This document shows positions 1 through 64,000 of a stretch of DNA of 64,000 nucleotides, piece by piece. A program made the position numbers and the translations under genes. The DNA comes from Aurelia coerulea (taxonomy: Eukaryota; Cnidaria; Scyphozoa; Semaeostomeae; Ulmaridae): assembly GCA_039566865.1 (NCBI GenBank), contig CM076949.1, positions 16,468,501-16,532,500 on the forward strand, read 5' to 3'. How positions within the stretch are numbered: the first letter of the stretch is position 1; the number at the start of each line of letters is the position of its first letter. The notes below the pieces were generated by a model. The model had not been told where the DNA came from, searched no databases, and worked only from the letters and a program-made list of their open reading frames with translations.

Positions 1-12
1 AACCAAACTAGC

Positions 13-1332
13 AGGGCCTCTTTTAACATGCAAACTGGGGGGGGCAAAAGCCCCCCCAGTCCTCATGCTTGCCCCCCCAGTTACACGTTTTTACAATATT
101 TTGCCCCCCCCCCCAGTAGATGGTCCCTTTTTTCTTTTTGCTGTGTTTGGCCTTTGAACTTTTCACTGTGAAAGCGAAAGGTGTAACCGAAAAGCAATAA
201 ATATGCTAATGTTTCTGTATATTGGACAAGCCTCTCTTTGCTCCATTTGATTTAGACAGGAGGCCGCTGCTATGACAGTATTGCAAGCATTATCCAAATG
301 GCCAGATCTAGATATGTGGTCTTCACGGTAATTTTTGCAAAGAAAGGCCTAATGCTGCAAGGATGAGGCTCTAAAGAGAGCAGAAAATATAAAATGACGC
401 AGCGAAATGTCGTAAGATTAAAGAGTTCTTCACTGTGGATAACTCATCACAAGCAGAGCCGAGGAGAGGGGTTTAGTGGAATCTAAATCTGGGGCCCGTG
501 GCCATAGCAGCCCATAAACAATAACTCGCTTTTAAAAAATATGTCTCAAAATTTGGGTCGCTACACCAGGGCCAGTGATCAAAACAGGGTCCCTCGATAA
601 TTTCTCAGTGTGTCATAATATGTTAAAAATCAAAGGGATGCAGAGAAAATGATAGTTCCATACGTTCTCTTATAAGCAGTAGCAGTTAATTACGCCAACT
701 GAGCCATTGAAATAACGTACCGGATGATCTTAGAAGATATTTTCCGCATTCAATTATTCAAATTGTTGCTAAATCCGGAAGATCATACTATTTATTGATT
801 TTTCTAATGTTCTAGATACATTTGACTTTGATAAATTATATTTCGTTGGAAAATGCACGAAAGGAGCCTGAAACGTCAGGAATCTCCTCGCACAGAAGAA
901 TACGTAAGGGCATTTCATTTTCTTTATTGTTCCGTGCGAGAAATTTCTTTATGATTTGATCAAGCGTTTCTGGCCCATTTTCGGGCATTTTGCAACCAAG
1001 AAATTTCGCAAAGTCAGATTTACCTATATTTCCAGTGCTCATAAAAACAGAAGAAAATTACAAAATGCTTCAATTTCTGAGCTATCAAGCAAGACGTGTT
1101 CCTTTCCAAACCATCAAGTACTCTTGGTGCTATGAATTTTCAAATGTGAGAACTTTTTATAGCTCACCCGCCGGTTTATGTTTCTTTTCAAGAAATGCCT
1201 TTCTGGCCTATATGTAACTACTGTATATATTCTTGTGCGTAATGACTGGCTAGTTTGATGATATGATGATTGGTTCTAGAGGCGAAAATAGCTACCAGAG
1301 CGATGCTAGCAACCTTGATTTTAAAAATTTTT
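13..1332. mobile_element. Unclassified 1.3-kb insertion element, copy 1
   Basis: This stretch matches 62614-63787 in the same orientation. It is bounded by a 10-bp direct repeat, CCAAACTAGC, at 3-12 and 1333-1342, which is a convincing target-site duplication. The first bases (AGGGCCTCTTTTAAC) are the same in both copies, while the far ends differ: copy 2 stops about 155 bp earlier. There are no terminal inverted repeats. One fixed end and one variable end with ~10-bp duplications suggests a retroposon inserted in minus orientation, with its fixed 3' end at base 13. No reverse transcriptase is visible. A 68-residue minus-strand reading frame (836-1042) is shared by both copies but matches nothing I know. 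G and C runs lie at 41-118. Confidence 0.75.
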
Positions 1333-1465
1333 CCAAACTAGCCCTATTCTTAGTGGAAAAGAAGGCTACAGATTTCTCTCTTTAAGCCCGAGTTACTCGA
1401 ATTACCAGAAACATAATTGCTACCACTGGTGAGGAGGTATGTTACCCCCAGATGACGCAGCGATG

Positions 1466-1636
1466 CATAAAGGCTGATTTCCAGTCAGTGGAATTTTCCG
1501 AGCGGGCGGAATTTCCTTTGTCTGCGAGAGAAAATGTCGCCCTGGAATTGAATAGAAAGTTACGGCTGAGCGACCTTTTGTTGTCTAAAATTCCGCCCGC
1601 TCGGAAAATTGTACTGACTGGAAATTCGCCTTTATG
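1466..1636. mobile_element. Small foldback element (MITE-like)
   Basis: The two halves are inverted copies of each other for about 50 bp. The start carries CATAAAGGC and TTTTCCGAGCGGGCGGAATT, and the end carries the reverse complement of both (AATTCCGCCCGCTCGGAAAA ... GCCTTTATG). About 70 bp of non-repeated sequence separate them. The reading frame across this stretch is a by-product of the repeat. The transposon superfamily is unknown because no clear target duplication is visible. Confidence 0.7.
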
Positions 1637-2254
1637 TCAAAATTGACCTTAACATGTGCAGAGTTGGAACATAGAGAAAATTTGTAAAACGAAAACGAGG
1701 CCAGGTTTGGAACCGGTCAATCAGTCAGCTTCCGCTTCGAGAAGGCCGGGAGAAATAAACATAAGATCCTTTTGGATGATTACAAAGTCTGTCCTGAGCT
1801 AAACAAGCATAAGGATATCTGAATATGGATTTCTTCATAACCCCAAATGACCGTAGATGCTGTTTTTAGCTACAGTCAGAGAGATGAGTGTTGCTGCTAA
1901 AGTCGCCTTCAATGGAAAATCGAGCGCCTTGTATAAGGACAAGAATCGCCTCAAAGGCAATATTTTGGTCTTTATGTCAAACGAGAATGATACGCAAAAA
2001 TCAAAAGTCATTACCCCTAGTTTGCTTAGTTCGTGCACGAAACTATTGGTGCATCTGTGTCAAATGAGATGTCATGTGAGATTTACGATAACGCAAAAAT
2101 ACTTATGCAGAACCCTACAGAACGTTTCAATTGTTGCTATTCGCGGGCATCTAATTTGAGACATGCAGTCACGAAGATAACCTCTGCGCAGAATGATATG
2201 CATGAAGATGTTTTGGTTCAGTGTGATCTCGTGCCTTCCCCTAGTCAATGGCGC

Positions 2255-2440
2255 CATAGACCTTTTAGCTATTCAGGAAAGAATCAGAATCAAACAAACT
2301 TTTGCTACACTTTGTAGAATTTTCGAATGTGCACAATAGTGATAGAAGCTCTAACGCCACTCGATCGAACGTAACGTATAAAAATGTATAAAAATAACGT
2401 TCGATCCAGGCTCCTTTTAGAATAGCTAAAAGGTCTATTG
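2255..2440. mobile_element. ATAGACCTTTT foldback MITE, copy in left flank
   Basis: Its ends are inverted repeats: ATAGACCTTTTAGCTATTC at the start and GAATAGCTAAAAGGTCTAT at the end. The inner part carries the family hallmarks TTCGAATGTGCACAATAGTG and CTCTAACGCCACT. Closer copies with the same ends lie at 24643-24889 and 41938-42184, and diverged ones at 26331-26500 and 40328-40497. It is non-coding and non-autonomous. Confidence 0.75.
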
Positions 2441-4058
2441 TTTGCTGGGATTCTGCACCTTTCTGTAGCTGTGTAGGAAGGGGATCCTTCTATCTTCGGT
2501 GATGCTGCGAATGCTAGCCTCTGTGCAGGCCACCAGTTACATCATCCTCTAAAGTTGACTTATTTGCATAATGAGTACTATCAATAAGTGGCTAATGATT
2601 CGTTCGTTCTAGAAAACGATTGTTTTGACATAATTAAGCTGCTAATGGAGACAAGAACGTGCCAATTCTGGGTAAATTTGTTGTTGTGCCAGGGTAAACA
2701 TCATGGTAATTTATCCATCTTATGGTGTCAAATCTGTCTAACATGAAATAAGCCGACGTCAAATGTTGCTATAGGATCGCAGGAAACTTCTGTCTTGTAT
2801 GCGCTTTATGTGCGCTTTCTTTATTTCCGTGCCAATTAGCAGAGATAAAACGTTAATCAATCGCTTTAACGAGCGTGACGGAAGTAGGTTACTTACTTTC
2901 TCTCTTTCTTTCTTTCTTCCTGACAGCCTGACATCGAAGCCCCTTCTTAGATTACAAAGTTGGACTTTGTAATCAAAAAGGACTAATCAATCTGGAGAAA
3001 TTTGGAGCGCGACTTCGACAGTATTGTAGAAGCCCTTTGCAGATTCGTGAAATCCATTCTAAGTTGCAGGAAATGTTCAAAATTATACTGGCACTAACTT
3101 TCTTTATTCTGATAATAAGGATGTAATTGCAAGCAGAACGGTCTACCTGACCTGTGTGGGTCTAGGCCTAGGCCTCATTATTGCTTTTGCTTGTGATGTT
3201 TGTGTGTTGTTGCCAAGAAAATCAACAGTCGGTCCTGATTGGAATGATTTATCTATGCCCCCACTTGTAATGTGCATTGCAAAGAATTCTGCTGATAAAT
3301 TTGCAATATGAAGCTATTTTTGCAGACAAAGAAACCTCTTGATTTAAGAACTGGAATCGTTTCAGATGGTAGAGGGCAAGGCTAACCTATTACGGTTCAA
3401 CGAAATCATCTTGAAACTGCCCAACCCTCTGCAAGGGATGTATCAAGTTTTGCAGCACCTCCAGAATTTCAGAGAACATTTGCTTTGATCTATTGATGCA
3501 ACGATAACACCATATCTAGAACTTTAGCCTTTACTAAAAGACAATGTAGCTGAATTTGGGTTAACTTTTACAAAAGGCTAAATATGTAAATATGTAATAT
3601 ACACCTGTGAGCAAGACATTTATAAACAACCCACAATATAAATTCTTATTGTTCTTAATCTTGCCACCAAATCTTCATTAAATATTGGAAAGGAAAGTGA
3701 AATAAGTAAGAAAATATTTGATTGATCTGACAAGTACCAAAAAGGGTTTGTGAAAGGGCTACCACTGACAAATTATCAGCTTTTATGGGGCACAATCTTG
3801 ATGAAACTAGTTAATAATTTATGCAGACAAGCTGCTCTGCTATTCCATTCTTTTGTCCTGAAGCATATTCTTACTTCCCAAGTACAGGGAGAAATACTGT
3901 ATTGCAAGCAAAACCCTTTTAAAGAGTGTTGCTGAATTTCACTGATAATTCTGAGTGTAGAATTAGCTGAATTTTGGAGTTTTGAAACTTGAATGCATAA
4001 TGTACTTGGCAAACAGTAAAATCAAAGGCATCATTTGAAATGTCTAAAAACTGTCTGT
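2441..4058. other. Unassigned non-coding stretch
   Basis: I see no gene here. There is a pyrimidine tract with CTTT repeats at about 2896-2922 followed by CAG, which resembles a splice acceptor, but no open frame follows. A short hairpin (ATTACAAAGT / ACTTTGTAAT) lies near 2950-2975. The rest is AT-rich sequence without recognisable repeats. Confidence 0.4.
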
Positions 4059-4406
4059 GGGGGGAGGGGGTACTTCATTGTTAAATGATACCGGATGCGC
4101 TGCTTATTTGAGCGGATTTTTTCATCTGAAATTCCCTACACATGGGTCTGTTTTGATCATAATTCTGGTTGATGGGTAGTTTTTGAGAATTTTCTCATCA
4201 ATGGGACCCATAATGATGATTCGCATCAAACAACTGAAAATTTCCTTTGTATTTTGCTTGAGAAATTCATACATGGGTCAGAAAATTCCTGATATATTCA
4301 TGTAAATTGGTTTGAAATTCTTGAATATTCTGTCATACAATTGGGTCTCTTTCTCAAAGTCCAGATACAGATCCAACCATGTTCACAATGAAGTACCCCC
4401 CTGGGG
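4059..4406. mobile_element. GGGGTACTTCATTGT-ended MITE-like element
   Basis: The start (GGGGGTACTTCATTGT, about 4066-4081) is mirrored at the end (ACAATGAAGTACCCCC, about 4385-4400), giving 16-bp inverted ends about 350 bp apart. The inside is non-coding. G runs outside the first end match C runs outside the second. The target duplication is not clear. Confidence 0.55.
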
Positions 4407-5406
4407 TACTGCTCTATCTATCAAAAGTATTACTTTTCACAAAATTCATGCTGTATCTAAAATGTCCAGCCTTTCTTAAAAAATCAAGGTAAACAAAGTA
4501 AAAAGCAGTCATAAAATAACTTGTTTTCTTTGGAAAGCTCAAGTTTCTTGCATCAATTAGCTCCTGCATCAATTAGCCATTTGACCAAAAGGAATCTGTG
4601 AAGTAATTTTTTAACCATTTTGAACTGTTGATATTTGTGAAGAACAAACAGAAGTGTTATTCTGATAAACAGGATTCAATCAATGTGTATAAATTTCATG
4701 AAAAACAACATTTTATGAACGACAACTGGATTCATTGATTTAAGACCACATAAGCTTCAATGTAACAAAAGAGAAAGTGCAATTCTAGCTATTGGGCATG
4801 GCATGTGCTTGTCAATCATAAATTCAAAACTACACAATTGATTTTCCTTTATACTTCTTCTTGGGAAAATGTCTCAAGTTCACTTTGAAACCTCAATCAC
4901 ATGACAACAATGTCCAAATGGTTCAAAGAGGAGGCTGTTTACTTGCAAAATCTACTGGCTTCAGAAAACCTCCTGTGGTCCATTGAAAGAGGCAGAAAAT
5001 CCCAATATTCTCACATGAACCAGATGATGATAAACCTGCAAAAAAAGTGATAAAAATTTGATTGTGCAGCTAGCAACAAATGTCTCACAGAGGAATAGAG
5101 GTTGTCAGAATTAAATTCAAATTCTCAACGACTTCCAGAGAAATAAAATCATTATTTAATTGGCAAGTATCACATTGGCTGATTTCACTTAAATTTCTGA
5201 CACAAAATGAGAAGAAAATAATAGAAAATACAGAAAATTAAAAGGCAAGTTAACCTTATCCTCATTAGCCCAAGTGTGCATTTGGCTTAGCAATAAATCC
5301 TTTAAAAGCTGTGGTTCTTTGAATTATGCTATTTGTTTCATATCAGACACTCAGTTGACATTTTCAATCCATTTCATCTGTATAAAAATTAATACCAGGT
5401 GGCCTA
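4407..5406. other. Unassigned non-coding stretch
   Basis: AT-rich sequence with no open frame, no tandem repeat and no recognisable mobile element. It ends at the GCCTA target duplication (5402-5406) of the Gypsy element. Confidence 0.4.
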
Positions 5407-5539
5407 TGTTATGTTCTGCAACAGTACTGTAAAGATAGGACACGTCTTCTCGTCCAAGTGAGTATAATCAACGAACAGCTTGAGCTACTACTTCATGTAA
5501 GAATACTAAAACTACTGCTTCATGTAAGATAACATAACA
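5407..5539 (-). repeat. Gypsy 3' LTR
   Basis: 133 bp, starting TGTTATGTTCTGC and ending GATAACATAACA on the plus strand. It is a direct repeat of 9778-9910. It is the 3' LTR because the element reads on the minus strand. Confidence 0.95.
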
Positions 5540-5550
5540 TGTCCCTTCTT
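5540..5550 (-). promoter_or_regulatory. Gypsy polypurine tract
   Basis: The minus strand reads AAGAAGGGACA directly before the 3' LTR. It is the expected plus-strand primer for reverse transcription. Confidence 0.7.
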
Positions 5551-5631
5551 ATCATAACAAGAATTTTAATCAAATGTCTTTTGCACAACAAAACAGTGAT
5601 TAATGTCTGTAAATGTAAAGTAAGTATAATG

Positions 5632-8600
5632 TCAAAATATAGAGTTGGGATCTGCAAAGTCTTCCAAATGACGTGGTCTGTGAACAGCACGGCCTGATCT
5701 TGTTACTCTTGGGCGTTGCAGATTTAGGTTCTGTTGTTCGGGTTGAACTCCTTGATCTGTTGGAGGTGCTTCTGGTGCCGCTGCCGGTGGCTGCAATTGT
5801 TGCGGATCATCTGTTTCTGAGTCTGAAAGTTCGATAATATGCTCTATCGGTTCTAGGCTTTCCTTGGTGTGCAGCAGATGCTTTCTATTCCTGCGAACAG
5901 TAGTTCCTTTGTCTGTGGCTACCTTGTATGAGCGAGGTTGCGGGCATTTCTCTACTATGACTCCCTTGCGATCCCAGGCATTTTTACCACGGAAACGAAC
6001 ACAATCTCCTGTCTCTAAGGGTTTTAGGGTGCGATGTTGTGGCTTATTTGTTGCTGCGGTCTCTGTCAATTTTGATGTATTGCAGGCTCCCTTCGGTCTA
6101 ATCGTATTGTTCATGGCTGGCAGAGTTGTTCGAAGCTGGCGGTTCATCAAGATTGTGGCTGGCGCTGGTTTTCCATCGGGGAATGGAGTGGTGCGGAGTG
6201 CAAGTAGTGCTAAGTACGGATCCTCGCCACTGTGGAATGCTTTTTTGAGGGTCTTCTTAACGGTTTGAATAGTTCTTTCAATGAAGCCGTTACTTTGTGG
6301 GTATTCTGGGCTGCTACTGTCATGTACAAAATCCCATTCACGTGCAAATTTGCTGTATTCGCGTGAAATGTATTGTGGACCATTGTCGGAGAAAACTTCT
6401 TTGGGAATACCAAATTTGGAGAATATACGCTTGGTGTGCATAACAACTGTAGGAGCCTCTGTATCTTCAAGTTGAGAGAGGTCGAAGAATTTGGAAGTGT
6501 AGTCAGCCACGATAACATAGTCTTTGTTTCTGAGTGAAAACAGATCTGTGGCAACTTTCTGCCACGGTGCGTCTGGAATATCATGAGGAATCGGTGGTTC
6601 AGAGGACTGTCTGTTTTGATGCTCTTGGCATGTGCTGCAGCATTTGATCATGTCTTCCAGTTCACCATTGATGTTTGGCCAGAACATCGTTTCTCTAGCC
6701 CTGGCCTTGGTCTTTTCAATCCCGATGTGACCAGTATGAAGTGATTTTCTCATTTCAGCCCGCATGCTAGTGGGGATGATGATACGCAAACCATTCAGTA
6801 GCAATCCTTCGTGAGTGGTAATCTGATCACGGTGGTTGAAGTAAGGACGAGTTGCTGGCTGGGCATCTTGGCGTGATTCTGGCCATCCATGATTTAAGTA
6901 GTGTATCAGTTGTTGCAGTGTGGCATCTTTCAACGTTTCTGCGGCAGTTTGGCTGTGTTTAGCAGCACTGATTGGTAAGCTTGACATAACGGAGTGGATG
7001 TAGCAGGACAGTTCTGATTCTGGTATTTCTGGAGTTGTGTCACTTAGAGGAGCACGACTAAGTGCATCTGGAATCGTGAGTTGGCTTCCTTTTATGTAAT
7101 GCATCTCAAAATCATACTGCTGGAGGCGGAGCAGGAATCGCTGAATTCGTGGAGGGCACTTTGTCAAGGCTTTGTTGAAGATTGATTTGAGTGGCTGATG
7201 GTCATTATAAATGTCAAATTTTTGGCCATAGACATATTGCCGAAACTTTTCGCATCCAAAGACGATGGCTAAAGTTTCCTTCTCAAGCTGGCAGTAGTTT
7301 TTCTCAGATTGTGTGAGGGAGCGACTGGCATATGCAACTGGATACCAGCCTTGGGGATGCTGCTGCTCAATGATTGCACCAAGGCCTTGGCTCGATGCAT
7401 CTGCTTGTATCCGGATTGGCAGTGTGGGGTCAAAAAACTTCAGTATTTGGTTTGAAGTGATGACTTCTTTGAGCTTGTTGATGGCATCTTTTTGTGGCTT
7501 GTCAAAGGAGTAAATGGCATCTTTCTCGAGGAGGCTTCTTAGTGGTGCAGTTAGATCGGAAAGGTTGGGTATGAACTTTCCCAAATATGTTATCATTCCC
7601 AAAAAACGTTGAAGCTCCTTTTTTGAGGTGGGTTCTGGCATGCTCAAAATTGCTGTAATCTTTGCAGGGTCTGCTTCAACCCCATGAGCTGATATCTTGT
7701 GGCCAAGAAAGGTGGTGGTTTGGGCTTCAAATTTGCACTTCTCTTTGTTGAGTTTCAATCCTGAAGATCTGATAGAGTCCAGAATTTTAGTTGTGCGGGC
7801 AGCGAGTTCAGCTTTGTCAGAACCCCATATTATGATGTCATCTTGGCTATTGAGAGCGCCTTCAATGCCTTCTAAGATTTCTGCAATTTTTGCTTGGCAA
7901 ATTTCACTAGCTGAGTGAATGCCAAAGGGAAGCCGCTGGAATGAAAAACGGCCAAATGGAGTGTTGAATGTTAGGAGTCTAGAACTTTCTTCATCCACTT
8001 CAATTTGCCAATATGCATTGGAGGCGTCCAGTTTGGTAAAAAATTTTGCATTGCTCATGGAGGCAAGGATTTCCTCTGTCGTTGGAAGGTGGAAGTGGTG
8101 GCGTTTTATTGCTTTATTCAGGTCCTTGGGATCCAGGCATATTCGAAGCTTTCCATTGGGTTTTTCTACAACAACTAGACTGTTTACCCAGTCTGTAGGT
8201 TCATGAACTGGTTTGATGATGCCCATTTTAACCATTCTTTTGAGCTCCGTGTGTAACTTTTCTTTTAGTGCTATTGGCAGCTTGCGAGGTGGATGGACAA
8301 CAGGGGACACTGTTGGATCTATGGTGATGTGGTGTACACCAGGAAGTTTTCCAATTTCACCAAAGCAATCTGGAAAGTGCTGTGTCATGATTTCATGCAT
8401 ATTCTTATCAACATGCATGATACGCTTGATAAGGTTGAGATGAGAGCAAGTGGTAAGGCCTAAAATTGGAGTGGCTTCTATGTCAACAATGATGAAGAGT
8501 ACTCGATAACATCTTCCTTTGTGATTTAAGGTCAGAACAGATTTGCCAACAACTGGAATGGCTGAGCCATTGTATGCTGATAGTTTGACAGCTGATTTAT

Positions 8601-9480
8601 GGAGCTTGGATTTTTGTTTAACCTGCTGGTAGTCGGCATTGGAGAGGATATTTACTTGGGCACCGGTATCAATCTTGTACGGGATGATTGATCCGTTTGT
8701 TTCAATTGCAATGAGCCACTCATCTTCAGTGAGTGTGTTGACTGAGTATGTGTCTGGATCCTGGGTGAGAGGGTTTGGGAGTACTTTTTCATCTTGGTGA
8801 ACTGCACCAACAAAGTAGTCTTTTTGTTCGTCAGTATCTGAGAATGAATCTGGGTCTGAAGACATATCCGAGGGCACATTTTTGCTGACTGCTCTTATAC
8901 GCTTCTGGCTACAGCATGTGGAAAAGTGACCTCTCTTACCACAGGTGTTGCAGTGCTTGTTGTATGCAGGGTTGTTTCCCCTATTATGGGAGTAGTTGCA
9001 GAATTTGCATTGCTGAATTTTGGTTGTGCCATGTCTCTTGTCAGGAAAGGGGGGTTTCTTAGCTTGCACTGTTTTGGTGATAGCGGAAGTAGATTTTTCT
9101 TCACTGTGGGCTTGGATAATTTTGGCATGTTTGCGTGTAATTTCAGCAGCCTGGCCTATCTTTATACACTTGTCTAAATTGATTTCAGGCTCTCTTAGCA
9201 CGCGTTCTTGTAGAGCTTTGTCATTGGTTCCAATAGTGATCATATCCTTGATCAATGAATCTTTCAGATCACCAAATTCACAGTCCTGTGACAGTTTTCG
9301 AAGAGTGGTGGTGAATTCATCAAAGCTTTCACCATCGTGCTGCCTATATGTCAGGAATGTGTACCTCAGGAAAGTTAAATTCTTCCTGGGTGCGCAGTAG
9401 CTGTCAAATTTCTGAATAATTTTATCTAACTTCATATTGTCTCCATCAGAATCAAACGTAAAAAGTATTATATATTTCAC
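5632..9480 (-). CDS. Gypsy gag-pol polyprotein (main frame)
   Basis: This 1,282-residue frame encodes the replication machinery. It carries a gag remainder with zinc-knuckle cysteines (C158, C161, and CX2CX4HX4C at 177-190), an aspartic protease with DTGA at 271-274, and a reverse transcriptase with D484 and the DD pair at 547-548. RNase H residues are D694, E733/E735 and D760. The integrase has an HHCC finger (H915, H918, C948, C951) and a DD35E core (D979, D1032, E1068). The residue before the RT catalytic x-D-D is Ser (S545) where Tyr or Phe is common; several Gypsy lineages vary here, so this need not be disabling. No chromodomain is seen. The true start lies upstream in another frame (9452-9661). 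The frames are offset by what looks like one extra T in a TTTTT run near 9465, so the listed first Met is not the natural start. Confidence 0.93.
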   Translation of the reverse strand: MKYIILFTFDSDGDNMKLDKIIQKFDSYCAPRKNLTFLRYTFLTYRQHDGESFDEFTTTLRKLSQDCEFGDLKDSLIKDMITIGTNDKALQERVLREPEINLDKCIKIGQAAEITRKHAKIIQAHSEEKSTSAITKTVQAKKPPFPDKRHGTTKIQQCKFCNYSHNRGNNPAYNKHCNTCGKRGHFSTCCSQKRIRAVSKNVPSDMSSDPDSFSDTDEQKDYFVGAVHQDEKVLPNPLTQDPDTYSVNTLTEDEWLIAIETNGSIIPYKIDTGAQVNILSNADYQQVKQKSKLHKSAVKLSAYNGSAIPVVGKSVLTLNHKGRCYRVLFIIVDIEATPILGLTTCSHLNLIKRIMHVDKNMHEIMTQHFPDCFGEIGKLPGVHHITIDPTVSPVVHPPRKLPIALKEKLHTELKRMVKMGIIKPVHEPTDWVNSLVVVEKPNGKLRICLDPKDLNKAIKRHHFHLPTTEEILASMSNAKFFTKLDASNAYWQIEVDEESSRLLTFNTPFGRFSFQRLPFGIHSASEICQAKIAEILEGIEGALNSQDDIIIWGSDKAELAARTTKILDSIRSSGLKLNKEKCKFEAQTTTFLGHKISAHGVEADPAKITAILSMPEPTSKKELQRFLGMITYLGKFIPNLSDLTAPLRSLLEKDAIYSFDKPQKDAINKLKEVITSNQILKFFDPTLPIRIQADASSQGLGAIIEQQHPQGWYPVAYASRSLTQSEKNYCQLEKETLAIVFGCEKFRQYVYGQKFDIYNDHQPLKSIFNKALTKCPPRIQRFLLRLQQYDFEMHYIKGSQLTIPDALSRAPLSDTTPEIPESELSCYIHSVMSSLPISAAKHSQTAAETLKDATLQQLIHYLNHGWPESRQDAQPATRPYFNHRDQITTHEGLLLNGLRIIIPTSMRAEMRKSLHTGHIGIEKTKARARETMFWPNINGELEDMIKCCSTCQEHQNRQSSEPPIPHDIPDAPWQKVATDLFSLRNKDYVIVADYTSKFFDLSQLEDTEAPTVVMHTKRIFSKFGIPKEVFSDNGPQYISREYSKFAREWDFVHDSSSPEYPQSNGFIERTIQTVKKTLKKAFHSGEDPYLALLALRTTPFPDGKPAPATILMNRQLRTTLPAMNNTIRPKGACNTSKLTETAATNKPQHRTLKPLETGDCVRFRGKNAWDRKGVIVEKCPQPRSYKVATDKGTTVRRNRKHLLHTKESLEPIEHIIELSDSETDDPQQLQPPAAAPEAPPTDQGVQPEQQNLNLQRPRVTRSGRAVHRPRHLEDFADPNSIF

Positions 9481-9661
9481 GCCCTTTTTTGCCTATGCAA
9501 GTGAGAAAAATGCTAGTCTTAACCTTATCTGACTTGTCAGAGGACTCAGTAGCGTCAAGGTAGAGTGTCAGTTCCTGTTTCCAAACACGCCAATTGTTAG
9601 AAACATTGCCATCAAAACTAAGTGGCTGCGGTGGCGAAAAATTTAGGCCCGACTCCATCAT
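9452..9661 (-). CDS. Gypsy gag N-terminus (frame-shifted from gag-pol)
   Basis: 69 residues beginning MMESGLNF, typical of the start of a short Gypsy gag (FDG...NWRVWKQELTLYLDAT). The frame overlaps the start of the 1,282-residue frame and stops just past a run of five Ts. Removing one T would put the two in one frame. Shifting inside the capsid region is not a usual programmed site, so this is a mutation or a homopolymer sequencing error. Together the two pieces account for the whole gag-pol. Confidence 0.85.
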   Translation of the reverse strand: MMESGLNFSPPQPLSFDGNVSNNWRVWKQELTLYLDATESSDKSDKVKTSIFLTCIGKKGREIYNTFYV

Positions 9662-9759
9662 AACAAAATACCGATGTTTGTACGGTTATGGACAAGGAAA
9701 GTGACAAAATAAGCGATTCGTAGTGTCTACTTATCCTTCGTGAACTGTGGGTCTTGAGA

Positions 9760-9777
9760 AAATCCCAACTGACACCA
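9760..9777 (-). promoter_or_regulatory. Gypsy primer binding site
   Basis: The minus strand reads TGGTGTCAGTTGGGATTT immediately after the 5' LTR. It pairs with a tRNA 3' end of the AATCCCA...TGACACCA type, closest to tRNA-Leu. The tRNA identity is an inference from memory of tRNA ends. Confidence 0.75.
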
Positions 9778-9910
9778 TGTTATGTTCTGCAAAAGTACTG
9801 TAAAGATAGGACACGTCTTCTCGTCCAAGTGAGTATAATCAACGAACAGCTTGAGCTACTACTTCATGTAAGAATACTAAAACTACTGCTTCATGTAAGA
9901 TAACATAACA
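9778..9910 (-). repeat. Gypsy 5' LTR
   Basis: 133 bp, direct repeat of 5407-5539 with one visible difference. It holds the promoter of the element by position. Confidence 0.95.
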
Positions 9911-11710
9911 GCCTATTCAAAGCACTCAGCCTTCCTTTGCATGCCTAGGCCATATAAACAGTAAGAGGTGTACAGTAAAAATGACCATCAAATACCAAGT
10001 TTTCAAAGCGAAAATAAAGGAGTTTGCAAATTTTCCTGGAGAATCACAAAACACTGCCGTGTAAAGAAACATGTTGACTACCATTTTACGAAGTTTCATT
10101 GAGTGGACAGGTGGGGATTTGTTTCTGGAAATATTTTTGTGAAGGGTAGTTGAGGGGCCACAATTTTCGGCCTAAACGTGTTTGCTTGCAAATTTTCTGA
10201 AAAACTTTCTCGCTGGGATAAAAGTCTTGAATCAATTACGAAAACCCAAAAGCAGGGTGTTTATACTGTCTCTTGAACAATTCTGAGCCTCAAATTCCAA
10301 GAACTGTCACGTCAGTGTTCATTTGATTAGGGAGGGGCCTTTTTGCCGGTAAGTCGAGATGCTATGACTTGAGCAAAGTAACAGGTTTTCACAAGTATTT
10401 TGCAAATTTTCCCAGATATCCTACCTTGTCAGCCATGTTCGTTGTATCTTCAAGTTTTGTTTCCACGAAGTTTGATTGAGTGGACAGGACCAGTTTTTGG
10501 ACAATATTGATTTGAAGAAATCTCCAATTTGTGCAAAAACTCCATCATTTTGGTCACAGCAACTGAGACATTTTCTGAAGCTTCTTTGATGAATCTTTAG
10601 AGATCTTCTGCTTTGGCAGCTTCGCCAACCTCCCACGAGACTGTTTTGATTTGAATCGGGCGAAAATTTTGGCGCGCAGACGGCGATCGGGTGCTAAAAC
10701 CAGAGCCTGGCATCCGCCAGCTTCAATCCGGCCCGCCATGTTTTCCTTGGGCGGAAGTTTGCGGCTAGCCTCGTTTTGCATTTCTTCACTGTGTTCAGAG
10801 TTGGAGAAAAGAAGATCATTGCCTGGTTTTGAAAGAATGATTGAGCAAATTTGCAACTACCATTAAAGAAACTGCCCAACTGTCCAAGATGCTTTCAATT
10901 TCAAAGCGGAATGTTTGCATAACGGACTAAAACTTGACAAGTTTATATTTAAATGATAAAAAGTGAATAATAATATGAAAAAATGACTAGTCGCCAACCC
11001 AGCACCGCAAGGATGATATCACCCATGTAAAGTATGTTGTTACAGGAAACGCATTGCCTGTGTAAATTCATTCTCTGAGACGTGGTGTTAATTTTTGAGT
11101 ATGGTAATTTAATCTAAACTATCATGCTGGAGCACGACAACTTGAAAGCAATCTGTTCGCAAAAACAACAGACATTTGCACACTTCTACACAAGGAGTCC
11201 TTCCACCCAAACAATTGCAAAAGAGCATGATTTTCAGCCAAGCCCTTAGGTACAGACGAGTCATAACAGCAGATGAGAACCTAAAACTAAATCTCGATAA
11301 ACTCATATCCAACCTCATCAGAAGAGGCTACACAATACAAAAAATAAATACACAGTTTGATAAAGTTTCACGGATGGATGCAAATTTGAAGTGAGATGTC
11401 AATTATTCAAGAATGCAGACTTACTAAAGAAGTTCCTAATTTCGGAAAAGGACCCTTTTCCAGCAGATATTCGGCCCTTTTTGCAAGATTTTGAGGGGGT
11501 CAAGTCCGCCACTGTTTGAAACCTAATAACACAAGACGAAAAACTGAATAAAATTTTGCCAAAAAACCTTTTTTGGCATTACAACGACGTAAGAACCTAG
11601 CAGATCTCTTAGTACACACCTCCTTTAGCACCACAACAAACAATAGATTGCTGAAAACTGTAAGTACGTAGTTTACAAAACAACTAATTACAAACCTACT
11701 TACATGCAAA
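9911..11710. other. Unassigned stretch with a diverged ~380-bp duplication
   Basis: No gene is recognisable. Two related segments, roughly 10013-10330 and 10395-10700, share TTTGCAAATTTTCC and ACGAAGTTTSATTGAGTGGA (near 10089 and 10470), so a ~380-bp unit was duplicated and has diverged. The GC-richer part at 10650-10790 has open frames on both strands, but neither resembles a protein family. Confidence 0.4.
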
Positions 11711-11837
11711 GGAGGCTAGAGAGTAACCTCGGAAACGAGGTTACTGGATGCTCTGCGGACCATATAGCGTCCCGACTGTAAAATGCATCCGAAACGCTGG
11801 TCCGCAGTTTGTTCGGCTGAATGACTCGTACGCCTCC
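11711..11837. other. Compact multi-hairpin sequence
   Basis: GGAGGC (11711-11716) pairs with GCCTCC (11832-11837) and closes two internal hairpins. Hairpin 1 (11722-11745) is a perfect 10-bp stem with a GAAA tetraloop. Hairpin 2 pairs CTGCGGACCA (11753-11762) with TGGTCCGCAG (11798-11807). GGATGC (11746-11751) can also pair with GCATCC (11785-11790). It could be a structured RNA gene, or a decayed foldback element. I recognise no RNA family. Confidence 0.45.
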
Positions 11838-12135
11838 AGCCATGGGCGATAGGACACCAATTGTGTGAAAGTTTTTGGTAGCGAGTCACCTTAACGTTTT
11901 ATTGGTAGCGAGCCACCTTAGCCAATTGTTTTTTGTTTGTTTTTACTTATTTTTACAAACAAGCGTCCTGAATAAGGACCTAGGCTTTGTACAAGCACCC
12001 AGAATAACAGAGTTTAAAAAAAGTGGAGCAATCCTTTACAGAATTTAAAAGAAAATTCACATACATTATTTCTTCACAATCCGGCCTGATTTAAAACGAA
12101 ATAAACACCACTTTTCGAACAAAATCTGCCTGGTA
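11838..12135. other. Unassigned AT-rich stretch
   Basis: It contains a short near-duplicate (GGTAGCGAGTCACCTTA / GGTAGCGAGCCACCTTA near 11877 and 11904), and nothing else is recognised. Confidence 0.35.
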
Positions 12136-13554
12136 GGGTAGGGTGGGGGTAATGTGGGTCTAATATGAGCAAAATCTCAAAATGGATAGCTGGAAAAAAG
12201 TAAAACGACAATTAAAATGCAAAAATTTCAAAAGTTCCGTTTAATTGACATTCAATGCTTCTTGTTTCTTGGGAAGAAAACAGCTCTGACAAAGGCAGTT
12301 AAATATTTCAAAAAAATTTTCTCTTTTGGCAACTAAAATAGGCCCACTTTTTCCGACGAGCGGGAGAAGTGGGTCTATTTTCAAAACTTGTACAATATCG
12401 GAATATGAAAGGATAAATGATTAAAAAAATTAATGGACTTACATTTCCCAACTATTCTCTATTCAATAAAATCACAATCTTTGCCTTTTATCGCAAGCAA
12501 TCCCGTTCCCGCGACGAAAATAAAAATACGGTCATTATGCTGTGATCCACCATCGTTGCGACTTGCAAGTCAGTGATCGAATTTCTGCAACTGTGGTAAT
12601 ACGAAACCCGTTTTCGCACTTCAGACAGAAAACAACGTGGCAAGATGAATATGAGTTCAAAAATTTTAAGCAATTCAAAGCTTTTTTTATATCAAGTAAA
12701 ATCTAAACTAACTTTAATACATTATTGGTCCCATCCACAGCGGGAAAAGACACGGGGTCACCTGGTTCCCCTGCAGATGGGACTTACAACTTAAGGCACA
12801 CAATTTCCAAAAAGTAAAACGAACAAACAGACAACAATCAAAACAACGAGAGACAAACAAGAGTAAACAAAAAAAATCAACATTAACAACAAAAATCCAA
12901 TCCAAATCCAAGAAAGGAAAAGAGAAACAGAGGGAAGTCACTGGTATGAATTTACTTGAAAAGAGTTGCTAGCAAAATCTCTTGGATCGTTCAATGAAGG
13001 ATATTGTTGCCTCAATAATCATTCTATTCTCGACTACATTCAAATCAGAAGTTCCGTGCAATAGCAATTCACACAAATCTCTTTAATCCATATTTGTGAT
13101 GTCTAACCCGTGTACATCCATGAGCTGATGTACAAGGCTTCGTTGAATTTGAATTACGGCTGAATTCTCAGTATAGGCCTACATTACCCCACCTGGTAAA
13201 AATAAACACAAAGAGAACAATCGCGACAATGACTTCCAAATAAACGTTATTTAATTTCTAAAAGACCAAACTCTCACCTCATGGTCATTAAATTGACGAG
13301 AAAAGCAAAACAACAGTGGCAGGAGAAAGTTTTCCTGGGCTTTATTCTTGCGCAATGGGCCGTTCAGTAAAGTTATTTTATAAAACGAGTGGAGATACAT
13401 CTAAGACGAATATTTTATGTAAAAGGCAGTTTTTCATGTAGACATTAAAAGAAGAATAGCCAACCTTTCTTCCATTTAACAAGGAAGGATATTTCTAGCA
13501 AAAAGCTCAATTGACCCACATTACCCGGTATACCCACATTACCCCACCCTACCC
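12136..13554. mobile_element. TA-flanked element with GGGTAGGGTGGGG inverted ends (left arm)
   Basis: The left end reads GGGTAGGGTGGGGGTAATGT and the right end mirrors it (ACATTACCCCACCCTACCC). TA dinucleotides flank both ends (12134-12135, 13555-13556), as expected for a TA-target DNA transposon. No transposase frame is present. The inside repeats the word TAATGTGGGTC several times in both orientations, and it contains a retroposon tail hairpin (12728-12783). The mirror copy starts near 61692 in the right arm, but its far end lies past the window. Confidence 0.65.
12728..12783 (-). repeat. Structured retroposon tail hairpin, type ii (left arm)
   Basis: On the minus strand this forms a long stem beginning GTCCCATC and ending GATGGGAC, with GGGAA/TTCCC at its top. 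The loop contains GGTGACC and GTGTCT. About 45 AT-rich bases and an A-run follow. It is the same fold as 16171-16228 with different stem bases, so the structure appears to be kept by paired changes. Confidence 0.6.
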
Positions 13555-13574
13555 TATCCACCGGAGGTCGATTA

Positions 13575-14167
13575 CAGTAGAAACCCGCATAAAAGAACCT
13601 AGGTTTTCTTTGTGCAGCCTGAATAGGTTCTTAATTAACTGGCTGCCATTCTAAATTCCAGCCTGTAAGGTTCTTAAAAAGGTTCTTATATACGTACAGG
13701 TCTTGCACACATTAACACTATTTTCCTGTTCAAGAATTCTTAAGAATTCTTTATAATTCTTGAGAACATCTGTGGGTCTGTAATGACACAGTTAAACCAG
13801 CTTTTTTAACCATGTTAAATTTTAACCAATCAAATGCATTTGACTTGTTGGATTGACCAATTAGAATGCAACATACCATAACCTGATTAACTTCAACTGA
13901 TTTAACTTGCCAATGTGAATAGTGTATAAGAATACCTGTTTAAAAATCCTTTAATCCTTTGCACCAATGAAGAAGTCTGATCAGAATGTGAATAATCCTG
14001 AAGAATCCTAAAAATTCTTGTCATTTTAATAATTTACATGAAAGCTATTATATAAGAACCTTTCCCAGTTTCAGCCTAGTAGGGATTCTTATTTAGGGGG
14101 TTTAAAAGATTTAAATTCAGCCTCAAGGTTCTTATGAAAACAGGTTCTTTTATGCGGGTTTCTACTG
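13575..14167. mobile_element. pogo/Tigger-type non-autonomous DNA transposon (left arm only)
   Basis: This is 593 bp with perfect inverted ends of about 26 bp starting CAGTAGAAACCCGCATAAAA. TA flanks both ends (13573-13574, 14168-14169). The right arm has the empty site near 61677, with a single TA. CAGTAG ends plus TA target are typical of pogo-like Tc1/mariner elements. The inside repeats AAGGTTCTTA and AGAATTCTT words but encodes nothing. It inserted after the arms separated. Confidence 0.88.
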
Positions 14168-14856
14168 TATAAGCCCCTAGTGGAATACTTCAGTGCTGTG
14201 CATCGAGATTTAATACAACGACTCCGAAAATAACATTGAAAACCTTTCACAATCTGAGAAGGAAGCAATCTTCCAACTCAAATCAATGAACACTATAATC
14301 TTTCGGAAAGCCGATAGAGCTATTTGAAGAACTGGTACTATTTGAAAGAAAGAACTATTTGTTCACGAATCTCAAAGGAAATCTGTAAGGAAGTCATCGA
14401 GACTCAGGAGACCCCCAGAACGTTTCGTCCCTGGTGACGTTTAGCTGGCGTTTCTTCTGCATGCAGTTTCCTCGTGTGTTGGCGGTGTGCGCCGATTCGT
14501 TTTCCCAGGTGCTATGCAAAACTTGTCCTATGACAGAGTTAGAAAAACAGGAGGGAGTTGTTGTTTTGGAAGAGCACAAGACGGACGAGAAAAGAGCAAC
14601 GAAAGAGAGAGCGCGCATTCTAAGAAAGTGACGTACGATAGGCCTAGTCCCAAGTCTGCGACCCAAGCCCAATCGATGACGGCATGATGTTGGTGAGCGT
14701 ATATTTTCCGTGTTTGTTGGGATTCAAGTTGAAGGAGGACTAAACAACTGATTGACATGAATTTCGTTGTGTTTTGATGCATTTAATCAATTGAAATATT
14801 TTAGGAAACTTGAAAGATACATCTTAGTTTTTGTGTTTATGGGCCGCACGTCAAAT
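14168..14856. other. Outer-arm sequence next to the BEL 3' end; candidate LTR
   Basis: By position after the polypurine tract, the minus strand from 14864 leftwards should be the BEL 3' LTR. It begins TGTAGTGG and contains a TGACGT-like site and a C/T-rich CGCGCTCTCTC block near 14600-14640. I cannot find the expected ...CCACTACA end, so an LTR boundary is not supported. The same sequence, inverted, flanks the other side of BEL at 60980-61660. Confidence 0.45.
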
Positions 14857-14864
14857 CCACTACA

Positions 14865-14879
14865 TGTTTTCCCCACCTT
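14865..14879 (-). promoter_or_regulatory. BEL polypurine tract
   Basis: The minus strand reads AAGGTGGGGAAAACA directly before TGTAGTGG, the expected start of a 3' LTR. Confidence 0.7.
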
Positions 14880-15212
14880 GACGTACTACGTCAACTGAAT
14901 TCAGTCCAGTAGACTTGGTCTTGGTGGCTCTTTCAGGAATATCTATCTTTTCTTTAACTATTTCATCATTTACTTGCTCTTTGTTTCCTTCGAGGAGGTA
15001 CAGTTTTTGGACAGATCTATTTAACTTCCCCTTCTGTGTTTTGAGTGTTACTGTCCGAATTAAACCATCTGCTCCTTCATGAACTTCTGTCACCATTTCC
15101 ATTGGCCAATTGTTTCGTTTCACATTGTCCTCTGATATTAATACAACATCACCTTTCTGTAACGGAGGAACTTCATTTGTCCACTTTTGTCTCACTGTTA
15201 ACTTTGGTAAGT

Positions 15213-15218
15213 ATTCTG
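15213..15218. repeat. Six-base duplication at the left edge of the inner palindrome
   Basis: ATTCTG here and at 52653-52658 (CAGAAT in the BEL sense) is present once in the expected uninterrupted gene, and sits at each edge of the inserted 37.4-kb block. It resembles a target-site duplication. At the right edge seven extra bases (ACGCATC, 52646-52652) lie between arm and duplication. Confidence 0.65.
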
Positions 15219-16140
15219 GGTCAGTGGCGCTTAGTGGCCAAATGCTTTTTGCATGTGTTTTGTTAAGCTTTAAAGCCAAAAGCCGTTATAGCCTATTGGT
15301 TTTATGTGTTGTATCATTTTCATACTTAACTGGAAGCCAAAATAGAGTTTTGGCGAATCATTTTATTCCTTCATAGCTCGCACATGATATTTGGAATATC
15401 CAAGCCAACAAAATTCGTCAATAACATGCTAAGATAGTCTTTCGGTAAAATTGTTTCCAGAAAAATGTCAAATTAGGTATTCGAGGGAAATTTCACAAAA
15501 AAAGTATAGCTTTAACGGTTTCAAACCTTGAAGGACAAGAAGCAAAATGCAAAAAGCCATTAAGCGGAAGTTCTTCATTGCAGTCGCGTGTCAAATTCAG
15601 GGGGTTATTTCATGCCTTTCGTGATTTGCATTTTATTTGAAGATTTATCACGCACAGAGCACCAGCAGGAGACTATTGCTACTTCAATGATTTTCATTCT
15701 GTGAAGAATTTCTCAGGATCTTATATATTGTTGGTGGACAGTGTTCGAATAATACACATTATGATATGATGTCTATCATTGTCGTCCTTGATCTGGGGGT
15801 GGGAAAGGGTAAAGTTGTTTTTGCCCCTCCCCAAAAATGTGATGATTTCTCGTTTCTCCCCTCAAAGAATTTCAGTTTCTCCCTTCTCCCACGGATATTT
15901 CAATCTACCTTCATTTCAAAATTTAATCTTGTTTTTATGCATTTTCTTTCAAACACCCAACTGGTTGGAAGATTGACGAATTTTAAGATATATAATTCAA
16001 GTCAATGTGCATCCAATCCAAGGAATGGTTAACCAACAGGCTTGATAACAGAAATAATATGATTCTGAAACAACGAAGATCGCCAAAATATCGTATTGCT
16101 GAGTACTGGAAAACTTTTTTTTTATATATATTATCAATTA
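15219..16140. other. Inner arm end, no gene
   Basis: AT-rich sequence without a recognisable gene. At 15997-16046 lies a single diverged unit of the 68-bp tandem repeat found at 19430-20940 (shared words: TTCAAGTCAAT, GGAATG.TTAACCAA, GGCTTGAT). Confidence 0.45.
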
Positions 16141-16170
16141 AAATTTACAAACTCAACAAGTACATCTACT

Positions 16171-16228
16171 GTGCCTATCATGGCGGGAATAGACACTAGG
16201 TCATCGGAGTTCCCACCATGAAAGGCAC
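16171..16228 (-). repeat. Structured retroposon tail hairpin, type i (left arm)
   Basis: The minus strand forms a 19-position stem: GTGCCT, then TCATGG, then GGGAA, pairing with TTCCC, CCATGA and AGGCAC, with one mismatch and one G-T pair. The loop holds GATGACC and GTGTCT. An A-run follows about 45 bases later. Its fold and loop match the type ii tail at 12728-12783, while the outer stem bases differ in a compensated way. Likely the 3' tail of a LINE or SINE. Confidence 0.65.
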
Positions 16229-16369
16229 TTACAATTCAAAAATTACAATATACTGAACGAAAAAACAACAAACTAAAAGAAAAAGTTAATGTCTGTCTCA
16301 CATTTGATGTCAGGCAATGACATCAAAACATTTTATAATTTGGGAGAAAATAGATGCAAGGCAGTTAAC

Positions 16370-16520
16370 AGAGGGCCCTACGCGCGGACAAACAACCGCC
16401 GCCCCTCGCCACACGTGCCACCCCCACCGGGATAACACATGAGACTAAAGGCCAGCAGCCGCCCATCCACACAGCAGGACCCCATCCACCCACCACCCCG
16501 CACCCTAAGATGGAAAACTT
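16370..16520. other. GC-rich block upstream of the retroposon tail
   Basis: A C-rich plus strand (CCGCCGCCCC, CCACCCACCACCCCG) in an otherwise AT-rich arm. Minus-strand frames across it are open for 74-77 residues but match no family I know. Its position upstream of the tail at 16171-16228 suggests it is the last coding or UTR part of the same retroposon; this is inference. Confidence 0.35.
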
Positions 16521-17166
16521 TTGTCTTGGAATCCAAAGGTACTTCTTGCTTGTTTTGCTGTTCGCAAAATATTCCTGAGGTGATCGATTCGCATTCACTC
16601 AAAGGGCAAACTTTCAGAAAATCTTATGGAGCATTCGATTCTTTTCAAGAAAACTCTTTGAAGCCTTTTCTTTTCTTATTGGATTTTCAAGAGTGATTTG
16701 CTCCTTACAATTGATCACACGGTTTGCTCATCCCTTTAAAATGTTTTGATGTGTTTGGACTGGAAAGAATTTTTAATGCTAGTGGTATAATACCGTAACA
16801 TAACTTGCACTTAAAACAATGTCAGAAAAGTTGCTATCACTGTACATTGTCGAAACATTTTTAAGTGCAAAAAGTTTCTTTGCTTTCCAAATTCAGGTAG
16901 GGTGTGGTTTTTTTCCGAAACATGGAGCTAGCCGTTTCTGTTACTTGAAACAACTTATGAGTGTAATCTAATGGAATTGTTACAGATTCATTGCCTGAAG
17001 CCAAAAATAATCAATATTTTGAACCTGGAATCTGAGTTTCTCTATGCAGTGCAGTCATTTCTATGGCAACAACTTCCCATATGCTTGAGTTTCGAAAGTT
17101 AAGAAACCGTGCTAAAAACAATTATAAAAACTCGTAACGCATTTCTATCTTGTCGAAATAATTCAA
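16521..17166. other. Unassigned stretch with a decayed TTTCTTA-family fragment
   Basis: No gene. Around 16850-16960 the words AAGTTTCTTTG, AATTCAGGTAGGGT and CCGTTTCT recall the inner part of the TTTCTTA elements at 22618-22989 and 31608-32111, so a decayed fragment is likely. Confidence 0.35.
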
Positions 17167-17292
17167 ACATTTTAAAGGGGGAAGGGAGTACGGCCTCGTA
17201 ACATTTAAAACTTTTTGCAGAAATCGGCGTAAACATCGTTGGATTATTGATCGGGCAGCCCCTCCCTCAAATTTATCCCGTACGCTTATGAC
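17167..17292. mobile_element. Decayed hAT-like MITE fragment
   Basis: The sequence CGGGCAGCCCC...CAAATTT and the end CCCGTACGCTTATG resemble the right end of the small hAT-like element in the spacer (33614-33786). The other end is too diverged to define, and the boundaries are approximate. Confidence 0.35.
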
Positions 17293-17332
17293 AGTTTGAT
17301 TTTTGTCGGTAGGCCCCCTTCAGGAGGAGTGT

Positions 17333-17755
17333 ACACGTTTTTTTTATAAGAAACTTGGATCAGCACTTAGTACTAAAAGTTTCTTAATTTCGCATGAAAA
17401 TTTCAGTGTTTTAGTACTAAAAGTTTCTTAATTAGTTTCTTATTTTTTTGGGCCTAAAATTGCGGTATTGTTCGAAGTTGAGCCTTCTTCTCGAGAAAGG
17501 GCTTCCATTTTGCATTGACATTGTCATCAAAAAGAAGCCATGCACATCAAGGCAAAAATTTACCAATTTTGCAGTTAAAAGTCAAGAAAAGACGAATGTA
17601 CCTTTGTTAGAGAGACATAGAATAAGAGAGACATACAGAAATAAAGTTTTAGAGTTTCTTAACTGTTCTTGAGCGTAGTACTAGAGTTTCTTAAATTTTT
17701 GGTCATCGTAGTACTAGTTTCTTATAAACCAGTTTCTTATAAAAAAAAAACGTGT
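17333..17755. mobile_element. TTTCTTA-rich foldback element, copy A (left)
   Basis: The ends are inverted repeats: ACACGTTTTTTTTATAAGAA at the start and the complement ending AAACGTGT. Inside, close to both ends, GTTTCTTA recurs seven or more times, often preceded by AGTACTA. Such subterminal repeats usually bind a transposase. Seven copies of the family lie in each arm. The open frame at 17448-17672 recurs in copy F because the copies are similar, and there is no sign that it is a gene. Confidence 0.75.
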
Positions 17756-18148
17756 AGTGAATCACTCTTTCGAAAGGACGTATGAGATCTTTTCAAACGA
17801 TAGGATCTTTAAAGATTTTTCTTGAAAACAAACGGATTTTTGGCAAAGGTGTACGAGACTTTTATAGAGTACCCCTCGCTCCCTGCAGATGTTTGAGACT
17901 TTAAGGAAGTAATTTGCCCCTGAGAATCGATTACACGGTTTTTTTATAAGAAACTTGGATGAGCACTTTGCTAGTACTAAAAGTTTCTTAATTTCGCATC
18001 AAAATTGCAGTGTTTTAGTGGTAAAAGTTTCTTAATTATTTTGTTATTGTTTGGGGTCAAAAATTGTGTTATGGTTCGACGTTGGGTCTTCGTATCGACA
18101 AAGGGCTGTGATTTTGCATGATATTGTCACTACGAATAAGCCATGCAC

Positions 18149-18978
18149 TTTCTAAAAGCATGCCCGATCTTGTAAATATTTTAGAAAAAGAAACAGGAGT
18201 TGCCTTGTCCTGGTTGGAACAAAATGAAATGATTGCTAACCCTGAAAAATTCCATGCTATATTGCTCAGAAAAAACCGGACAAATACTAGTGGAGAACAA
18301 ATTAACATTAACGGCAAAATAATCAAATCTGAGGAGACTGTGAAACTTTTAGGCGTTACGCTGGATTATAAACTTGATTTCGACCCACATATTTCGAATC
18401 TTTGCAAAAAAGCTGCAGCACAATTAAATGTTCTTAAAAGATTAAAGTCGTTCATTGGCTGTAAAGAAAAAACGATTCTTGTTCAGAGCTTTGTATATTC
18501 TAATTTTGATTACTGTCCCTTGGTCTGGTATTTTTCATCTTCCAAATCATTACAGAAAATTGAAAAGTTACAAGAACGCGCTCTAAGATTTCTCTATAAT
18601 GATCATACCAGTTCGTATAACGATTTGCTTTCGAAGTCAGATAAATGCACAATGCTCATTGCTCGCCAAAGAGTCCTGTGCATAGAAATATTCAAAACAG
18701 TGAAACAGTTGAACCCACAGTTCATGCAAAACGTTTTTAAATTACGGTCATCAAATTATTCATTAAGAAATCCAAATGACTTAGCCCATGTTAGGCCTGG
18801 TCAAACGGCATTCGGGTCCGACAGTCTGATGTCTATTGGGCCACAGATTTGGAGTGGCCTGCCGGACGAGCTGAAAGCAGCAGAAAACTTGAAAACTTTT
18901 AGAAGTCTGATAAAACGGTGGGACGGACCCTCCTGTAGATGCAGTGCTTGTCAATGCCTGCCTAGTGTTACAAATTAG
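18149..18978 (+). pseudogene. LINE reverse transcriptase, C-terminal part
   Basis: About 276 residues of the region after the catalytic core of a non-LTR retrotransposon: KLLGVTLDYKLDFDPHI, the SNFDYCPLVW motif, RALRFLYND, and a Cys-rich end (CRCSACQC). The upstream RT motifs, including the catalytic aspartates, are absent by truncation, so it cannot be active. It is related to the fragment at 27825-28815 (same order of motifs, Cys-rich end), which suggests one CR1/L2-like clade. The Met codons before 18149 belong to the flank. Confidence 0.9.
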
Positions 18979-19147
18979 TGCCTGTTAGTGCAATTTAATT
19001 TTATGAGTTATAAAACAAAAACAAATTTAATTTACTTCCTATAGTTATATTCGATTTTGATTAGTTAACTTTGTATATATGTATATATGTGTATATATTG
19101 TTAGCTATAGTAGTTAATCGAATCAAAATAAATTTACAAACAAACAA
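18149..19147 (+). mobile_element. 5'-truncated LINE insertion (left arm only)
   Basis: 999 bp flanked by ATGCAC at 18143-18148 and 19148-19153. The right arm has the empty site (single GTGCAT near 49720). It ends in (ACAA)n, following AATAAATTTACAAAC. It contains only the last part of a reverse transcriptase frame and a 3' UTR with a (GTATATAT)n stretch. Target duplication, truncation and tail are those of target-primed reverse transcription. Confidence 0.92.
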
Positions 19148-19429
19148 ATGCACATTAAGGCAAAAAGTTATCAATGTTTTGCAGTCAAAGCTTGATATTT
19201 ACAAACGCACTGCCACGCGAACCGTGATGTACCCACTCTCATTCTAGAAATAAAATTTTAGAGTTTCTTAATTGTTCTTGAACGTAGTACTAGAGTTCCT
19301 TAAATTTTTAGCCATCGTAGTACTAGTTTCCTATAAACCAGTTTCTTACAAAAAAAACCTGCAAAGAACCTCGTGAATATTCTGCAAAATATTTCATATT
19401 TGCATCCAAGGAATGCTTTACCAAAACAA

Positions 19430-19573
19430 AGATGTGCCACTGTAAGTTAAGTCAATATTCATCTGAGGAATGCTTAACCAAAAGGCTTGATTCACAAAGA
19501 TGTGTCACTGTAAGTTAAGTCAGGTATCCATCTGAGGAATGCTTAACCAAAAGGCTTGATTTACAAAGATGTG
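19430..19573 (+). repeat. 68-bp tandem array, first part (left)
   Basis: Two units with consensus words GATGTGTCACTGTAAGTTAA, GTCAATATCCATCTGAGGAA and GCTTAACCAAAAGGCTTGAT. The array is interrupted by the hAT-like element at 19574-20389 and resumes at 20390. Confidence 0.88.
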
Positions 19574-20389
19574 CAAGGGCGCCGGAGCCACGGGGGCAGC
19601 AAAGTGCCCTTTCCTAAAAATGTATTTCAGAGAACTATTGATTAATCGCATCTGTTAGTTGGAACTTGGAAGTGAGTTGTTTCTCGTCCGCAGTCACAAT
19701 AATAGAACGATTCCTTCTGCTTTCAAGATTACCGTACGTTCGAAGGACAGTGGCGTCGCCACGGGGTGGTCCGGGGTTGACGTGTCGACGACAGTTTTCA
19801 GTCGACCACCGATGATATAATTTCTCGAAATCAGTCAAAAAGATTGGGGAGGGTAGATTTTAATTGACTCGAAACTATTGTGATAACTGGCCTTCCTCTT
19901 GAAATCTCAATTCCTTTATTAAAGATTTCGAGAAAGGCCTTAAATTTCAATTTCTAACCAAATCTTGTCCTTCCTCGTAAATAAATATATGATGTTCTTC
20001 TCTGTTTCTATATTTGTTGCACAAAAAGACCCGCTGTTGTAAAAAGAACTGCTTGAGATGGTTGCTTTTCTAGAAATATCGAAATAGATCAAATTAACAT
20101 AAAGGGCGTTCCCATCATGTTCTCCGAGTGTCTGAAGGGCGTTTCCCACGTTTTCCGAGGGTCTGAAGGGCGTGGTCAGGAGAATTGTTCTGGGGGCTTT
20201 GCCCCTCAGACCCTCTTTTACCTTGCCGCCTCAGCTTTTTGGGCTGGCGACACCCGTGTCGAAATAGATGTTGAGCACAATATCCTAAACGACGATTACC
20301 GATTATTTTCAACGGCAAATTTTGACACCCTAAGGTGTCCTTTCTGCGATTCCTGCCCCCGCCGCATCATGGAGCCTCCGGCGCCTCTG
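19574..20389. mobile_element. hAT-like non-autonomous element in the 68-bp array (left)
   Basis: 816 bp with inverted ends CAAGGGCGCCGGAGCC / CAGAGGCGCCGGAGG and an 8-bp target duplication AAGATGTG (19566-19573, 20390-20397). The length of the duplication and the CARNG terminal pattern are those of hAT transposons. No transposase frame is present. Its mirror is 48434-49301, so it was there before the arms were duplicated. Confidence 0.85.
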
Positions 20390-20940
20390 AAGATGTGTCA
20401 CTGTAAGTTAAGTCAGTATCCATCTGTGGAATGCTTAACCAAAAGGCTTGATTTACAAAGATGTGTCACTGTAAGTTAAGTCAGTATCCATCTGAGGAAT
20501 GCTTAACCAAAAGGCTTGATTCACAAAGATGTGTCACTGTAAGTTAAGTCAGTATCCATCTGAGGAATGCTTAACCAAAAGGCTTGATTCACAAAGATGT
20601 GTCACTGTAAGTTAAGTCAATATCCATCTGAGGAATGCTTAACCAAAAGGCTTGATTCACAAAGATGTGTCACTGTAAGTTAAGTCAATATCCATCTGAG
20701 GAATGCTTAACCAAAAGGCTTGATTCACAAAGATGTGTCACTGTAAGTTAAGTCAGTATCCATCTGAGGAATGCTTAACCAAAATGCTTGATTCACAAAG
20801 ATGTATCACTTTAATTTACGTCCATCCGTCAATATCCATCTGAGGAATGCTTAGCCAAAAGGCTTGCTTCATAAAGATGTGCCACTGCAATTCAAGTCAA
20901 TATCCATCTTAGGAATGATTAACCAAAGGCCTGATATAAA
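20390..20940 (+). repeat. 68-bp tandem array, main part (left)
   Basis: About eight 68-bp units, the last two diverged. Most units differ at one or two positions (CAGTATCC or CAATATCC; TTCACAAA or TTTACAAA). The right-arm array (47165-48433) has about 11 more units. Confidence 0.92.
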
Positions 20941-22485
20941 GTGAAGGTGCAAATTGAAATTTAGAAGATAGAGCATGTGCATATGGTACACAGTTATAGA
21001 CATGAACATGACAAAAACCCATAAGAATTCTTAAGAATTTTCAAGAATTATTAGTACATTGTGATGAGGATTTGTGAGCAATATGGAAGATTCTGTTCTT
21101 TTCTAACAACAATTCAAATGAGAATTCTTAGGGATAAAAATCATGTTAACATGTTAAGGCCTGTACTGAATCTTGGCTCATAAACAATTTTTCAGAGGAA
21201 GAAATCAATGAGAAAAAGAGACTGTGTCATTTCAGACCCAAAATCACACAATTATCATCTTAAATGAATACTGTACATATTTAAAATTTTAGCATTTGAT
21301 ACTTAACAAAACATGTGAGAACCCATATAGTCAAAGGTGGGTTTGGCATTGAACTTGCACTTATTTTGCAGCAAATAAGTCACACAGTTTGTAGCAAGTT
21401 TGTTTTGAATAAGTCTCAGATCAAGGTGTTACTTTACATAATGAAAAGCCACTGATCCATAAATTCCTATTCAACTTTAATGCAGCTATCATTTTATTGC
21501 CCTGACCCCACCTCCCCGGGATAGGCGGGGCTGATGCGGGGTCATTCACGTATTTCTCTTGTGAAAGTGAGCAATGTTCCCACCTATCGGGTCAACATTC
21601 TTCTGCCAATGGGAGGCGATAGCTCGTGCTTGTCCCCAAATAAAGCCCCAATTATTATGTTTTTGAGCTTTTGAGGAGAAACGACTCGCCCCAGAGTTTT
21701 CACTGCTTCATGGGCAATATCTTTCAGTGAACAGGAAGTGAATAGCCCTGCATCTGCTCTGCCTATCTACCGCTTTCTGCTTTTCTTCCTCTTATCTTAA
21801 TGTTACGATACGCAGGATGTGAAAAAACCGCGAGTTCAAGTGGTGGCCAATGAGATAAGAGCTCTCATACAACAAAAGATTCTTCAACTGTAATAAAAGC
21901 AGGCTGATGGCAATGATGACGTAATCTGTATCAAATTACACAGCTATTGTTTTCATAATCCAGATCACTAGGAACCAAAGAAATCAAAACTACAGTGTCT
22001 TCACTGACATTCCTGGAGACCTCTGTGGTTCCAACAGTTCTTGTGTAAATGCTGCCTCAGGATTGCAGCGAATCATTGCTGAAGGCACTGGAATTTCTAA
22101 TACAAATAGATATGTGCATGAAATAAATCACAAAGAAATGGAAAAAGTGTTTCTTTAGATCTATAAACATTGTTCAAAAAGGGATTAAGTATTTGCAAGA
22201 CCATCCAACACTTTCAGGATATGCAGTGCAGCAAACATCAGAATGTAACAAAATAACAAGCTTTTTCTTTTGAATGAAGTTACCATATTGATCACTTGCT
22301 GTGTCTTGTGCCATCACTAAAATCTTATGATGACAAAGATGTCCCCAACTTCTGTGTTTTCCCTGAGGAGCAAACAAAATTGATGCTTGAAAATGGTAAC
22401 AGATTGTTTTCTATTCAAGATATGGTTCTCATTCAATTCCTACCCTAACAAGATCCTCCCCTGGCAGTCCAGGGGTCAACAATGA
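20941..22485. other. Unassigned stretch between array and LINE
   Basis: No gene is recognised. A GC-rich block at 21500-21560 (CCCACCTCCCCGGGATAGGC) stands out. A minus-strand frame at 22174-22377 is open in both arms but has no family resemblance and no clear start or splice context. Confidence 0.35.
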
Positions 22486-23390
22486 GAAAAAATGGGAAAC
22501 ATAGTAAATAAAGGACACAGAACACTTGGTTTTCTGAAGAGAAATATTAGAATAGACTCTCAAAATCTACGTTCAAAGGCTTGCAAAGCTATTGCAAGAC
22601 CTACCCTAGAGTACGCTACACAAATTTTTTATAAGGAACTAAGGTCCAGGCTAGTAGGCAGTTTCTTAAATTTTTGGGCAACTTTGCCACCAAAAGTTTC
22701 TTATGGGTTTCTTATATCTAAATGCCAGAAGTGTAGAGTTAATTTTGTTTGTCTAAAGGGTTCCCAAATTATTTAGCAAGATCTCAAAGCAAGTAAATAG
22801 CATAATTAGCACTCAAAATAATGTTCAAAAGTTGCTATAACTGTACGGTGTCAAAACATTTTTGAATGTGATAGGAAAATTAAAACTGCAAATTTAGAAA
22901 AATTCCTTAACTAATTGAATTCAGGCAGGGTTGTTTCTTAACTTTCAAAAAATTGAGCCTACCGTTTCTTATAAAAAAATTACGTGCAGTGCAATATGGG
23001 ATCCTTACACAAAGAAAAAACATAAATATGCGATTGAGACGATTCAACACAAAGCAGCAAGGTACGTGACAAAGAGATACAAAGTATGCCAGTGTACATG
23101 AAATGTCGAAGGAACTTCAAGGGAACTCACTTGAGGAGACAGGGACAAGTCATGTTTTACCAGATACATCAAACCAAGTTGAAATAAAGAAAGATGCGTA
23201 CAGCAGGCAGTCATCCAATTCAAGACCATCTAAAGAAGCCTATAAGACACCAGGGACAGGCCCGCAATATTACAATTTTTCATTTTTCCCAAGAACAATT
23301 AAAGAATGGAATAGGCTCCCACAGGAAACAGTAGAGGTGAACTCATGAGTAGTCTTCAAAAATACTCTTGAAGTATAACTTTTTTTCTGT
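22486..23390 (+). pseudogene. Decayed LINE tail, split by a TTTCTTA element (left)
   Basis: Two pieces of a non-LTR reverse transcriptase tail are visible. The first has RTLGFLKRNIRI and ARPTLEYAT (22500-22620). The second has WDPYTKKKHKYAIETIQHKA (22985-23050) and then NFSFFPRTIKEWNRLPQETV (23270-23340). The foldback element at 22618-22989 sits between them. Frameshifts occur around 23090. The order and wording fit the region after the RT catalytic core, as in Rex/CR1-like LINEs. Confidence 0.82.
22618..22989. mobile_element. TTTCTTA-rich element, copy C (left)
   Basis: The ends read CACAAATTTTTTATAAGGAA and, mirrored, TTTCTTATAAAAAAATTACG. It lies inside the LINE tail and interrupts its coding sequence. 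Diverged from copies A and F; closer in its inner part to copy E. Confidence 0.65.
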
Positions 23391-23523
23391 TCTAAATTCT
23401 TTACAATTGATTAATGATTTAGATAATTTCAAACCATAGGACAACAGTGTAACCTCTTTTCAACTTGAAGGTTGATTTTTTAGGTATTTCACATGCAGGG
23501 GTCCTTTAATGATATGACACTGA

Positions 23524-23596
23524 AGGTGGTGTGGTAATCCTCTGACTTGCAGCCAGAACAGTCAGGCGGAGTGGGTTCAATACCCGGTACCACTTG
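23524..23596 (+). tRNA. tRNA-like sequence, probably a SINE head or tRNA pseudogene (left)
   Basis: GGGTTCAATACCC (23573-23585) fits the B box and T arm. AGGTGGT and ACCACTT pair as a seven-pair acceptor stem with one G-T. CTTGCAG can be an anticodon loop between TCTGA and CCAGA, with one mismatch. The T stem is short and the variable region unusually long, so it is not a functional tRNA. No CCA or second copy confirms a SINE. Confidence 0.45.
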
Positions 23597-24642
23597 AACG
23601 TCATGAAAAGGAGTCGTGGACTTGATTAGGTCTGTTCTATTTCTGCGATTCCAGCGCTTGGCGCTGAAAAACGCAACTTTACCTTCACCTTTAAACGTTG
23701 AGCTCTTAGTCTTATGTTTCATTCACCTCAGATTTTCACTGATTTTCATGCTCCAAAGTTTCATGTAGGGTGTATTTATAGTATGATGTTCATTGTGCTA
23801 TGATGTGTTTCCCTTTTCCTTTATTGTCTATAATTTTTCTTTTTTCTCTAAATTGACATAACCTTCTTTAATAAGTAGTCAATTATTCAAGTAGAAGTAG
23901 AACCAAATTTTTACACAAATGCCTGGTGTGGGGAAGATTCTGTAAGAAATGTGGGGGGAAAGGACACGAGCAAAGTGGGGAAAGCGGAGGTACTGTGCCC
24001 TGCCACATTGGAACTACAATTCATACATTCATGAAAGAAAGTGTAAGTTATGAAAGAGTTTATACATCACCTTGTTGATAAACGACTGGATTTGGCGCCA
24101 TCCACAACTTCTCTGCTGTGCTCCTTGCTTGTTGTCCGCATATACCATTCAGACGTAGATTCATCTTGAGAAGGAGAATGAGATTCAACTCAGAATCATA
24201 TTCAGCCTAGTATCCAATTTTTTTATGTTTCTTGTCAAACCCCAAGAAACCCTCTCATAATATTTTCTAATGATCATGCCTCAATATTTCTTTCTAGTTG
24301 ATTTGATTCTCTTGAGGTATCCTGCTCTTGATGATACCAAAAGTGAGATTTTACAAGAACCAAAACTGAACAAAACTAGAGGCGCCCTTGTCCAATATAT
24401 TAAACATGTTGAATGCTGGAGGCCATAGTTCCATATTGTTTGTTTTCACTTCACAACTACTGTACGTGAAACCCCAAAAGCTAGTAGGTAGCCTAGTTGC
24501 ATCCTTTTACCTTGTCAACAACTTGCGGTTTTTTGGATGGATTGCAGATGGATTCTCCCAACATATACTATGCGAGTGTACGCGCAGTTCAATTCAAGCA
24601 CCTCCCGCAAGAAAGTTCTAGACTTGCCCCAAGCGTGGCCCC
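23597..24642. other. Unassigned stretch, no gene
   Basis: No recognisable gene or repeat. At about 24361-24375 lies the empty site matching the LINE insertion found only in the right arm (42466-43696). Confidence 0.4.
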
Positions 24643-24889
24643 AATAGACCTTTTCGCTATTCTACAAAAGAGCCTGGATCGAGCTTTATTTTTATACGCG
24701 AGGCTCGATAGAGTGATGTTAAGAGCTTCTATCACTATTGTGCAAATTCGAAAATTCTACAAAGTGCACTTTGTAGAATTTTCGAATATGCACAATATTG
24801 ATAGAAGCTCTAACGCCACTCTATCGAACCTCGTGTATAAAAATAACGCTCGATCCAGGCTCTTTTGTAGAATAGCTAAAAGGTCTATT
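24643..24889. mobile_element. ATAGACCTTTT foldback MITE (left)
   Basis: 247 bp that is one long inverted repeat, centred on AAAGTGCACTTT near 24766. The ends are AATAGACCTTTTCGCTATTC and the mirrored GAATAGCTAAAAGGTCTATT. The two halves differ at few positions. The open frame across it is a by-product. Confidence 0.85.
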
Positions 24890-25014
24890 CCCGCTCGTGA
24901 GCTCGTCATGCCGAACAGCGAGCGAAGTGAGCTGGAAGGAACGAGTTTCGTCACTTTGTTGTGATGAGCAGAACTTATCGCAAATCTAGAACCTTGGTGC
25001 TGTGATACACGTAT

Positions 25015-26202
25015 GTGACACACAGTGATATGAACCATGACCTAGAGTTGATAAGACAGTGGGCTCATGATTGGAAAATGTCGTTTAATCCAGATCCCCA
25101 AAAACAAGCTGTTGAATTGATATTTTCTCAGAAACGAATTGAAATGAATCATCCAGAAATTCGTTTTAATAACATACCAGTGATGAAAGTAGATGAACAT
25201 AAACATCTAGGACTTATCCTGGACTCAAAGCTTTCATTTTCGGCTCACGTTAAGGCAGCTATCTCTAAAACGAGAAAGGGAATTGGTTTGCTGAAATATC
25301 TCTCCAAGTACCTACCCAGACATACCCTAAACGAATTATTTAAGCTCTATGTGCGACCTCACCTGGAATACGGAGATGTTATCTATCATATTCCGGCTAA
25401 AGTATGTGAGTTTAGCGGTAATACCATTTTGTCGAGCTTGATGGAAAAGTTGGAGTCCGTTCAGTATTCTGCTGCCCGTGCTGTTACGGGAACATGGAAG
25501 GGAACGTCACGCGAGAAGCTGTATGCAGAGCTTGGTTGGGAGTCACTGAGTTCCCGAAGATGGTGTAGACGCCTTACGTTGTTTTACAAAATGATAAATA
25601 ATCTGATGCCTGAATATACAATAGATCAAATCCCACAGCTTCATCAGTCACAGTACCCTCTTCGCAATCAGGATGTCGTTGGACGAATAAGGGCAAGGAC
25701 AGAAAAATTCAAATCTAGCTTTTATCCAAATTGCCTGTCTGAGTGGAATGAACTATGTCCGGAAATTAGAATTTCACCATCAGTTGCTATCTTCAAGAAA
25801 AAGTTGCTTTCGAAAATTGGCCCCCCTACTAAATCTGTCTTTGGAATCCATGACCCAACAGGCTTATCTTATCTTACTCAACTTAGAGTGGGTCTTAGCA
25901 AATTAAGCCTTCACAAATTTAAGCACAATTTTAGGGATACCATAAATCCAATGTGCCCTACTAACGATGGTATTGAGAGCACGGAGCACTTTTTGTTGCT
26001 TTGCCCCTCGTTTGAGGATCAGCGTCGAGACCTTCTCGCTGGAGTTTTTGCATTACTACGACCATTAGGATATATCGACCTTTCAAATGAAGTTTTGACG
26101 CAGCTTTTATTGTATGGTGATAAAGACCTCCCAAATGACGTCAACAGAAATATACTCGATTTGACTCTACAATACATCCACACAAGCGGTCGATTCAATT
26201 AA
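25015..26202 (+). pseudogene. LINE pol, C-terminal part with terminal Cys/His motif
   Basis: 395 residues starting just after the catalytic RT motif. They include a thumb region (HLGLILDSKLSFSAHV), YVRPHLEYGDVIYH near 117-130, and the RYPLRNQ-like block of LINE tails. A C-terminal CPTN...ESTEHFLLLCPSF motif is a CCHC-like end seen in several LINE clades. The left copy is an unbroken frame, but lacking the 5' half it cannot be active. The right copy has an extra G near 41240. It belongs to a different LINE family from the 18149 and 27825 fragments. Confidence 0.88.
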
Positions 26203-26330
26203 GATCACAGAAATCTAGCTAAATGCAACTCAACCACCATACCAAGTCCATATTCGTAAAGTATCCTGTTCGCCGAGTCCCGTTCCTCTATTCTTTTGTT
26301 CTTTTGTTTGTATAGTAGCTTTTCGTAACA

Positions 26331-26500
26331 CACCCTTTAGCTATTCTACAAAAGAGCCTGGATTGAGCGTCTTTCTTATACATTTCAAATGCGACTTTCG
26401 ATTGAGTGGCGATAAAGCTTCTATGACTATTGCGTACATTCGAAAATTCCATTTGCAAAATATCGTTCAATTCTAATTCTTTTCTGAATAGCTAGGGGGC
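26331..26500. mobile_element. Diverged ATAGACCTTTT-family MITE (left)
   Basis: The start CCCTTTAGCTATTCTACAAA and the end TTTCTGAATAGCTAGGGGG are inverted. The inside keeps TTCTATGACTATTG and CGAAAATTC. Older than the copy at 24643. Confidence 0.65.
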
Positions 26501-26672
26501 TTCTTATATGTTTAGTTGTATTTTAGTTTATCTCCTTCATGTGATGGCCCTGGGGTAGTCATGATCTTTTGCTCCCCTTGGTATCGTTTCTGTGGTATTG
26601 TATGGTAGCTCGTTTGTAATCTTAGGTAATTCGTAAATTGTAAATTTTTAACATTGAATTTATAGAAAAAAA

Positions 26673-27063
26673 ACACGTATTTCTTTTACAAGAACTGCCC
26701 TGCCCATAAGAAACCCAACTCTCAGATCGCCAAAAAATAAGGAACTCTAGACTAGTACTGGGAAAATATCAGTTGAGAAACTATTCATTTTGATAAGTCT
26801 GATAAAGGAGGCACTGAGCATTTTTTACTTTGGTCTCGCTTATTTACTGTATCATATTACTCGTAACGTACATGAGCAATGTCTAAACATTGATGCTTCA
26901 AAACATTGTTCTGGAATGTTCACGAGGGCATAGGAACATGAAATGAAGATTGTCATAGAACTTCTAAGGAACTCGTAAGAAACCCTGAGTACTGAAAATC
27001 TGATTATTTTAAGAAACTTTCAGTACTGGCCCAAATTCTTAGCTTCTTATAAAAAAATACATA
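26673..27063. mobile_element. TTTCTTA-rich element, copy D (left)
   Basis: It starts ACACGTATTTCTTTTACAAG and ends CTTCTTATAAAAAAATA. Inside are CATAAGAAACCC and AAGAAACTTTCAGTACTGG, the same words as copy G (32752-33130). Confidence 0.65.
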
Positions 27064-27824
27064 TATGTTGCCAGCAAGGGTTATCAGTGTATTTGCTGTC
27101 CAGGGTCCAGGGTACGATTCGGCAGCTCAGGTCTAAATCCTTTGAATAGCTGAGGTGAGGCTCCCATAGAGCTTTGAAATACATTACCTGCTTTTTAAAA
27201 AATGAAATGAATTTTACATTTTAGAGGCGATACAATCTTTGAGAAAGCAGTATTTAATCTCAACATTTGAGACATACAAATTGTTTTCTTTTCTTTCGTA
27301 AATTTTTTCTTTCAATCACACCTCAGGAGGGACCATTATGGAGACAAAGTCGCACTGACCTCTTTAATGCTATCCCTGCCAATTAAACCATGGGTGATTT
27401 TTAGATTACAACTCCAACTTTTATACTTAGATTATTGTATTATATCATTTTATGCACCTGTAATTAGACTTAGAACGCTTTTATTTATTGTTAGTAATTA
27501 GTCTGTTTTTCTCTCCTAAATTCATTAATTTTTTTTAATCCGTATAGCGAAATTTAACATACGTACATACATATATGCAGTTGAGTAAGCCCAAAATTGT
27601 TTATACCCATGCAAAATTCTGAGTATTTTGCTTTCATGATTGGGTAAGAAACATGAGTGGGTTCTTGAGGAAGGAAACAGTGTTCGCTGATAACGTATTC
27701 GCTGATAACGTTCTATTGTAGCTGATAAGTTCGACTTCGGGGTCAAGAAATCCGTATTTTGCGCTTGAAAATAATTCGAACTTCAATAATGCAGTAGATT
27801 TATCTTTAATATCGTAATCTGGTA
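27064..27824. other. Unassigned stretch, no gene
   Basis: AT-rich. A short tandem doublet, TTCGCTGATAACGT, occurs twice at about 27682-27711. Nothing else recognised. Confidence 0.35.
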
Positions 27825-28970
27825 AAAAAAGCGTTCATCATCAATGGTTCGTTCAGTACGTGGACAAAAACCAATCAGGGTGTACCACAAGGTTCAGTCT
27901 TGGGGCCCCTTCTGTTTAGCATCTATCTGAATGACTTGTTTCTGTCCTTAGAAGAGACCGAAGTCTGCAACTACGCAGACGATACAACAATTTATGTATG
28001 TGGTCCTAATGTCGAGAATATTATCGCAAAACTAGAGAATGATGCCTTTAAGATAAGTGAATGGTTTCCAAACAATCTTATGAAACTAAATGAAGATAAA
28101 TGTCATTTGATGATTTTTGGTGGGAAGAGTAACGAAGTCTCTGTCAAAATAGGAGAACCTAGTGTGAAACAAAGTAAAGAGGATAAGCTTCTAGGGATAA
28201 CGTTTGATCAAACATTAAGCTTTAAACAACATGTTAAAACTCTTTGCAATAAAGCCAGCCAAAAACTTGACGCACTTGCAAGAATATCCTGCTACATGGA
28301 CACGGAAAAGCTAAAGCAGGTAATGCAAGCATTTGTCTTGTCTCATTTTAGTTACTGCCCACTTGTGTGGATGTTTTATGACAGAACCTTGAGTCATAGA
28401 ATAAATCATATCCACGAAAGAGCATTACGTTTTGTGTACAAAGACCATCAAACAGATTTTGAGTCTCTTCTCGAGCAAAGGAATTTGGTATCCATCCACG
28501 TAAGGAATCTACAGTTGCTTATGACAGAAGTTTATAAAGCAAAGTCTGGTCTAAATCCACCTTTCATGAAGGATATTTTCAGTGAGCGCAATATTGGCTA
28601 CAATCTAAGACATGGCAACGACTCACAGCTTCCAAAAGTGCGTACGACGAGCTTTGGAATTGAGACTATATCCTTCCTTGGAAACAGACTTTGGTCCACT
28701 TTACCAAATGCAGTGAAACAAGCAAGCACTCTTCCTATCTTTAATCAAAAACCTGATTAGATATTGGAAGGGCGAGAACTGCAACTGTAGGCTATGCAAG
28801 ACATACATTCCGCAGGTTGGGTATCTAACATGATATTCATAATTATGTCATTATGTTTAATCTAATGTTTTTAACGGTTTTGTAAATAGGACTTTTTTCC
28901 CCCATTTATTTCATTTTATATGTTTGCTAAATAGTAGGCCTAAATTAGCAGTAATTTTGCTATCTAGTGT
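27825..28970 (+). pseudogene. LINE reverse transcriptase fragment with catalytic motif (left)
   Basis: It begins within the RT domain: GVPQGSVLGPLLF (27880-27918), then the catalytic YADD near 27975, then LLGITFDQTLSFKQHV and FSYCPLVW. It continues in the left copy until a short insertion near 28742 shifts the frame before the Cys-rich end (CNCRLC). The right-arm copy keeps that end but has GAA in place of GAC in the catalytic motif (Asp to Glu). The 3' UTR runs to about 28970. Each arm has its own disabling change. CR1/L2-like by motif order. Confidence 0.9.
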
Positions 28971-28989
28971 ATTTTAAGCCTACTTTAAA

Positions 28990-29100
28990 GAGAGAAATAA
29001 TAATAATAATAACAATATTGTAATAATAATAATATAATATAATTACGGTTATTGTAATAATAACAATAATAATAATAATAATAAATAATAATAATAGATG
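28990..29100. repeat. (TAA)n microsatellite with duplicated block (left)
   Basis: Runs of TAA/ATA with CAATAT and ACGGTTATTG interruptions. A block of about 245 bp that includes this microsatellite is present twice in the left arm (near 29031 and 29275) but once in the right arm. Confidence 0.8.
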
Positions 29101-30795
29101 ATAATGATAATAGTGGATACAAGTGAATAGAGCATATATAGATGTATATAAATGTATATAAATGTATACAAGCATATGGCAGTAAATTCTAGGGGATATC
29201 GTTGTAAAAGCGTGTTTATAGTAGATACAAATGAATAGAGCGTATATAGATGTATATAGATGTATATAAGCATAATATAATATAATTACGGTTATTGTAA
29301 TAATAACAATAATAATAATAATAATAAATAATAATAATAGATGATAATGATAATAGTGGATACAAGTGAATAGAGCATATATAGATGTATATAAATGTAT
29401 ATAAATGTATACAAGCATATGGCAGTAAATTCTAGGGGATATCGGTGTAAAAGCGTGTTTATAGTGGATACAAGTAAATAAAGCGTTTATAGATGTATAT
29501 AGATGTATATAAGCATAATGCAGTAAACTCTAGGGGAAATCGGTGTAAAAGCGTGTTTATAGTAGATACAAATGAATAGAGCGTATATAGATGTATATAG
29601 ATGTATATGAGCATATTGCAGTAAATTCTAGGGGATATCGGTGTAAAAGCGTGTTTATAGTGGATACAAGTAAATAGAGCCTATATAGATGTGTACAGAT
29701 GTATTCAAGCATATTGCAGTAAATTCTAGGGGATATCGGTGTAAAACTGTGTTTATAGTAGATACAAGTAAATAGAGAGTTTATAGATGTGTACAGATGT
29801 ATTCAAGCATATTGCAGTAAATTCTAGGGGATATCGGTGTAAAACTGTGTTTATAGTAGATACAAGTGAATAGAGAGTTTATAGATGTATACAGATGCAT
29901 AAAAGCATATTGCAGTAAATTCTAGGGGATATCGGTGTAAAAGCGTGTTTATAGTAGATACAAGTAAATAGAGAGTTTATAGATGTGTACAGATGTATTC
30001 AAGCATATTGCAGTAAATTCTAGGGGATATCGGTGTAAAACTGTGTTTATAGTAGATACAAGTAAAAAGAGCGTATATAGATGTATATAGATGCATAAAA
30101 GCATATTGCAGTAAATTCTAGGGGATATCGGTGTAAAAGCGTGTTTATAGTAGATACAAGTAAATAGAGCGTATATAGATGTATATAGATTTATATAAGC
30201 ATATTGCAGTAATTTCTAGGGAATATCGGTGTAAAAGCGTGTTTATAGTAGATACAAGTAAATACAGCGTATATAGATGTATATAGATGTATATAAGCAT
30301 ATTGCAGTGATTTCTAGGCGAAATCGGTGTAAAAGCGTGTTTGTAGTGGATACAAGTAAATAGAGCTAAATTCTAGGGGATATCGGTGTAAAAGCGTGTT
30401 TATAGTAGATACAAGTAAATAGAGCGTATATAGGTGCATATAGATGTATATAAGCATATTGCAATAATTTCTAGGGGATATCGGTGTAAGAGGATGTTTA
30501 TAGTAGATACAAGTGAATAGAGGGTATATAGATGCATATAGATGTATATAAGCATATTGCAGTAATTTCTTGGGGATATCGGTGTAAAAGCGTGTTGATA
30601 GTAGATACAAATGAATAGAGCGTATATAGATGTACATAGATAAAAAGTGAACAAGATATAAAGATATAAAGAGCGTATATAGATGTATATAGATGTATAT
30701 AAGCTTATTGCAGTAAATTCTAGGGGATATCGGTGTAAAAGCGTGTTTATAGTAGATACAAGTAAATAGAGCGTATATAGATGTATATAGATTAT
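29100..30795 (+). repeat. 98-bp tandem array (left)
   Basis: About 17 units of 98 bp with the words GCATATTGCAGTAAATTCTA, GGGGATATCGGTGTAAAAGC and GTGTTTATAGTAGATACAAG, followed by short ATGTATATAG sub-repeats of variable number. Open frames rich in Tyr, Ile and Leu run through the array but follow from the base composition, and 98 is not a multiple of three. The array resumes at 31355-31490 after the hAT-like element. Confidence 0.92.
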
Positions 30796-30892
30796 GACCA
30801 CACGGTCCAAACTAGTTGGGAATTGAGAGAAAATGTGTATATATATATTCCTGTTCGTCTTTCTTTTTGTTCATCGATGTATATAGATGTGA
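30796..30892. other. Short unrelated stretch inside the 98-bp array
   Basis: ATTATGACCACACGGTCCAA and following bases are not array sequence. The array words ATGTATATAG resume at 30878 just before the hAT-like element. Confidence 0.4.
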
Positions 30893-31354
30893 CAGGGACG
30901 CTGGAGCGATGGTAGGGCAAGGGGGGCGACTAGGAGCGTAAGGGCAATCGAGGCCGAAGGCGAGCGAAGCGAGCCTAAAAATGGGGGGGTCCGGGGGTAC
31001 CCCCCCGGGAAAATTTTTGTGACCTCGCCCTTTAGATTGGCTTAAAATGGTATCAAAAACGTTTTAACGAACATTAATCATGTTCTTTGACGAAATTTTT
31101 CGGCGATTCCTCCACATGTCCTCATTCCGAATCGCATAAAATCGTATATTGCTTATTTTGAAGTTGCAATTGAAAGTCATTTTTCGTTACTGGTGTGTTT
31201 TTGATAAGGAAATGAAGCTATGGCGGCTTTTCTATCAAGTTTCAAAGTACATTATTGTTTTTCATTGAAAGGGCACTTTTTGCCCCCCTTTCCCTCGTTA
31301 GGAAAGGGCAGGAGGGGCGCTTGGCCCCCCGCGCCCCCCTCTCCGGCGTTCCTG
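30893..31354. mobile_element. hAT-like non-autonomous element in the 98-bp array (left)
   Basis: 462 bp with inverted ends CAGGGACGCTGGAG and CAGGAACGCCGGAG (complement of CTCCGGCGTTCCTG). These are close to the ends of the element at 19574. The flanks are AGATGTGA and GATGTGTA, an imperfect duplication. G-rich inner block GGGGGGGTCCGGGGG near 30984. No transposase. Mirror at 35643-36104. Confidence 0.72.
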
Positions 31355-31607
31355 GATGTGTATAAGCATAATGCAGTAATTTTTAGGGGTTACCGGTGTA
31401 AAAGCGTGTTTATTGTAGATACAAGTGAATAGAGCTTATATAGATGTGTATATAGATGTATGTAAGCATATTGCAGTAATTTCTGGGGGACATCTATATA
31501 TGAGAATTTTTGTTAGTCATTTTCCTGTTATTCTTGTATTTGATTTGTTAGTCTTAATTCGTATTTTCTCGTAGTTTCTAATACATTCTGTAACTTTATA
31601 GTTGATC
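31355..31607. repeat. Rest of the 98-bp array and short unassigned sequence (left)
   Basis: One to two diverged 98-bp units (31355-31490), then AT-rich sequence to the start of copy E. Confidence 0.6.
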
Positions 31608-32111
31608 TTTTATTTTTGTAAGAAGCTAAGGTGCGGGGCTGGTAGGCATTTTCTTGTAAACTTTTTGGTAATTTTGCTACCAACTGTTTCTTGCGTGTTT
31701 CTTATATTTTTAATGCTACAAGTGGAGAGTTAATTTGTTTTGTATAAATGGCTCAGTAAGATGTCTCACTGAAAATAAACAGTTGCTATAAACTGTACAA
31801 TGTCAAAACTATTTGATTGCAATAAGAAAATTAAAACTGAAATCGAAGTGTTGGCAGAAAACCGTAATTTCACCGAAAATCGAAGAACCAAGATTGCGAC
31901 GATAATCATTTTAAATTTCATTTCAAAGTCCAGAGAGCAGAAACAGAGAAAAATTCAGTTTGACATTTTCATAAGATGTCGAGTTGACATTTTTCGACGG
32001 ATCCAGTGATAAAAATTAAAACTGCAAATTACAAAAATTCCTTAGCTTTTTCAATTCAGGTAGGGTTGCTTTACCGTTTCTTATAAGCGGTTTCGTATAG
32101 AAAATACGTGT
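31608..32111. mobile_element. TTTCTTA-rich element, copy E (left)
   Basis: It starts TATTTTTGTAAGAAGCTAAG and ends TATAGAAAATACGTGT, directly touching copy F. The frame at 31800-32009 is open in both arms but resembles nothing known; it may be captured sequence. Confidence 0.6.
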
Positions 32112-32533
32112 ACACGTTTTTTTTATAAGAAACTGGTTTATAAGAAACTAGTACTACGATGACCAAAAAATTAAGAAACTCTAGTACTACGCTCAAGAAC
32201 AGTTAAGAAACTCTAACACTTTATTTCTTTGTGTCTCTCTTATTCTATGTCTTTCTAACAAAGGTACATTCGTCTTTTCTTGACTTTTAACTGCAAAATT
32301 GGTAAATTTTTGCCTTGATGTATACATGGCTTCTTCTTGATGACAATGTCAATGCAAAATGGAAGCCCTTTCTCGAGAAGAAGGCTCAACTTCGAACAAT
32401 ACCGCAATTTTAGGCCCAAAAAATAAGAAACTGATTAAGAAACTTTTACTACTAAAACACCGAAATTTTCATGCGAAATTAAGAAACTTTTAGTACTATA
32501 TGCTGATCCAAATTTCTTATAAAAAAAACGTGT
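32112..32533. mobile_element. TTTCTTA-rich element, copy F (left)
   Basis: Inverted ends ACACGTTTTTTTTATAAGAA / AAAAAAAACGTGT. Nearly the same as copy A but in opposite orientation. GTTTCTTA and TAAGAAAC words cluster at both ends. Confidence 0.78.
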
Positions 32534-32751
32534 AGATCATAACAAAAATGAGAGATGGAAATTGAAGGCCATACAAACTATGCCCTCATCTTTTCTCCAT
32601 CAGAAACATTACTCCTGGCTTGATAGTGACAAAGTTCCTTGACTTCGGACAAATGTCATTAAAGTAAAAGGTTTCCAACGGGATCTGGTCTATTACTGAT
32701 ACTGAGGACAAATAGACATGAAGTATGCACGATTTCTTTATGAAAGTACTG
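32534..32751. other. Unassigned 218-bp stretch between elements F and G
   Basis: Nothing recognised. Useful for arm comparison: near 32645 the left reads GGACAAATGT where the mirrored right reads GGACTAATGT. Confidence 0.4.
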
Positions 32752-33130
32752 ACACGTATTATTTATATAAGAAAGAAACTGCCCATAAGAAACTTAAGTC
32801 TTAGATTGGCAAACAATTGAGAAACTCTAGTACTGGGAAAGTATAAGTTACGAAACTATCTATTTTGATACGGCAAACCATCGACATATTTTTACTTTAC
32901 TTTCACTTGTTTCCCTCTGTATCATATTACTTGAATAAGATCCAAACATTGATAATGCTTAAAAAACTTTTTTTTGAAATGTTCACGAGTTCATAGATAG
33001 TAAACATGAAGATTAACATGGAGCCTCTAAGAAACTCGTACAAAGCTCTGAGTACTAAAAATCCGATAATTTCAAGAAACTTTCAGTACTGGCCTTAATT
33101 CTTAGTTTCTTACCAAAAAGTTACTTGTTA
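32752..33130. mobile_element. TTTCTTA-rich element, copy G (left), next to the spacer
   Basis: It starts ACACGTATTATTTATATAAG and ends TCTTACCAAAAAGTTACTTG. About 60 bp separate it from the point where the arms stop matching. Confidence 0.62.
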
Positions 33131-33189
33131 AAAAGTTGTCTAAATAATTATGATTGTCGAGTATCGGAGTTATTTGATTTGTATGAGAA

Positions 33190-33808
33190 ATGATGCGTGT
33201 ATCTTAGTGGCCACTATATATATGACCTTAAAATACTGTAACCTGAATCTTGAACGCAAAATCTAAGAGCCATCCTTTTCGTTTCTAATGATCGTTGACT
33301 TTGAGCTTCAGCCAGTTATGCGATGAAGTGAAATACTAATTTTGCTATGTAATTCGCAGTTGCAGCTTTCTTCTGTACATTTTCATCTCAAGGGAAGGTA
33401 AGCGGTTAAGCACTTTGCCGGGTTTTGAGATCTGAACTTTGAGGTCTACAAGCAAAAAGCGGAGAAGCGGAAACCGGAAATGCTTTGTTGTTCAAGGACG
33501 GGGGTACGGGAGAAATAAAGTTTGCGTGCTATGTGAAAGGTCATGCATGTTTGTGTGGCAATGAATAAATGTGCAGCTTTTCTCAATCGCAATTTCACAC
33601 AGGATGACATGCGCATAGGCGTAGGAGATAGGGGGCTAGGGGGGCTGCAGCCCCCCCAACGTCAGAAAAATTTGCAAAAATCAGCCACAATCGGGCAGAA
33701 ATCCGCCTCAAGTCGGGCAAAATTTTCTCAAACAATGGATTTTTTGTCGGGCAGCCCCCCAAATTTTATCTTCCTCTACGCCGATGGACATGCGAGAAAT
33801 AAAAATTC
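33190..33808. other. Spacer of the giant palindrome
   Basis: The only inner sequence without a mirror copy; the arms stop matching at 33189 and 33809. It holds a small hAT-like element (33614-33786). The rest (about 440 bp) has no gene, though an 117-residue frame (33543-33896) runs through it by chance. Confidence 0.9.
33614..33786. mobile_element. Small hAT-like MITE in the spacer
   Basis: 173 bp starting CATAGGCGTAGGAGATAGGG and ending TCCTCTACGCCGATG, flanked by an exact 8-bp duplication GACATGCG (33606-33613 and 33787-33794). Inner CTGCAGCCCCCC blocks are typical of this MITE type. Non-coding. Confidence 0.88.
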
Positions 33809-33867
33809 TTCTCATACAAATCAAATAACTCCGGTACTCGACAATCATAATTATTTAGACAACTTTT

Positions 33868-34246
33868 TAACAAGTAACTTTTTGGTAAGAAACTAAGAAT
33901 TAAGGCCAGTACTGAAAGTTTCTTGAAATTATCGGATTTTTAGTACTCAGAGCTTTGTACGAGTTTCTTAGAGGCTCCATGTTAATCTTCATGTTTACTA
34001 TCTATGAACTCGTGAACATTTCAAAAAAAAGTTTTTTAAGCATTATCAATGTTTGGATCTTATTCAAGTAATATGATACAGAGGGAAACAAGTGAAAGTA
34101 AAGTAAAAATATGTCGATGGTTTGCCGTATCAAAATAGATAGTTTCGTAACTTATACTTTCCCAGTACTAGAGTTTCTCAATTGTTTGCCAATCTAAGAC
34201 TTAAGTTTCTTATGGGCAGTTTCTTTCTTATATAAATAATACGTGT
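33868..34246. mobile_element. TTTCTTA-rich element, copy G (right)
   Basis: Mirror of 32752-33130, with few base differences. Confidence 0.62.
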
Positions 34247-34464
34247 CAGTACTTTCATAAAGAAATCGTGCATACTTCATGTCTATTTGTCCTCAGTATC
34301 AGTAATAGACCAGATCCCGTTGGAAACCTTTTACTTTAATGACATTAGTCCGAAGTCAAGGAACTTTGTCACTATCAAGCCAGGAGTAATGTTTCTGATG
34401 GAGAAAAGATGAGGGCATAGTTTGTATGGCCTTCAATTTCCATCTCTCATTTTTGTTATGATCT

Positions 34465-34885
34465 ACACGTTTTTTTTTTATAAGAAACTTGGATCAGCAC
34501 ATAGTACTAAAAGTTTCTTAATTTCGCATGAAAATTTCGGTGTTTTAGTAGTAAAAGTTTCTTAATCAGTTTCTTATTTTTGGGCCTAAAATTGCGGTAT
34601 TGTTCGAAGTTGAGCCTTCTTCTCGAGAAAGGGCTTCCATTTTGCATTGACATTGTCATCAAGAAGAAGCCATGTACATCAAGGCAAAAATTTACCAATT
34701 TTGCAGTTAAAAGTCAAGAAAAGACGAATGTACCTTTGTTAGAAAGACATAGAATAAGAGAGAGACAAAGAAATAAAGTGTTAGAGTTTCTTAACTGTTC
34801 TTGAGCGTAGTACTAGAGTTTCTTAATTTTTTTGTCATCGTAGTACTAGTTTCTTATAAACCAGTTTCTTATAAAAAAAACGTGT
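34465..34885. mobile_element. TTTCTTA-rich element, copy F (right)
   Basis: Mirror of 32112-32533. This copy shows the subterminal motif clearly: AGTACTAAAAGTTTCTTAA near 34502, TAAAAGTTTCTTAATC near 34553, GAGTTTCTTAACTG near 34784 and ACTAGTTTCTTATAAACC near 34845. Confidence 0.78.
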
Positions 34886-35390
34886 ACACGTATTTTCTAT
34901 ACGAAACCGCTTATAAGAAACGGTAAAGCAACCCTACCTGAATTTAAAAAGCTAAGGAATTTTTGTAATTTGCAGTTTTAATTTTTATCACTGGATCCGT
35001 CGAAAAATGTCAACTCGACATCTTATGAAAATGTCAAACTGAATTTTTCTCTGTTTCTGCTCTCTGGACTTTGAAATGAAATTTAAAATGATTATCGTCG
35101 CAATCTTGGTTCTTCGATTTTCGGTGAAATTACGGTTTTCTGCCAACACTTCGATTTCAGTTTTAATTTTCTTATTGCAATCAAATAGTTTTGACATTGT
35201 ACAGTTTATAGCAACTGTTTATTTTCAGTGAGACATCTTACTGAGCCATTTATACAAAACAAATTAACTCTCCACTTGTAGCATTAAAAATATAAGAAAC
35301 ACGCAAGAAACAGTTGGTAGCAAAATTACCAAAAAGTTTACAAGAAAATGCCTACCAGCCCCGCACCTTAGCTTCTTACAAAAATAAAAG
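34886..35390. mobile_element. TTTCTTA-rich element, copy E (right)
   Basis: Mirror of 31608-32111. It touches copy F so that the two ends form GTGTACAC. Confidence 0.6.
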
Positions 35391-35504
35391 ATCAACTATA
35401 AAGTTACAGAATGTATTAGAAACTACGAGAAAATACGAATTAAGACTGACAAATCAAATACAAGAATAACAGGAAAATGACTAACAAAAATTCTCATATA
35501 TAGA

Positions 35505-35642
35505 TGTCCCCCAGAAATTACTGCAATATGCTTATATACATCTATATACACATCTATATAAGCTCTATTCACTTGTACCTACAATAAACACGCTTTTACA
35601 CCGATAACCCCTAAAAATTACTGCATTATGCTTATACACATC
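35505..35642 (-). repeat. 98-bp array, inner remnant (right)
   Basis: Mirror of the diverged array units at 31355-31490. Confidence 0.6.
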
Positions 35643-36104
35643 CAGGAACGCTGGAGAGGGGGGCGCGGGGGGTCAAGCGCCCCTCCTGCCCTTTCCTAAC
35701 GAGGGAAAGGGGGGCAAAAAGTGCCCTTTCAATGAAAAACAATAATGTACTTTGAAACTTGATAGAAAAGCCGCCATAGCTTCATTTCCTTATCAAAAAC
35801 ACACCAGTAACGAAAAATGACTTTCAATTGCAACTTCAAAATAAGCAATATACGATTTTATGCGATTCGGAATGAGGACATGTGGAGGAATCGCCGACAA
35901 ATTTCGTCAAAGAACATGATTAATGTTCGTTAAAACGTTTTTGATACCATTTTAAGCCAATCTAAAGGGCGAGGTCACAAAAATTTTCCCGGGGGGTTAC
36001 CCCCGGACCCCCCAATTTTTAGGCTCGCTTCGCTCGCCCTCGGCCTCGATTGCCCTTACGCTCCTAGTCGCCCCCCATGCCCTACCATCGCTCCAGCGTC
36101 CCTG
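35643..36104. mobile_element. hAT-like element in the 98-bp array (right)
   Basis: 462 bp, mirror of 30893-31354, with ends CAGGAACGCTGGAG and CTCCAGCGTCCCTG. Because it is in both arms it inserted before the inverted duplication. Confidence 0.72.
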
Positions 36105-36199
36105 TCACATCTATATACATCGATGAACAAAAAGAAAGACGAACAGGAATATATAGATACACATTTTCTCTCAATTCCCAACTAGTTTGGACCGTGTGG

Positions 36200-37725
36200 T
36201 CATAATCTATATACATCTATATACGCTCTATTTACTTGTATCTACTATAAACACGCTTTTACACCGATATCCCCTAGAATTTACTGCAATAAGCTTATAT
36301 ACATCTATATACATCTATATACGCTCTTTATATCTTTATATCTTGTTCACTTTTTATCTATGTACATCTATATACGCTCTATTCATTTGTATCTACTATC
36401 AACACGCTTTTACACCGATATCCCCAAGAAATTACTGCAATATGCTTATATACATCTATATGCATCTATATACCCTCTATTCACTTGTATCTACTATAAA
36501 CATCCTCTTACACCGATATCCCCTAGAAATTATTGCAATATGCTTATATACATCTATATGCATCTATATACGCTCTATTTACTTGTATCTACTATAAACA
36601 CGCTTTTACACCGATATCCCCTAGAATTTACTGCAATAAGCTTATATACATCTATATAAATATATATACGCTCTATTCACTCGTATCTACTATAAACACA
36701 CTTTTACACCGATATCCCCTAGAATTCATTGCAATATGCTTACATACATTTATATACATCTATATATGCTATACGCTATATCTACGCTATACGCTACATC
36801 TATATACGCTCTATTTACTTGTATCCACTACAAACACGCTTTTACACCGATTTCGCCTAGAAATCACTGCAATATGCTTATATACATCTATATACATCTA
36901 TATACGCTGTATTTACTTGTATCTACTATAAACACGCTTTTACACCGATATTCCCTAGAAATTACTGCAATATGCTTATATAAATCTATATACATCTATA
37001 TACGCTCTATTTACTTGTATCTACTATAAACACGCTTTTACACCGATATCCCCTAGAATTTACTGCAATATGCTTTTATGCATCTATATACATCTATATA
37101 CGCTCTTTTTACTTGTATCTACTATAAACACAGTTTTACACCGATATCCCCTAGAATTTACTGCAATATGCTTGAATACATCTGTACACATCTATAAACT
37201 CTCTATTTACTTGTATCTACTATAAACACGCTTTTACACCGATATCCCCTAGAATTTACTGCAATATGCTTTTATGCATCTGTATACATCTATAAACTCT
37301 CTATTTACTTGTATCTACTATAAACACAGTTTTACACCGATATCCCCTAGAATTTACTGCAATATGCTTGAATACATCTGTACACATCTATATAGGCTCT
37401 ATTTACTTGTATCCACTATAAACACGCTTTTACACCGATATCCCCTAGAATTTACTGCAATATGCTTATATACATCTATATACATCTATATACGCTCTAT
37501 TCATTTGTATCTACTATAAACACGCTTTTACACCGATTTCCCCTAGAGTTTACTGCATTATGCTTATATACATCTATATACATCTATAAACGCTCTATTT
37601 ACTTGTATCCACTATAAACACGCTTTTGCACCGATATCCCCTAGAATTTACTGCAATATGCTTGTATACATTTATATACATTTATATACATCTATATATG
37701 CTCTATTCACTTGTATCCACTATTA
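36200..37725 (-). repeat. 98-bp tandem array (right)
   Basis: Mirror of 29100-30795. The whole array region is about 170 bp shorter than in the left arm: it lacks the ~245-bp microsatellite duplication but has extra short units (ATACGCTATATCTACGCTAT) near 36770-36800. Confidence 0.9.
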
Positions 37726-37734
37726 TCATTATCA

Positions 37735-37850
37735 TCTATTATTATTATTTATTATTATTATTATTATTGTTATTATTACAATAACCGTAATTATATTATA
37801 TTATTATTATTACAATATTGTTATTATTATTATTATTTCTCTCTTTAAAG
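37735..37850. repeat. (TTA)n microsatellite (right)
   Basis: TTATTATTATT runs, mirror of the left (TAA)n but present once. Confidence 0.8.
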
Positions 37851-37858
37851 TAGGCTTA

Positions 37859-39004
37859 AAATACACTAGATAGCAAAATTACTGCTAATTTAGGCCTACT
37901 ATTTAGCAAACATATAAAATGAAATAAATGGGGGAAAAAAGTCCTATTTACAAAACCGTTAAAAACATTAGATTAAACATAATGACATAATTATGAATAT
38001 CATGTTAGATACCCAACCTGCGGAATGTATGTCTTGCATAGCCTACAGTTGCAGTTCTCGCCCTTCCAATATCTAATCAGGTTTTTAAAGATAGGAAGAG
38101 TGCTTGCTTGTTTCACTGCATTTGGCAAAGTGGACCAAAGTCTGTTTCCAAGGAAGGATATAGTCTCAATTCCAAAGCTCGTCGTACGCACTTTTGGAAG
38201 CTGTGAGTCGTTGCCATGTCTTAGATTGTAGCCAATATTGCGCTCACTGAAAATATCCTTCATGAAAGGTGGATTTAGACCAGACTTTGCTTTATAAACT
38301 TCTGTCATAAGCAACTGTAGATTCCTTACGTGGATGGATACCAAATTCCTTTGCTCGAGAAGAGACTCAAAATCTGTTTGATGGTCTTTGTACACAAAAC
38401 GTAATGCTCTTTCGTGGATATGATTTATTCTATGACTCAAGGTTCTGTCATAAAATATCCACACAAGTGGGCAGTAACTAAAATGAGACAAGACAAATGC
38501 TTGCATTACCTGCTTTAGCTTTTCCGTGTCCATGTAGCAGGATATTCTTGCAAGTGCGTCAAGTTTTTGGCTGGCTTTATTGCAAAGAGTTTTAACATGT
38601 TGTTTAAAGCTTAATGTTTGATCAAACGTTATCCCTAGAAGCTTATCCTCTTTACTTTGTTTCACACTAGGTTCTCCTATTTTGACAGAGACTTCGTTAC
38701 TCTTCCCACCAAAAATCATCAAATGACATTTATCTTCATTTAGTTTCATAAGATTGTTTGGAAACCATTCACTTATCTTAAAGGCATCATTCTCTAGTTT
38801 TGCGATAATATTCTCGACATTAGGACCACATACATAAATTGTTGTATCTTCTGCGTAGTTGCAGACTTCGGTCTCTTCTAAGGACAGAAACAAGTCATTC
38901 AGATAGATGCTAAACAGAAGGGGCCCCAAGACTGAACCTTGTGGTACACCCTGATTGGTTTTTGTCCACGTACTGAACGAACCATTGATGATGAACGCTT
39001 TTTT
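37859..39004 (-). pseudogene. LINE reverse transcriptase fragment (right)
   Basis: Mirror of 27825-28970. The frame at 38000-38929 (309 residues) is longer than the left copy and keeps the Cys-rich end (CNCRLC). The catalytic motif reads YAED instead of YADD, a C-to-A change that replaces a metal-binding aspartate. The fragment lacks the 5' half of the element in any case. Confidence 0.9.
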
Positions 39005-39765
39005 TACCAGATTACGATATTAAAGATAAATCTACTGCATTATTGAAGTTCGAATTATTTTCAAGCGCAAAATACGGATTTCTTGACCCCGAAGTCGAAC
39101 TTGCTACAATAGTACGTTATCAGCGAATACGTTATCAGCGAACACTGTTTCCTTCCTCAAGAACCCACTCATGTTTCTTACCCAATCATGAAAGCAAAAT
39201 ACTCAGAATTTTGCATGGGTATAAACAATTTTGGGCTTACTCAACTGCATATATGTATGTACGTATGTTAAATTTCGCTATACGGATTAAAAAAAATTAA
39301 TGAATTTAGGAGAGAAAAACAGACTAATTACTAACAATAAATAAAAGCGTTCTAAGTCTAATTACAGGTGCATAAAATGATATAATACAATAATCTAAGT
39401 ATAAAAGTTGGAGTTGTAATCTAAAAATCACCCATGGTTTAATTGGCAGGGATAGCATTAAAGAGGTCAGTGCGACTTTGTCTCCATAATGGTCCCTCCT
39501 GAGGTGTCATTGAAAGAAAAAATTTACGAAAGAAAAGAAAACAATTTGTATGTCTCAAATGTTGAGATTAAATACTGCTTTCTCAAAGATTGTATCGCCT
39601 CTAAAATGTAAAATTCATTTCATTTTTTAAAAAGCAGGTAATGTATTTCAAAGCTCTATGGGAGCCTCACCTCAGCTATTCAAAGGATTTAGACCTGAGC
39701 TGCCGAATTGTACCCTGGACCCTGGACAGCAAATACACTGATAACCCTTGCTGGCAACATATATG
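39005..39765. other. Unassigned stretch (right), mirror of 27064-27824
   Basis: No gene. Contains the mirrored ACGTTATCAGCGAA doublet near 39112-39141. Confidence 0.35.
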
Positions 39766-40153
39766 TATTTTTTTATAAGAAGCTAAGAATTCGGGCCAGT
39801 ACTGAAAGTTTCTTAAAATAATCAGATTTTCAGTACTCAGGGTTTCTTACGAGTTCCTTAGAAGTTCTATGACAATCTTCATTTCATGTTTCTATGCCCT
39901 CGTGAACATTCCAGAACAATGTTTTGAAGCATCAATGTTTAGACATTGCTCATGTACGTTACGAGTAATATGATACAGTAAATAAGCGAGACCAAAGTAA
40001 AAAATGCTCAGTGCCTCCTTTATCAGACTTATCAAAATGAATAGTTTCTCAACTGATATTTTCCCAGTACTAGTCTAGAGTTCCTTATTTTTTGGCGATC
40101 TGAGAGTTGGGTTTCTTATGGGCAGGGCAGTTCTTGTAAAAGAAATACGTGTT
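39766..40153. mobile_element. TTTCTTA-rich element, copy D (right)
   Basis: Mirror of 26673-27063. Confidence 0.65.
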
Positions 40154-40154
40154 T

Positions 40155-41818
40155 TTTTTTCTATAAATTCAATGTTAAAAATTTACAATTTACGAATTAC
40201 CTAAGATTACAAACGAGCTACCATACAATACCACAGAAACGATACCAAGGGGAGCAAAAGATCATGACTACCCCAGGGCCATCACATGAAGGAGATAAAC
40301 TAAAATACAACTAAACATATAAGAAGCCCCCTAGCTATTCAGAAAAGAATTAGAATTGAACGATATTTTGCAAATGGAATTTTCGAATGTACGCAATAGT
40401 CATAGAAGCTTTATCGCCACTCAATCGAAAGTCGCATTTGAAATGTATAAGAAAGACGCTCAATCCAGGCTCTTTTGTAGAATAGCTAAAGGGTGTGTTA
40501 CGAAAAGCTACTATACAAACAAAAGAACAAAAGAATAGAGGAACGGGACTCGGCGAACAGGATACTTTACGAATATGGACTTGGTATGGTGGTTGAGTTG
40601 CATTTAGCTAGATTTCTGTGATCTTAATTGAATCGACCGCTTGTGTGGATGTATTGTAGAGTCAAATCGAGTATATTTCTGTTGACGTCATTTGGGAGGT
40701 CTTTATCACCATACAATAAAAGCTGCGTCAAAACTTCATTTGAAAGGTCGATATATCCTAATGGTCGTAGTAATGCAAAAACTCCAGCGAGAAGGTCTCG
40801 ACGCTGATCCTCAAAAGAGGGGCAAAGCAACAAAAAGTGCTCCGTGCTCTCAATACCATCGTTAGTAGGGCACATTGGATTTATGGTATCCCTAAAATTG
40901 TGCTTAAATTTGTGAAGGCTTAATTTGCTAAGACCCACTCTAAGTTGAGTAAGATAAGATAAGCCTGTTGGGTCATGGATTCCAAAGACAGATTTAGTAG
41001 GGGGGCCAATTTTCGAAAGCAACTTTTTCTTGAAGATAGCAACTGATGGTGAAATTCTAATTTCCGGACATAGTTCATTCCACTCAGACAGGCAATTTGG
41101 ATAAAAGCTAGATTTGAATTTTTCTGTCCTTGCCCTTATTCGTCCAACGACATCCTGATTGCGAAGAGGGTACTGTGACTGATGAAGCTGTGGGATTTGA
41201 TCTATTGTATATTCAGGCATCAGATTATTTATCATTTTGTAAAACAACCGTAAGGCGTCTACACCATCTTCGGGAACTCAGTGACTCCCAACCAAGCTCT
41301 GCATACAGCTTCTCGCGTGACGTTCCCTTCCATGTTCCCGTAACAGCACGGGCAGCAGAATACTGAACGGACTCCAACTTTTCCATCAAGCTCGACAAAA
41401 TGGTATTACCGCTAAACTCACATACTTTAGCCGGAATATGATAGATAACATCTCCGTATTCCAGGTGAGGTCGCACATAGAGCTTAAATAATTCGTTTAG
41501 GGTATGTCTGGGTAGGTACTTGGAGAGATATTTCAGCAAACCAATTCCCTTTCTCGTTTTAGAGATAGCTGCCTTAACGTGAGCCGAAAATGAAAGCTTT
41601 GAGTCCAGGATAAGTCCTAGATGTTTATGTTCATCTACTTTCATCACTGGTATGTTATTAAAACGAATTTCTGGATGATTCATTTCAATTCGTTTCTGAG
41701 AAAATATCAATTCAACAGCTTGTTTTTGGGGATCTGGATTAAACGACATTTTCCAATCATGAGCCCACTGTCTTATCAACTCCAGGTCATGGTTCATATC
41801 ACTGTGTGTCACATACGT
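40155..41818 (-). pseudogene. 5'-truncated LINE pol tail (right)
   Basis: Mirror of 25010-26672. An extra G near 41240 (TACGGTTG where the left has TACGTTG) splits the frame into 41225-41812 and 40624-41247. The C-terminal CCHC-like motif is kept in the second piece. Not functional. Confidence 0.86.
40328..40497. mobile_element. Diverged ATAGACCTTTT-family MITE (right)
   Basis: Mirror of 26331-26500, in the LINE 3' UTR. Confidence 0.65.
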
Positions 41819-41937
41819 GTATCACAGCACCAAGGTTCTAGATTTGCGATAAGTTCTGCTCATCACAACAAAGTGACGAAACTCGTTCCTTCCAGCTCAC
41901 TTCGCTCGCTGTTCGGCATGACGAGCTCACGAGCGGG

Positions 41938-42184
41938 AATAGACCTTTTAGCTATTCTACAAAAGAGCCTGGATCGAGCGTTATTTTTATACACGAGGTT
42001 CGATAGAGTGGCGCTAGAGCTTCTATCAATATTGTGCATATTCGAAAATTCTACAAAGTGCACTTTGTAGAATTTTCTAATTTGCACAATAGTGATAGAA
42101 GCTCTTAACATCACTCTATCGAGCCTCGCGTATAAAAATAAAGCTCGATCCAGGCTCTTTTGTAGAATAGCTAAAAGGTCTATT
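41938..42184. mobile_element. ATAGACCTTTT foldback MITE (right)
   Basis: 247 bp, mirror of 24643-24889, with ends AATAGACCTTTTAGCTATTC / GAATAGCTAAAAGGTCTATT. As the element is itself palindromic it is nearly the same on both strands. Confidence 0.85.
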
Positions 42185-42692
42185 GGGGTCACGCTTGGGG
42201 CAAGTCTAGAACTTTCTTGCGGGAGGTGCTTGAATTGAACTGCGCGTACACTCGCATAGTATATGTTGGGAGAATCCATCTGCAATCCATCCAAAAAAAC
42301 CGCAAGTTGTTGACAAGGTAAAAGGATGCAACTAGGCTACCTACTAGCTTTTGGGGTTTCACGTACAGTAGTTGTGAAGTGAAAACAAACAATATGGAAC
42401 TATGGCCTCCAGCATTCAACATGTTTAATATATTGGACAAGGGCGCCTCTAGTTTTGTTCAGTTTCAGTTTCAGTTTCATATTTTAAAATTCCTCTACAT
42501 ACAATAACAATCAATACAAAATAACTAAAATACAACACAATAATGTAATTATCAAAACAAGACTAAGTAAATGGATTGCATGCAGGGGAATTTCTTGAGG
42601 AGGAACTCTCTCAGTAGCTAGGCTAATCGAGGAGAGAGCACCCCCTGTTTTTAAAGATGACTAATGAACTTGGAAAGACTTATTTTCGACTT

Positions 42693-43640
42693 CTATGACT
42701 GGTAATTGTTTTCAAAAAGAAAGGCTTTGAGTTTTCGACGAAAGCAACGAGAAGATGGTGAACTTTTTATATCAACGGGAATGTCATTCCAACACTTTGC
42801 TCCAAAATAGCGCACAGACCTGAGTCCATACTGCAGGGTATTTTTACGAGTTAAAAAAATGTTGTTCTTGCTAACTTGTCGTGTACTATGTTGATGAACA
42901 GATTCAACTAAGGGACAGGGCAAAATTTATTATATTACGTAGCCGGTGGAGAACAAAAATTCTTACAAAAAAATCTGCTCGCCCTGTATGAAATTATTTC
43001 CAAAAAACCAACTGCCCCGTCAACCCTCCCTTAAAAAATGTATCTGCCCCGTATTCATGAACAACAAATGTTGCATAGTACCACCGACGAATTAGCCAAA
43101 GACCATAACAAAATAAATTCTTGTCTTTACGAGACTTTGTCAACGAAGAAATCGACTTTGAAGATGAAGAGAAATGACTGATGAATCGTTCTTGCAAGTA
43201 ACTGACAAGGAAATTTTGCGTCATGTTCATACACTTCCTTGCAAGCATTTCTCAACTTGCATGATCACAATTTGTCCTCAAAATGAGCCATTTCATATTT
43301 CAAACTTCATCTTGAGCTTATAAAAAGGTACTGCCCGTTCATATTTGCTTTGTAAAAAGTGTGGACCCAGTTCTGTACAAGCTAAAAAAAGTAGTTGCCC
43401 CGTTACGTTTTGCACCGGCCATGTTATAAAATAAACTTTGCACTGTCCCTAATGCAAAGAAAGAATGAAAGCAGGAGGGGGAGATCTTATTAACACAGTC
43501 ATACACAAAACTGAGCAATTTCAGCTTAAAGAGATCATGCAGCTTCAAAATCTTCAAGTTAGAGAAAATTTGTCTAGCTGGAGAAGTAAAATTTTCAAAT
43601 GAGATTGCCCTTATCACCCTTTTCTGCAGCAAGAACACTG
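42693..43640 (-). pseudogene. LINE reverse transcriptase tail, split by a MITE
   Basis: Piece 1 (43452-43638) reads LLQKRVIRAISFENF and LHDLFKLKLLSFVYDCVN, the usual post-RT region of LINEs. Piece 2 (42693-42908) reads YGLRSVRYFGAKCWNDIP and ends with a basic stretch. The 538-bp element between them is flanked by TTA in the coding sense, and taking it out with one TTA leaves the two pieces in one frame. Truncated and inactive. Rex/CR1-like by motif wording. Confidence 0.87.
42912..43449. mobile_element. PIF/Harbinger-type MITE inside the LINE
   Basis: 538 bp with inverted ends GGGACAGGGCAAAATTTATT and GGGACAGTGCAAAGTTTATT (complement of the far end), and a 3-bp duplication TAA (42909-42911, 43450-43452). 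A three-base TWA target is the Harbinger hallmark. CCGGTG / CACCGGC extends the inverted ends to about 40 bp. No transposase. Confidence 0.82.
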
Positions 43641-43705
43641 GATTTATATGAGTTTCATATGTAAGACCCCAAACTAAAATACCATATTGAAGACTGGTTC
43701 AGTTT

Positions 43706-44477
43706 TGGTTCTTGTAAAATCTCACTTTTGGTATCATCAAGAGCAGGATACCTCAAGAGAATCAAATCAACTAGAAAGAAATATTGAGGCATGATCATTA
43801 GAAAATATTATGAGAGGGTTTCTTGGGGTTTGACAAGAAACATAAAAAAATTGGATACTAGGCTGAATATGATTCTGAGTTGAATCTCATTCTCCTTCTG
43901 AACATGAATCTACGTCTGAATGGTATATGCGGACAACAAGCAAGTAGCAGTAGCACAGCAGAGAAGTTGTGGATGGCGCCAAATCCAGTCTTTTATCAAC
44001 AAGGTGATGTATAAACTCTTTCATAACTTACACTTTCTTTCATGAATGTATGAATTGTAGTTCCAATGTGGCAGGGCACAGTACCTCCGCTTTCCCCACT
44101 TTGCTCGTGTCCTTTCCCCCCACATTTCTTACAGAATCTTCCCCACACCAGGCATTTGTGTAAAAATTTGGTTCTACTTCTACTTGAATAATTGACTACT
44201 TATTAAAGAAGGTTGTGTCAATTTAGAGAAAAAAGAAAAATTATAGACAATAAAGGAAAAGGGAAACACATCATAGCACAATGAACATCATACTATAAAT
44301 ACACCCTACATGAAACTTTGGAGCATGAAAATCAGTGAAAATCTGAGGTGAATGAAACATAAGACTAAGAGCTCAACGTTTAAAGGTGAAGGTAAAGTTG
44401 CGTTTTTCAGCGCCAAGCGCTGGAATCGCAGAAATAGAACAGACCTAATCAAGTCCACGACTCCTTTTCATGACGTT
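43706..44477. other. Unassigned stretch (right), mirror of 23597-24360
   Basis: No gene is seen. Confidence 0.4.
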
Positions 44478-44550
44478 CAAGTGGTACCGGGTATTGAACC
44501 CACTCCGCCTGACTGTTCTGGCTGCAAGTCAGAGGATTACCACACCACCT
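44478..44550 (-). tRNA. tRNA-like sequence (right)
   Basis: Mirror of 23524-23596, with the B-box complement at 44489-44501. Same reservations: probably a SINE head or tRNA pseudogene. Confidence 0.45.
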
Positions 44551-44683
44551 TCAGTGTCATATCATTAAAGGACCCCTGCATGTGAAATACCTAAAAAATC
44601 AACCTTCAAGTTGAAAAGAGGTTACACTGTTGTCCTATGGTTTGAAATTATCTAAATCATTAATCAATTGTAAAGAATTTAGA

Positions 44684-45588
44684 ACAGAAAAAAAGTTATA
44701 CTTCAAGAGTATTTTTGAAGACTACTCATGAGTTCACCTCTACTGTTTCCTGTGGGAGCCTATTCCATTCTTTAATTGTTCTTGGGAAAAATGAAAAATT
44801 GTAATATTGCGGGCCTGTCCCTGGTGTCTTATAGGCTTCTTTAGATGGTCTTGAATTGGATGACTGCCTGCTGTACGCATCTTTCTTTATTTCAACTTGG
44901 TTTGATGTATCTGGTAAAACATGACTTGTCCCTGTCTCCTCAAGTGAGTTCCCTTGAAGTTCCTTCGACATTTCATGTACACTGGCATACTTTGTATCTC
45001 TTTGTCACGTACCTTGCTGCTTTGTGTTGAATCGTCTCAATCGCATATTTATGTTTTTTCTTTGTGTAAGGATCCCATATTGCACTGCACGTAATTTTTT
45101 TATAAGAAACGGTAGGCTCAATTTTTTGAAAGTTAAGAAACAACCCTGCCTGAATTCAATTAGTTAAGGAACTTTTCTAAATTTGCAGTTTTAATTTTCC
45201 TATCACATTCAAAAATGTTTTGACACCGTACAGTTATAGCAACTTTTGAACATTATTTTGAGTGCTAATTATGCTATTTACTTGCTTTGAGATCTTGCTA
45301 AATAATTTGGGAACCCTTTAGACAAACAAAATTAACTCTACACTTCTGGCATTTAGATATAAGAAACCCATAAGAAACTTTTGGTGGCAAAGTTGCCCAA
45401 AAATTTAAGAAACTGCCTACTAGCCTGGACCTTAGTTCCTTATAAAAAATATGTGTAGCGTACTCTAGGGTAGGTCTTGCAATAGCTTTGCAAGCCTTTG
45501 AACGTAGATTTTGAGAGTCTATTCTAATATTTCTCTTCAGAAAACCAAGTGTTCTGTTTCCTTTATTTACTATGTTTCCCATTTTTTC
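44684..45588 (-). pseudogene. Decayed LINE tail (right)
   Basis: Mirror of 22486-23390. RTLGFLKRNIRI near 45540 and RTIKEWNRLPQETV near 44750 are both kept, and the TTTCTTA element copy C lies between. Confidence 0.8.
45085..45456. mobile_element. TTTCTTA-rich element, copy C (right)
   Basis: Mirror of 22618-22989. Confidence 0.65.
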
Positions 45589-47164
45589 TCATTGTTGACC
45601 CCTGGACTGCCAGGGGAGGATCTTGTTAGGGTAGGAATTGAATGAGAACCATATCTTGAATAGAAAACAATCTGTTACCATTTTCAAGCATCAATTTTGT
45701 TTGCTCCTCAGGGAAAACACAGAAGTTGGGGACATCTTTGTCATCATAAGATTTTAGTGATGGCACAAGACACAGCAAGTGATCAATATGGTAACTTCAT
45801 TCAAAAGAAAAAGCTTGTTATTTTGTTACATTCTGATGTTTGCTGCACTGCATATCCTGAAAGTGTTGGATGGTCTTGCAAATACTTAAATCCCTTTTTG
45901 AACAATGTTTATAGATCTAAAGAAACACTTTTTCCATTTCTTTGTGATTTATTTCATGCACATATCTATTTGTATTAGAAATTCCAGTGCCTTCAGCAAT
46001 GATTCGCTGCAATCCTGAGGCAGCATTTACACAAGAACTGTTGGAACCACAGAGGTCTCCAGGAATGTCAGTGAAGACACTGTAGTTTTGATTTCTTTGG
46101 TTCCTAGTGATCTGGATTATGAAAACAATAGCTGTGTAATTTGATACAGATTACGTCATCATTGCCATCAGCCTGCTTTTATTACAGTTGAAGAATCTTT
46201 TGTTGTATGAGAGCTCTTATCTCATTGGCCGCCACTTGAACTCGCGGTTTTTTCACATCCTGCGTATCGTAACATTAAGATAAGAGGAAGAAAAGCAGAA
46301 AGCGGTAGATAGGCAGAGCAGATGCAGGGCTATTCACTTCCTGTTCACTGAAAGATATTGCCCATGAAGCAGTGAAAACTCTGGGGCGAGTCGTTTCTCC
46401 TCAAAAGCTCAAAAACATAATAATTGGGGCTTTAACTGGGGACAAGCACGAGCTATCGCCTCCCATTGGCAGAAGAATGTTGACCCGATAGGTGGGAACA
46501 TTGCTCACTTTCACAAGAGAAATACGTGAATGACCCCGCATCAGCCCCGCCTATCCCGGGGAGGTGGGGTCAGGGCAATAAAATGATAGCTGCATTAAAG
46601 TTGAATAGGAATTTATGGATCAGTGGCTTTTCATTATGTAAAGTAACACCTTGATCTGAGACTTATTCAAAACAAACTTGCTACAAACTGTGTGACTTAT
46701 TTGCTGCAAAATAAGTGCAAGTTCAATGCCAAACCCACCTTTGACTATATGGGTTCTCACATGTTTTGTTAAGTATCAAATGCTAAAATTTTAAATATGT
46801 ACAGTATTCATTTAAGATGATAATTGTGTGATTTTGGGTCTGAAATGACACAGTCTCTTTTTCTCATTGATTTCTTCCTCTGAAAAATTGTTTATGAGCC
46901 AAGATTCAGTACAGGCCTTAACATGTTAACATGATTTTTATCCCTAAGAATTCTCATTTGAATTGTTGTTAGAAAAGAACAGAATCTTCCATATTGCTCA
47001 CAAATCCTCATCACAATGTACTAATAATTCTTGAAAATTCTTAAGAATTCTTATGGGTTTTTGTCATGTTCATGTCTATAACTGTGTACCATATGCACAT
47101 GCTCTATCTTCTAAATTTCAATTTGCACCTTCACTTTATATCAGGCCTTTGGTTAATCATTCCT
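45589..47164. other. Unassigned stretch (right), mirror of 20941-22485
   Basis: No gene is recognised. The frame at 45697-45978 is 26 residues longer than its left counterpart because of one base change at its end, which argues against constraint. Confidence 0.35.
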
Positions 47165-48433
47165 AAGATGGATATTGACTTGAATTGCAGTGGCACATCT
47201 TTATGAAGCAAGCCTTTTGGCTAAGCATTCCTCAGATGGATATTGACGGATGGACGTAAATTAAAGTGACACATCTTTGTGAATCAAGCATTTTGGTTAA
47301 GCATTCCTCAGATGGATACTGACTTAACTTACAGTGACACATCTTTGTGAATCAAGCCTTTTGGTTAAGCATTCCTCAGATGGATATTGACTTAACTTAC
47401 AGTGACACATCTTTGTGAATGAAGCCTTTTGGTTAAGCATTCCTCAGATGGATATTGACTTAACTTACAGTGACACATCTTTGTGAATGAAGCCTTTTGG
47501 TTAAGCATTCCTCAGATGGATACTGACTTAACTTACAGTGACACATCTTTGTGAATCAAGCCTTTTGGTTAAGCATTCCTCCGATGGATATTGACTTAAC
47601 TTACAGTGACACATCTTTGTGAATGAAGCCTTTTGGTTAAGCATTCCTCAGATGGATATTGACTTAACTTACAGTGACACATCTTTGTGAATCAAGCCTT
47701 TTGGTTAAGCATTCCTCAGATGGATACTGACTTAACTTACAGTGACACATCTTTGTGAATCAAGCCTTTTGGTTAAGCATTCCTCAGATGGATATTGACT
47801 TAACTTACAGTGACACATCTTTGTGAATAAAGCCTTTTGGTTAAGCATTCCTCAGATGGATATTGACTTAACTTACAGTGACACATCTTTGTGAATCAAG
47901 CCTTTTGGTTAAGCATTCCTCAGATGGATACTGACTTAACTTACAGTGACACATCTTTGTGAATCAAGCCTTTTGGTTAAGCATTCCTCAGATGGATATT
48001 GACTTAACTTACAGTGACACATCTTTGTGAATCAAGCCTTTTGGTTAAGCATTCCTCAGATGGATACTGACTTAACTTACAGTGACACATCTTTGTGAAT
48101 CAAGCCTTTTGGTTAAGCATTCCTCAGATGGATATTGACTTAACTTACAGTGACACATCTTTGTGAATAAAGCCTTTTGGTTAAGCATTCCTCAGATGGA
48201 TATTGACTTAACTTACAGTGACACATCTTTGTGAATCAAGCCTTTTGGTTAAGCATTCCTCAGATGGATACTGACTTAACTTACAGTGACACATCTTTGT
48301 GAATCAAGCCTTTTGGTTAAGCATTCCTCAGATGGATACTGACTTAACTTACAGTGACACATCTTTGTAAATCAAGCCTTTTGGTTAAGCATTCCACAGA
48401 TGGATACTGACTTAACTTACAGTGACACATCTT
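47165..48433 (-). repeat. 68-bp tandem array, main part (right)
   Basis: About 18-19 units of 68 bp, against about 8 on the left. Units alternate in small variants (GAATCAAGCC, GAATGAAGCC, GAATAAAGCC; GATACTGAC, GATATTGAC) and some variant orders recur, which suggests that blocks of several units were duplicated together. Confidence 0.93.
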
Positions 48434-49301
48434 CAGAGGCGCCGGAGGCTCCATGATGCGGCGGGGGCAGGAATCGCAGAAAGGACACCTTAGGGTGTCA
48501 AAATTTGCCGTTGAAAATAATCGGTAATCGTCGTTTAGGATATTGTGCTCAACATCTATTTCGACACGGGTGTCGCCAGCCCAAAAAGCTGAGGCGGCAA
48601 GGTAAAAGAGGGTCTGAGGGGCAAAGCCCCCAGAACAATTCTCCTGACCACGCCCTTCAGACCCTCGGAAAACGTGGGAAACGCCCTTCAGACACTCGGA
48701 GAACATGATGGGAACGCCCTTTATATTAATTTGATCTATTTCGATATTTCTGGAAAAGCAACCATCTCAAGCAGTTCTTTTTACAACAGCGGGTCTTTTT
48801 GTGCAACAAATATAGAAACAGAGAAGAACATCATATATTTATTTACGAGGAAGGACAAGATTTGGTTAGAAATTGAAATTTAAGGCCTTTCTCGAAATCT
48901 TTAATAAAGGAATTGAGATTTCAAGAGGAAGGCCAGTTATCACAATAGTTTCGAGTCAATAAAAATCTACCCTCCCCAATCTTTTTGACTGATTTCGAGA
49001 AATTATATCATCGGTGGTCGACTGAAAACTGTCGTCGACACGTCAACCCCGGACCACCCCGTGGCGACGCCACTGTCCTTCGAACGTACGGTAATCTTGA
49101 AAGCAGAAGGAATCGTTCTATTATTGTGACTGCGGACGAGAAACAACTCACTTCCAAGTTCCAACTAACAGATGCGATTAATCAATAGTTCTCTGAAATA
49201 CATTTTTAGGAAAGGGCACTTTGCTGCCCCCGCGCTGCCCCCGTACCACTAGGGCAACGGGGGCAACTGCCCCCGCTGCCCCCGTGGCTCCGGCGCCCTT
49301 G
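48434..49301. mobile_element. hAT-like element in the 68-bp array (right)
   Basis: 868 bp, mirror of 19574-20389 plus about 50 bp of extra GC-rich sequence near 49225-49285 (GGGGGCAACTGCCCCC). Target duplication CACATCTT at 48426-48433 and 49302-49309. Confidence 0.85.
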
Positions 49302-49445
49302 CACATCTTTGTAAATCAAGCCTTTTGGTTAAGCATTCCTCAGATGGATACTGACTTAACTTACAGTGACACATCTTTGTGAATCAAGCCTTTTAAGCAT
49401 TCCTCAGATGAATATTGACTTAACTTACAGTGGCACATCTTTGTT
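49302..49445 (-). repeat. 68-bp tandem array, outer part (right)
   Basis: Two units, mirror of 19430-19573. The second is shortened (AAGCCTTTTAAGCATTCC). Confidence 0.85.
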
Positions 49446-49507
49446 TTGGTAAAGCATTCCTTGGATGCAAATATGAAATATTTTGCAGAATATTCACGAG
49501 GTTCTTT

Positions 49508-49934
49508 GCAGGTTTTTTTGTAAGAAACTGGTTTATAGGAAACTAGTACTACGATGACTAAAAATTTAAGGAACTCTAGTACTACGTTCAAGAACAATTA
49601 AGAAACTCTAAAATTTTATTTCTAGAATGAGAGTGGGTACATCACGGTTCGCGTGGCAGTGCGTTTGTAAATATCAAGCTTTGACTGCAAAACATTGATA
49701 ACTTTTTGCCTTAATGTGCATGGCTTATTCGTAGTGACAATATCATGCAAAATCACAGCCCTTTGTCGATACGAAGACCCAACGTCGAACCATAACACAA
49801 TTTTTGACCCCAAACAATAACAAAATAATTAAGAAACTTTTACCACTAAAACACTGCAATTTTGATGCGAAATTAAGAAACTTTTAGTACTAGCTAAGTG
49901 CTCATCCAAGTTTCTTATAAAAAAAAAACCGTGT
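49508..49934. mobile_element. TTTCTTA-rich element, copy B, uninterrupted (right)
   Basis: Mirror of 17933-19362 without the LINE. It shows the empty LINE site near 49720 (AATGTGCATGG). Confidence 0.75.
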
Positions 49935-50111
49935 AATCGATTCTCAGGGGCAAATTACTTCCTTAAAGTCTCAAACATCTGCAGGGAGCGAGGGGTACTC
50001 TATAAAAGTCTCGTACACCTTTGCCAAAAATCCGTTTGTTTTCAAGAAAAATCTTTAAAGATCCTATCGTTTGAAAAGATCTCATACGTCCTTTCGAAAG
50101 AGTGATTCACT

Positions 50112-50531
50112 ACACGTTTTTTTTTATAAGAAACTGGTTTATAAGAAACTAGTACTACGATGACCAAAAATTCAAGAAACTCTAGTACTACGCTCAAGAA
50201 CAGTTAAGAAACTCTAAAACTTTATTTCTGTATGTCTCTCTTATTCTATGTCTCTCTAACAAAGGTACATTCGTCTTTTCTTGACTTTTAACTGCAAAAT
50301 TGGTAAATTTTTGCCTTGATGTGCATGGCTTCTTCTTGATGACAATGTCAATGCAAAATGGAAGCCCTTTCTCGAGAAGAAGGCTCAACTTCTAACAATA
50401 CCACAATTTTAGGCCCAAAAAATAAGAAACTAATTAAGAAACTTTTACTACTAAAACACTGAAATTTTCATGCGAAATTAAGAAACTTTTAGTACTAAGT
50501 GCTGATCCAAGTTTCTTATAAAAAAACGTGT
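50112..50531. mobile_element. TTTCTTA-rich element, copy A (right)
   Basis: Mirror of 17333-17755. Confidence 0.75.
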
Positions 50532-51635
50532 ACACTCCTCCTGAAGGGGGCCTACCGACAAAAATCAAACTGTCATAAGCGTACGGGATAAATTTGAGGG
50601 AGGGGCTGCCCGATAGATAATCCAACGATGTTTACGCCGATTTCTGCAAAAAGTTTTAAATGTTACGAGGCCGTACTCCCTCCCCCCTTTAAAATGTTTG
50701 AATTATTTCGACAAGATAGAAATGCGTTGCGAGTTTTTATAATTGTTTTTAGCACGGTTTCTTAACTTTCGAAACTCAAGCATATGGGAAGTTGTTGCCA
50801 TAGAAATGACTGCACTGCATAGAGAAACTCAGATTCCAGGTTCAAAATATTGATTATTTTTGGCTTCAGGCAATGAATCTGTAACAATTCCATTAGATTA
50901 CACTCATAAGTTGTTTCAAGTAACAGAAACGGCTAGCTCCATGTTTCGAAAAAAAACCACACCCTACCTGAATTTGGAAAGCAAAGAAACTTTTTGCACT
51001 TAAAAATGTTTCGACAATGTACAGTGATAGCAACTTTTCTGACATTGTTTTAAGTGCAAGTTATGTTACGGTATTATACCACTAGCATTAAAAATTCTTT
51101 CCAGTCCAAACACATCAAAACATTTTAAAGGGATGAGCAAACCGTGTGATCAATTGTAAGGAGCAAATCACTCTTGAAAATCCAATAAGAAAAGAAAAGG
51201 CTTCAAAGAGTTTTCTTGAAAAGAATCGAATGCTCCATAAGATTTTCTGAAAGTTTGCCCTTTGAGTGAATGCGAATCGATCACCTCAGGAATATTTTGC
51301 GAACAGCAAAACAAGCAAGAAGTACCTTTGGATTCCAAGACAAAAGTTTTCCATCTTAGGGTGCGGGGTGGTGGGTGGATGGGGTCCTGCTGTGTGGATG
51401 GGCGGCTGCTGGCCTTTAGTTTCAAGTGTTATCCCGGTGGGGGTGGCACGTGTGGCGAGGGGCGGCGGTTGTTTGTCCGCGCGTAGGGCCCTCTGTTAAC
51501 TGCCTTGCATCTATTTTCTCCCAAATTATAAAATGTTTTGATGTCATTGCCTGACATCAAATGTGAGACAGACATTAACTTTTTCTTTTAGTTTGTTGTT
51601 TTTTCGTTCAGTATATTGTAATTTTTGAATTGTAA
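50532..51635. other. Unassigned stretch (right), mirror of 16229-17332
   Basis: Contains the GC-rich block at 51345-51490, and nothing with a known function. Confidence 0.35.
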
Positions 51636-51693
51636 GTGCCTTTCATGGTGGGAACTCCGATGACCTAGTGTCTATTCCCGCCATGATAGGCAC
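51636..51693 (+). repeat. Structured retroposon tail hairpin, type i (right)
   Basis: Plus-strand mirror of 16171-16228: GTGCCT ... AGGCAC stem, loop GATGACC...GTGTCT, then an AT-rich run and A-tract at about 51740-51750. Confidence 0.65.
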
Positions 51694-52645
51694 AGTAGAT
51701 GTACTTGTTGAGTTTGTAAATTTTAATTGACTATATATATAAAAAAAAAGTTTTCCAGTACTCAGCAATACGATATTTTGGCGATCTTCGTTGTTTCAGA
51801 ATCATATTATTTCTGTTATCAAGCCTGTTGGTTAACCATTCCTTGGATTGGATGCACATTGACTTGAATTATATATCTTAAAATTCGTCAATCTTCCAAC
51901 CAGTTGGGTGTTTGAAAGAAAATGCATAAAAACAAGATTAAATTTTGAAATGAAGGTAGATTGAAATATCCGTGGGAGAAGGGAGAAACTGAAATTCTTT
52001 GAAGGGAGAAACGAGAAATCATCACATTTTTGGGGAGGGGCAAAAACAACTTTACCCTTTCCCACCCCCAGATCAAGGACGACAATGATAGACATCATAT
52101 CATAATGTGTATTATTCGAACACTGTCCACCAACAATATATAAGATCCTGAGAAATTCTTCACAGAATGAAAATCATTGAAGTAGCAATAGTCTCCTGCT
52201 GGTGCTCTGTGCGTGATAAATCTTCAAATAAAATGCAAATCACGAAAGGCATGAAATAACCCCCTGAATTTGACACGCGACTGCAATGAAGAACTTCCGC
52301 TTAATGGCTTTTTGCATTTTGCTTCTTGTCCTTCAAGGTTTGAAACCGTTAAAGCTATACTTTTTTTGTGAAATTTCCCTCGAATACCTAATTTGACATT
52401 TTTCTGGAAACAATTTTACCGAAAGACTATCTTAGCATGTTATTGACGAATTTTGTTAGCTTGGATATTCCAAATATCATGTGCGAGCTATGAAGGAATA
52501 AAATGATTCGCCAAAACTCTATTTTGGCTTCCAGTTAAGTATGAAAATGATACAACACATAAAACCAATAGGCTATAACGGCTTTTGGCTTTAAAGCTTA
52601 ACAAAACACATGCAAAAAGCATTTGGCCACTAAGCGCCACTGACC
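51694..52645. other. Unassigned end of the inner right arm
   Basis: Mirror of 15219-16170. A lone diverged 68-bp unit lies at 51818-51868. No gene. Confidence 0.4.
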
Positions 52646-52650
52646 ACGCA

Positions 52651-52875
52651 TCATTCTGCTTGCCATCTTTTCCAGAAATGACCAATCGAACGTTGACGGT
52701 AAAGATATCTATCACTAATTGGAGCTTCACATTGCTTCCCGTGTGGTATATCTGGAACAGTTTCCAGGGCCCTTCCGAGTGCAAGATGTGCTGGTGTGAT
52801 AACTTGTCCATCCTTTATGCTTTCTTCAACAAAAGTCAAAGGCCTTGAATTAACCGTCGACTCAATTTCTGTCAA
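52651..52875 (-). pseudogene. BEL integrase end / start of DUF5641
   Basis: It reads TEIESTVNSRPLTFVEE, then TPAHLALGR and YRQRSIGHFWKRW, the usual run from the end of the integrase core into DUF5641 of Pao elements. It stops in the seven filler bases after the CAGAAT duplication. In another frame from the core that precedes it. Confidence 0.88.
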
Positions 52876-53404
52876 AAACGGTGTACATCTCTGTATATGT
52901 AAGAAACGCTCTACCGAGAATCTTTCGCAATGGCTCTTTTAGCGAACGACATATTCTTTCCCACCAACCTCCTCGATGTGGGCTTCTCTCGGTAATAAAC
53001 TTCCACTTATTCCCTCTTTTTGCTAAATCTGTTTCTACTCTCTGAGCATCAATATTCTTCCATATTTTCTCTGCTTTTGTCTTTGAAGTCTCCACGATCC
53101 ACTTCAAATCTTTATTCGCTCTTTTGAAGGTAGACTGGTTATCTGACCACATTGTGTTGCAGAGTCCCGTCCTGTTATACATCCTCTTGAAGGCTTGCAA
53201 AAACTCATCAGTTGTCATATCATTCGTTAATTCGAAATGAACCATTCGTGTTGATGCACAAGTAAATATGCATACATATGCCTTTTGGGGTACTGAACTT
53301 CTTTTCAACTTTAAGAACAAATGTCCTGTGAAGTCTAATCCCACATGTGTAAATGGTGGTGAAGGACTGGCTCTCTCTACTGGTAAAGGAGCCATTTTCT
53401 GCAT
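52862..53404 (-). pseudogene. BEL integrase catalytic core
   Basis: It has GLDFTGHL with the first catalytic Asp, WSDNQSTF with the second, and ERSPHRGGWWERI with the Glu, matching the Pao integrase pattern. It catalyses joining of cDNA to host DNA in active relatives. The frame breaks at both sides (near 53404-53489 and 52862), so no complete integrase can be made. Confidence 0.9.
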
Positions 53405-53488
53405 TAGTGGCTTTGTAACTTGTCTTTTACATTTGAGACATCTATGAATTACTCTGGTAACATTTCGGCGGCCTTGGATTATCCAGAA

Positions 53489-54007
53489 TCATTCTCTCGT
53501 TATGGCTAAAGTAGTTTCTGGTCCTGCATGTGCACCTTCTCTTTCATGTGCAGATTGAATAATCTTTTTCACGACCATGTTTTTACCAGGTAATATGATT
53601 TGATGTTTACTTTCTTCAGGTATCAATGAAAATTGCAGTCTACCACCAACCTTGATAAGCTCCTTTTCATGATCAAAGATTGGAGACAGACTATTCAATT
53701 GGCTAGATTTCAGAAGATGTACACTATTCTTTAGTGCTTCAAAATCGTCAGGAAATTCCTCTTGTTGTACTTGCCTGTACCAATATTCTTCTGCTGACTT
53801 TATCTCATCTGTCGTTAACTCTTTTCCTGATGATTCTGTCTGCTGGCTTGTAGCTTTGCTTCTTAAATTCTTCTTAAAATTACGAACTGCTCGTAAAACG
53901 TAAGCTGTAATTCTTGCTAACTTCAAGAATTTCTCATAATTGGCTGGATCAAGTACTCTTGATACAGACTTTATGGTTGAATGGTTGCATACTGTATTTT
54001 TGACCAT
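53489..54007 (-). pseudogene. BEL linker and integrase zinc-binding region
   Basis: The 172 residues cover the region between RNase H and the integrase core: a helical stretch (LARITAYVLRAVRNF), then GGRLQFS...HQIILPGKN and AHEREGAHAGPETTL, where His residues of the HHCC finger lie. The two Cys residues (CLKCKR) follow in another frame at about 53430-53450. Confidence 0.85.
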
Positions 54008-54159
54008 CTCTGTTTCTGGTTCTGGTGAAACGCCAAGCTTATTTTCTGGCCATTCTACTTCATCTTTCTTTGACCACTCTGTCCCATTCCACCAAGTTGG
54101 GTGTTGATTGCTGAATCTAGATTCTCCCCCCGAGTCAACAAATCGGCAGGGTTTTCATT

Positions 54160-54666
54160 TCATGGGCAAAAACGCCAACATTCAGGTGATACGTTTTCTT
54201 GTATTGACTGCACTCGATTCGCAACGAATAATTTCCAATTTCTGCTTGGTCTTCGTATCCAGCTGAGTGCGACCAAACTGTCTGACCAACACACTATTCT
54301 GTCAACAGCCACCTTTAATGATTCCAACACAAACTTCAACTGTTTGGAAAGAATAAATGCAGCTAGCAACTCAAGTCTGCGCAAAGTTACTCTTTTAGTC
54401 GGTGCAACTCTGTTCTTGGACATGACTAACTGAACATTCACTCTTATGGAAGCATCTTTCAACACGACGTACACTACTGCACCATAGGCTTTTGGACTAG
54501 CATCCCCAAATCCGTGGAGCTCGACGCTGTTGACCTTGGTAAGGTTGCTTACAAAACATCTAGGAATGCGCAGATTTGATAACTCTTTCAAATCTTCCTT
54601 CCATTTATTCCATAAAGACATAAGATCTGCAGGTAACTTCTGATCCCAATCTAACCCCGTGTCCAT
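54160..54666 (-). pseudogene. BEL RNase H region
   Basis: HGFGDASPKAYG (first Asp), LRRLELLAA (Glu) and CWSDSLVALSWI (Asp) form the Pao-type RNase H active site. The frame overlaps the end of the RT frame by 16 bp and is lost near 54160. Confidence 0.9.
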
Positions 54667-55988
54667 AGTTCTTGGTATAGGATCTTTGCTCTAACAGAGA
54701 ATGGACCTAGCCATCCCATCGGGTCGAAAAGTTTTGACGATATACTGATAAGACTCCTCTTGGTTCCTTGATCTTGAATATTTGTTAGTTTCTCTCCTTG
54801 ATTGAACAAAAATTCATCTGTTTCTGTATCCCACGAAATACCCAATGCTTTCAATGGGTCACCTTCACTTTCAATCTCTATCACATTCTTTGTTGCCCTT
54901 TGGTCTTTTGGTATACGGACAAGAACATCTTTAGAATTACTTGCCCACTTGACTAATTCGAAGCCTCCAGATTTCATCATCCCCGTAGCTTCTTCATACA
55001 ACTGGAACGCACTTTCGTTGTCTTCAGCTCCTGTTAAGCAGTCATCAACATACATATTCTCTTTGATAGTTTCCGATGCTTCTGGAAATGATTCCTTGTT
55101 TACTTCGGCATGATGTTGCACAGTTGCTATTGCTTCAAAAGGACTTGAAACATCTCCGAAAGTTAAGCGTGTCATGCAGTACGTCTTTGGCTCTATCTTG
55201 GTATTAAAATCACGCCATAGAAATCTATGCACATTCTGATCTTGCTTTGCTAGTTTTATTTGCAAAAACATTTTCCTGATATCAGCCATCAGGGCGATAC
55301 GATGAAGGCGAAACCTAATGATGATTGAAACTAAATTTGGTTGCAATACAGGTCCTGGTAGAAGACAATCATTGAGAGAAACTCCATTCTTATTCTTTGA
55401 AGATGCATCAAATACAATTCGACATTTGGTTGTCACTTTATCTGTGCAAAAAATTGGATGATGAGGCAGATAGTTAATCTTTGTCTCTGAATTTGAATCC
55501 ATCTTGTCTATTTCTCTTGCGTGTCCATATGTCAAGTAGTGATTTATTGCATCTTGATACATGCTTGCCTTCTCTTTATCATACTGCAAACGTTTCTCTA
55601 TTTTCACAAGTCTGCTAACAGCCTGATGCCGATTGTCTTCCAAACCTGTACAATCTTCTCTCCATGGCAATGCAACTTCGTAACGTTCTCCATCATAGAC
55701 AAGGCGATCTTTGAATTGTTGCATCGCACTCTCCTCATCTTTCGTGAATCTTTTGTCACTTTCATCGATTTCCAAAGATTCTAATTGCCAGAATCGCTTG
55801 AGATCAAGGTTGAGCTCTTCCTCTATTGTCCTCACTGTAGCACAATTTGTCATTGCTCTGTTGCTTGGATGATATTCTGATCCTACATCTACATTTCCTG
55901 AGATCATCCATCCAAATATTGAATTTGTTGCTATCGGACTACTAGCATCTCTCTCTTCTTTAGTCCGCTTCTTAAGATCTGACCCCAC
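54651..55988 (-). pseudogene. BEL reverse transcriptase
   Basis: 445 residues. CRIVFDAS at about 189-196, MADIRKMFLQI with the first catalytic Asp at 236, and intact YVDD at 313-316. SSPFEA and VKWASN are typical of Pao RT. The frame continues from protease in another frame (overlap near 55945-55985), so at least one frameshift separates them. Confidence 0.92.
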
Positions 55989-57220
55989 TGGTCTGAACCT
56001 AATAAAATATCAATGTTTGCTGTTTGTCTTGGGTAGCTATCAGCTAACTTTAATCCCTTTAAATATCGATACTTTGAAATATCCACTGGAACTGCTTCCA
56101 GCGGTGTGCATACCTTATCCACTGCCCATGCACTTACATCAGCTGACTTACTGCCATCTAATGCTGTCAAAGTAAATTTGAAATTTCTCACTTTAATTGT
56201 TCTTGATTGACCACCATGCATGTGTATTGTCATCAATGTTGATGGTCCCTCAGACTGCATTCCTAATGAATCAGCTATGTCCTGCTTTATGTATGAGTGA
56301 TCACTTCCACTGTCTATCAGAATCCTGACATCTGTTTCAGTTCCATTCTGAATCAACTTTGCCTTTGCGGTGGGTAGCAGCCTCATCTTATTTTCTGAAT
56401 CTGCTTTCAAAATACCATTCATAACTCCAACATGGCTTTTTACTGTAGCTTCTACTCTCTCAGAAGAACTGACCTTTTCATCTTTGGTTACTTCTGTCTT
56501 GGGACTCGAACTTGCTCTGTGTAGTAATGTATGATGCTTTCTCTGACATCCCTCAATCATGCATCCTTGACTCATACAACGTGAACTATAATGTGTGGAA
56601 CTTACAGGTTTCAAGCAATTGAAACACAATCCTTTATCTTTAACTGTCTGTATCCTTTCATCGACTGACTTCTTCTTGATTGCATAAGAATTCTTTGATT
56701 CATGATTTTTCTCACAAAAACCACATTTACTTTGATTACTGCGACCTTGTCTGACAGTTTCTTGAATACTTTGAGCTGCTAATGCCGTTGCTGATGAAAA
56801 CCTACTGTCCCCTTGATCCTTGTTTTGTATACATGGCGTATTTGACATTCTGGAATGAGTTGAACGGTTTGGAGTCGACTTCTCTATGGCTTCTTCAGAC
56901 ATTACATGTGACCGAAGAAAATCGAAGAAAAACTCTGCCGTAACTCTCTTATCTTCTTCTTCATTCTCTAGCTTGGAAAGTTCATACTCCCACTTTCTCC
57001 TAATGTCATTTGGCAGCTTACTTTGGAAAATTGGGACAAGAATTCTGTGACACACTTCCAGGTTTGGCTCATACTGTTCCAAAGTGTGATATCTATTAAC
57101 CAAAGTGTCATACAAGTATCTCAGTGACTGTGCAGTCACCCTTTCTCTCTTCTCTATGTTGAGTATCGATTCGACCAAATGTTCAACGACTAAACGTTGT
57201 CTACCATAACGCTTCTTCAA
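55931..57220 (-). pseudogene. BEL gag end, zinc fingers and aspartic protease
   Basis: 429 residues. The start continues the DUF1759-type gag region. Zinc-finger cysteines lie at CGFCEKNH and CFNCLKP...CMIEGCQRKHH. The protease has ILIDSGSDHSYI with the DSG triad, followed by the conserved LLGSDQWG. The upstream half of gag is separated by the DNA element at 57239-58995. Confidence 0.9.
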
Positions 57221-57238
57221 TGCATCTATGGCCTTTAA

Positions 57239-58995
57239 AGTGAAAATGACGCGAAAATTTTTATTGTCTTATCTGATGCATTAAATATCGCTGATCACGA
57301 TGGTGAATTTAATTTTTCGATTTACGCTTTTATTTCGCTGGAAAATGGGGTTAAAGAGCCCCCACTCTGCTTCAAAAAGTGGCGGCAGTTCTGCGCGGTC
57401 TAACCGTTGAGTACCAGATCTCTGTGACGTAAAGTGTTTGGGCAACGATACCTCGATACACAAAACAACATGAAAACTGGCCATAAAAGATAAAGTTCGG
57501 CTTGATTTTCCACCTTTATACCCAATTTAAACCGATAAATTTTCATCCAGATATCTCCAGTTACTCCAGACAAGGTATGCAACGAACTTTTTGGAGGTTT
57601 TTCGCACTAAAATGTTTCTATAAAGTGGCATGTTTGGAAGGGATATTACGCGCGATGACATGAAAGTGAAAGCATATTTCGCAACACATCCCACACACAG
57701 GTCAAAGTTTCCAAAACAAAAATAAACATTACGTTTGTGACTATTTAATAAACCTTTAGATAAACAAACGTTACATGTTGCGACTATTTTAGTAGGTTTT
57801 GCCATATAAATGGATTGGTTTGGGTGCTTCTAATCGATAAAGCCTTCCAAGTGAAGCCGTGAAGCCGAAGGAAGGCGAGACAGGGTTCCAGACCATGACC
57901 ATAGGCCATCAGACAGCTCCGTATATTTTGGTCTGGTTCGATTGGATATAACGGATGATAAAGCTGTAAACTTACCCAAGAAAGCTCGTCCTCTACCAAA
58001 ATCTAAGCCATGAAATGTTCACAAAATATGATTATGGAGGAAAGTATTGCTGTGCCGGGTTACCAAACAAAATGAGCTGACAAAATCGAAGTTCGATGCC
58101 TGCTGGCATTACCCACCATCGGTTACCAAAGGATCCAGAAGTGCGAAGACAGAGAATTCATTTCATAAAACGAAATCATTTCATTTCATTCTTTATTTTG
58201 TTGCAACTGACTTCCAAAGAACGCATGCCTCCCTGCGTGAATTTAATACCGAAGATATGAAAAACTTCCTTCGACGTGTTTACGATACAACGCAGTTTGA
58301 CAAGGAAGCAACCAGGCAGTCCAGACAAACGAATGGTTATTAGACTATTGTATCTTATTGCTTTTACTTACGTCATTCTCAAAGAAAGATCCAATATCTC
58401 GCTGTTGGAAATAATACCCCTTTGAAAAGTGAAAAGTACAATAACCTTGGGCATGTTGACTTCAACTGCCCTGTTCCTAAATATTTCATCAATGCTACGG
58501 TCCTTCAGACCAAACGTTTTTTAAATTTGAAACCAAGCTCTTTGATTCTTTTTCGGTGGGTAGGTACTGCAAACCAATGACTTCGGCCCTCCTGTAGCCC
58601 TCCTGTGGGGGGAATTTGATATCTTACTACCTTTGTAAAAGCGGTTTAAAATAAACAAAACTTATTAAAAATTAAATTTTCTATCATAGTTGCTAAAGGC
58701 CACTGCAGCCAAAGGAAGGGAAACTGAAGGCAAGGAAACACCCGAAACACAAGAACCGAAATTTAGCTGTTATCTCTCACTGGTCGACTGACTGCTTGCT
58801 TAGGCCCCAAACACTTTACGTCACAATTCAAAACCCGCCCCAGACTTCCCGGACACTTTTTCGACGAAACAATCAATTTCAAAACGCTAATATCTACGAA
58901 ACGACTTAGAATTTGAAAGTCTACAGTTTAGATTCGAAATCAGCGTACTTGAATTGACTAACATCGACAATAAAAATTTTCGCGTCATATTCACT
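57239..58995. mobile_element. TTAA-target DNA element inside BEL gag
   Basis: 1,757 bp flanked by TTAA (57235-57238, 58996-58999). Inverted ends of about 30 bp with one mismatch, starting AGTGAAAATGACGCGAAAAT. A subterminal inverted repeat, ACGTAAAGTGTTTGGG, occurs near 57430 and, inverted, near 58805. TTAA targets mark piggyBac and Kolobok; the ends lack the piggyBac CCC start, so Kolobok or an undescribed group is more likely. No transposase seen. A minus-strand frame at 57527-57805 has CNVC and CVGC pairs, of unknown meaning. Confidence 0.85.
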
Positions 58996-59197
58996 TTAAG
59001 TAATTGGAACACGTAACTTCAATGTATTCAATGGCTTTTCTGGCAGATCCTTTGACATATACTCTCAGATAATTGAATTTCTCTCTCTCACTTAATGCAT
59101 TGTTCTCGTGAATACAACATTTGAACTGATCCCACCATGAAACCCATTCTATCATGTTGCCATGAAACTCCTGCAGCGTAAACTTGGGTAATTTCAA
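58991..59197 (-). pseudogene. BEL gag, DUF1759 N-terminal half
   Basis: LPKFTLQEFHGNMIEWVSWW, then HENNALSEREKFNYLRVYVK and ARKAIEYI: the standard beginning of the Pao gag core. It is cut by the TTAA element; deleting that element with one TTAA would rejoin it in frame with 55931-57220. Confidence 0.9.
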
Positions 59198-59445
59198 ATT
59201 GCTACTTGAATTTGATTCTCTGTATTCCTTTAAGGTGTCTTATCCTCGATTGATCTCTGCTCTGCTTCCTCGTCCTTAGTCAGTTGTGAAATAAATCGTT
59301 CCACTTTTCTCGATGCACGCAGGATTCTTTGTTGAAATTCTGTCCAGACTCTTATCTCCTTATCTACTATACTTACATCAATCTGTAGAGTAATGATTTC
59401 TTGAACTATAGACCCACATTGTTCTTCTTTTTCATTTAATCGATG

Positions 59446-60374
59446 TTACGAATTCTCCATTTCAGCTTTTGATACTTCACCATGATTAAACTCAGAAATC
59501 TCTAACAGTATCATCTCTATCGCTGAACCATGAAACTTGTACTTTCTACGAAGCTTCTCCATCTCATTGGAATTACTTACATCATCACTGGTCGTGTCTG
59601 CAGTAACAGGGGCTTTGTGCTGCACTGCCTCCAATGTTTTCTTACTCCAGCTATTTATCTTTAAATCCATGTCTTTCTCCATTTGATAGACCATATTTGA
59701 TTGTGTTTTCATTAAAACTTTCATTTCATTAATTTCCTGAACAATATTGTCATGATCACTGTTTCCTCCATGTCCGTTATCTCCTCCATGTCCGGCAAAC
59801 TCATATTCTCTGTGATCTGTGTCATACTTTAATTCATCTGAACTAACTTGAAAACGAGGATGTCCGTTATTTGAAAATTGTCCGGTTTGTATGGTCTGTC
59901 CGCTGTGTTCCCTACTTCGCTGTCCATTATCACGAAATTGTTCATGCAAAAACGTGTCTTCGTCTCTTTTATCACCACTGTACTTCGAATGTCCGAATAG
60001 GTCGATGTCCGGATCTTCAAACTGTACGCTAAGCAAATCCTGCTCCAAAACCCGATTTCTATCACGAATTGATGACGTCGTATCCAAACGTGAACGCACA
60101 GACTTGTTTATCTCTTCAATATTCGGCAATAGACGCGGTATCCTCGACGGAGTTTTCGAAATCGACTCATTTTTATCTGGAGACTTTTCACCACGAACGG
60201 AATCCTCAGGAGAACCCCCTTGGCTCGTAATCAATTCCCTTTTGGTGACTTGTACAGCCTTTGAATCAGCTCTGCCTTTCTCCCCGTGGCTGGCAATGCA
60301 TTCCTCTCCAATTCCCTTCGGAGCTCCGCGACATTCAGTTTCAAAATATCTTTATACAATTGATCCGACGACAT
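59446..60374 (-). pseudogene. BEL gag N-terminus with SAP-like motif
   Basis: The likely start is the ATG at 60372-60374. The first 50 residues hold LNVAELRRELERNALPATGR followed by KAELIQRL, a SAP-type helix-extension-helix DNA/RNA-binding motif common at the start of Pao gag. The frame changes near 60232, after which a 262-residue acidic, low-complexity region (GHGGDNGHGGNSDHDN) runs to 59446. Sequence from 59445 to 59198 continues in yet another frame. Confidence 0.8.
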
Positions 60375-60964
60375 TGTCCCATGAGTAATACAAATAACAA
60401 TTTCCACGAGTAAATTATACAGTAACAATTGATTATCAAAGTGTAACACGAGCGATTCGATTTTCAAACAAAGGTGATCCAAATCTTCATCTTGAGCGAG
60501 TAAACAAAGTCCAATAACAAATAGCAGCAACACGAACTGTCCAGTGAAAACAAATATTGACTAAGCAAACTAAGAAACTATTCAATTCAACTTAGCACAA
60601 CAAGTTACAAATTCATTTAAGTTTTGTGTAATAATTGCTATGAATTACACAACCAATCTCAACAAGAAAGAAAGCAAGCAACTCTTAGCTTTCTAAATTT
60701 CTAACAAGCACAAAAACGCTTCGCGCAAAAACACGCACTAAGACGCAAGCAAAATTCAATGCAACATACAGATACCTCATGTAAATGCAACAAACAGGAA
60801 AAAGATACATCGACGTAATACGCAAAGTTCCCCACGCACATTAGCACATAGCAAGGTACAACACATCATGTCGAAATAATGTCAGTACCAGCGAAATAAG
60901 CTAAGTTCAAGGGAGGAAACTTCACGTAATGCGTCAACAAAACTGATAGTTTAACAATATTAAC
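60375..60964 (-). other. BEL 5' leader
   Basis: AT-rich untranslated sequence between the primer binding site and the gag start. No features beyond short A-runs. Confidence 0.6.
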
Positions 60965-60979
60965 TACCCTCTGCTACCA
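60965..60979 (-). promoter_or_regulatory. BEL primer binding site, initiator tRNA-Met type
   Basis: The minus strand reads TGGTAGCAGAGGGTA directly after CCACTACA. It is near-perfectly complementary to the 3' end of eukaryotic initiator tRNA-Met (...CCTCTGCTACCA). This fixes the point where a 5' LTR must end. Confidence 0.85.
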
Positions 60980-62469
60980 TGTAGTGGATTTGACGTGCGG
61001 CCCATAAACACAAAAACTAAGATGTATCTTTCAAGTTTCCTAAAATATTTCAATTGATTAAATGCATCAAAACACAACGAAATTCATGTCAATCAGTTGT
61101 TTAGTCCTCCTTCAACTTGAATCCCAACAAACACGGAAAATATACGCTCACCAACACCATGCCGTCATCGATTGGGCTTGGGTCGCAGACTTGGGACTAG
61201 GCCTATCGTACGTCACTTTCTTGGAATGCGCGCTCTCTCTTTCGTTGCTCTTTTCTCGTCCGTCTTGTGCTCTTCCAAAACAACAACTCCCTCCTGTTTT
61301 TCTAACTCTGTCATAGGACAAGTTTTGCATAGCTCCTGGGAAAACGAATCGGCGCACACCGCCAACACACGAGGAAACTGCATGCAGAAGAAACGCCAGC
61401 TAAACGTCACCAGGGACGAAACGTTCTGGGGGTCTCCTGAGTCTCGATGACTTCCTTACAGATTTCCTTTGAGATTCGTGAACAAATAGTTCTTTCTTTC
61501 AAATAGTACCAGTTCTTCAAATAGCTCTATCGGCTTTCCGAAAGATTATAGTTTTCATTGATTTGAGTTGGAAGATTGCTTCCTTCTCAGATTGTGAAAG
61601 GTTTTCAATGTTATTTTCGGAGTCGTTGTATTAAATCTCGATGCACAGCACTGAAGTATTCCACTAGGGGCTTATAATCGACCTCCGGTGGATAGGGTAG
61701 GGTGGGGTAATGTGGGTATACCGGGTAATGTGGGTCTATTGAGCTTTTTGCTAGAAATATCCTTCCTTGTTAAATGGAAGAAAGGTTGGCTATTCTTCTT
61801 TTAATGTCTACATGAAAAACTGCCTTTTACATAAAATTTTCGTCTTAGATGTATCTCCACTCGTTTTATAAAATAACTTTACTGAACGGCCCATTGCGCA
61901 AGAATCTCAAAGCCCAGGAAAACTTTCTCCTGCCACTGTTGTTTTGCTTTTCTCGTCAATTTAATGACCATGAGGTGAGAGTTTGGTCTTTTAGAAATTA
62001 AATAACGTTTATTTGGAAGTCATTGTCGCGATTGTTCTCTTTGTGTTTATTTTTTACCAGGTGGGGTAATGTAGGCCTATACTGAGAATTCAGCCGTAAT
62101 TCAAATTCAACGAAGCCTTGTACATCAGCTCATGGATGTACACGGGTTAGACATCACAAATATGGATTAAAGAGATTTGTGTGAATTGCTATTGCACGGA
62201 ACTTCTGATTTGAATGTAGTCTAGAATAGAATGATTATTGAGGTAACAATATCCTTCATTGAACGATCCAAGAGATTTTGCTAGCAACTCTTTTCAAGTA
62301 AATTCATACCAGTGACTTCCCTCTGTTTCTCTTTTCCTTTCTTGGATTTGGATTGGATTTTTGTTTTTAATGTTGATTTTTTTTGTTTACTCTTGTTTGT
62401 CTCTCGTTGTTTTGATTGTTGTCTGTTTGTTCGTTTTACTTTTTGGAAATTGTGTGCCTTAAGTTGTAA

Positions 62470-62525
62470 GTCCCATCTGCAGGGGAACCAGGTGACCCCG
62501 TGTCTTTTCCCGCTGTGGATGGGAC
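62470..62525 (+). repeat. Structured retroposon tail hairpin, type ii (right)
   Basis: Mirror of 12728-12783: GTCCCATC...GATGGGAC stem, loop GGTGACC...GTGTCT, then AT-rich sequence and an A-run at about 62566-62572. Confidence 0.6.
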
Positions 62526-62613
62526 CAATAATGTATTATAGTTAGTTTAGATTTTACTTGATATAAAAAAAGCCTTGAATTGCTTAAAATTTTTGAACTC
62601 ATATTCATCTTGC

Positions 62614-63787
62614 AGGGCCTCTTTTAACATGCAAACTGGGGGGGGGGGCAAAAGCCCCCCAGTCCTCATGCTTGCCCCCCCAGTTACACGTTTTTATAAT
62701 ATTTTGCCCCCCCCCCCAGTAGATGGTCCCTTTTTTCTTTTTGCTGTGTTTGGCCTTTGAACTTTTCACTGTGAAAGCGAAAGGTGTAACCCAAAAGCAA
62801 TAAATATGCTAATGTTTCTGTATATTGGACAAGCCTCTCTTTGCTCCATTTGATTTAGACAGGAGGCCGCTGCTATGACGGTATTGCAAGCATTATCCAA
62901 ATGGCCAGATCTAGATATGTGGTCTTCACGGTAATTTTTGCAAAGAAAGGCCTAATGCTGCAAGGATGAGGCTCTAAAGAGAGCAGAAAATATAAAATGA
63001 CGCAGCGAAATGTCGTAAGATTAAAGAGTTCTTCACCGTGGATAACTCATCACAAGCAGAGCCGAGGAGAGGGGTTTAGTGGAATCTAAATCTGGGGCCC
63101 GTGGCCATAGCAGCCCATAAACAATAACTCGCTTTTAAAAAATATGTCTCAAAATTTGGGTCGCTACACCAGGGCCAGTGATCAAAACAGGGTCCCTCGA
63201 TAATTTCTCAGTGTGTCATAATATGTTAAAAATCAAAGGGATGCAGAGAAAATGATAGTTCCATACGTTCTCTTATAAGCAGTAGCAGTTAATTACGCCA
63301 ACTGAGCCATTGAAATAACGTACCGGATGATCTTAGAAGATATTTTCCGCATTCAATTATTCAAATTGTTGCTAAATCCGGAAGATCATACTATTTATTG
63401 ATTTTTCTAATGTTCTAGATACATTTGACTTTGATAAATTATATTTCGTTGGAAAATGCACGAAAGGAGCCTGAAACGTCAGGAATCTCCTCGCACAGAA
63501 GAATACGTAAGGGCATTTCATTTTCTTTATTGTTCCGTGCGAGAAATTTCTTTATGATTTGATCAAGCGTTTCTGGCCCATTTTCGGGCATTTTGCAACC
63601 AAGAAATTTCGCAAAGTCAGATTTACCTATATTTCCAGTGCTCATAAAAACAGAAGAAAATTACAAAATGCTTCAATTTCTGAGCTATCAAGCAAGACGT
63701 GTTCCTTTCCAAACCATCAAGTACTCTTGGTGCTATGAATTTTCAAATGTGAGAACTTTTTATAACTCACACCCGCCGGTTTATGTT
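62614..63787. mobile_element. Unclassified insertion element, copy 2 (right arm only)
   Basis: Matches 13-1178 in the same orientation. Flanked by TTCATCTTGC at 62604-62613 and 63788-63797, and the left arm shows the empty site near 12650. It lacks the last ~155 bp of copy 1. The 68-residue minus-strand frame at 63439-63645 is unchanged from copy 1. Confidence 0.88.
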
Positions 63788-64000
63788 TTCATCTTGCCAC
63801 GTTGTTTTCTGTCTGAAGTGCGAAAACAGGTTTCGTATTACCACAGTTGCAGCCTTGTAACCAGTAAATTGGAGTAAACATTCTGCAAACATTTTATTTG
63901 ACTGTTATTATAAAATTCGATCACTGACTTGCAAGTCGCAACGATGGTGGATCACAGCATAATGACCGTATTTTTATTTTCGTCGCGGGAACGGGATTGC

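Follow-up and report, generated by a model that had tools for sequence, protein, structure and literature searches.

The window, a stretch of 64,000 nucleotides from the Aurelia coerulea contig CM076949.1, contains a BEL pol reading frame interrupted by a near-palindrome of ~37 kb (15219-52645) that sits between two copies of the hexamer CAGAAT. The features of the host gene and of the insertion site are as follows.

14860..15216, minus strand: part of BEL pol after the insertion; Pfam DUF5641 is matched at positions 20-94 of 94, from the cut onward
15213..15218, minus strand: left 6-bp target duplication in BEL pol, reading ATTCTG (plus strand) or CAGAAT (minus strand) (read from the sequence; flank joining, genome junction search)
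52653..52658, minus strand: right copy of the same duplication, ATTCTG/CAGAAT (same evidence)
52654..52938, minus strand: part of BEL pol before the insertion, ending ...GHFWKRWQAE (frame from the joined flanks)

When the two flanks (~200 bp and 156 bp) were joined by script, a single open frame (...HFWKRWQAEYLPKLTVRQKW...) with one CAGAAT was restored, which agrees with the proposal of the first-pass annotation that pol is cut inside one frame between the two hexamers. The upstream piece scanned alone gave no Pfam match, and the comparison of the BEL piece with viral contigs gave no confirmed one. The uninterrupted relative that the proposal called for was found as well, since the 33-bp unbroken junction is present at 12 places in the genome (nine exact and three with one or two mismatches; reversed control, 0), with one CAGAAT at each of them.

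The inverted arms of the palindrome (15219-33189 against 52645-33809) are 99.1-99.35% identical along their four longest blocks and 95.8-98.5% along the shorter and tandem-repeat blocks. Across ~16.6 kb of aligned bases, 72 substitutions and 25 gaps distinguish them, so the palindrome is not one sequence copied by the assembler. The centre, ~620 bp long (33190-33808), lies outside both arms, and seven bases (ACGCATC, 52646-52652) separate the end of the right arm from ATTCTG. Hence, the inverted arms with matching ends described previously were recovered, but their direct contact with BEL on the right-hand side was not, and the centre is unpaired. A motif shared by the inner and outer ends of the arms, GATGCGTG...CTTAGTGGCC, whose score was equalled in 8 of 5000 shuffles, was considered as a mark of template switching or of a circle and discarded, as it corresponds to a pair of terminal inverted repeats (TIRs).

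Copies of a dispersed family have the palindrome end, GGTCAGTGGCGC, as their 5' terminus. The genome search proposed in the first-pass annotation detected it at 26 further places. The ends of this family are fixed (5' GGTCAGTGGCGCTTAGTGGCC...GGCCACTAAGATACACGCATC 3') and form imperfect TIRs of 21 bp that, counted by eye, agree at 15 of the 21 outermost positions. Searches allowing up to three mismatches recovered 28 5' ends, 25 of them exact and three differing at one base, together with 24 3' ends, of which 23 are exact and one differs at one base; the reversed controls gave none. Pairing of the termini coordinates by the analyst gave 20 two-ended copies, with lengths from 17,595 to 29,910 bp, including one of the two in the window; the longest are C4:25436350-25465721, C12:9773210-9803119, and C4:14099074-14124992. 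The flanks of all 20 were read directly. Perfect direct duplications border 14 of the copies, 6 bp long at 13 and 7 bp long at the other; the remaining six lack a direct duplication, two of these (C2 and C12b) without visible contact with another copy. Counting also the one in BEL, the 15 duplications have no fixed sequence in common, apart from A or T as the fifth base in 14 cases. Such inverted fixed termini and target duplications of constant length are those of a TIR transposon, and we consider the family a giant (~20 kb) cut-and-paste DNA transposon of this type, apparently non-autonomous. The element also has a subterminal inverted repeat of 420 bp. Eight single copies (C8, C5a, C12, C18, C2, C1a, C7b, and C1b) were read end to end, and each has one 5' end and one 3' end, with no long inverted repeats within one element, for which reason a foldback element was rejected. 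Thus, the insertion of a giant element by transposition with a 6-bp duplication, put forward in the first-pass annotation, holds, but not its single element with inverted ends of ~18 kb, as the single copies have only the 21-bp TIRs.

Very probably, the window contains two copies of this giant transposon, tail to tail, rather than one element. We refer to them as L and R.

15219..33189, plus strand: copy L, from its 5' terminus up to the edge of its 3' truncation (arm alignment, comparison with single copies)
18143..19147, plus strand: LINE-like fragment of 1,005 bp private to L and flanked by the target duplication ATGCAC (the fragment is not in R, C8, C5a, or C12)
33190..33191, unstranded: two bases, AT, between L and R, which may be a remnant of the left target duplication of R, ACGCAT (from the sequence)
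33192..52645, minus strand: complete copy R of 19,454 bp, running from its 5' end at 52645 to its 3' end at 33192 (termini, single-copy comparison)
33192..33808, minus strand: last 617 bp of R, the apparent spacer of the palindrome (follows the arm with this orientation in two single copies, C8 and C12)
33606..33794, unstranded: MITE-like insertion in the 3' part of R, GACATGCG on either side (boundaries read by eye)
42466..43696, minus strand: insertion of ~1.23 kb private to R, duplication AAACTGAAC (arm comparison)
52646..52652, plus strand: ACGCATC, last 7 bp of L (3' terminus), outside R (family 3' ends)

Since the spacer continues the arm in the sense of R, and not of L, in the single copies, R is complete and L is truncated at its 3' side. 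The odd heptamer is identical to the terminal 7 bp of the family and abuts the duplication of L. The ~1.23-kb insertion of R is absent from L and unaligned in all eight other copies that reach that point. C8 shares the MITE-like insertion, which the two copies nearest to L, C5a and C12, lack. Near-identical 20-kb repeats spread over many contigs are hard to assemble, and a fusion of two copies by assembly error might be suspected. However, the outer junctions are exact to the base (both 5' ends, the last 7 bp of L, and the duplication), L and R both have private insertions, and another locus (C18:6692011) has independently a junction of the same kind, a 3' stub against a 5' end, so we regard such an error as very improbable. 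Equally slight is the probability that the pair entered BEL as one composite unit of 37.4 kb. It is enclosed by one clean 6-bp duplication, but this is already accounted for by L alone, and the right end has just 7 bp of a 3' TIR that measures 21 bp in full. Among the listed termini, the only other case with an outward 5' end on each side is C19, where they are 25.3 kb apart, the right-hand one being a stub of 219 bp with no matching duplication.

The kinship of both copies was analyzed in a tree of 11 copies (L, R, and nine others; 13,548 columns). L groups with C5a (support, 100/98) and C12 (100/99), and the nearest group of R (C8, C18, and C1b) is unsupported (55/0). Distances point in the same direction, with 0.449% between L and R, 0.240% between L and C5a, and 0.303% between R and C18; none of the informative sites is shared by L and R to the exclusion of the other copies, and constraining them together costs 137.5 log units (AU test, P = 2.9e-90). 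These sequence comparisons show that L and R are independently inserted copies of different family lineages. As they are not closest kin, palindromic duplication and amplicon capture are excluded. The same data contradict the amplicon capture or foldback growth offered previously as alternatives, which would make the arms mutual closest relatives. The long arms, the small off-centre spacer, and the seven odd bases at one junction could have suggested an inverted duplication, i.e., a sequence of ~18 kb made palindromic by fold-back or template switching, or a captured linear palindromic amplicon, joined into BEL at a staggered break. There is even a precedent in the Anopheles gambiae inversion 2Rj, where the arms measure 5.3 kb and an 8-bp duplication may be present (PMC1952172). 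Nevertheless, the arms are not mutual nearest kin, both outer ends are 5' termini of a transposon, found at 26 other places, and the seven bases are the family 3' terminus. This is the least credible of all the readings, being refuted by the tree test barring a rewriting of one arm over its entire length through gene conversion from other copies.

In the history favoured here, L entered BEL pol on the plus strand, duplicating ATTCTG. R, an independent copy from another lineage, is present in full and in reverse orientation within L, only 7 bp away from the 3' end of L. The insertion of R may have proceeded by the ordinary reaction of the family at the 6-bp target ACGCAT, within the terminus of L itself, to give a near-perfect palindrome of ~38 kb. 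A central deletion would later have removed the remaining 3' part of L (~610 bp on the coordinates of R, ~420 bp in the closest kin of L) and one target copy except for its AT. R is now flanked by ATGCGT and ATTTCT, which form no direct target duplication, so ordinary insertion plus deletion is suggested by the 2-bp remnant and by analogy. The runner-up for the placing of R is alternative transposition, an aberrant reaction of the maize Ac/Ds type in which the ends of two elements take part. It would have placed R and replaced the 3' part of L in one step, and we consider it possible but less likely. Another family copy is touched by four of the six two-ended copies without a direct duplication and by none of the 14 with one (Fisher test, P = 0.003), and the 6-mers around copy A of C6 are inverse-complementary (ATGCTG/CAGCAT). 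Alternative transposition is documented in maize (PMC4270019), but the composite insertions described there consist of transposon ends around duplicated flanking DNA, none of which was seen here, and the AT remnant also fits normal insertion and deletion.

Altogether, inverted contacts between copies occur at four genomic loci; at two of these, 7 bp and 11 bp separate the contact from a 3' end. Uniform insertion fails to account for this pattern. A bolder proposal, to which we give a low probability, is a new group of giant DNA transposons of 18 to 30 kb with 6-bp duplications, whose putative transposase would prefer the termini of its own family, so that copies would repeatedly enter one another backwards and giant palindromes would arise as a by-product. 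A literature search for nested inverted copies found nothing.

No transposase was detected among the 63 open reading frames (ORFs) scanned with Pfam (4 from the arms, 10, and 49), a scan that covered part of the 81 ORF groups from the window and six copies, a set without the longest copies (up to 29.9 kb). We infer that the family is probably mobilized in trans. For the LINE-like ORF in the arm, the protein search gave 1820 relatives; the Rfam scan of the window and the search of the end pattern in viral contigs both gave 0 matches. The 6-bp duplication would fit IS3EU, which also makes one of 6 bp, but the scanned ORFs gave no transposase to set beside that of IS3EU. Polintons/Mavericks have a target duplication of this length too, but they were rejected, given that no integrase was found among the scanned family ORFs (the sets of 10 and 49) and neither of the two genome matches to PF03175 (DNA polymerase B) lies within a family copy. 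The 6- to 7-bp duplication is also found in Dada, described as inserting at fixed positions in small RNA genes and having no TIRs (PMC3706591). Dada was likewise rejected, as the duplications here share no fixed sequence, 21-bp TIRs are present, and the window had no Rfam match.

A very large natural palindrome can therefore form by two nested insertions, without a palindrome-forming replication error. The palindrome itself is ordinary nesting; the point of interest is the unusually large family that it brought to light, apparently non-autonomous and colliding with itself. The four inverted-collision loci offer material for work on end-to-end targeting and on how the centre of a palindrome is later lost. 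In the double Ds of maize, one Ds is inserted inverted within another, a nesting similar to that of L and R, although the copies here are ~10 times longer (going by the usual size of Ds), belong to different lineages, and meet 7 bp from the end of L. Teratorn and other giant eukaryotic transposons also combine giant size with short TIRs, but Teratorn is described with a piggyBac-like transposase and herpesvirus genes (PMC6431247), neither of them found among the ORFs scanned here. Foldback elements resemble the window in their long inverted repeats around a spacer (PMC1952172); here, however, the element itself has no such long inversion, as the single copies read have one arm each. The 14.6-kb inverted-repeat insertions of 2Rj share with our locus the long near-identical inverted arms, composed of degraded transposon pieces, the spacer, and the short putative target duplication (PMC1952172). 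Their authors found no other copies of that unit in the genome, whereas both arms here belong to a transposon that is dispersed and has defined ends.

Inside the minus-strand BEL pol gene, the palindrome of the window (G000:C7:16468501-16532500 in the 574-Mb genome examined, 294 contigs) is made up of two copies, L (left) and R (right), of a family of ~20-kb terminal inverted repeat (TIR) transposons, with the following features.

15213-15218 and 52653-52658: ATTCTG/CAGAAT duplication
15219 to 33189, plus strand: L, its 5' end adjoining ATTCTG; stops at the equivalent of R position 18,837
52645 to 33192, minus strand: R, complete copy of 19,454 bp
52646-52652: ACGCATC, the last 7 bp of L, between R and the second ATTCTG
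Left arm: private insertion of 1,005 bp, target duplication ATGCAC
Right arm: private insertion of about 1.23 kb, target duplication AAACTGAAC
20390-20935 and 47140-48433; 29387-30366 and 36795-37689: tandem-repeat stretches

The inverted match pairs arm 15219-33189 with arm 52645-33809, at 72 substitutions and 25 gaps, the two private insertions among them. Incidentally, L and R have different copy numbers of the 68-bp and 98-bp tandem repeats within the transposon. Joining the short flanks gives a single open BEL frame with CAGAAT once, and the DUF5641 match of the downstream BEL part begins at profile position 20. The first-pass annotation expected one CAGAAT at uninterrupted BEL sites, and this is what we found, the intact 33-bp junction (the whole of the sequence compared) having 12 genomic matches, nine of them exact, and none in the control. 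Its description of the arms, the duplication and the BEL interruption also holds; it had overlooked the seven bases ACGCATC and the centre of ~620 bp. BEL, Ty3 and LINE sequences are all present in the window and identify it as eukaryotic. The LTR beside the BEL 5' region (60978-64000) is on the plus strand, inverted with respect to BEL and its 3' LTR (12640-14866), to which it is 98.8-99.4% similar, and is probably a solo LTR or another nested BEL copy. A 1.18-kb repeat inside this right LTR (62612-63788), with about 10 bp duplicated (TTCATCTTGC), has a second copy (99%) at the left edge of the window (8-1183). The Ty3-like element at 5406-9910 has an open frame of 1,286 aa and short LTRs (134 bp, one difference).

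Among 40 scored of 596 candidates, the arm's initial 1,000 bp were found at full length and 99-100% identity at at least 16 places (two in the window), with additional places at lower identity or length. The match started at the same base in the eight loci cut out (two from the window), and flanks differed among the loci where they were read. Three copies were traced inward from the arm to find the remainder of the element. In C8 (copies are named by contig), the arm continues into the palindrome centre of the window (33192-33808), in the opposite sense, and ends with GGCCACTAAGATACACGCATC, flanked on both sides by CCATAT; C12 has the same layout, flanked by AGTTAA, so this "spacer" is the element's 3' end. 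A 420-bp subterminal inverted repeat (about 96%; 17332-17748 and 32117-32534) lies near both element ends in L, C8 and C12. The arm end, for which the first-pass annotation proposed a search, indeed recurs: 28 5' ends and 24 3' ends were detected by pattern in the genome, and 0 by reversed controls. Pairing them gave 20 two-ended copies of 17,595-29,910 bp and left eight 5' ends unpaired (L, C21, which has no 3' end within 28 kb, C15, C3:5356546, C1:31241816, C18:6692011, a stub in C19 and a miniature in C10). The C10 derivative (G000, C10:4746083-4746293; 211 bp) has both family ends, the first 50 bp of the 5' end and, at 85% identity, ~159 bp of the 3' end, and shows no visible duplication. 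Flanks were examined at all 20 paired copies, and 14 show a direct duplication without mismatch (CCATAT, TACAAT, AGTTAA, GTGAAG, ATTTAC, AAGGAC, the 7-bp GTAGTAT, TGATTG, AAGTAA, ATTTTT, GCAGAT, GGAACG, GAACTC and CATATC), which is absent at C2, C12b, C19, C6A, C6B and R.

In common sequence of up to ~13.5 kb, L and R differ by 0.449%, more than L and C5a (0.240%), R and C18 (0.303%) or R and C1b (0.326%). Of the informative sites, counted where two letters and nine or more copies were present, none was common to L and R alone, while 12 group L with both C5a and C12, and 8 group it with C5a. In a tree of L, R and nine other copies (C21 with 38% of columns), L groups with C5a (100/98) and then C12 (100/99), and R falls beside C8, C18 and C1b without support (55/0); constraining L and R together was worse by 137.5 log units (AU p 2.9e-90). 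In agreement with this placement, R and C8 carry a MITE-like insertion in their 3' part that C5a and C12 lack. The sequences show L and R to be independent copies. Distances, informative sites and the tree test exclude both the captured palindromic amplicon suggested by the first reading and a fold-back duplication of one arm, since L and R are not nearest kin, unless conversion by other copies affected a whole arm.

The terminal 7 bp of L lie outside R, before the second ATTCTG, which places R inside L, 7 bp from its 3' end. As these 7 bp of TIR are all that L has as a right end in the pair, we infer that L inserted first, intact, and R second. The insertion of L made the 6-bp duplication; R is nested in it reversed and complete, and the 3' part of L is lost but for 7 bp. 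The target of R may have been ACGCAT within the terminus of L, a later centre deletion having presumably removed the left target copy except AT, and also about 610 bp in R coordinates (about 420 bp in the kin of L, which are without the MITE). Such a deletion fits the recombinogenic behavior of long inverted repeats with short spacers described in PMC1952172. Alternative transposition, outlined for maize in PMC4270019, could place R in one step, and we consider it less likely than ordinary insertion followed by deletion.

Other family copies are also in contact. In C6 (G000:C6:19704849/19704856), copies A and B face each other with their 5' ends, separated by the 6 bp CAGCAT; the outer flank of A is its inverse complement, ATGCTG, and that of B, GACCTG, matches neither. 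Their first 455 bp (A) and 548 bp (B) are 100% and 98.7% identical to R. The 3' end of the 25.1-kb C19 copy adjoins a reversed 5' end that runs from position 219 to 1, and at C18:6692011 a 200-bp 5' fragment adjoins a reversed 3' terminus, of which 11 bp are present, arranged like the right junction of the window. All four contacts, that of the window included, are inverted. Under uniform insertion, at least three insertions of the family into itself among 27 events would have a probability of about 3e-6, with the family total partly estimated and events taken as independent. Of the six copies lacking a direct duplication, four touch another copy, versus none of the 14 that have one (p 0.003), where flanks of 12-15 bp, read at some ends, could let contacts with the interior of another copy escape notice. 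These contacts may reflect either preferential insertion at ends of the family itself or reactions between the ends of two elements.

The long ORFs common to copies are relics: one, of 316-339 aa, contains a reverse transcriptase domain, and the other, of 398 aa, has protein relatives that often carry this domain. Scanning part of the 81 groups formed by 281 ORFs of at least 80 aa (window and six copies) yielded no transposase in 63 ORFs, 14 taken singly (four arm ORFs and 10 more) and 49 in batch, the batch giving zinc-knuckle families and a CUB domain with one matching member each. PF03175 had two matches in the genome, neither inside a family copy. From the copies read, which exclude the longest, the family is probably non-autonomous. 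We found no earlier report of the nested inverted arrangement in searches of an open-access library. As to known systems, the 6-bp duplication of the family fits both Polinton and Dada, but the other features of each do not.
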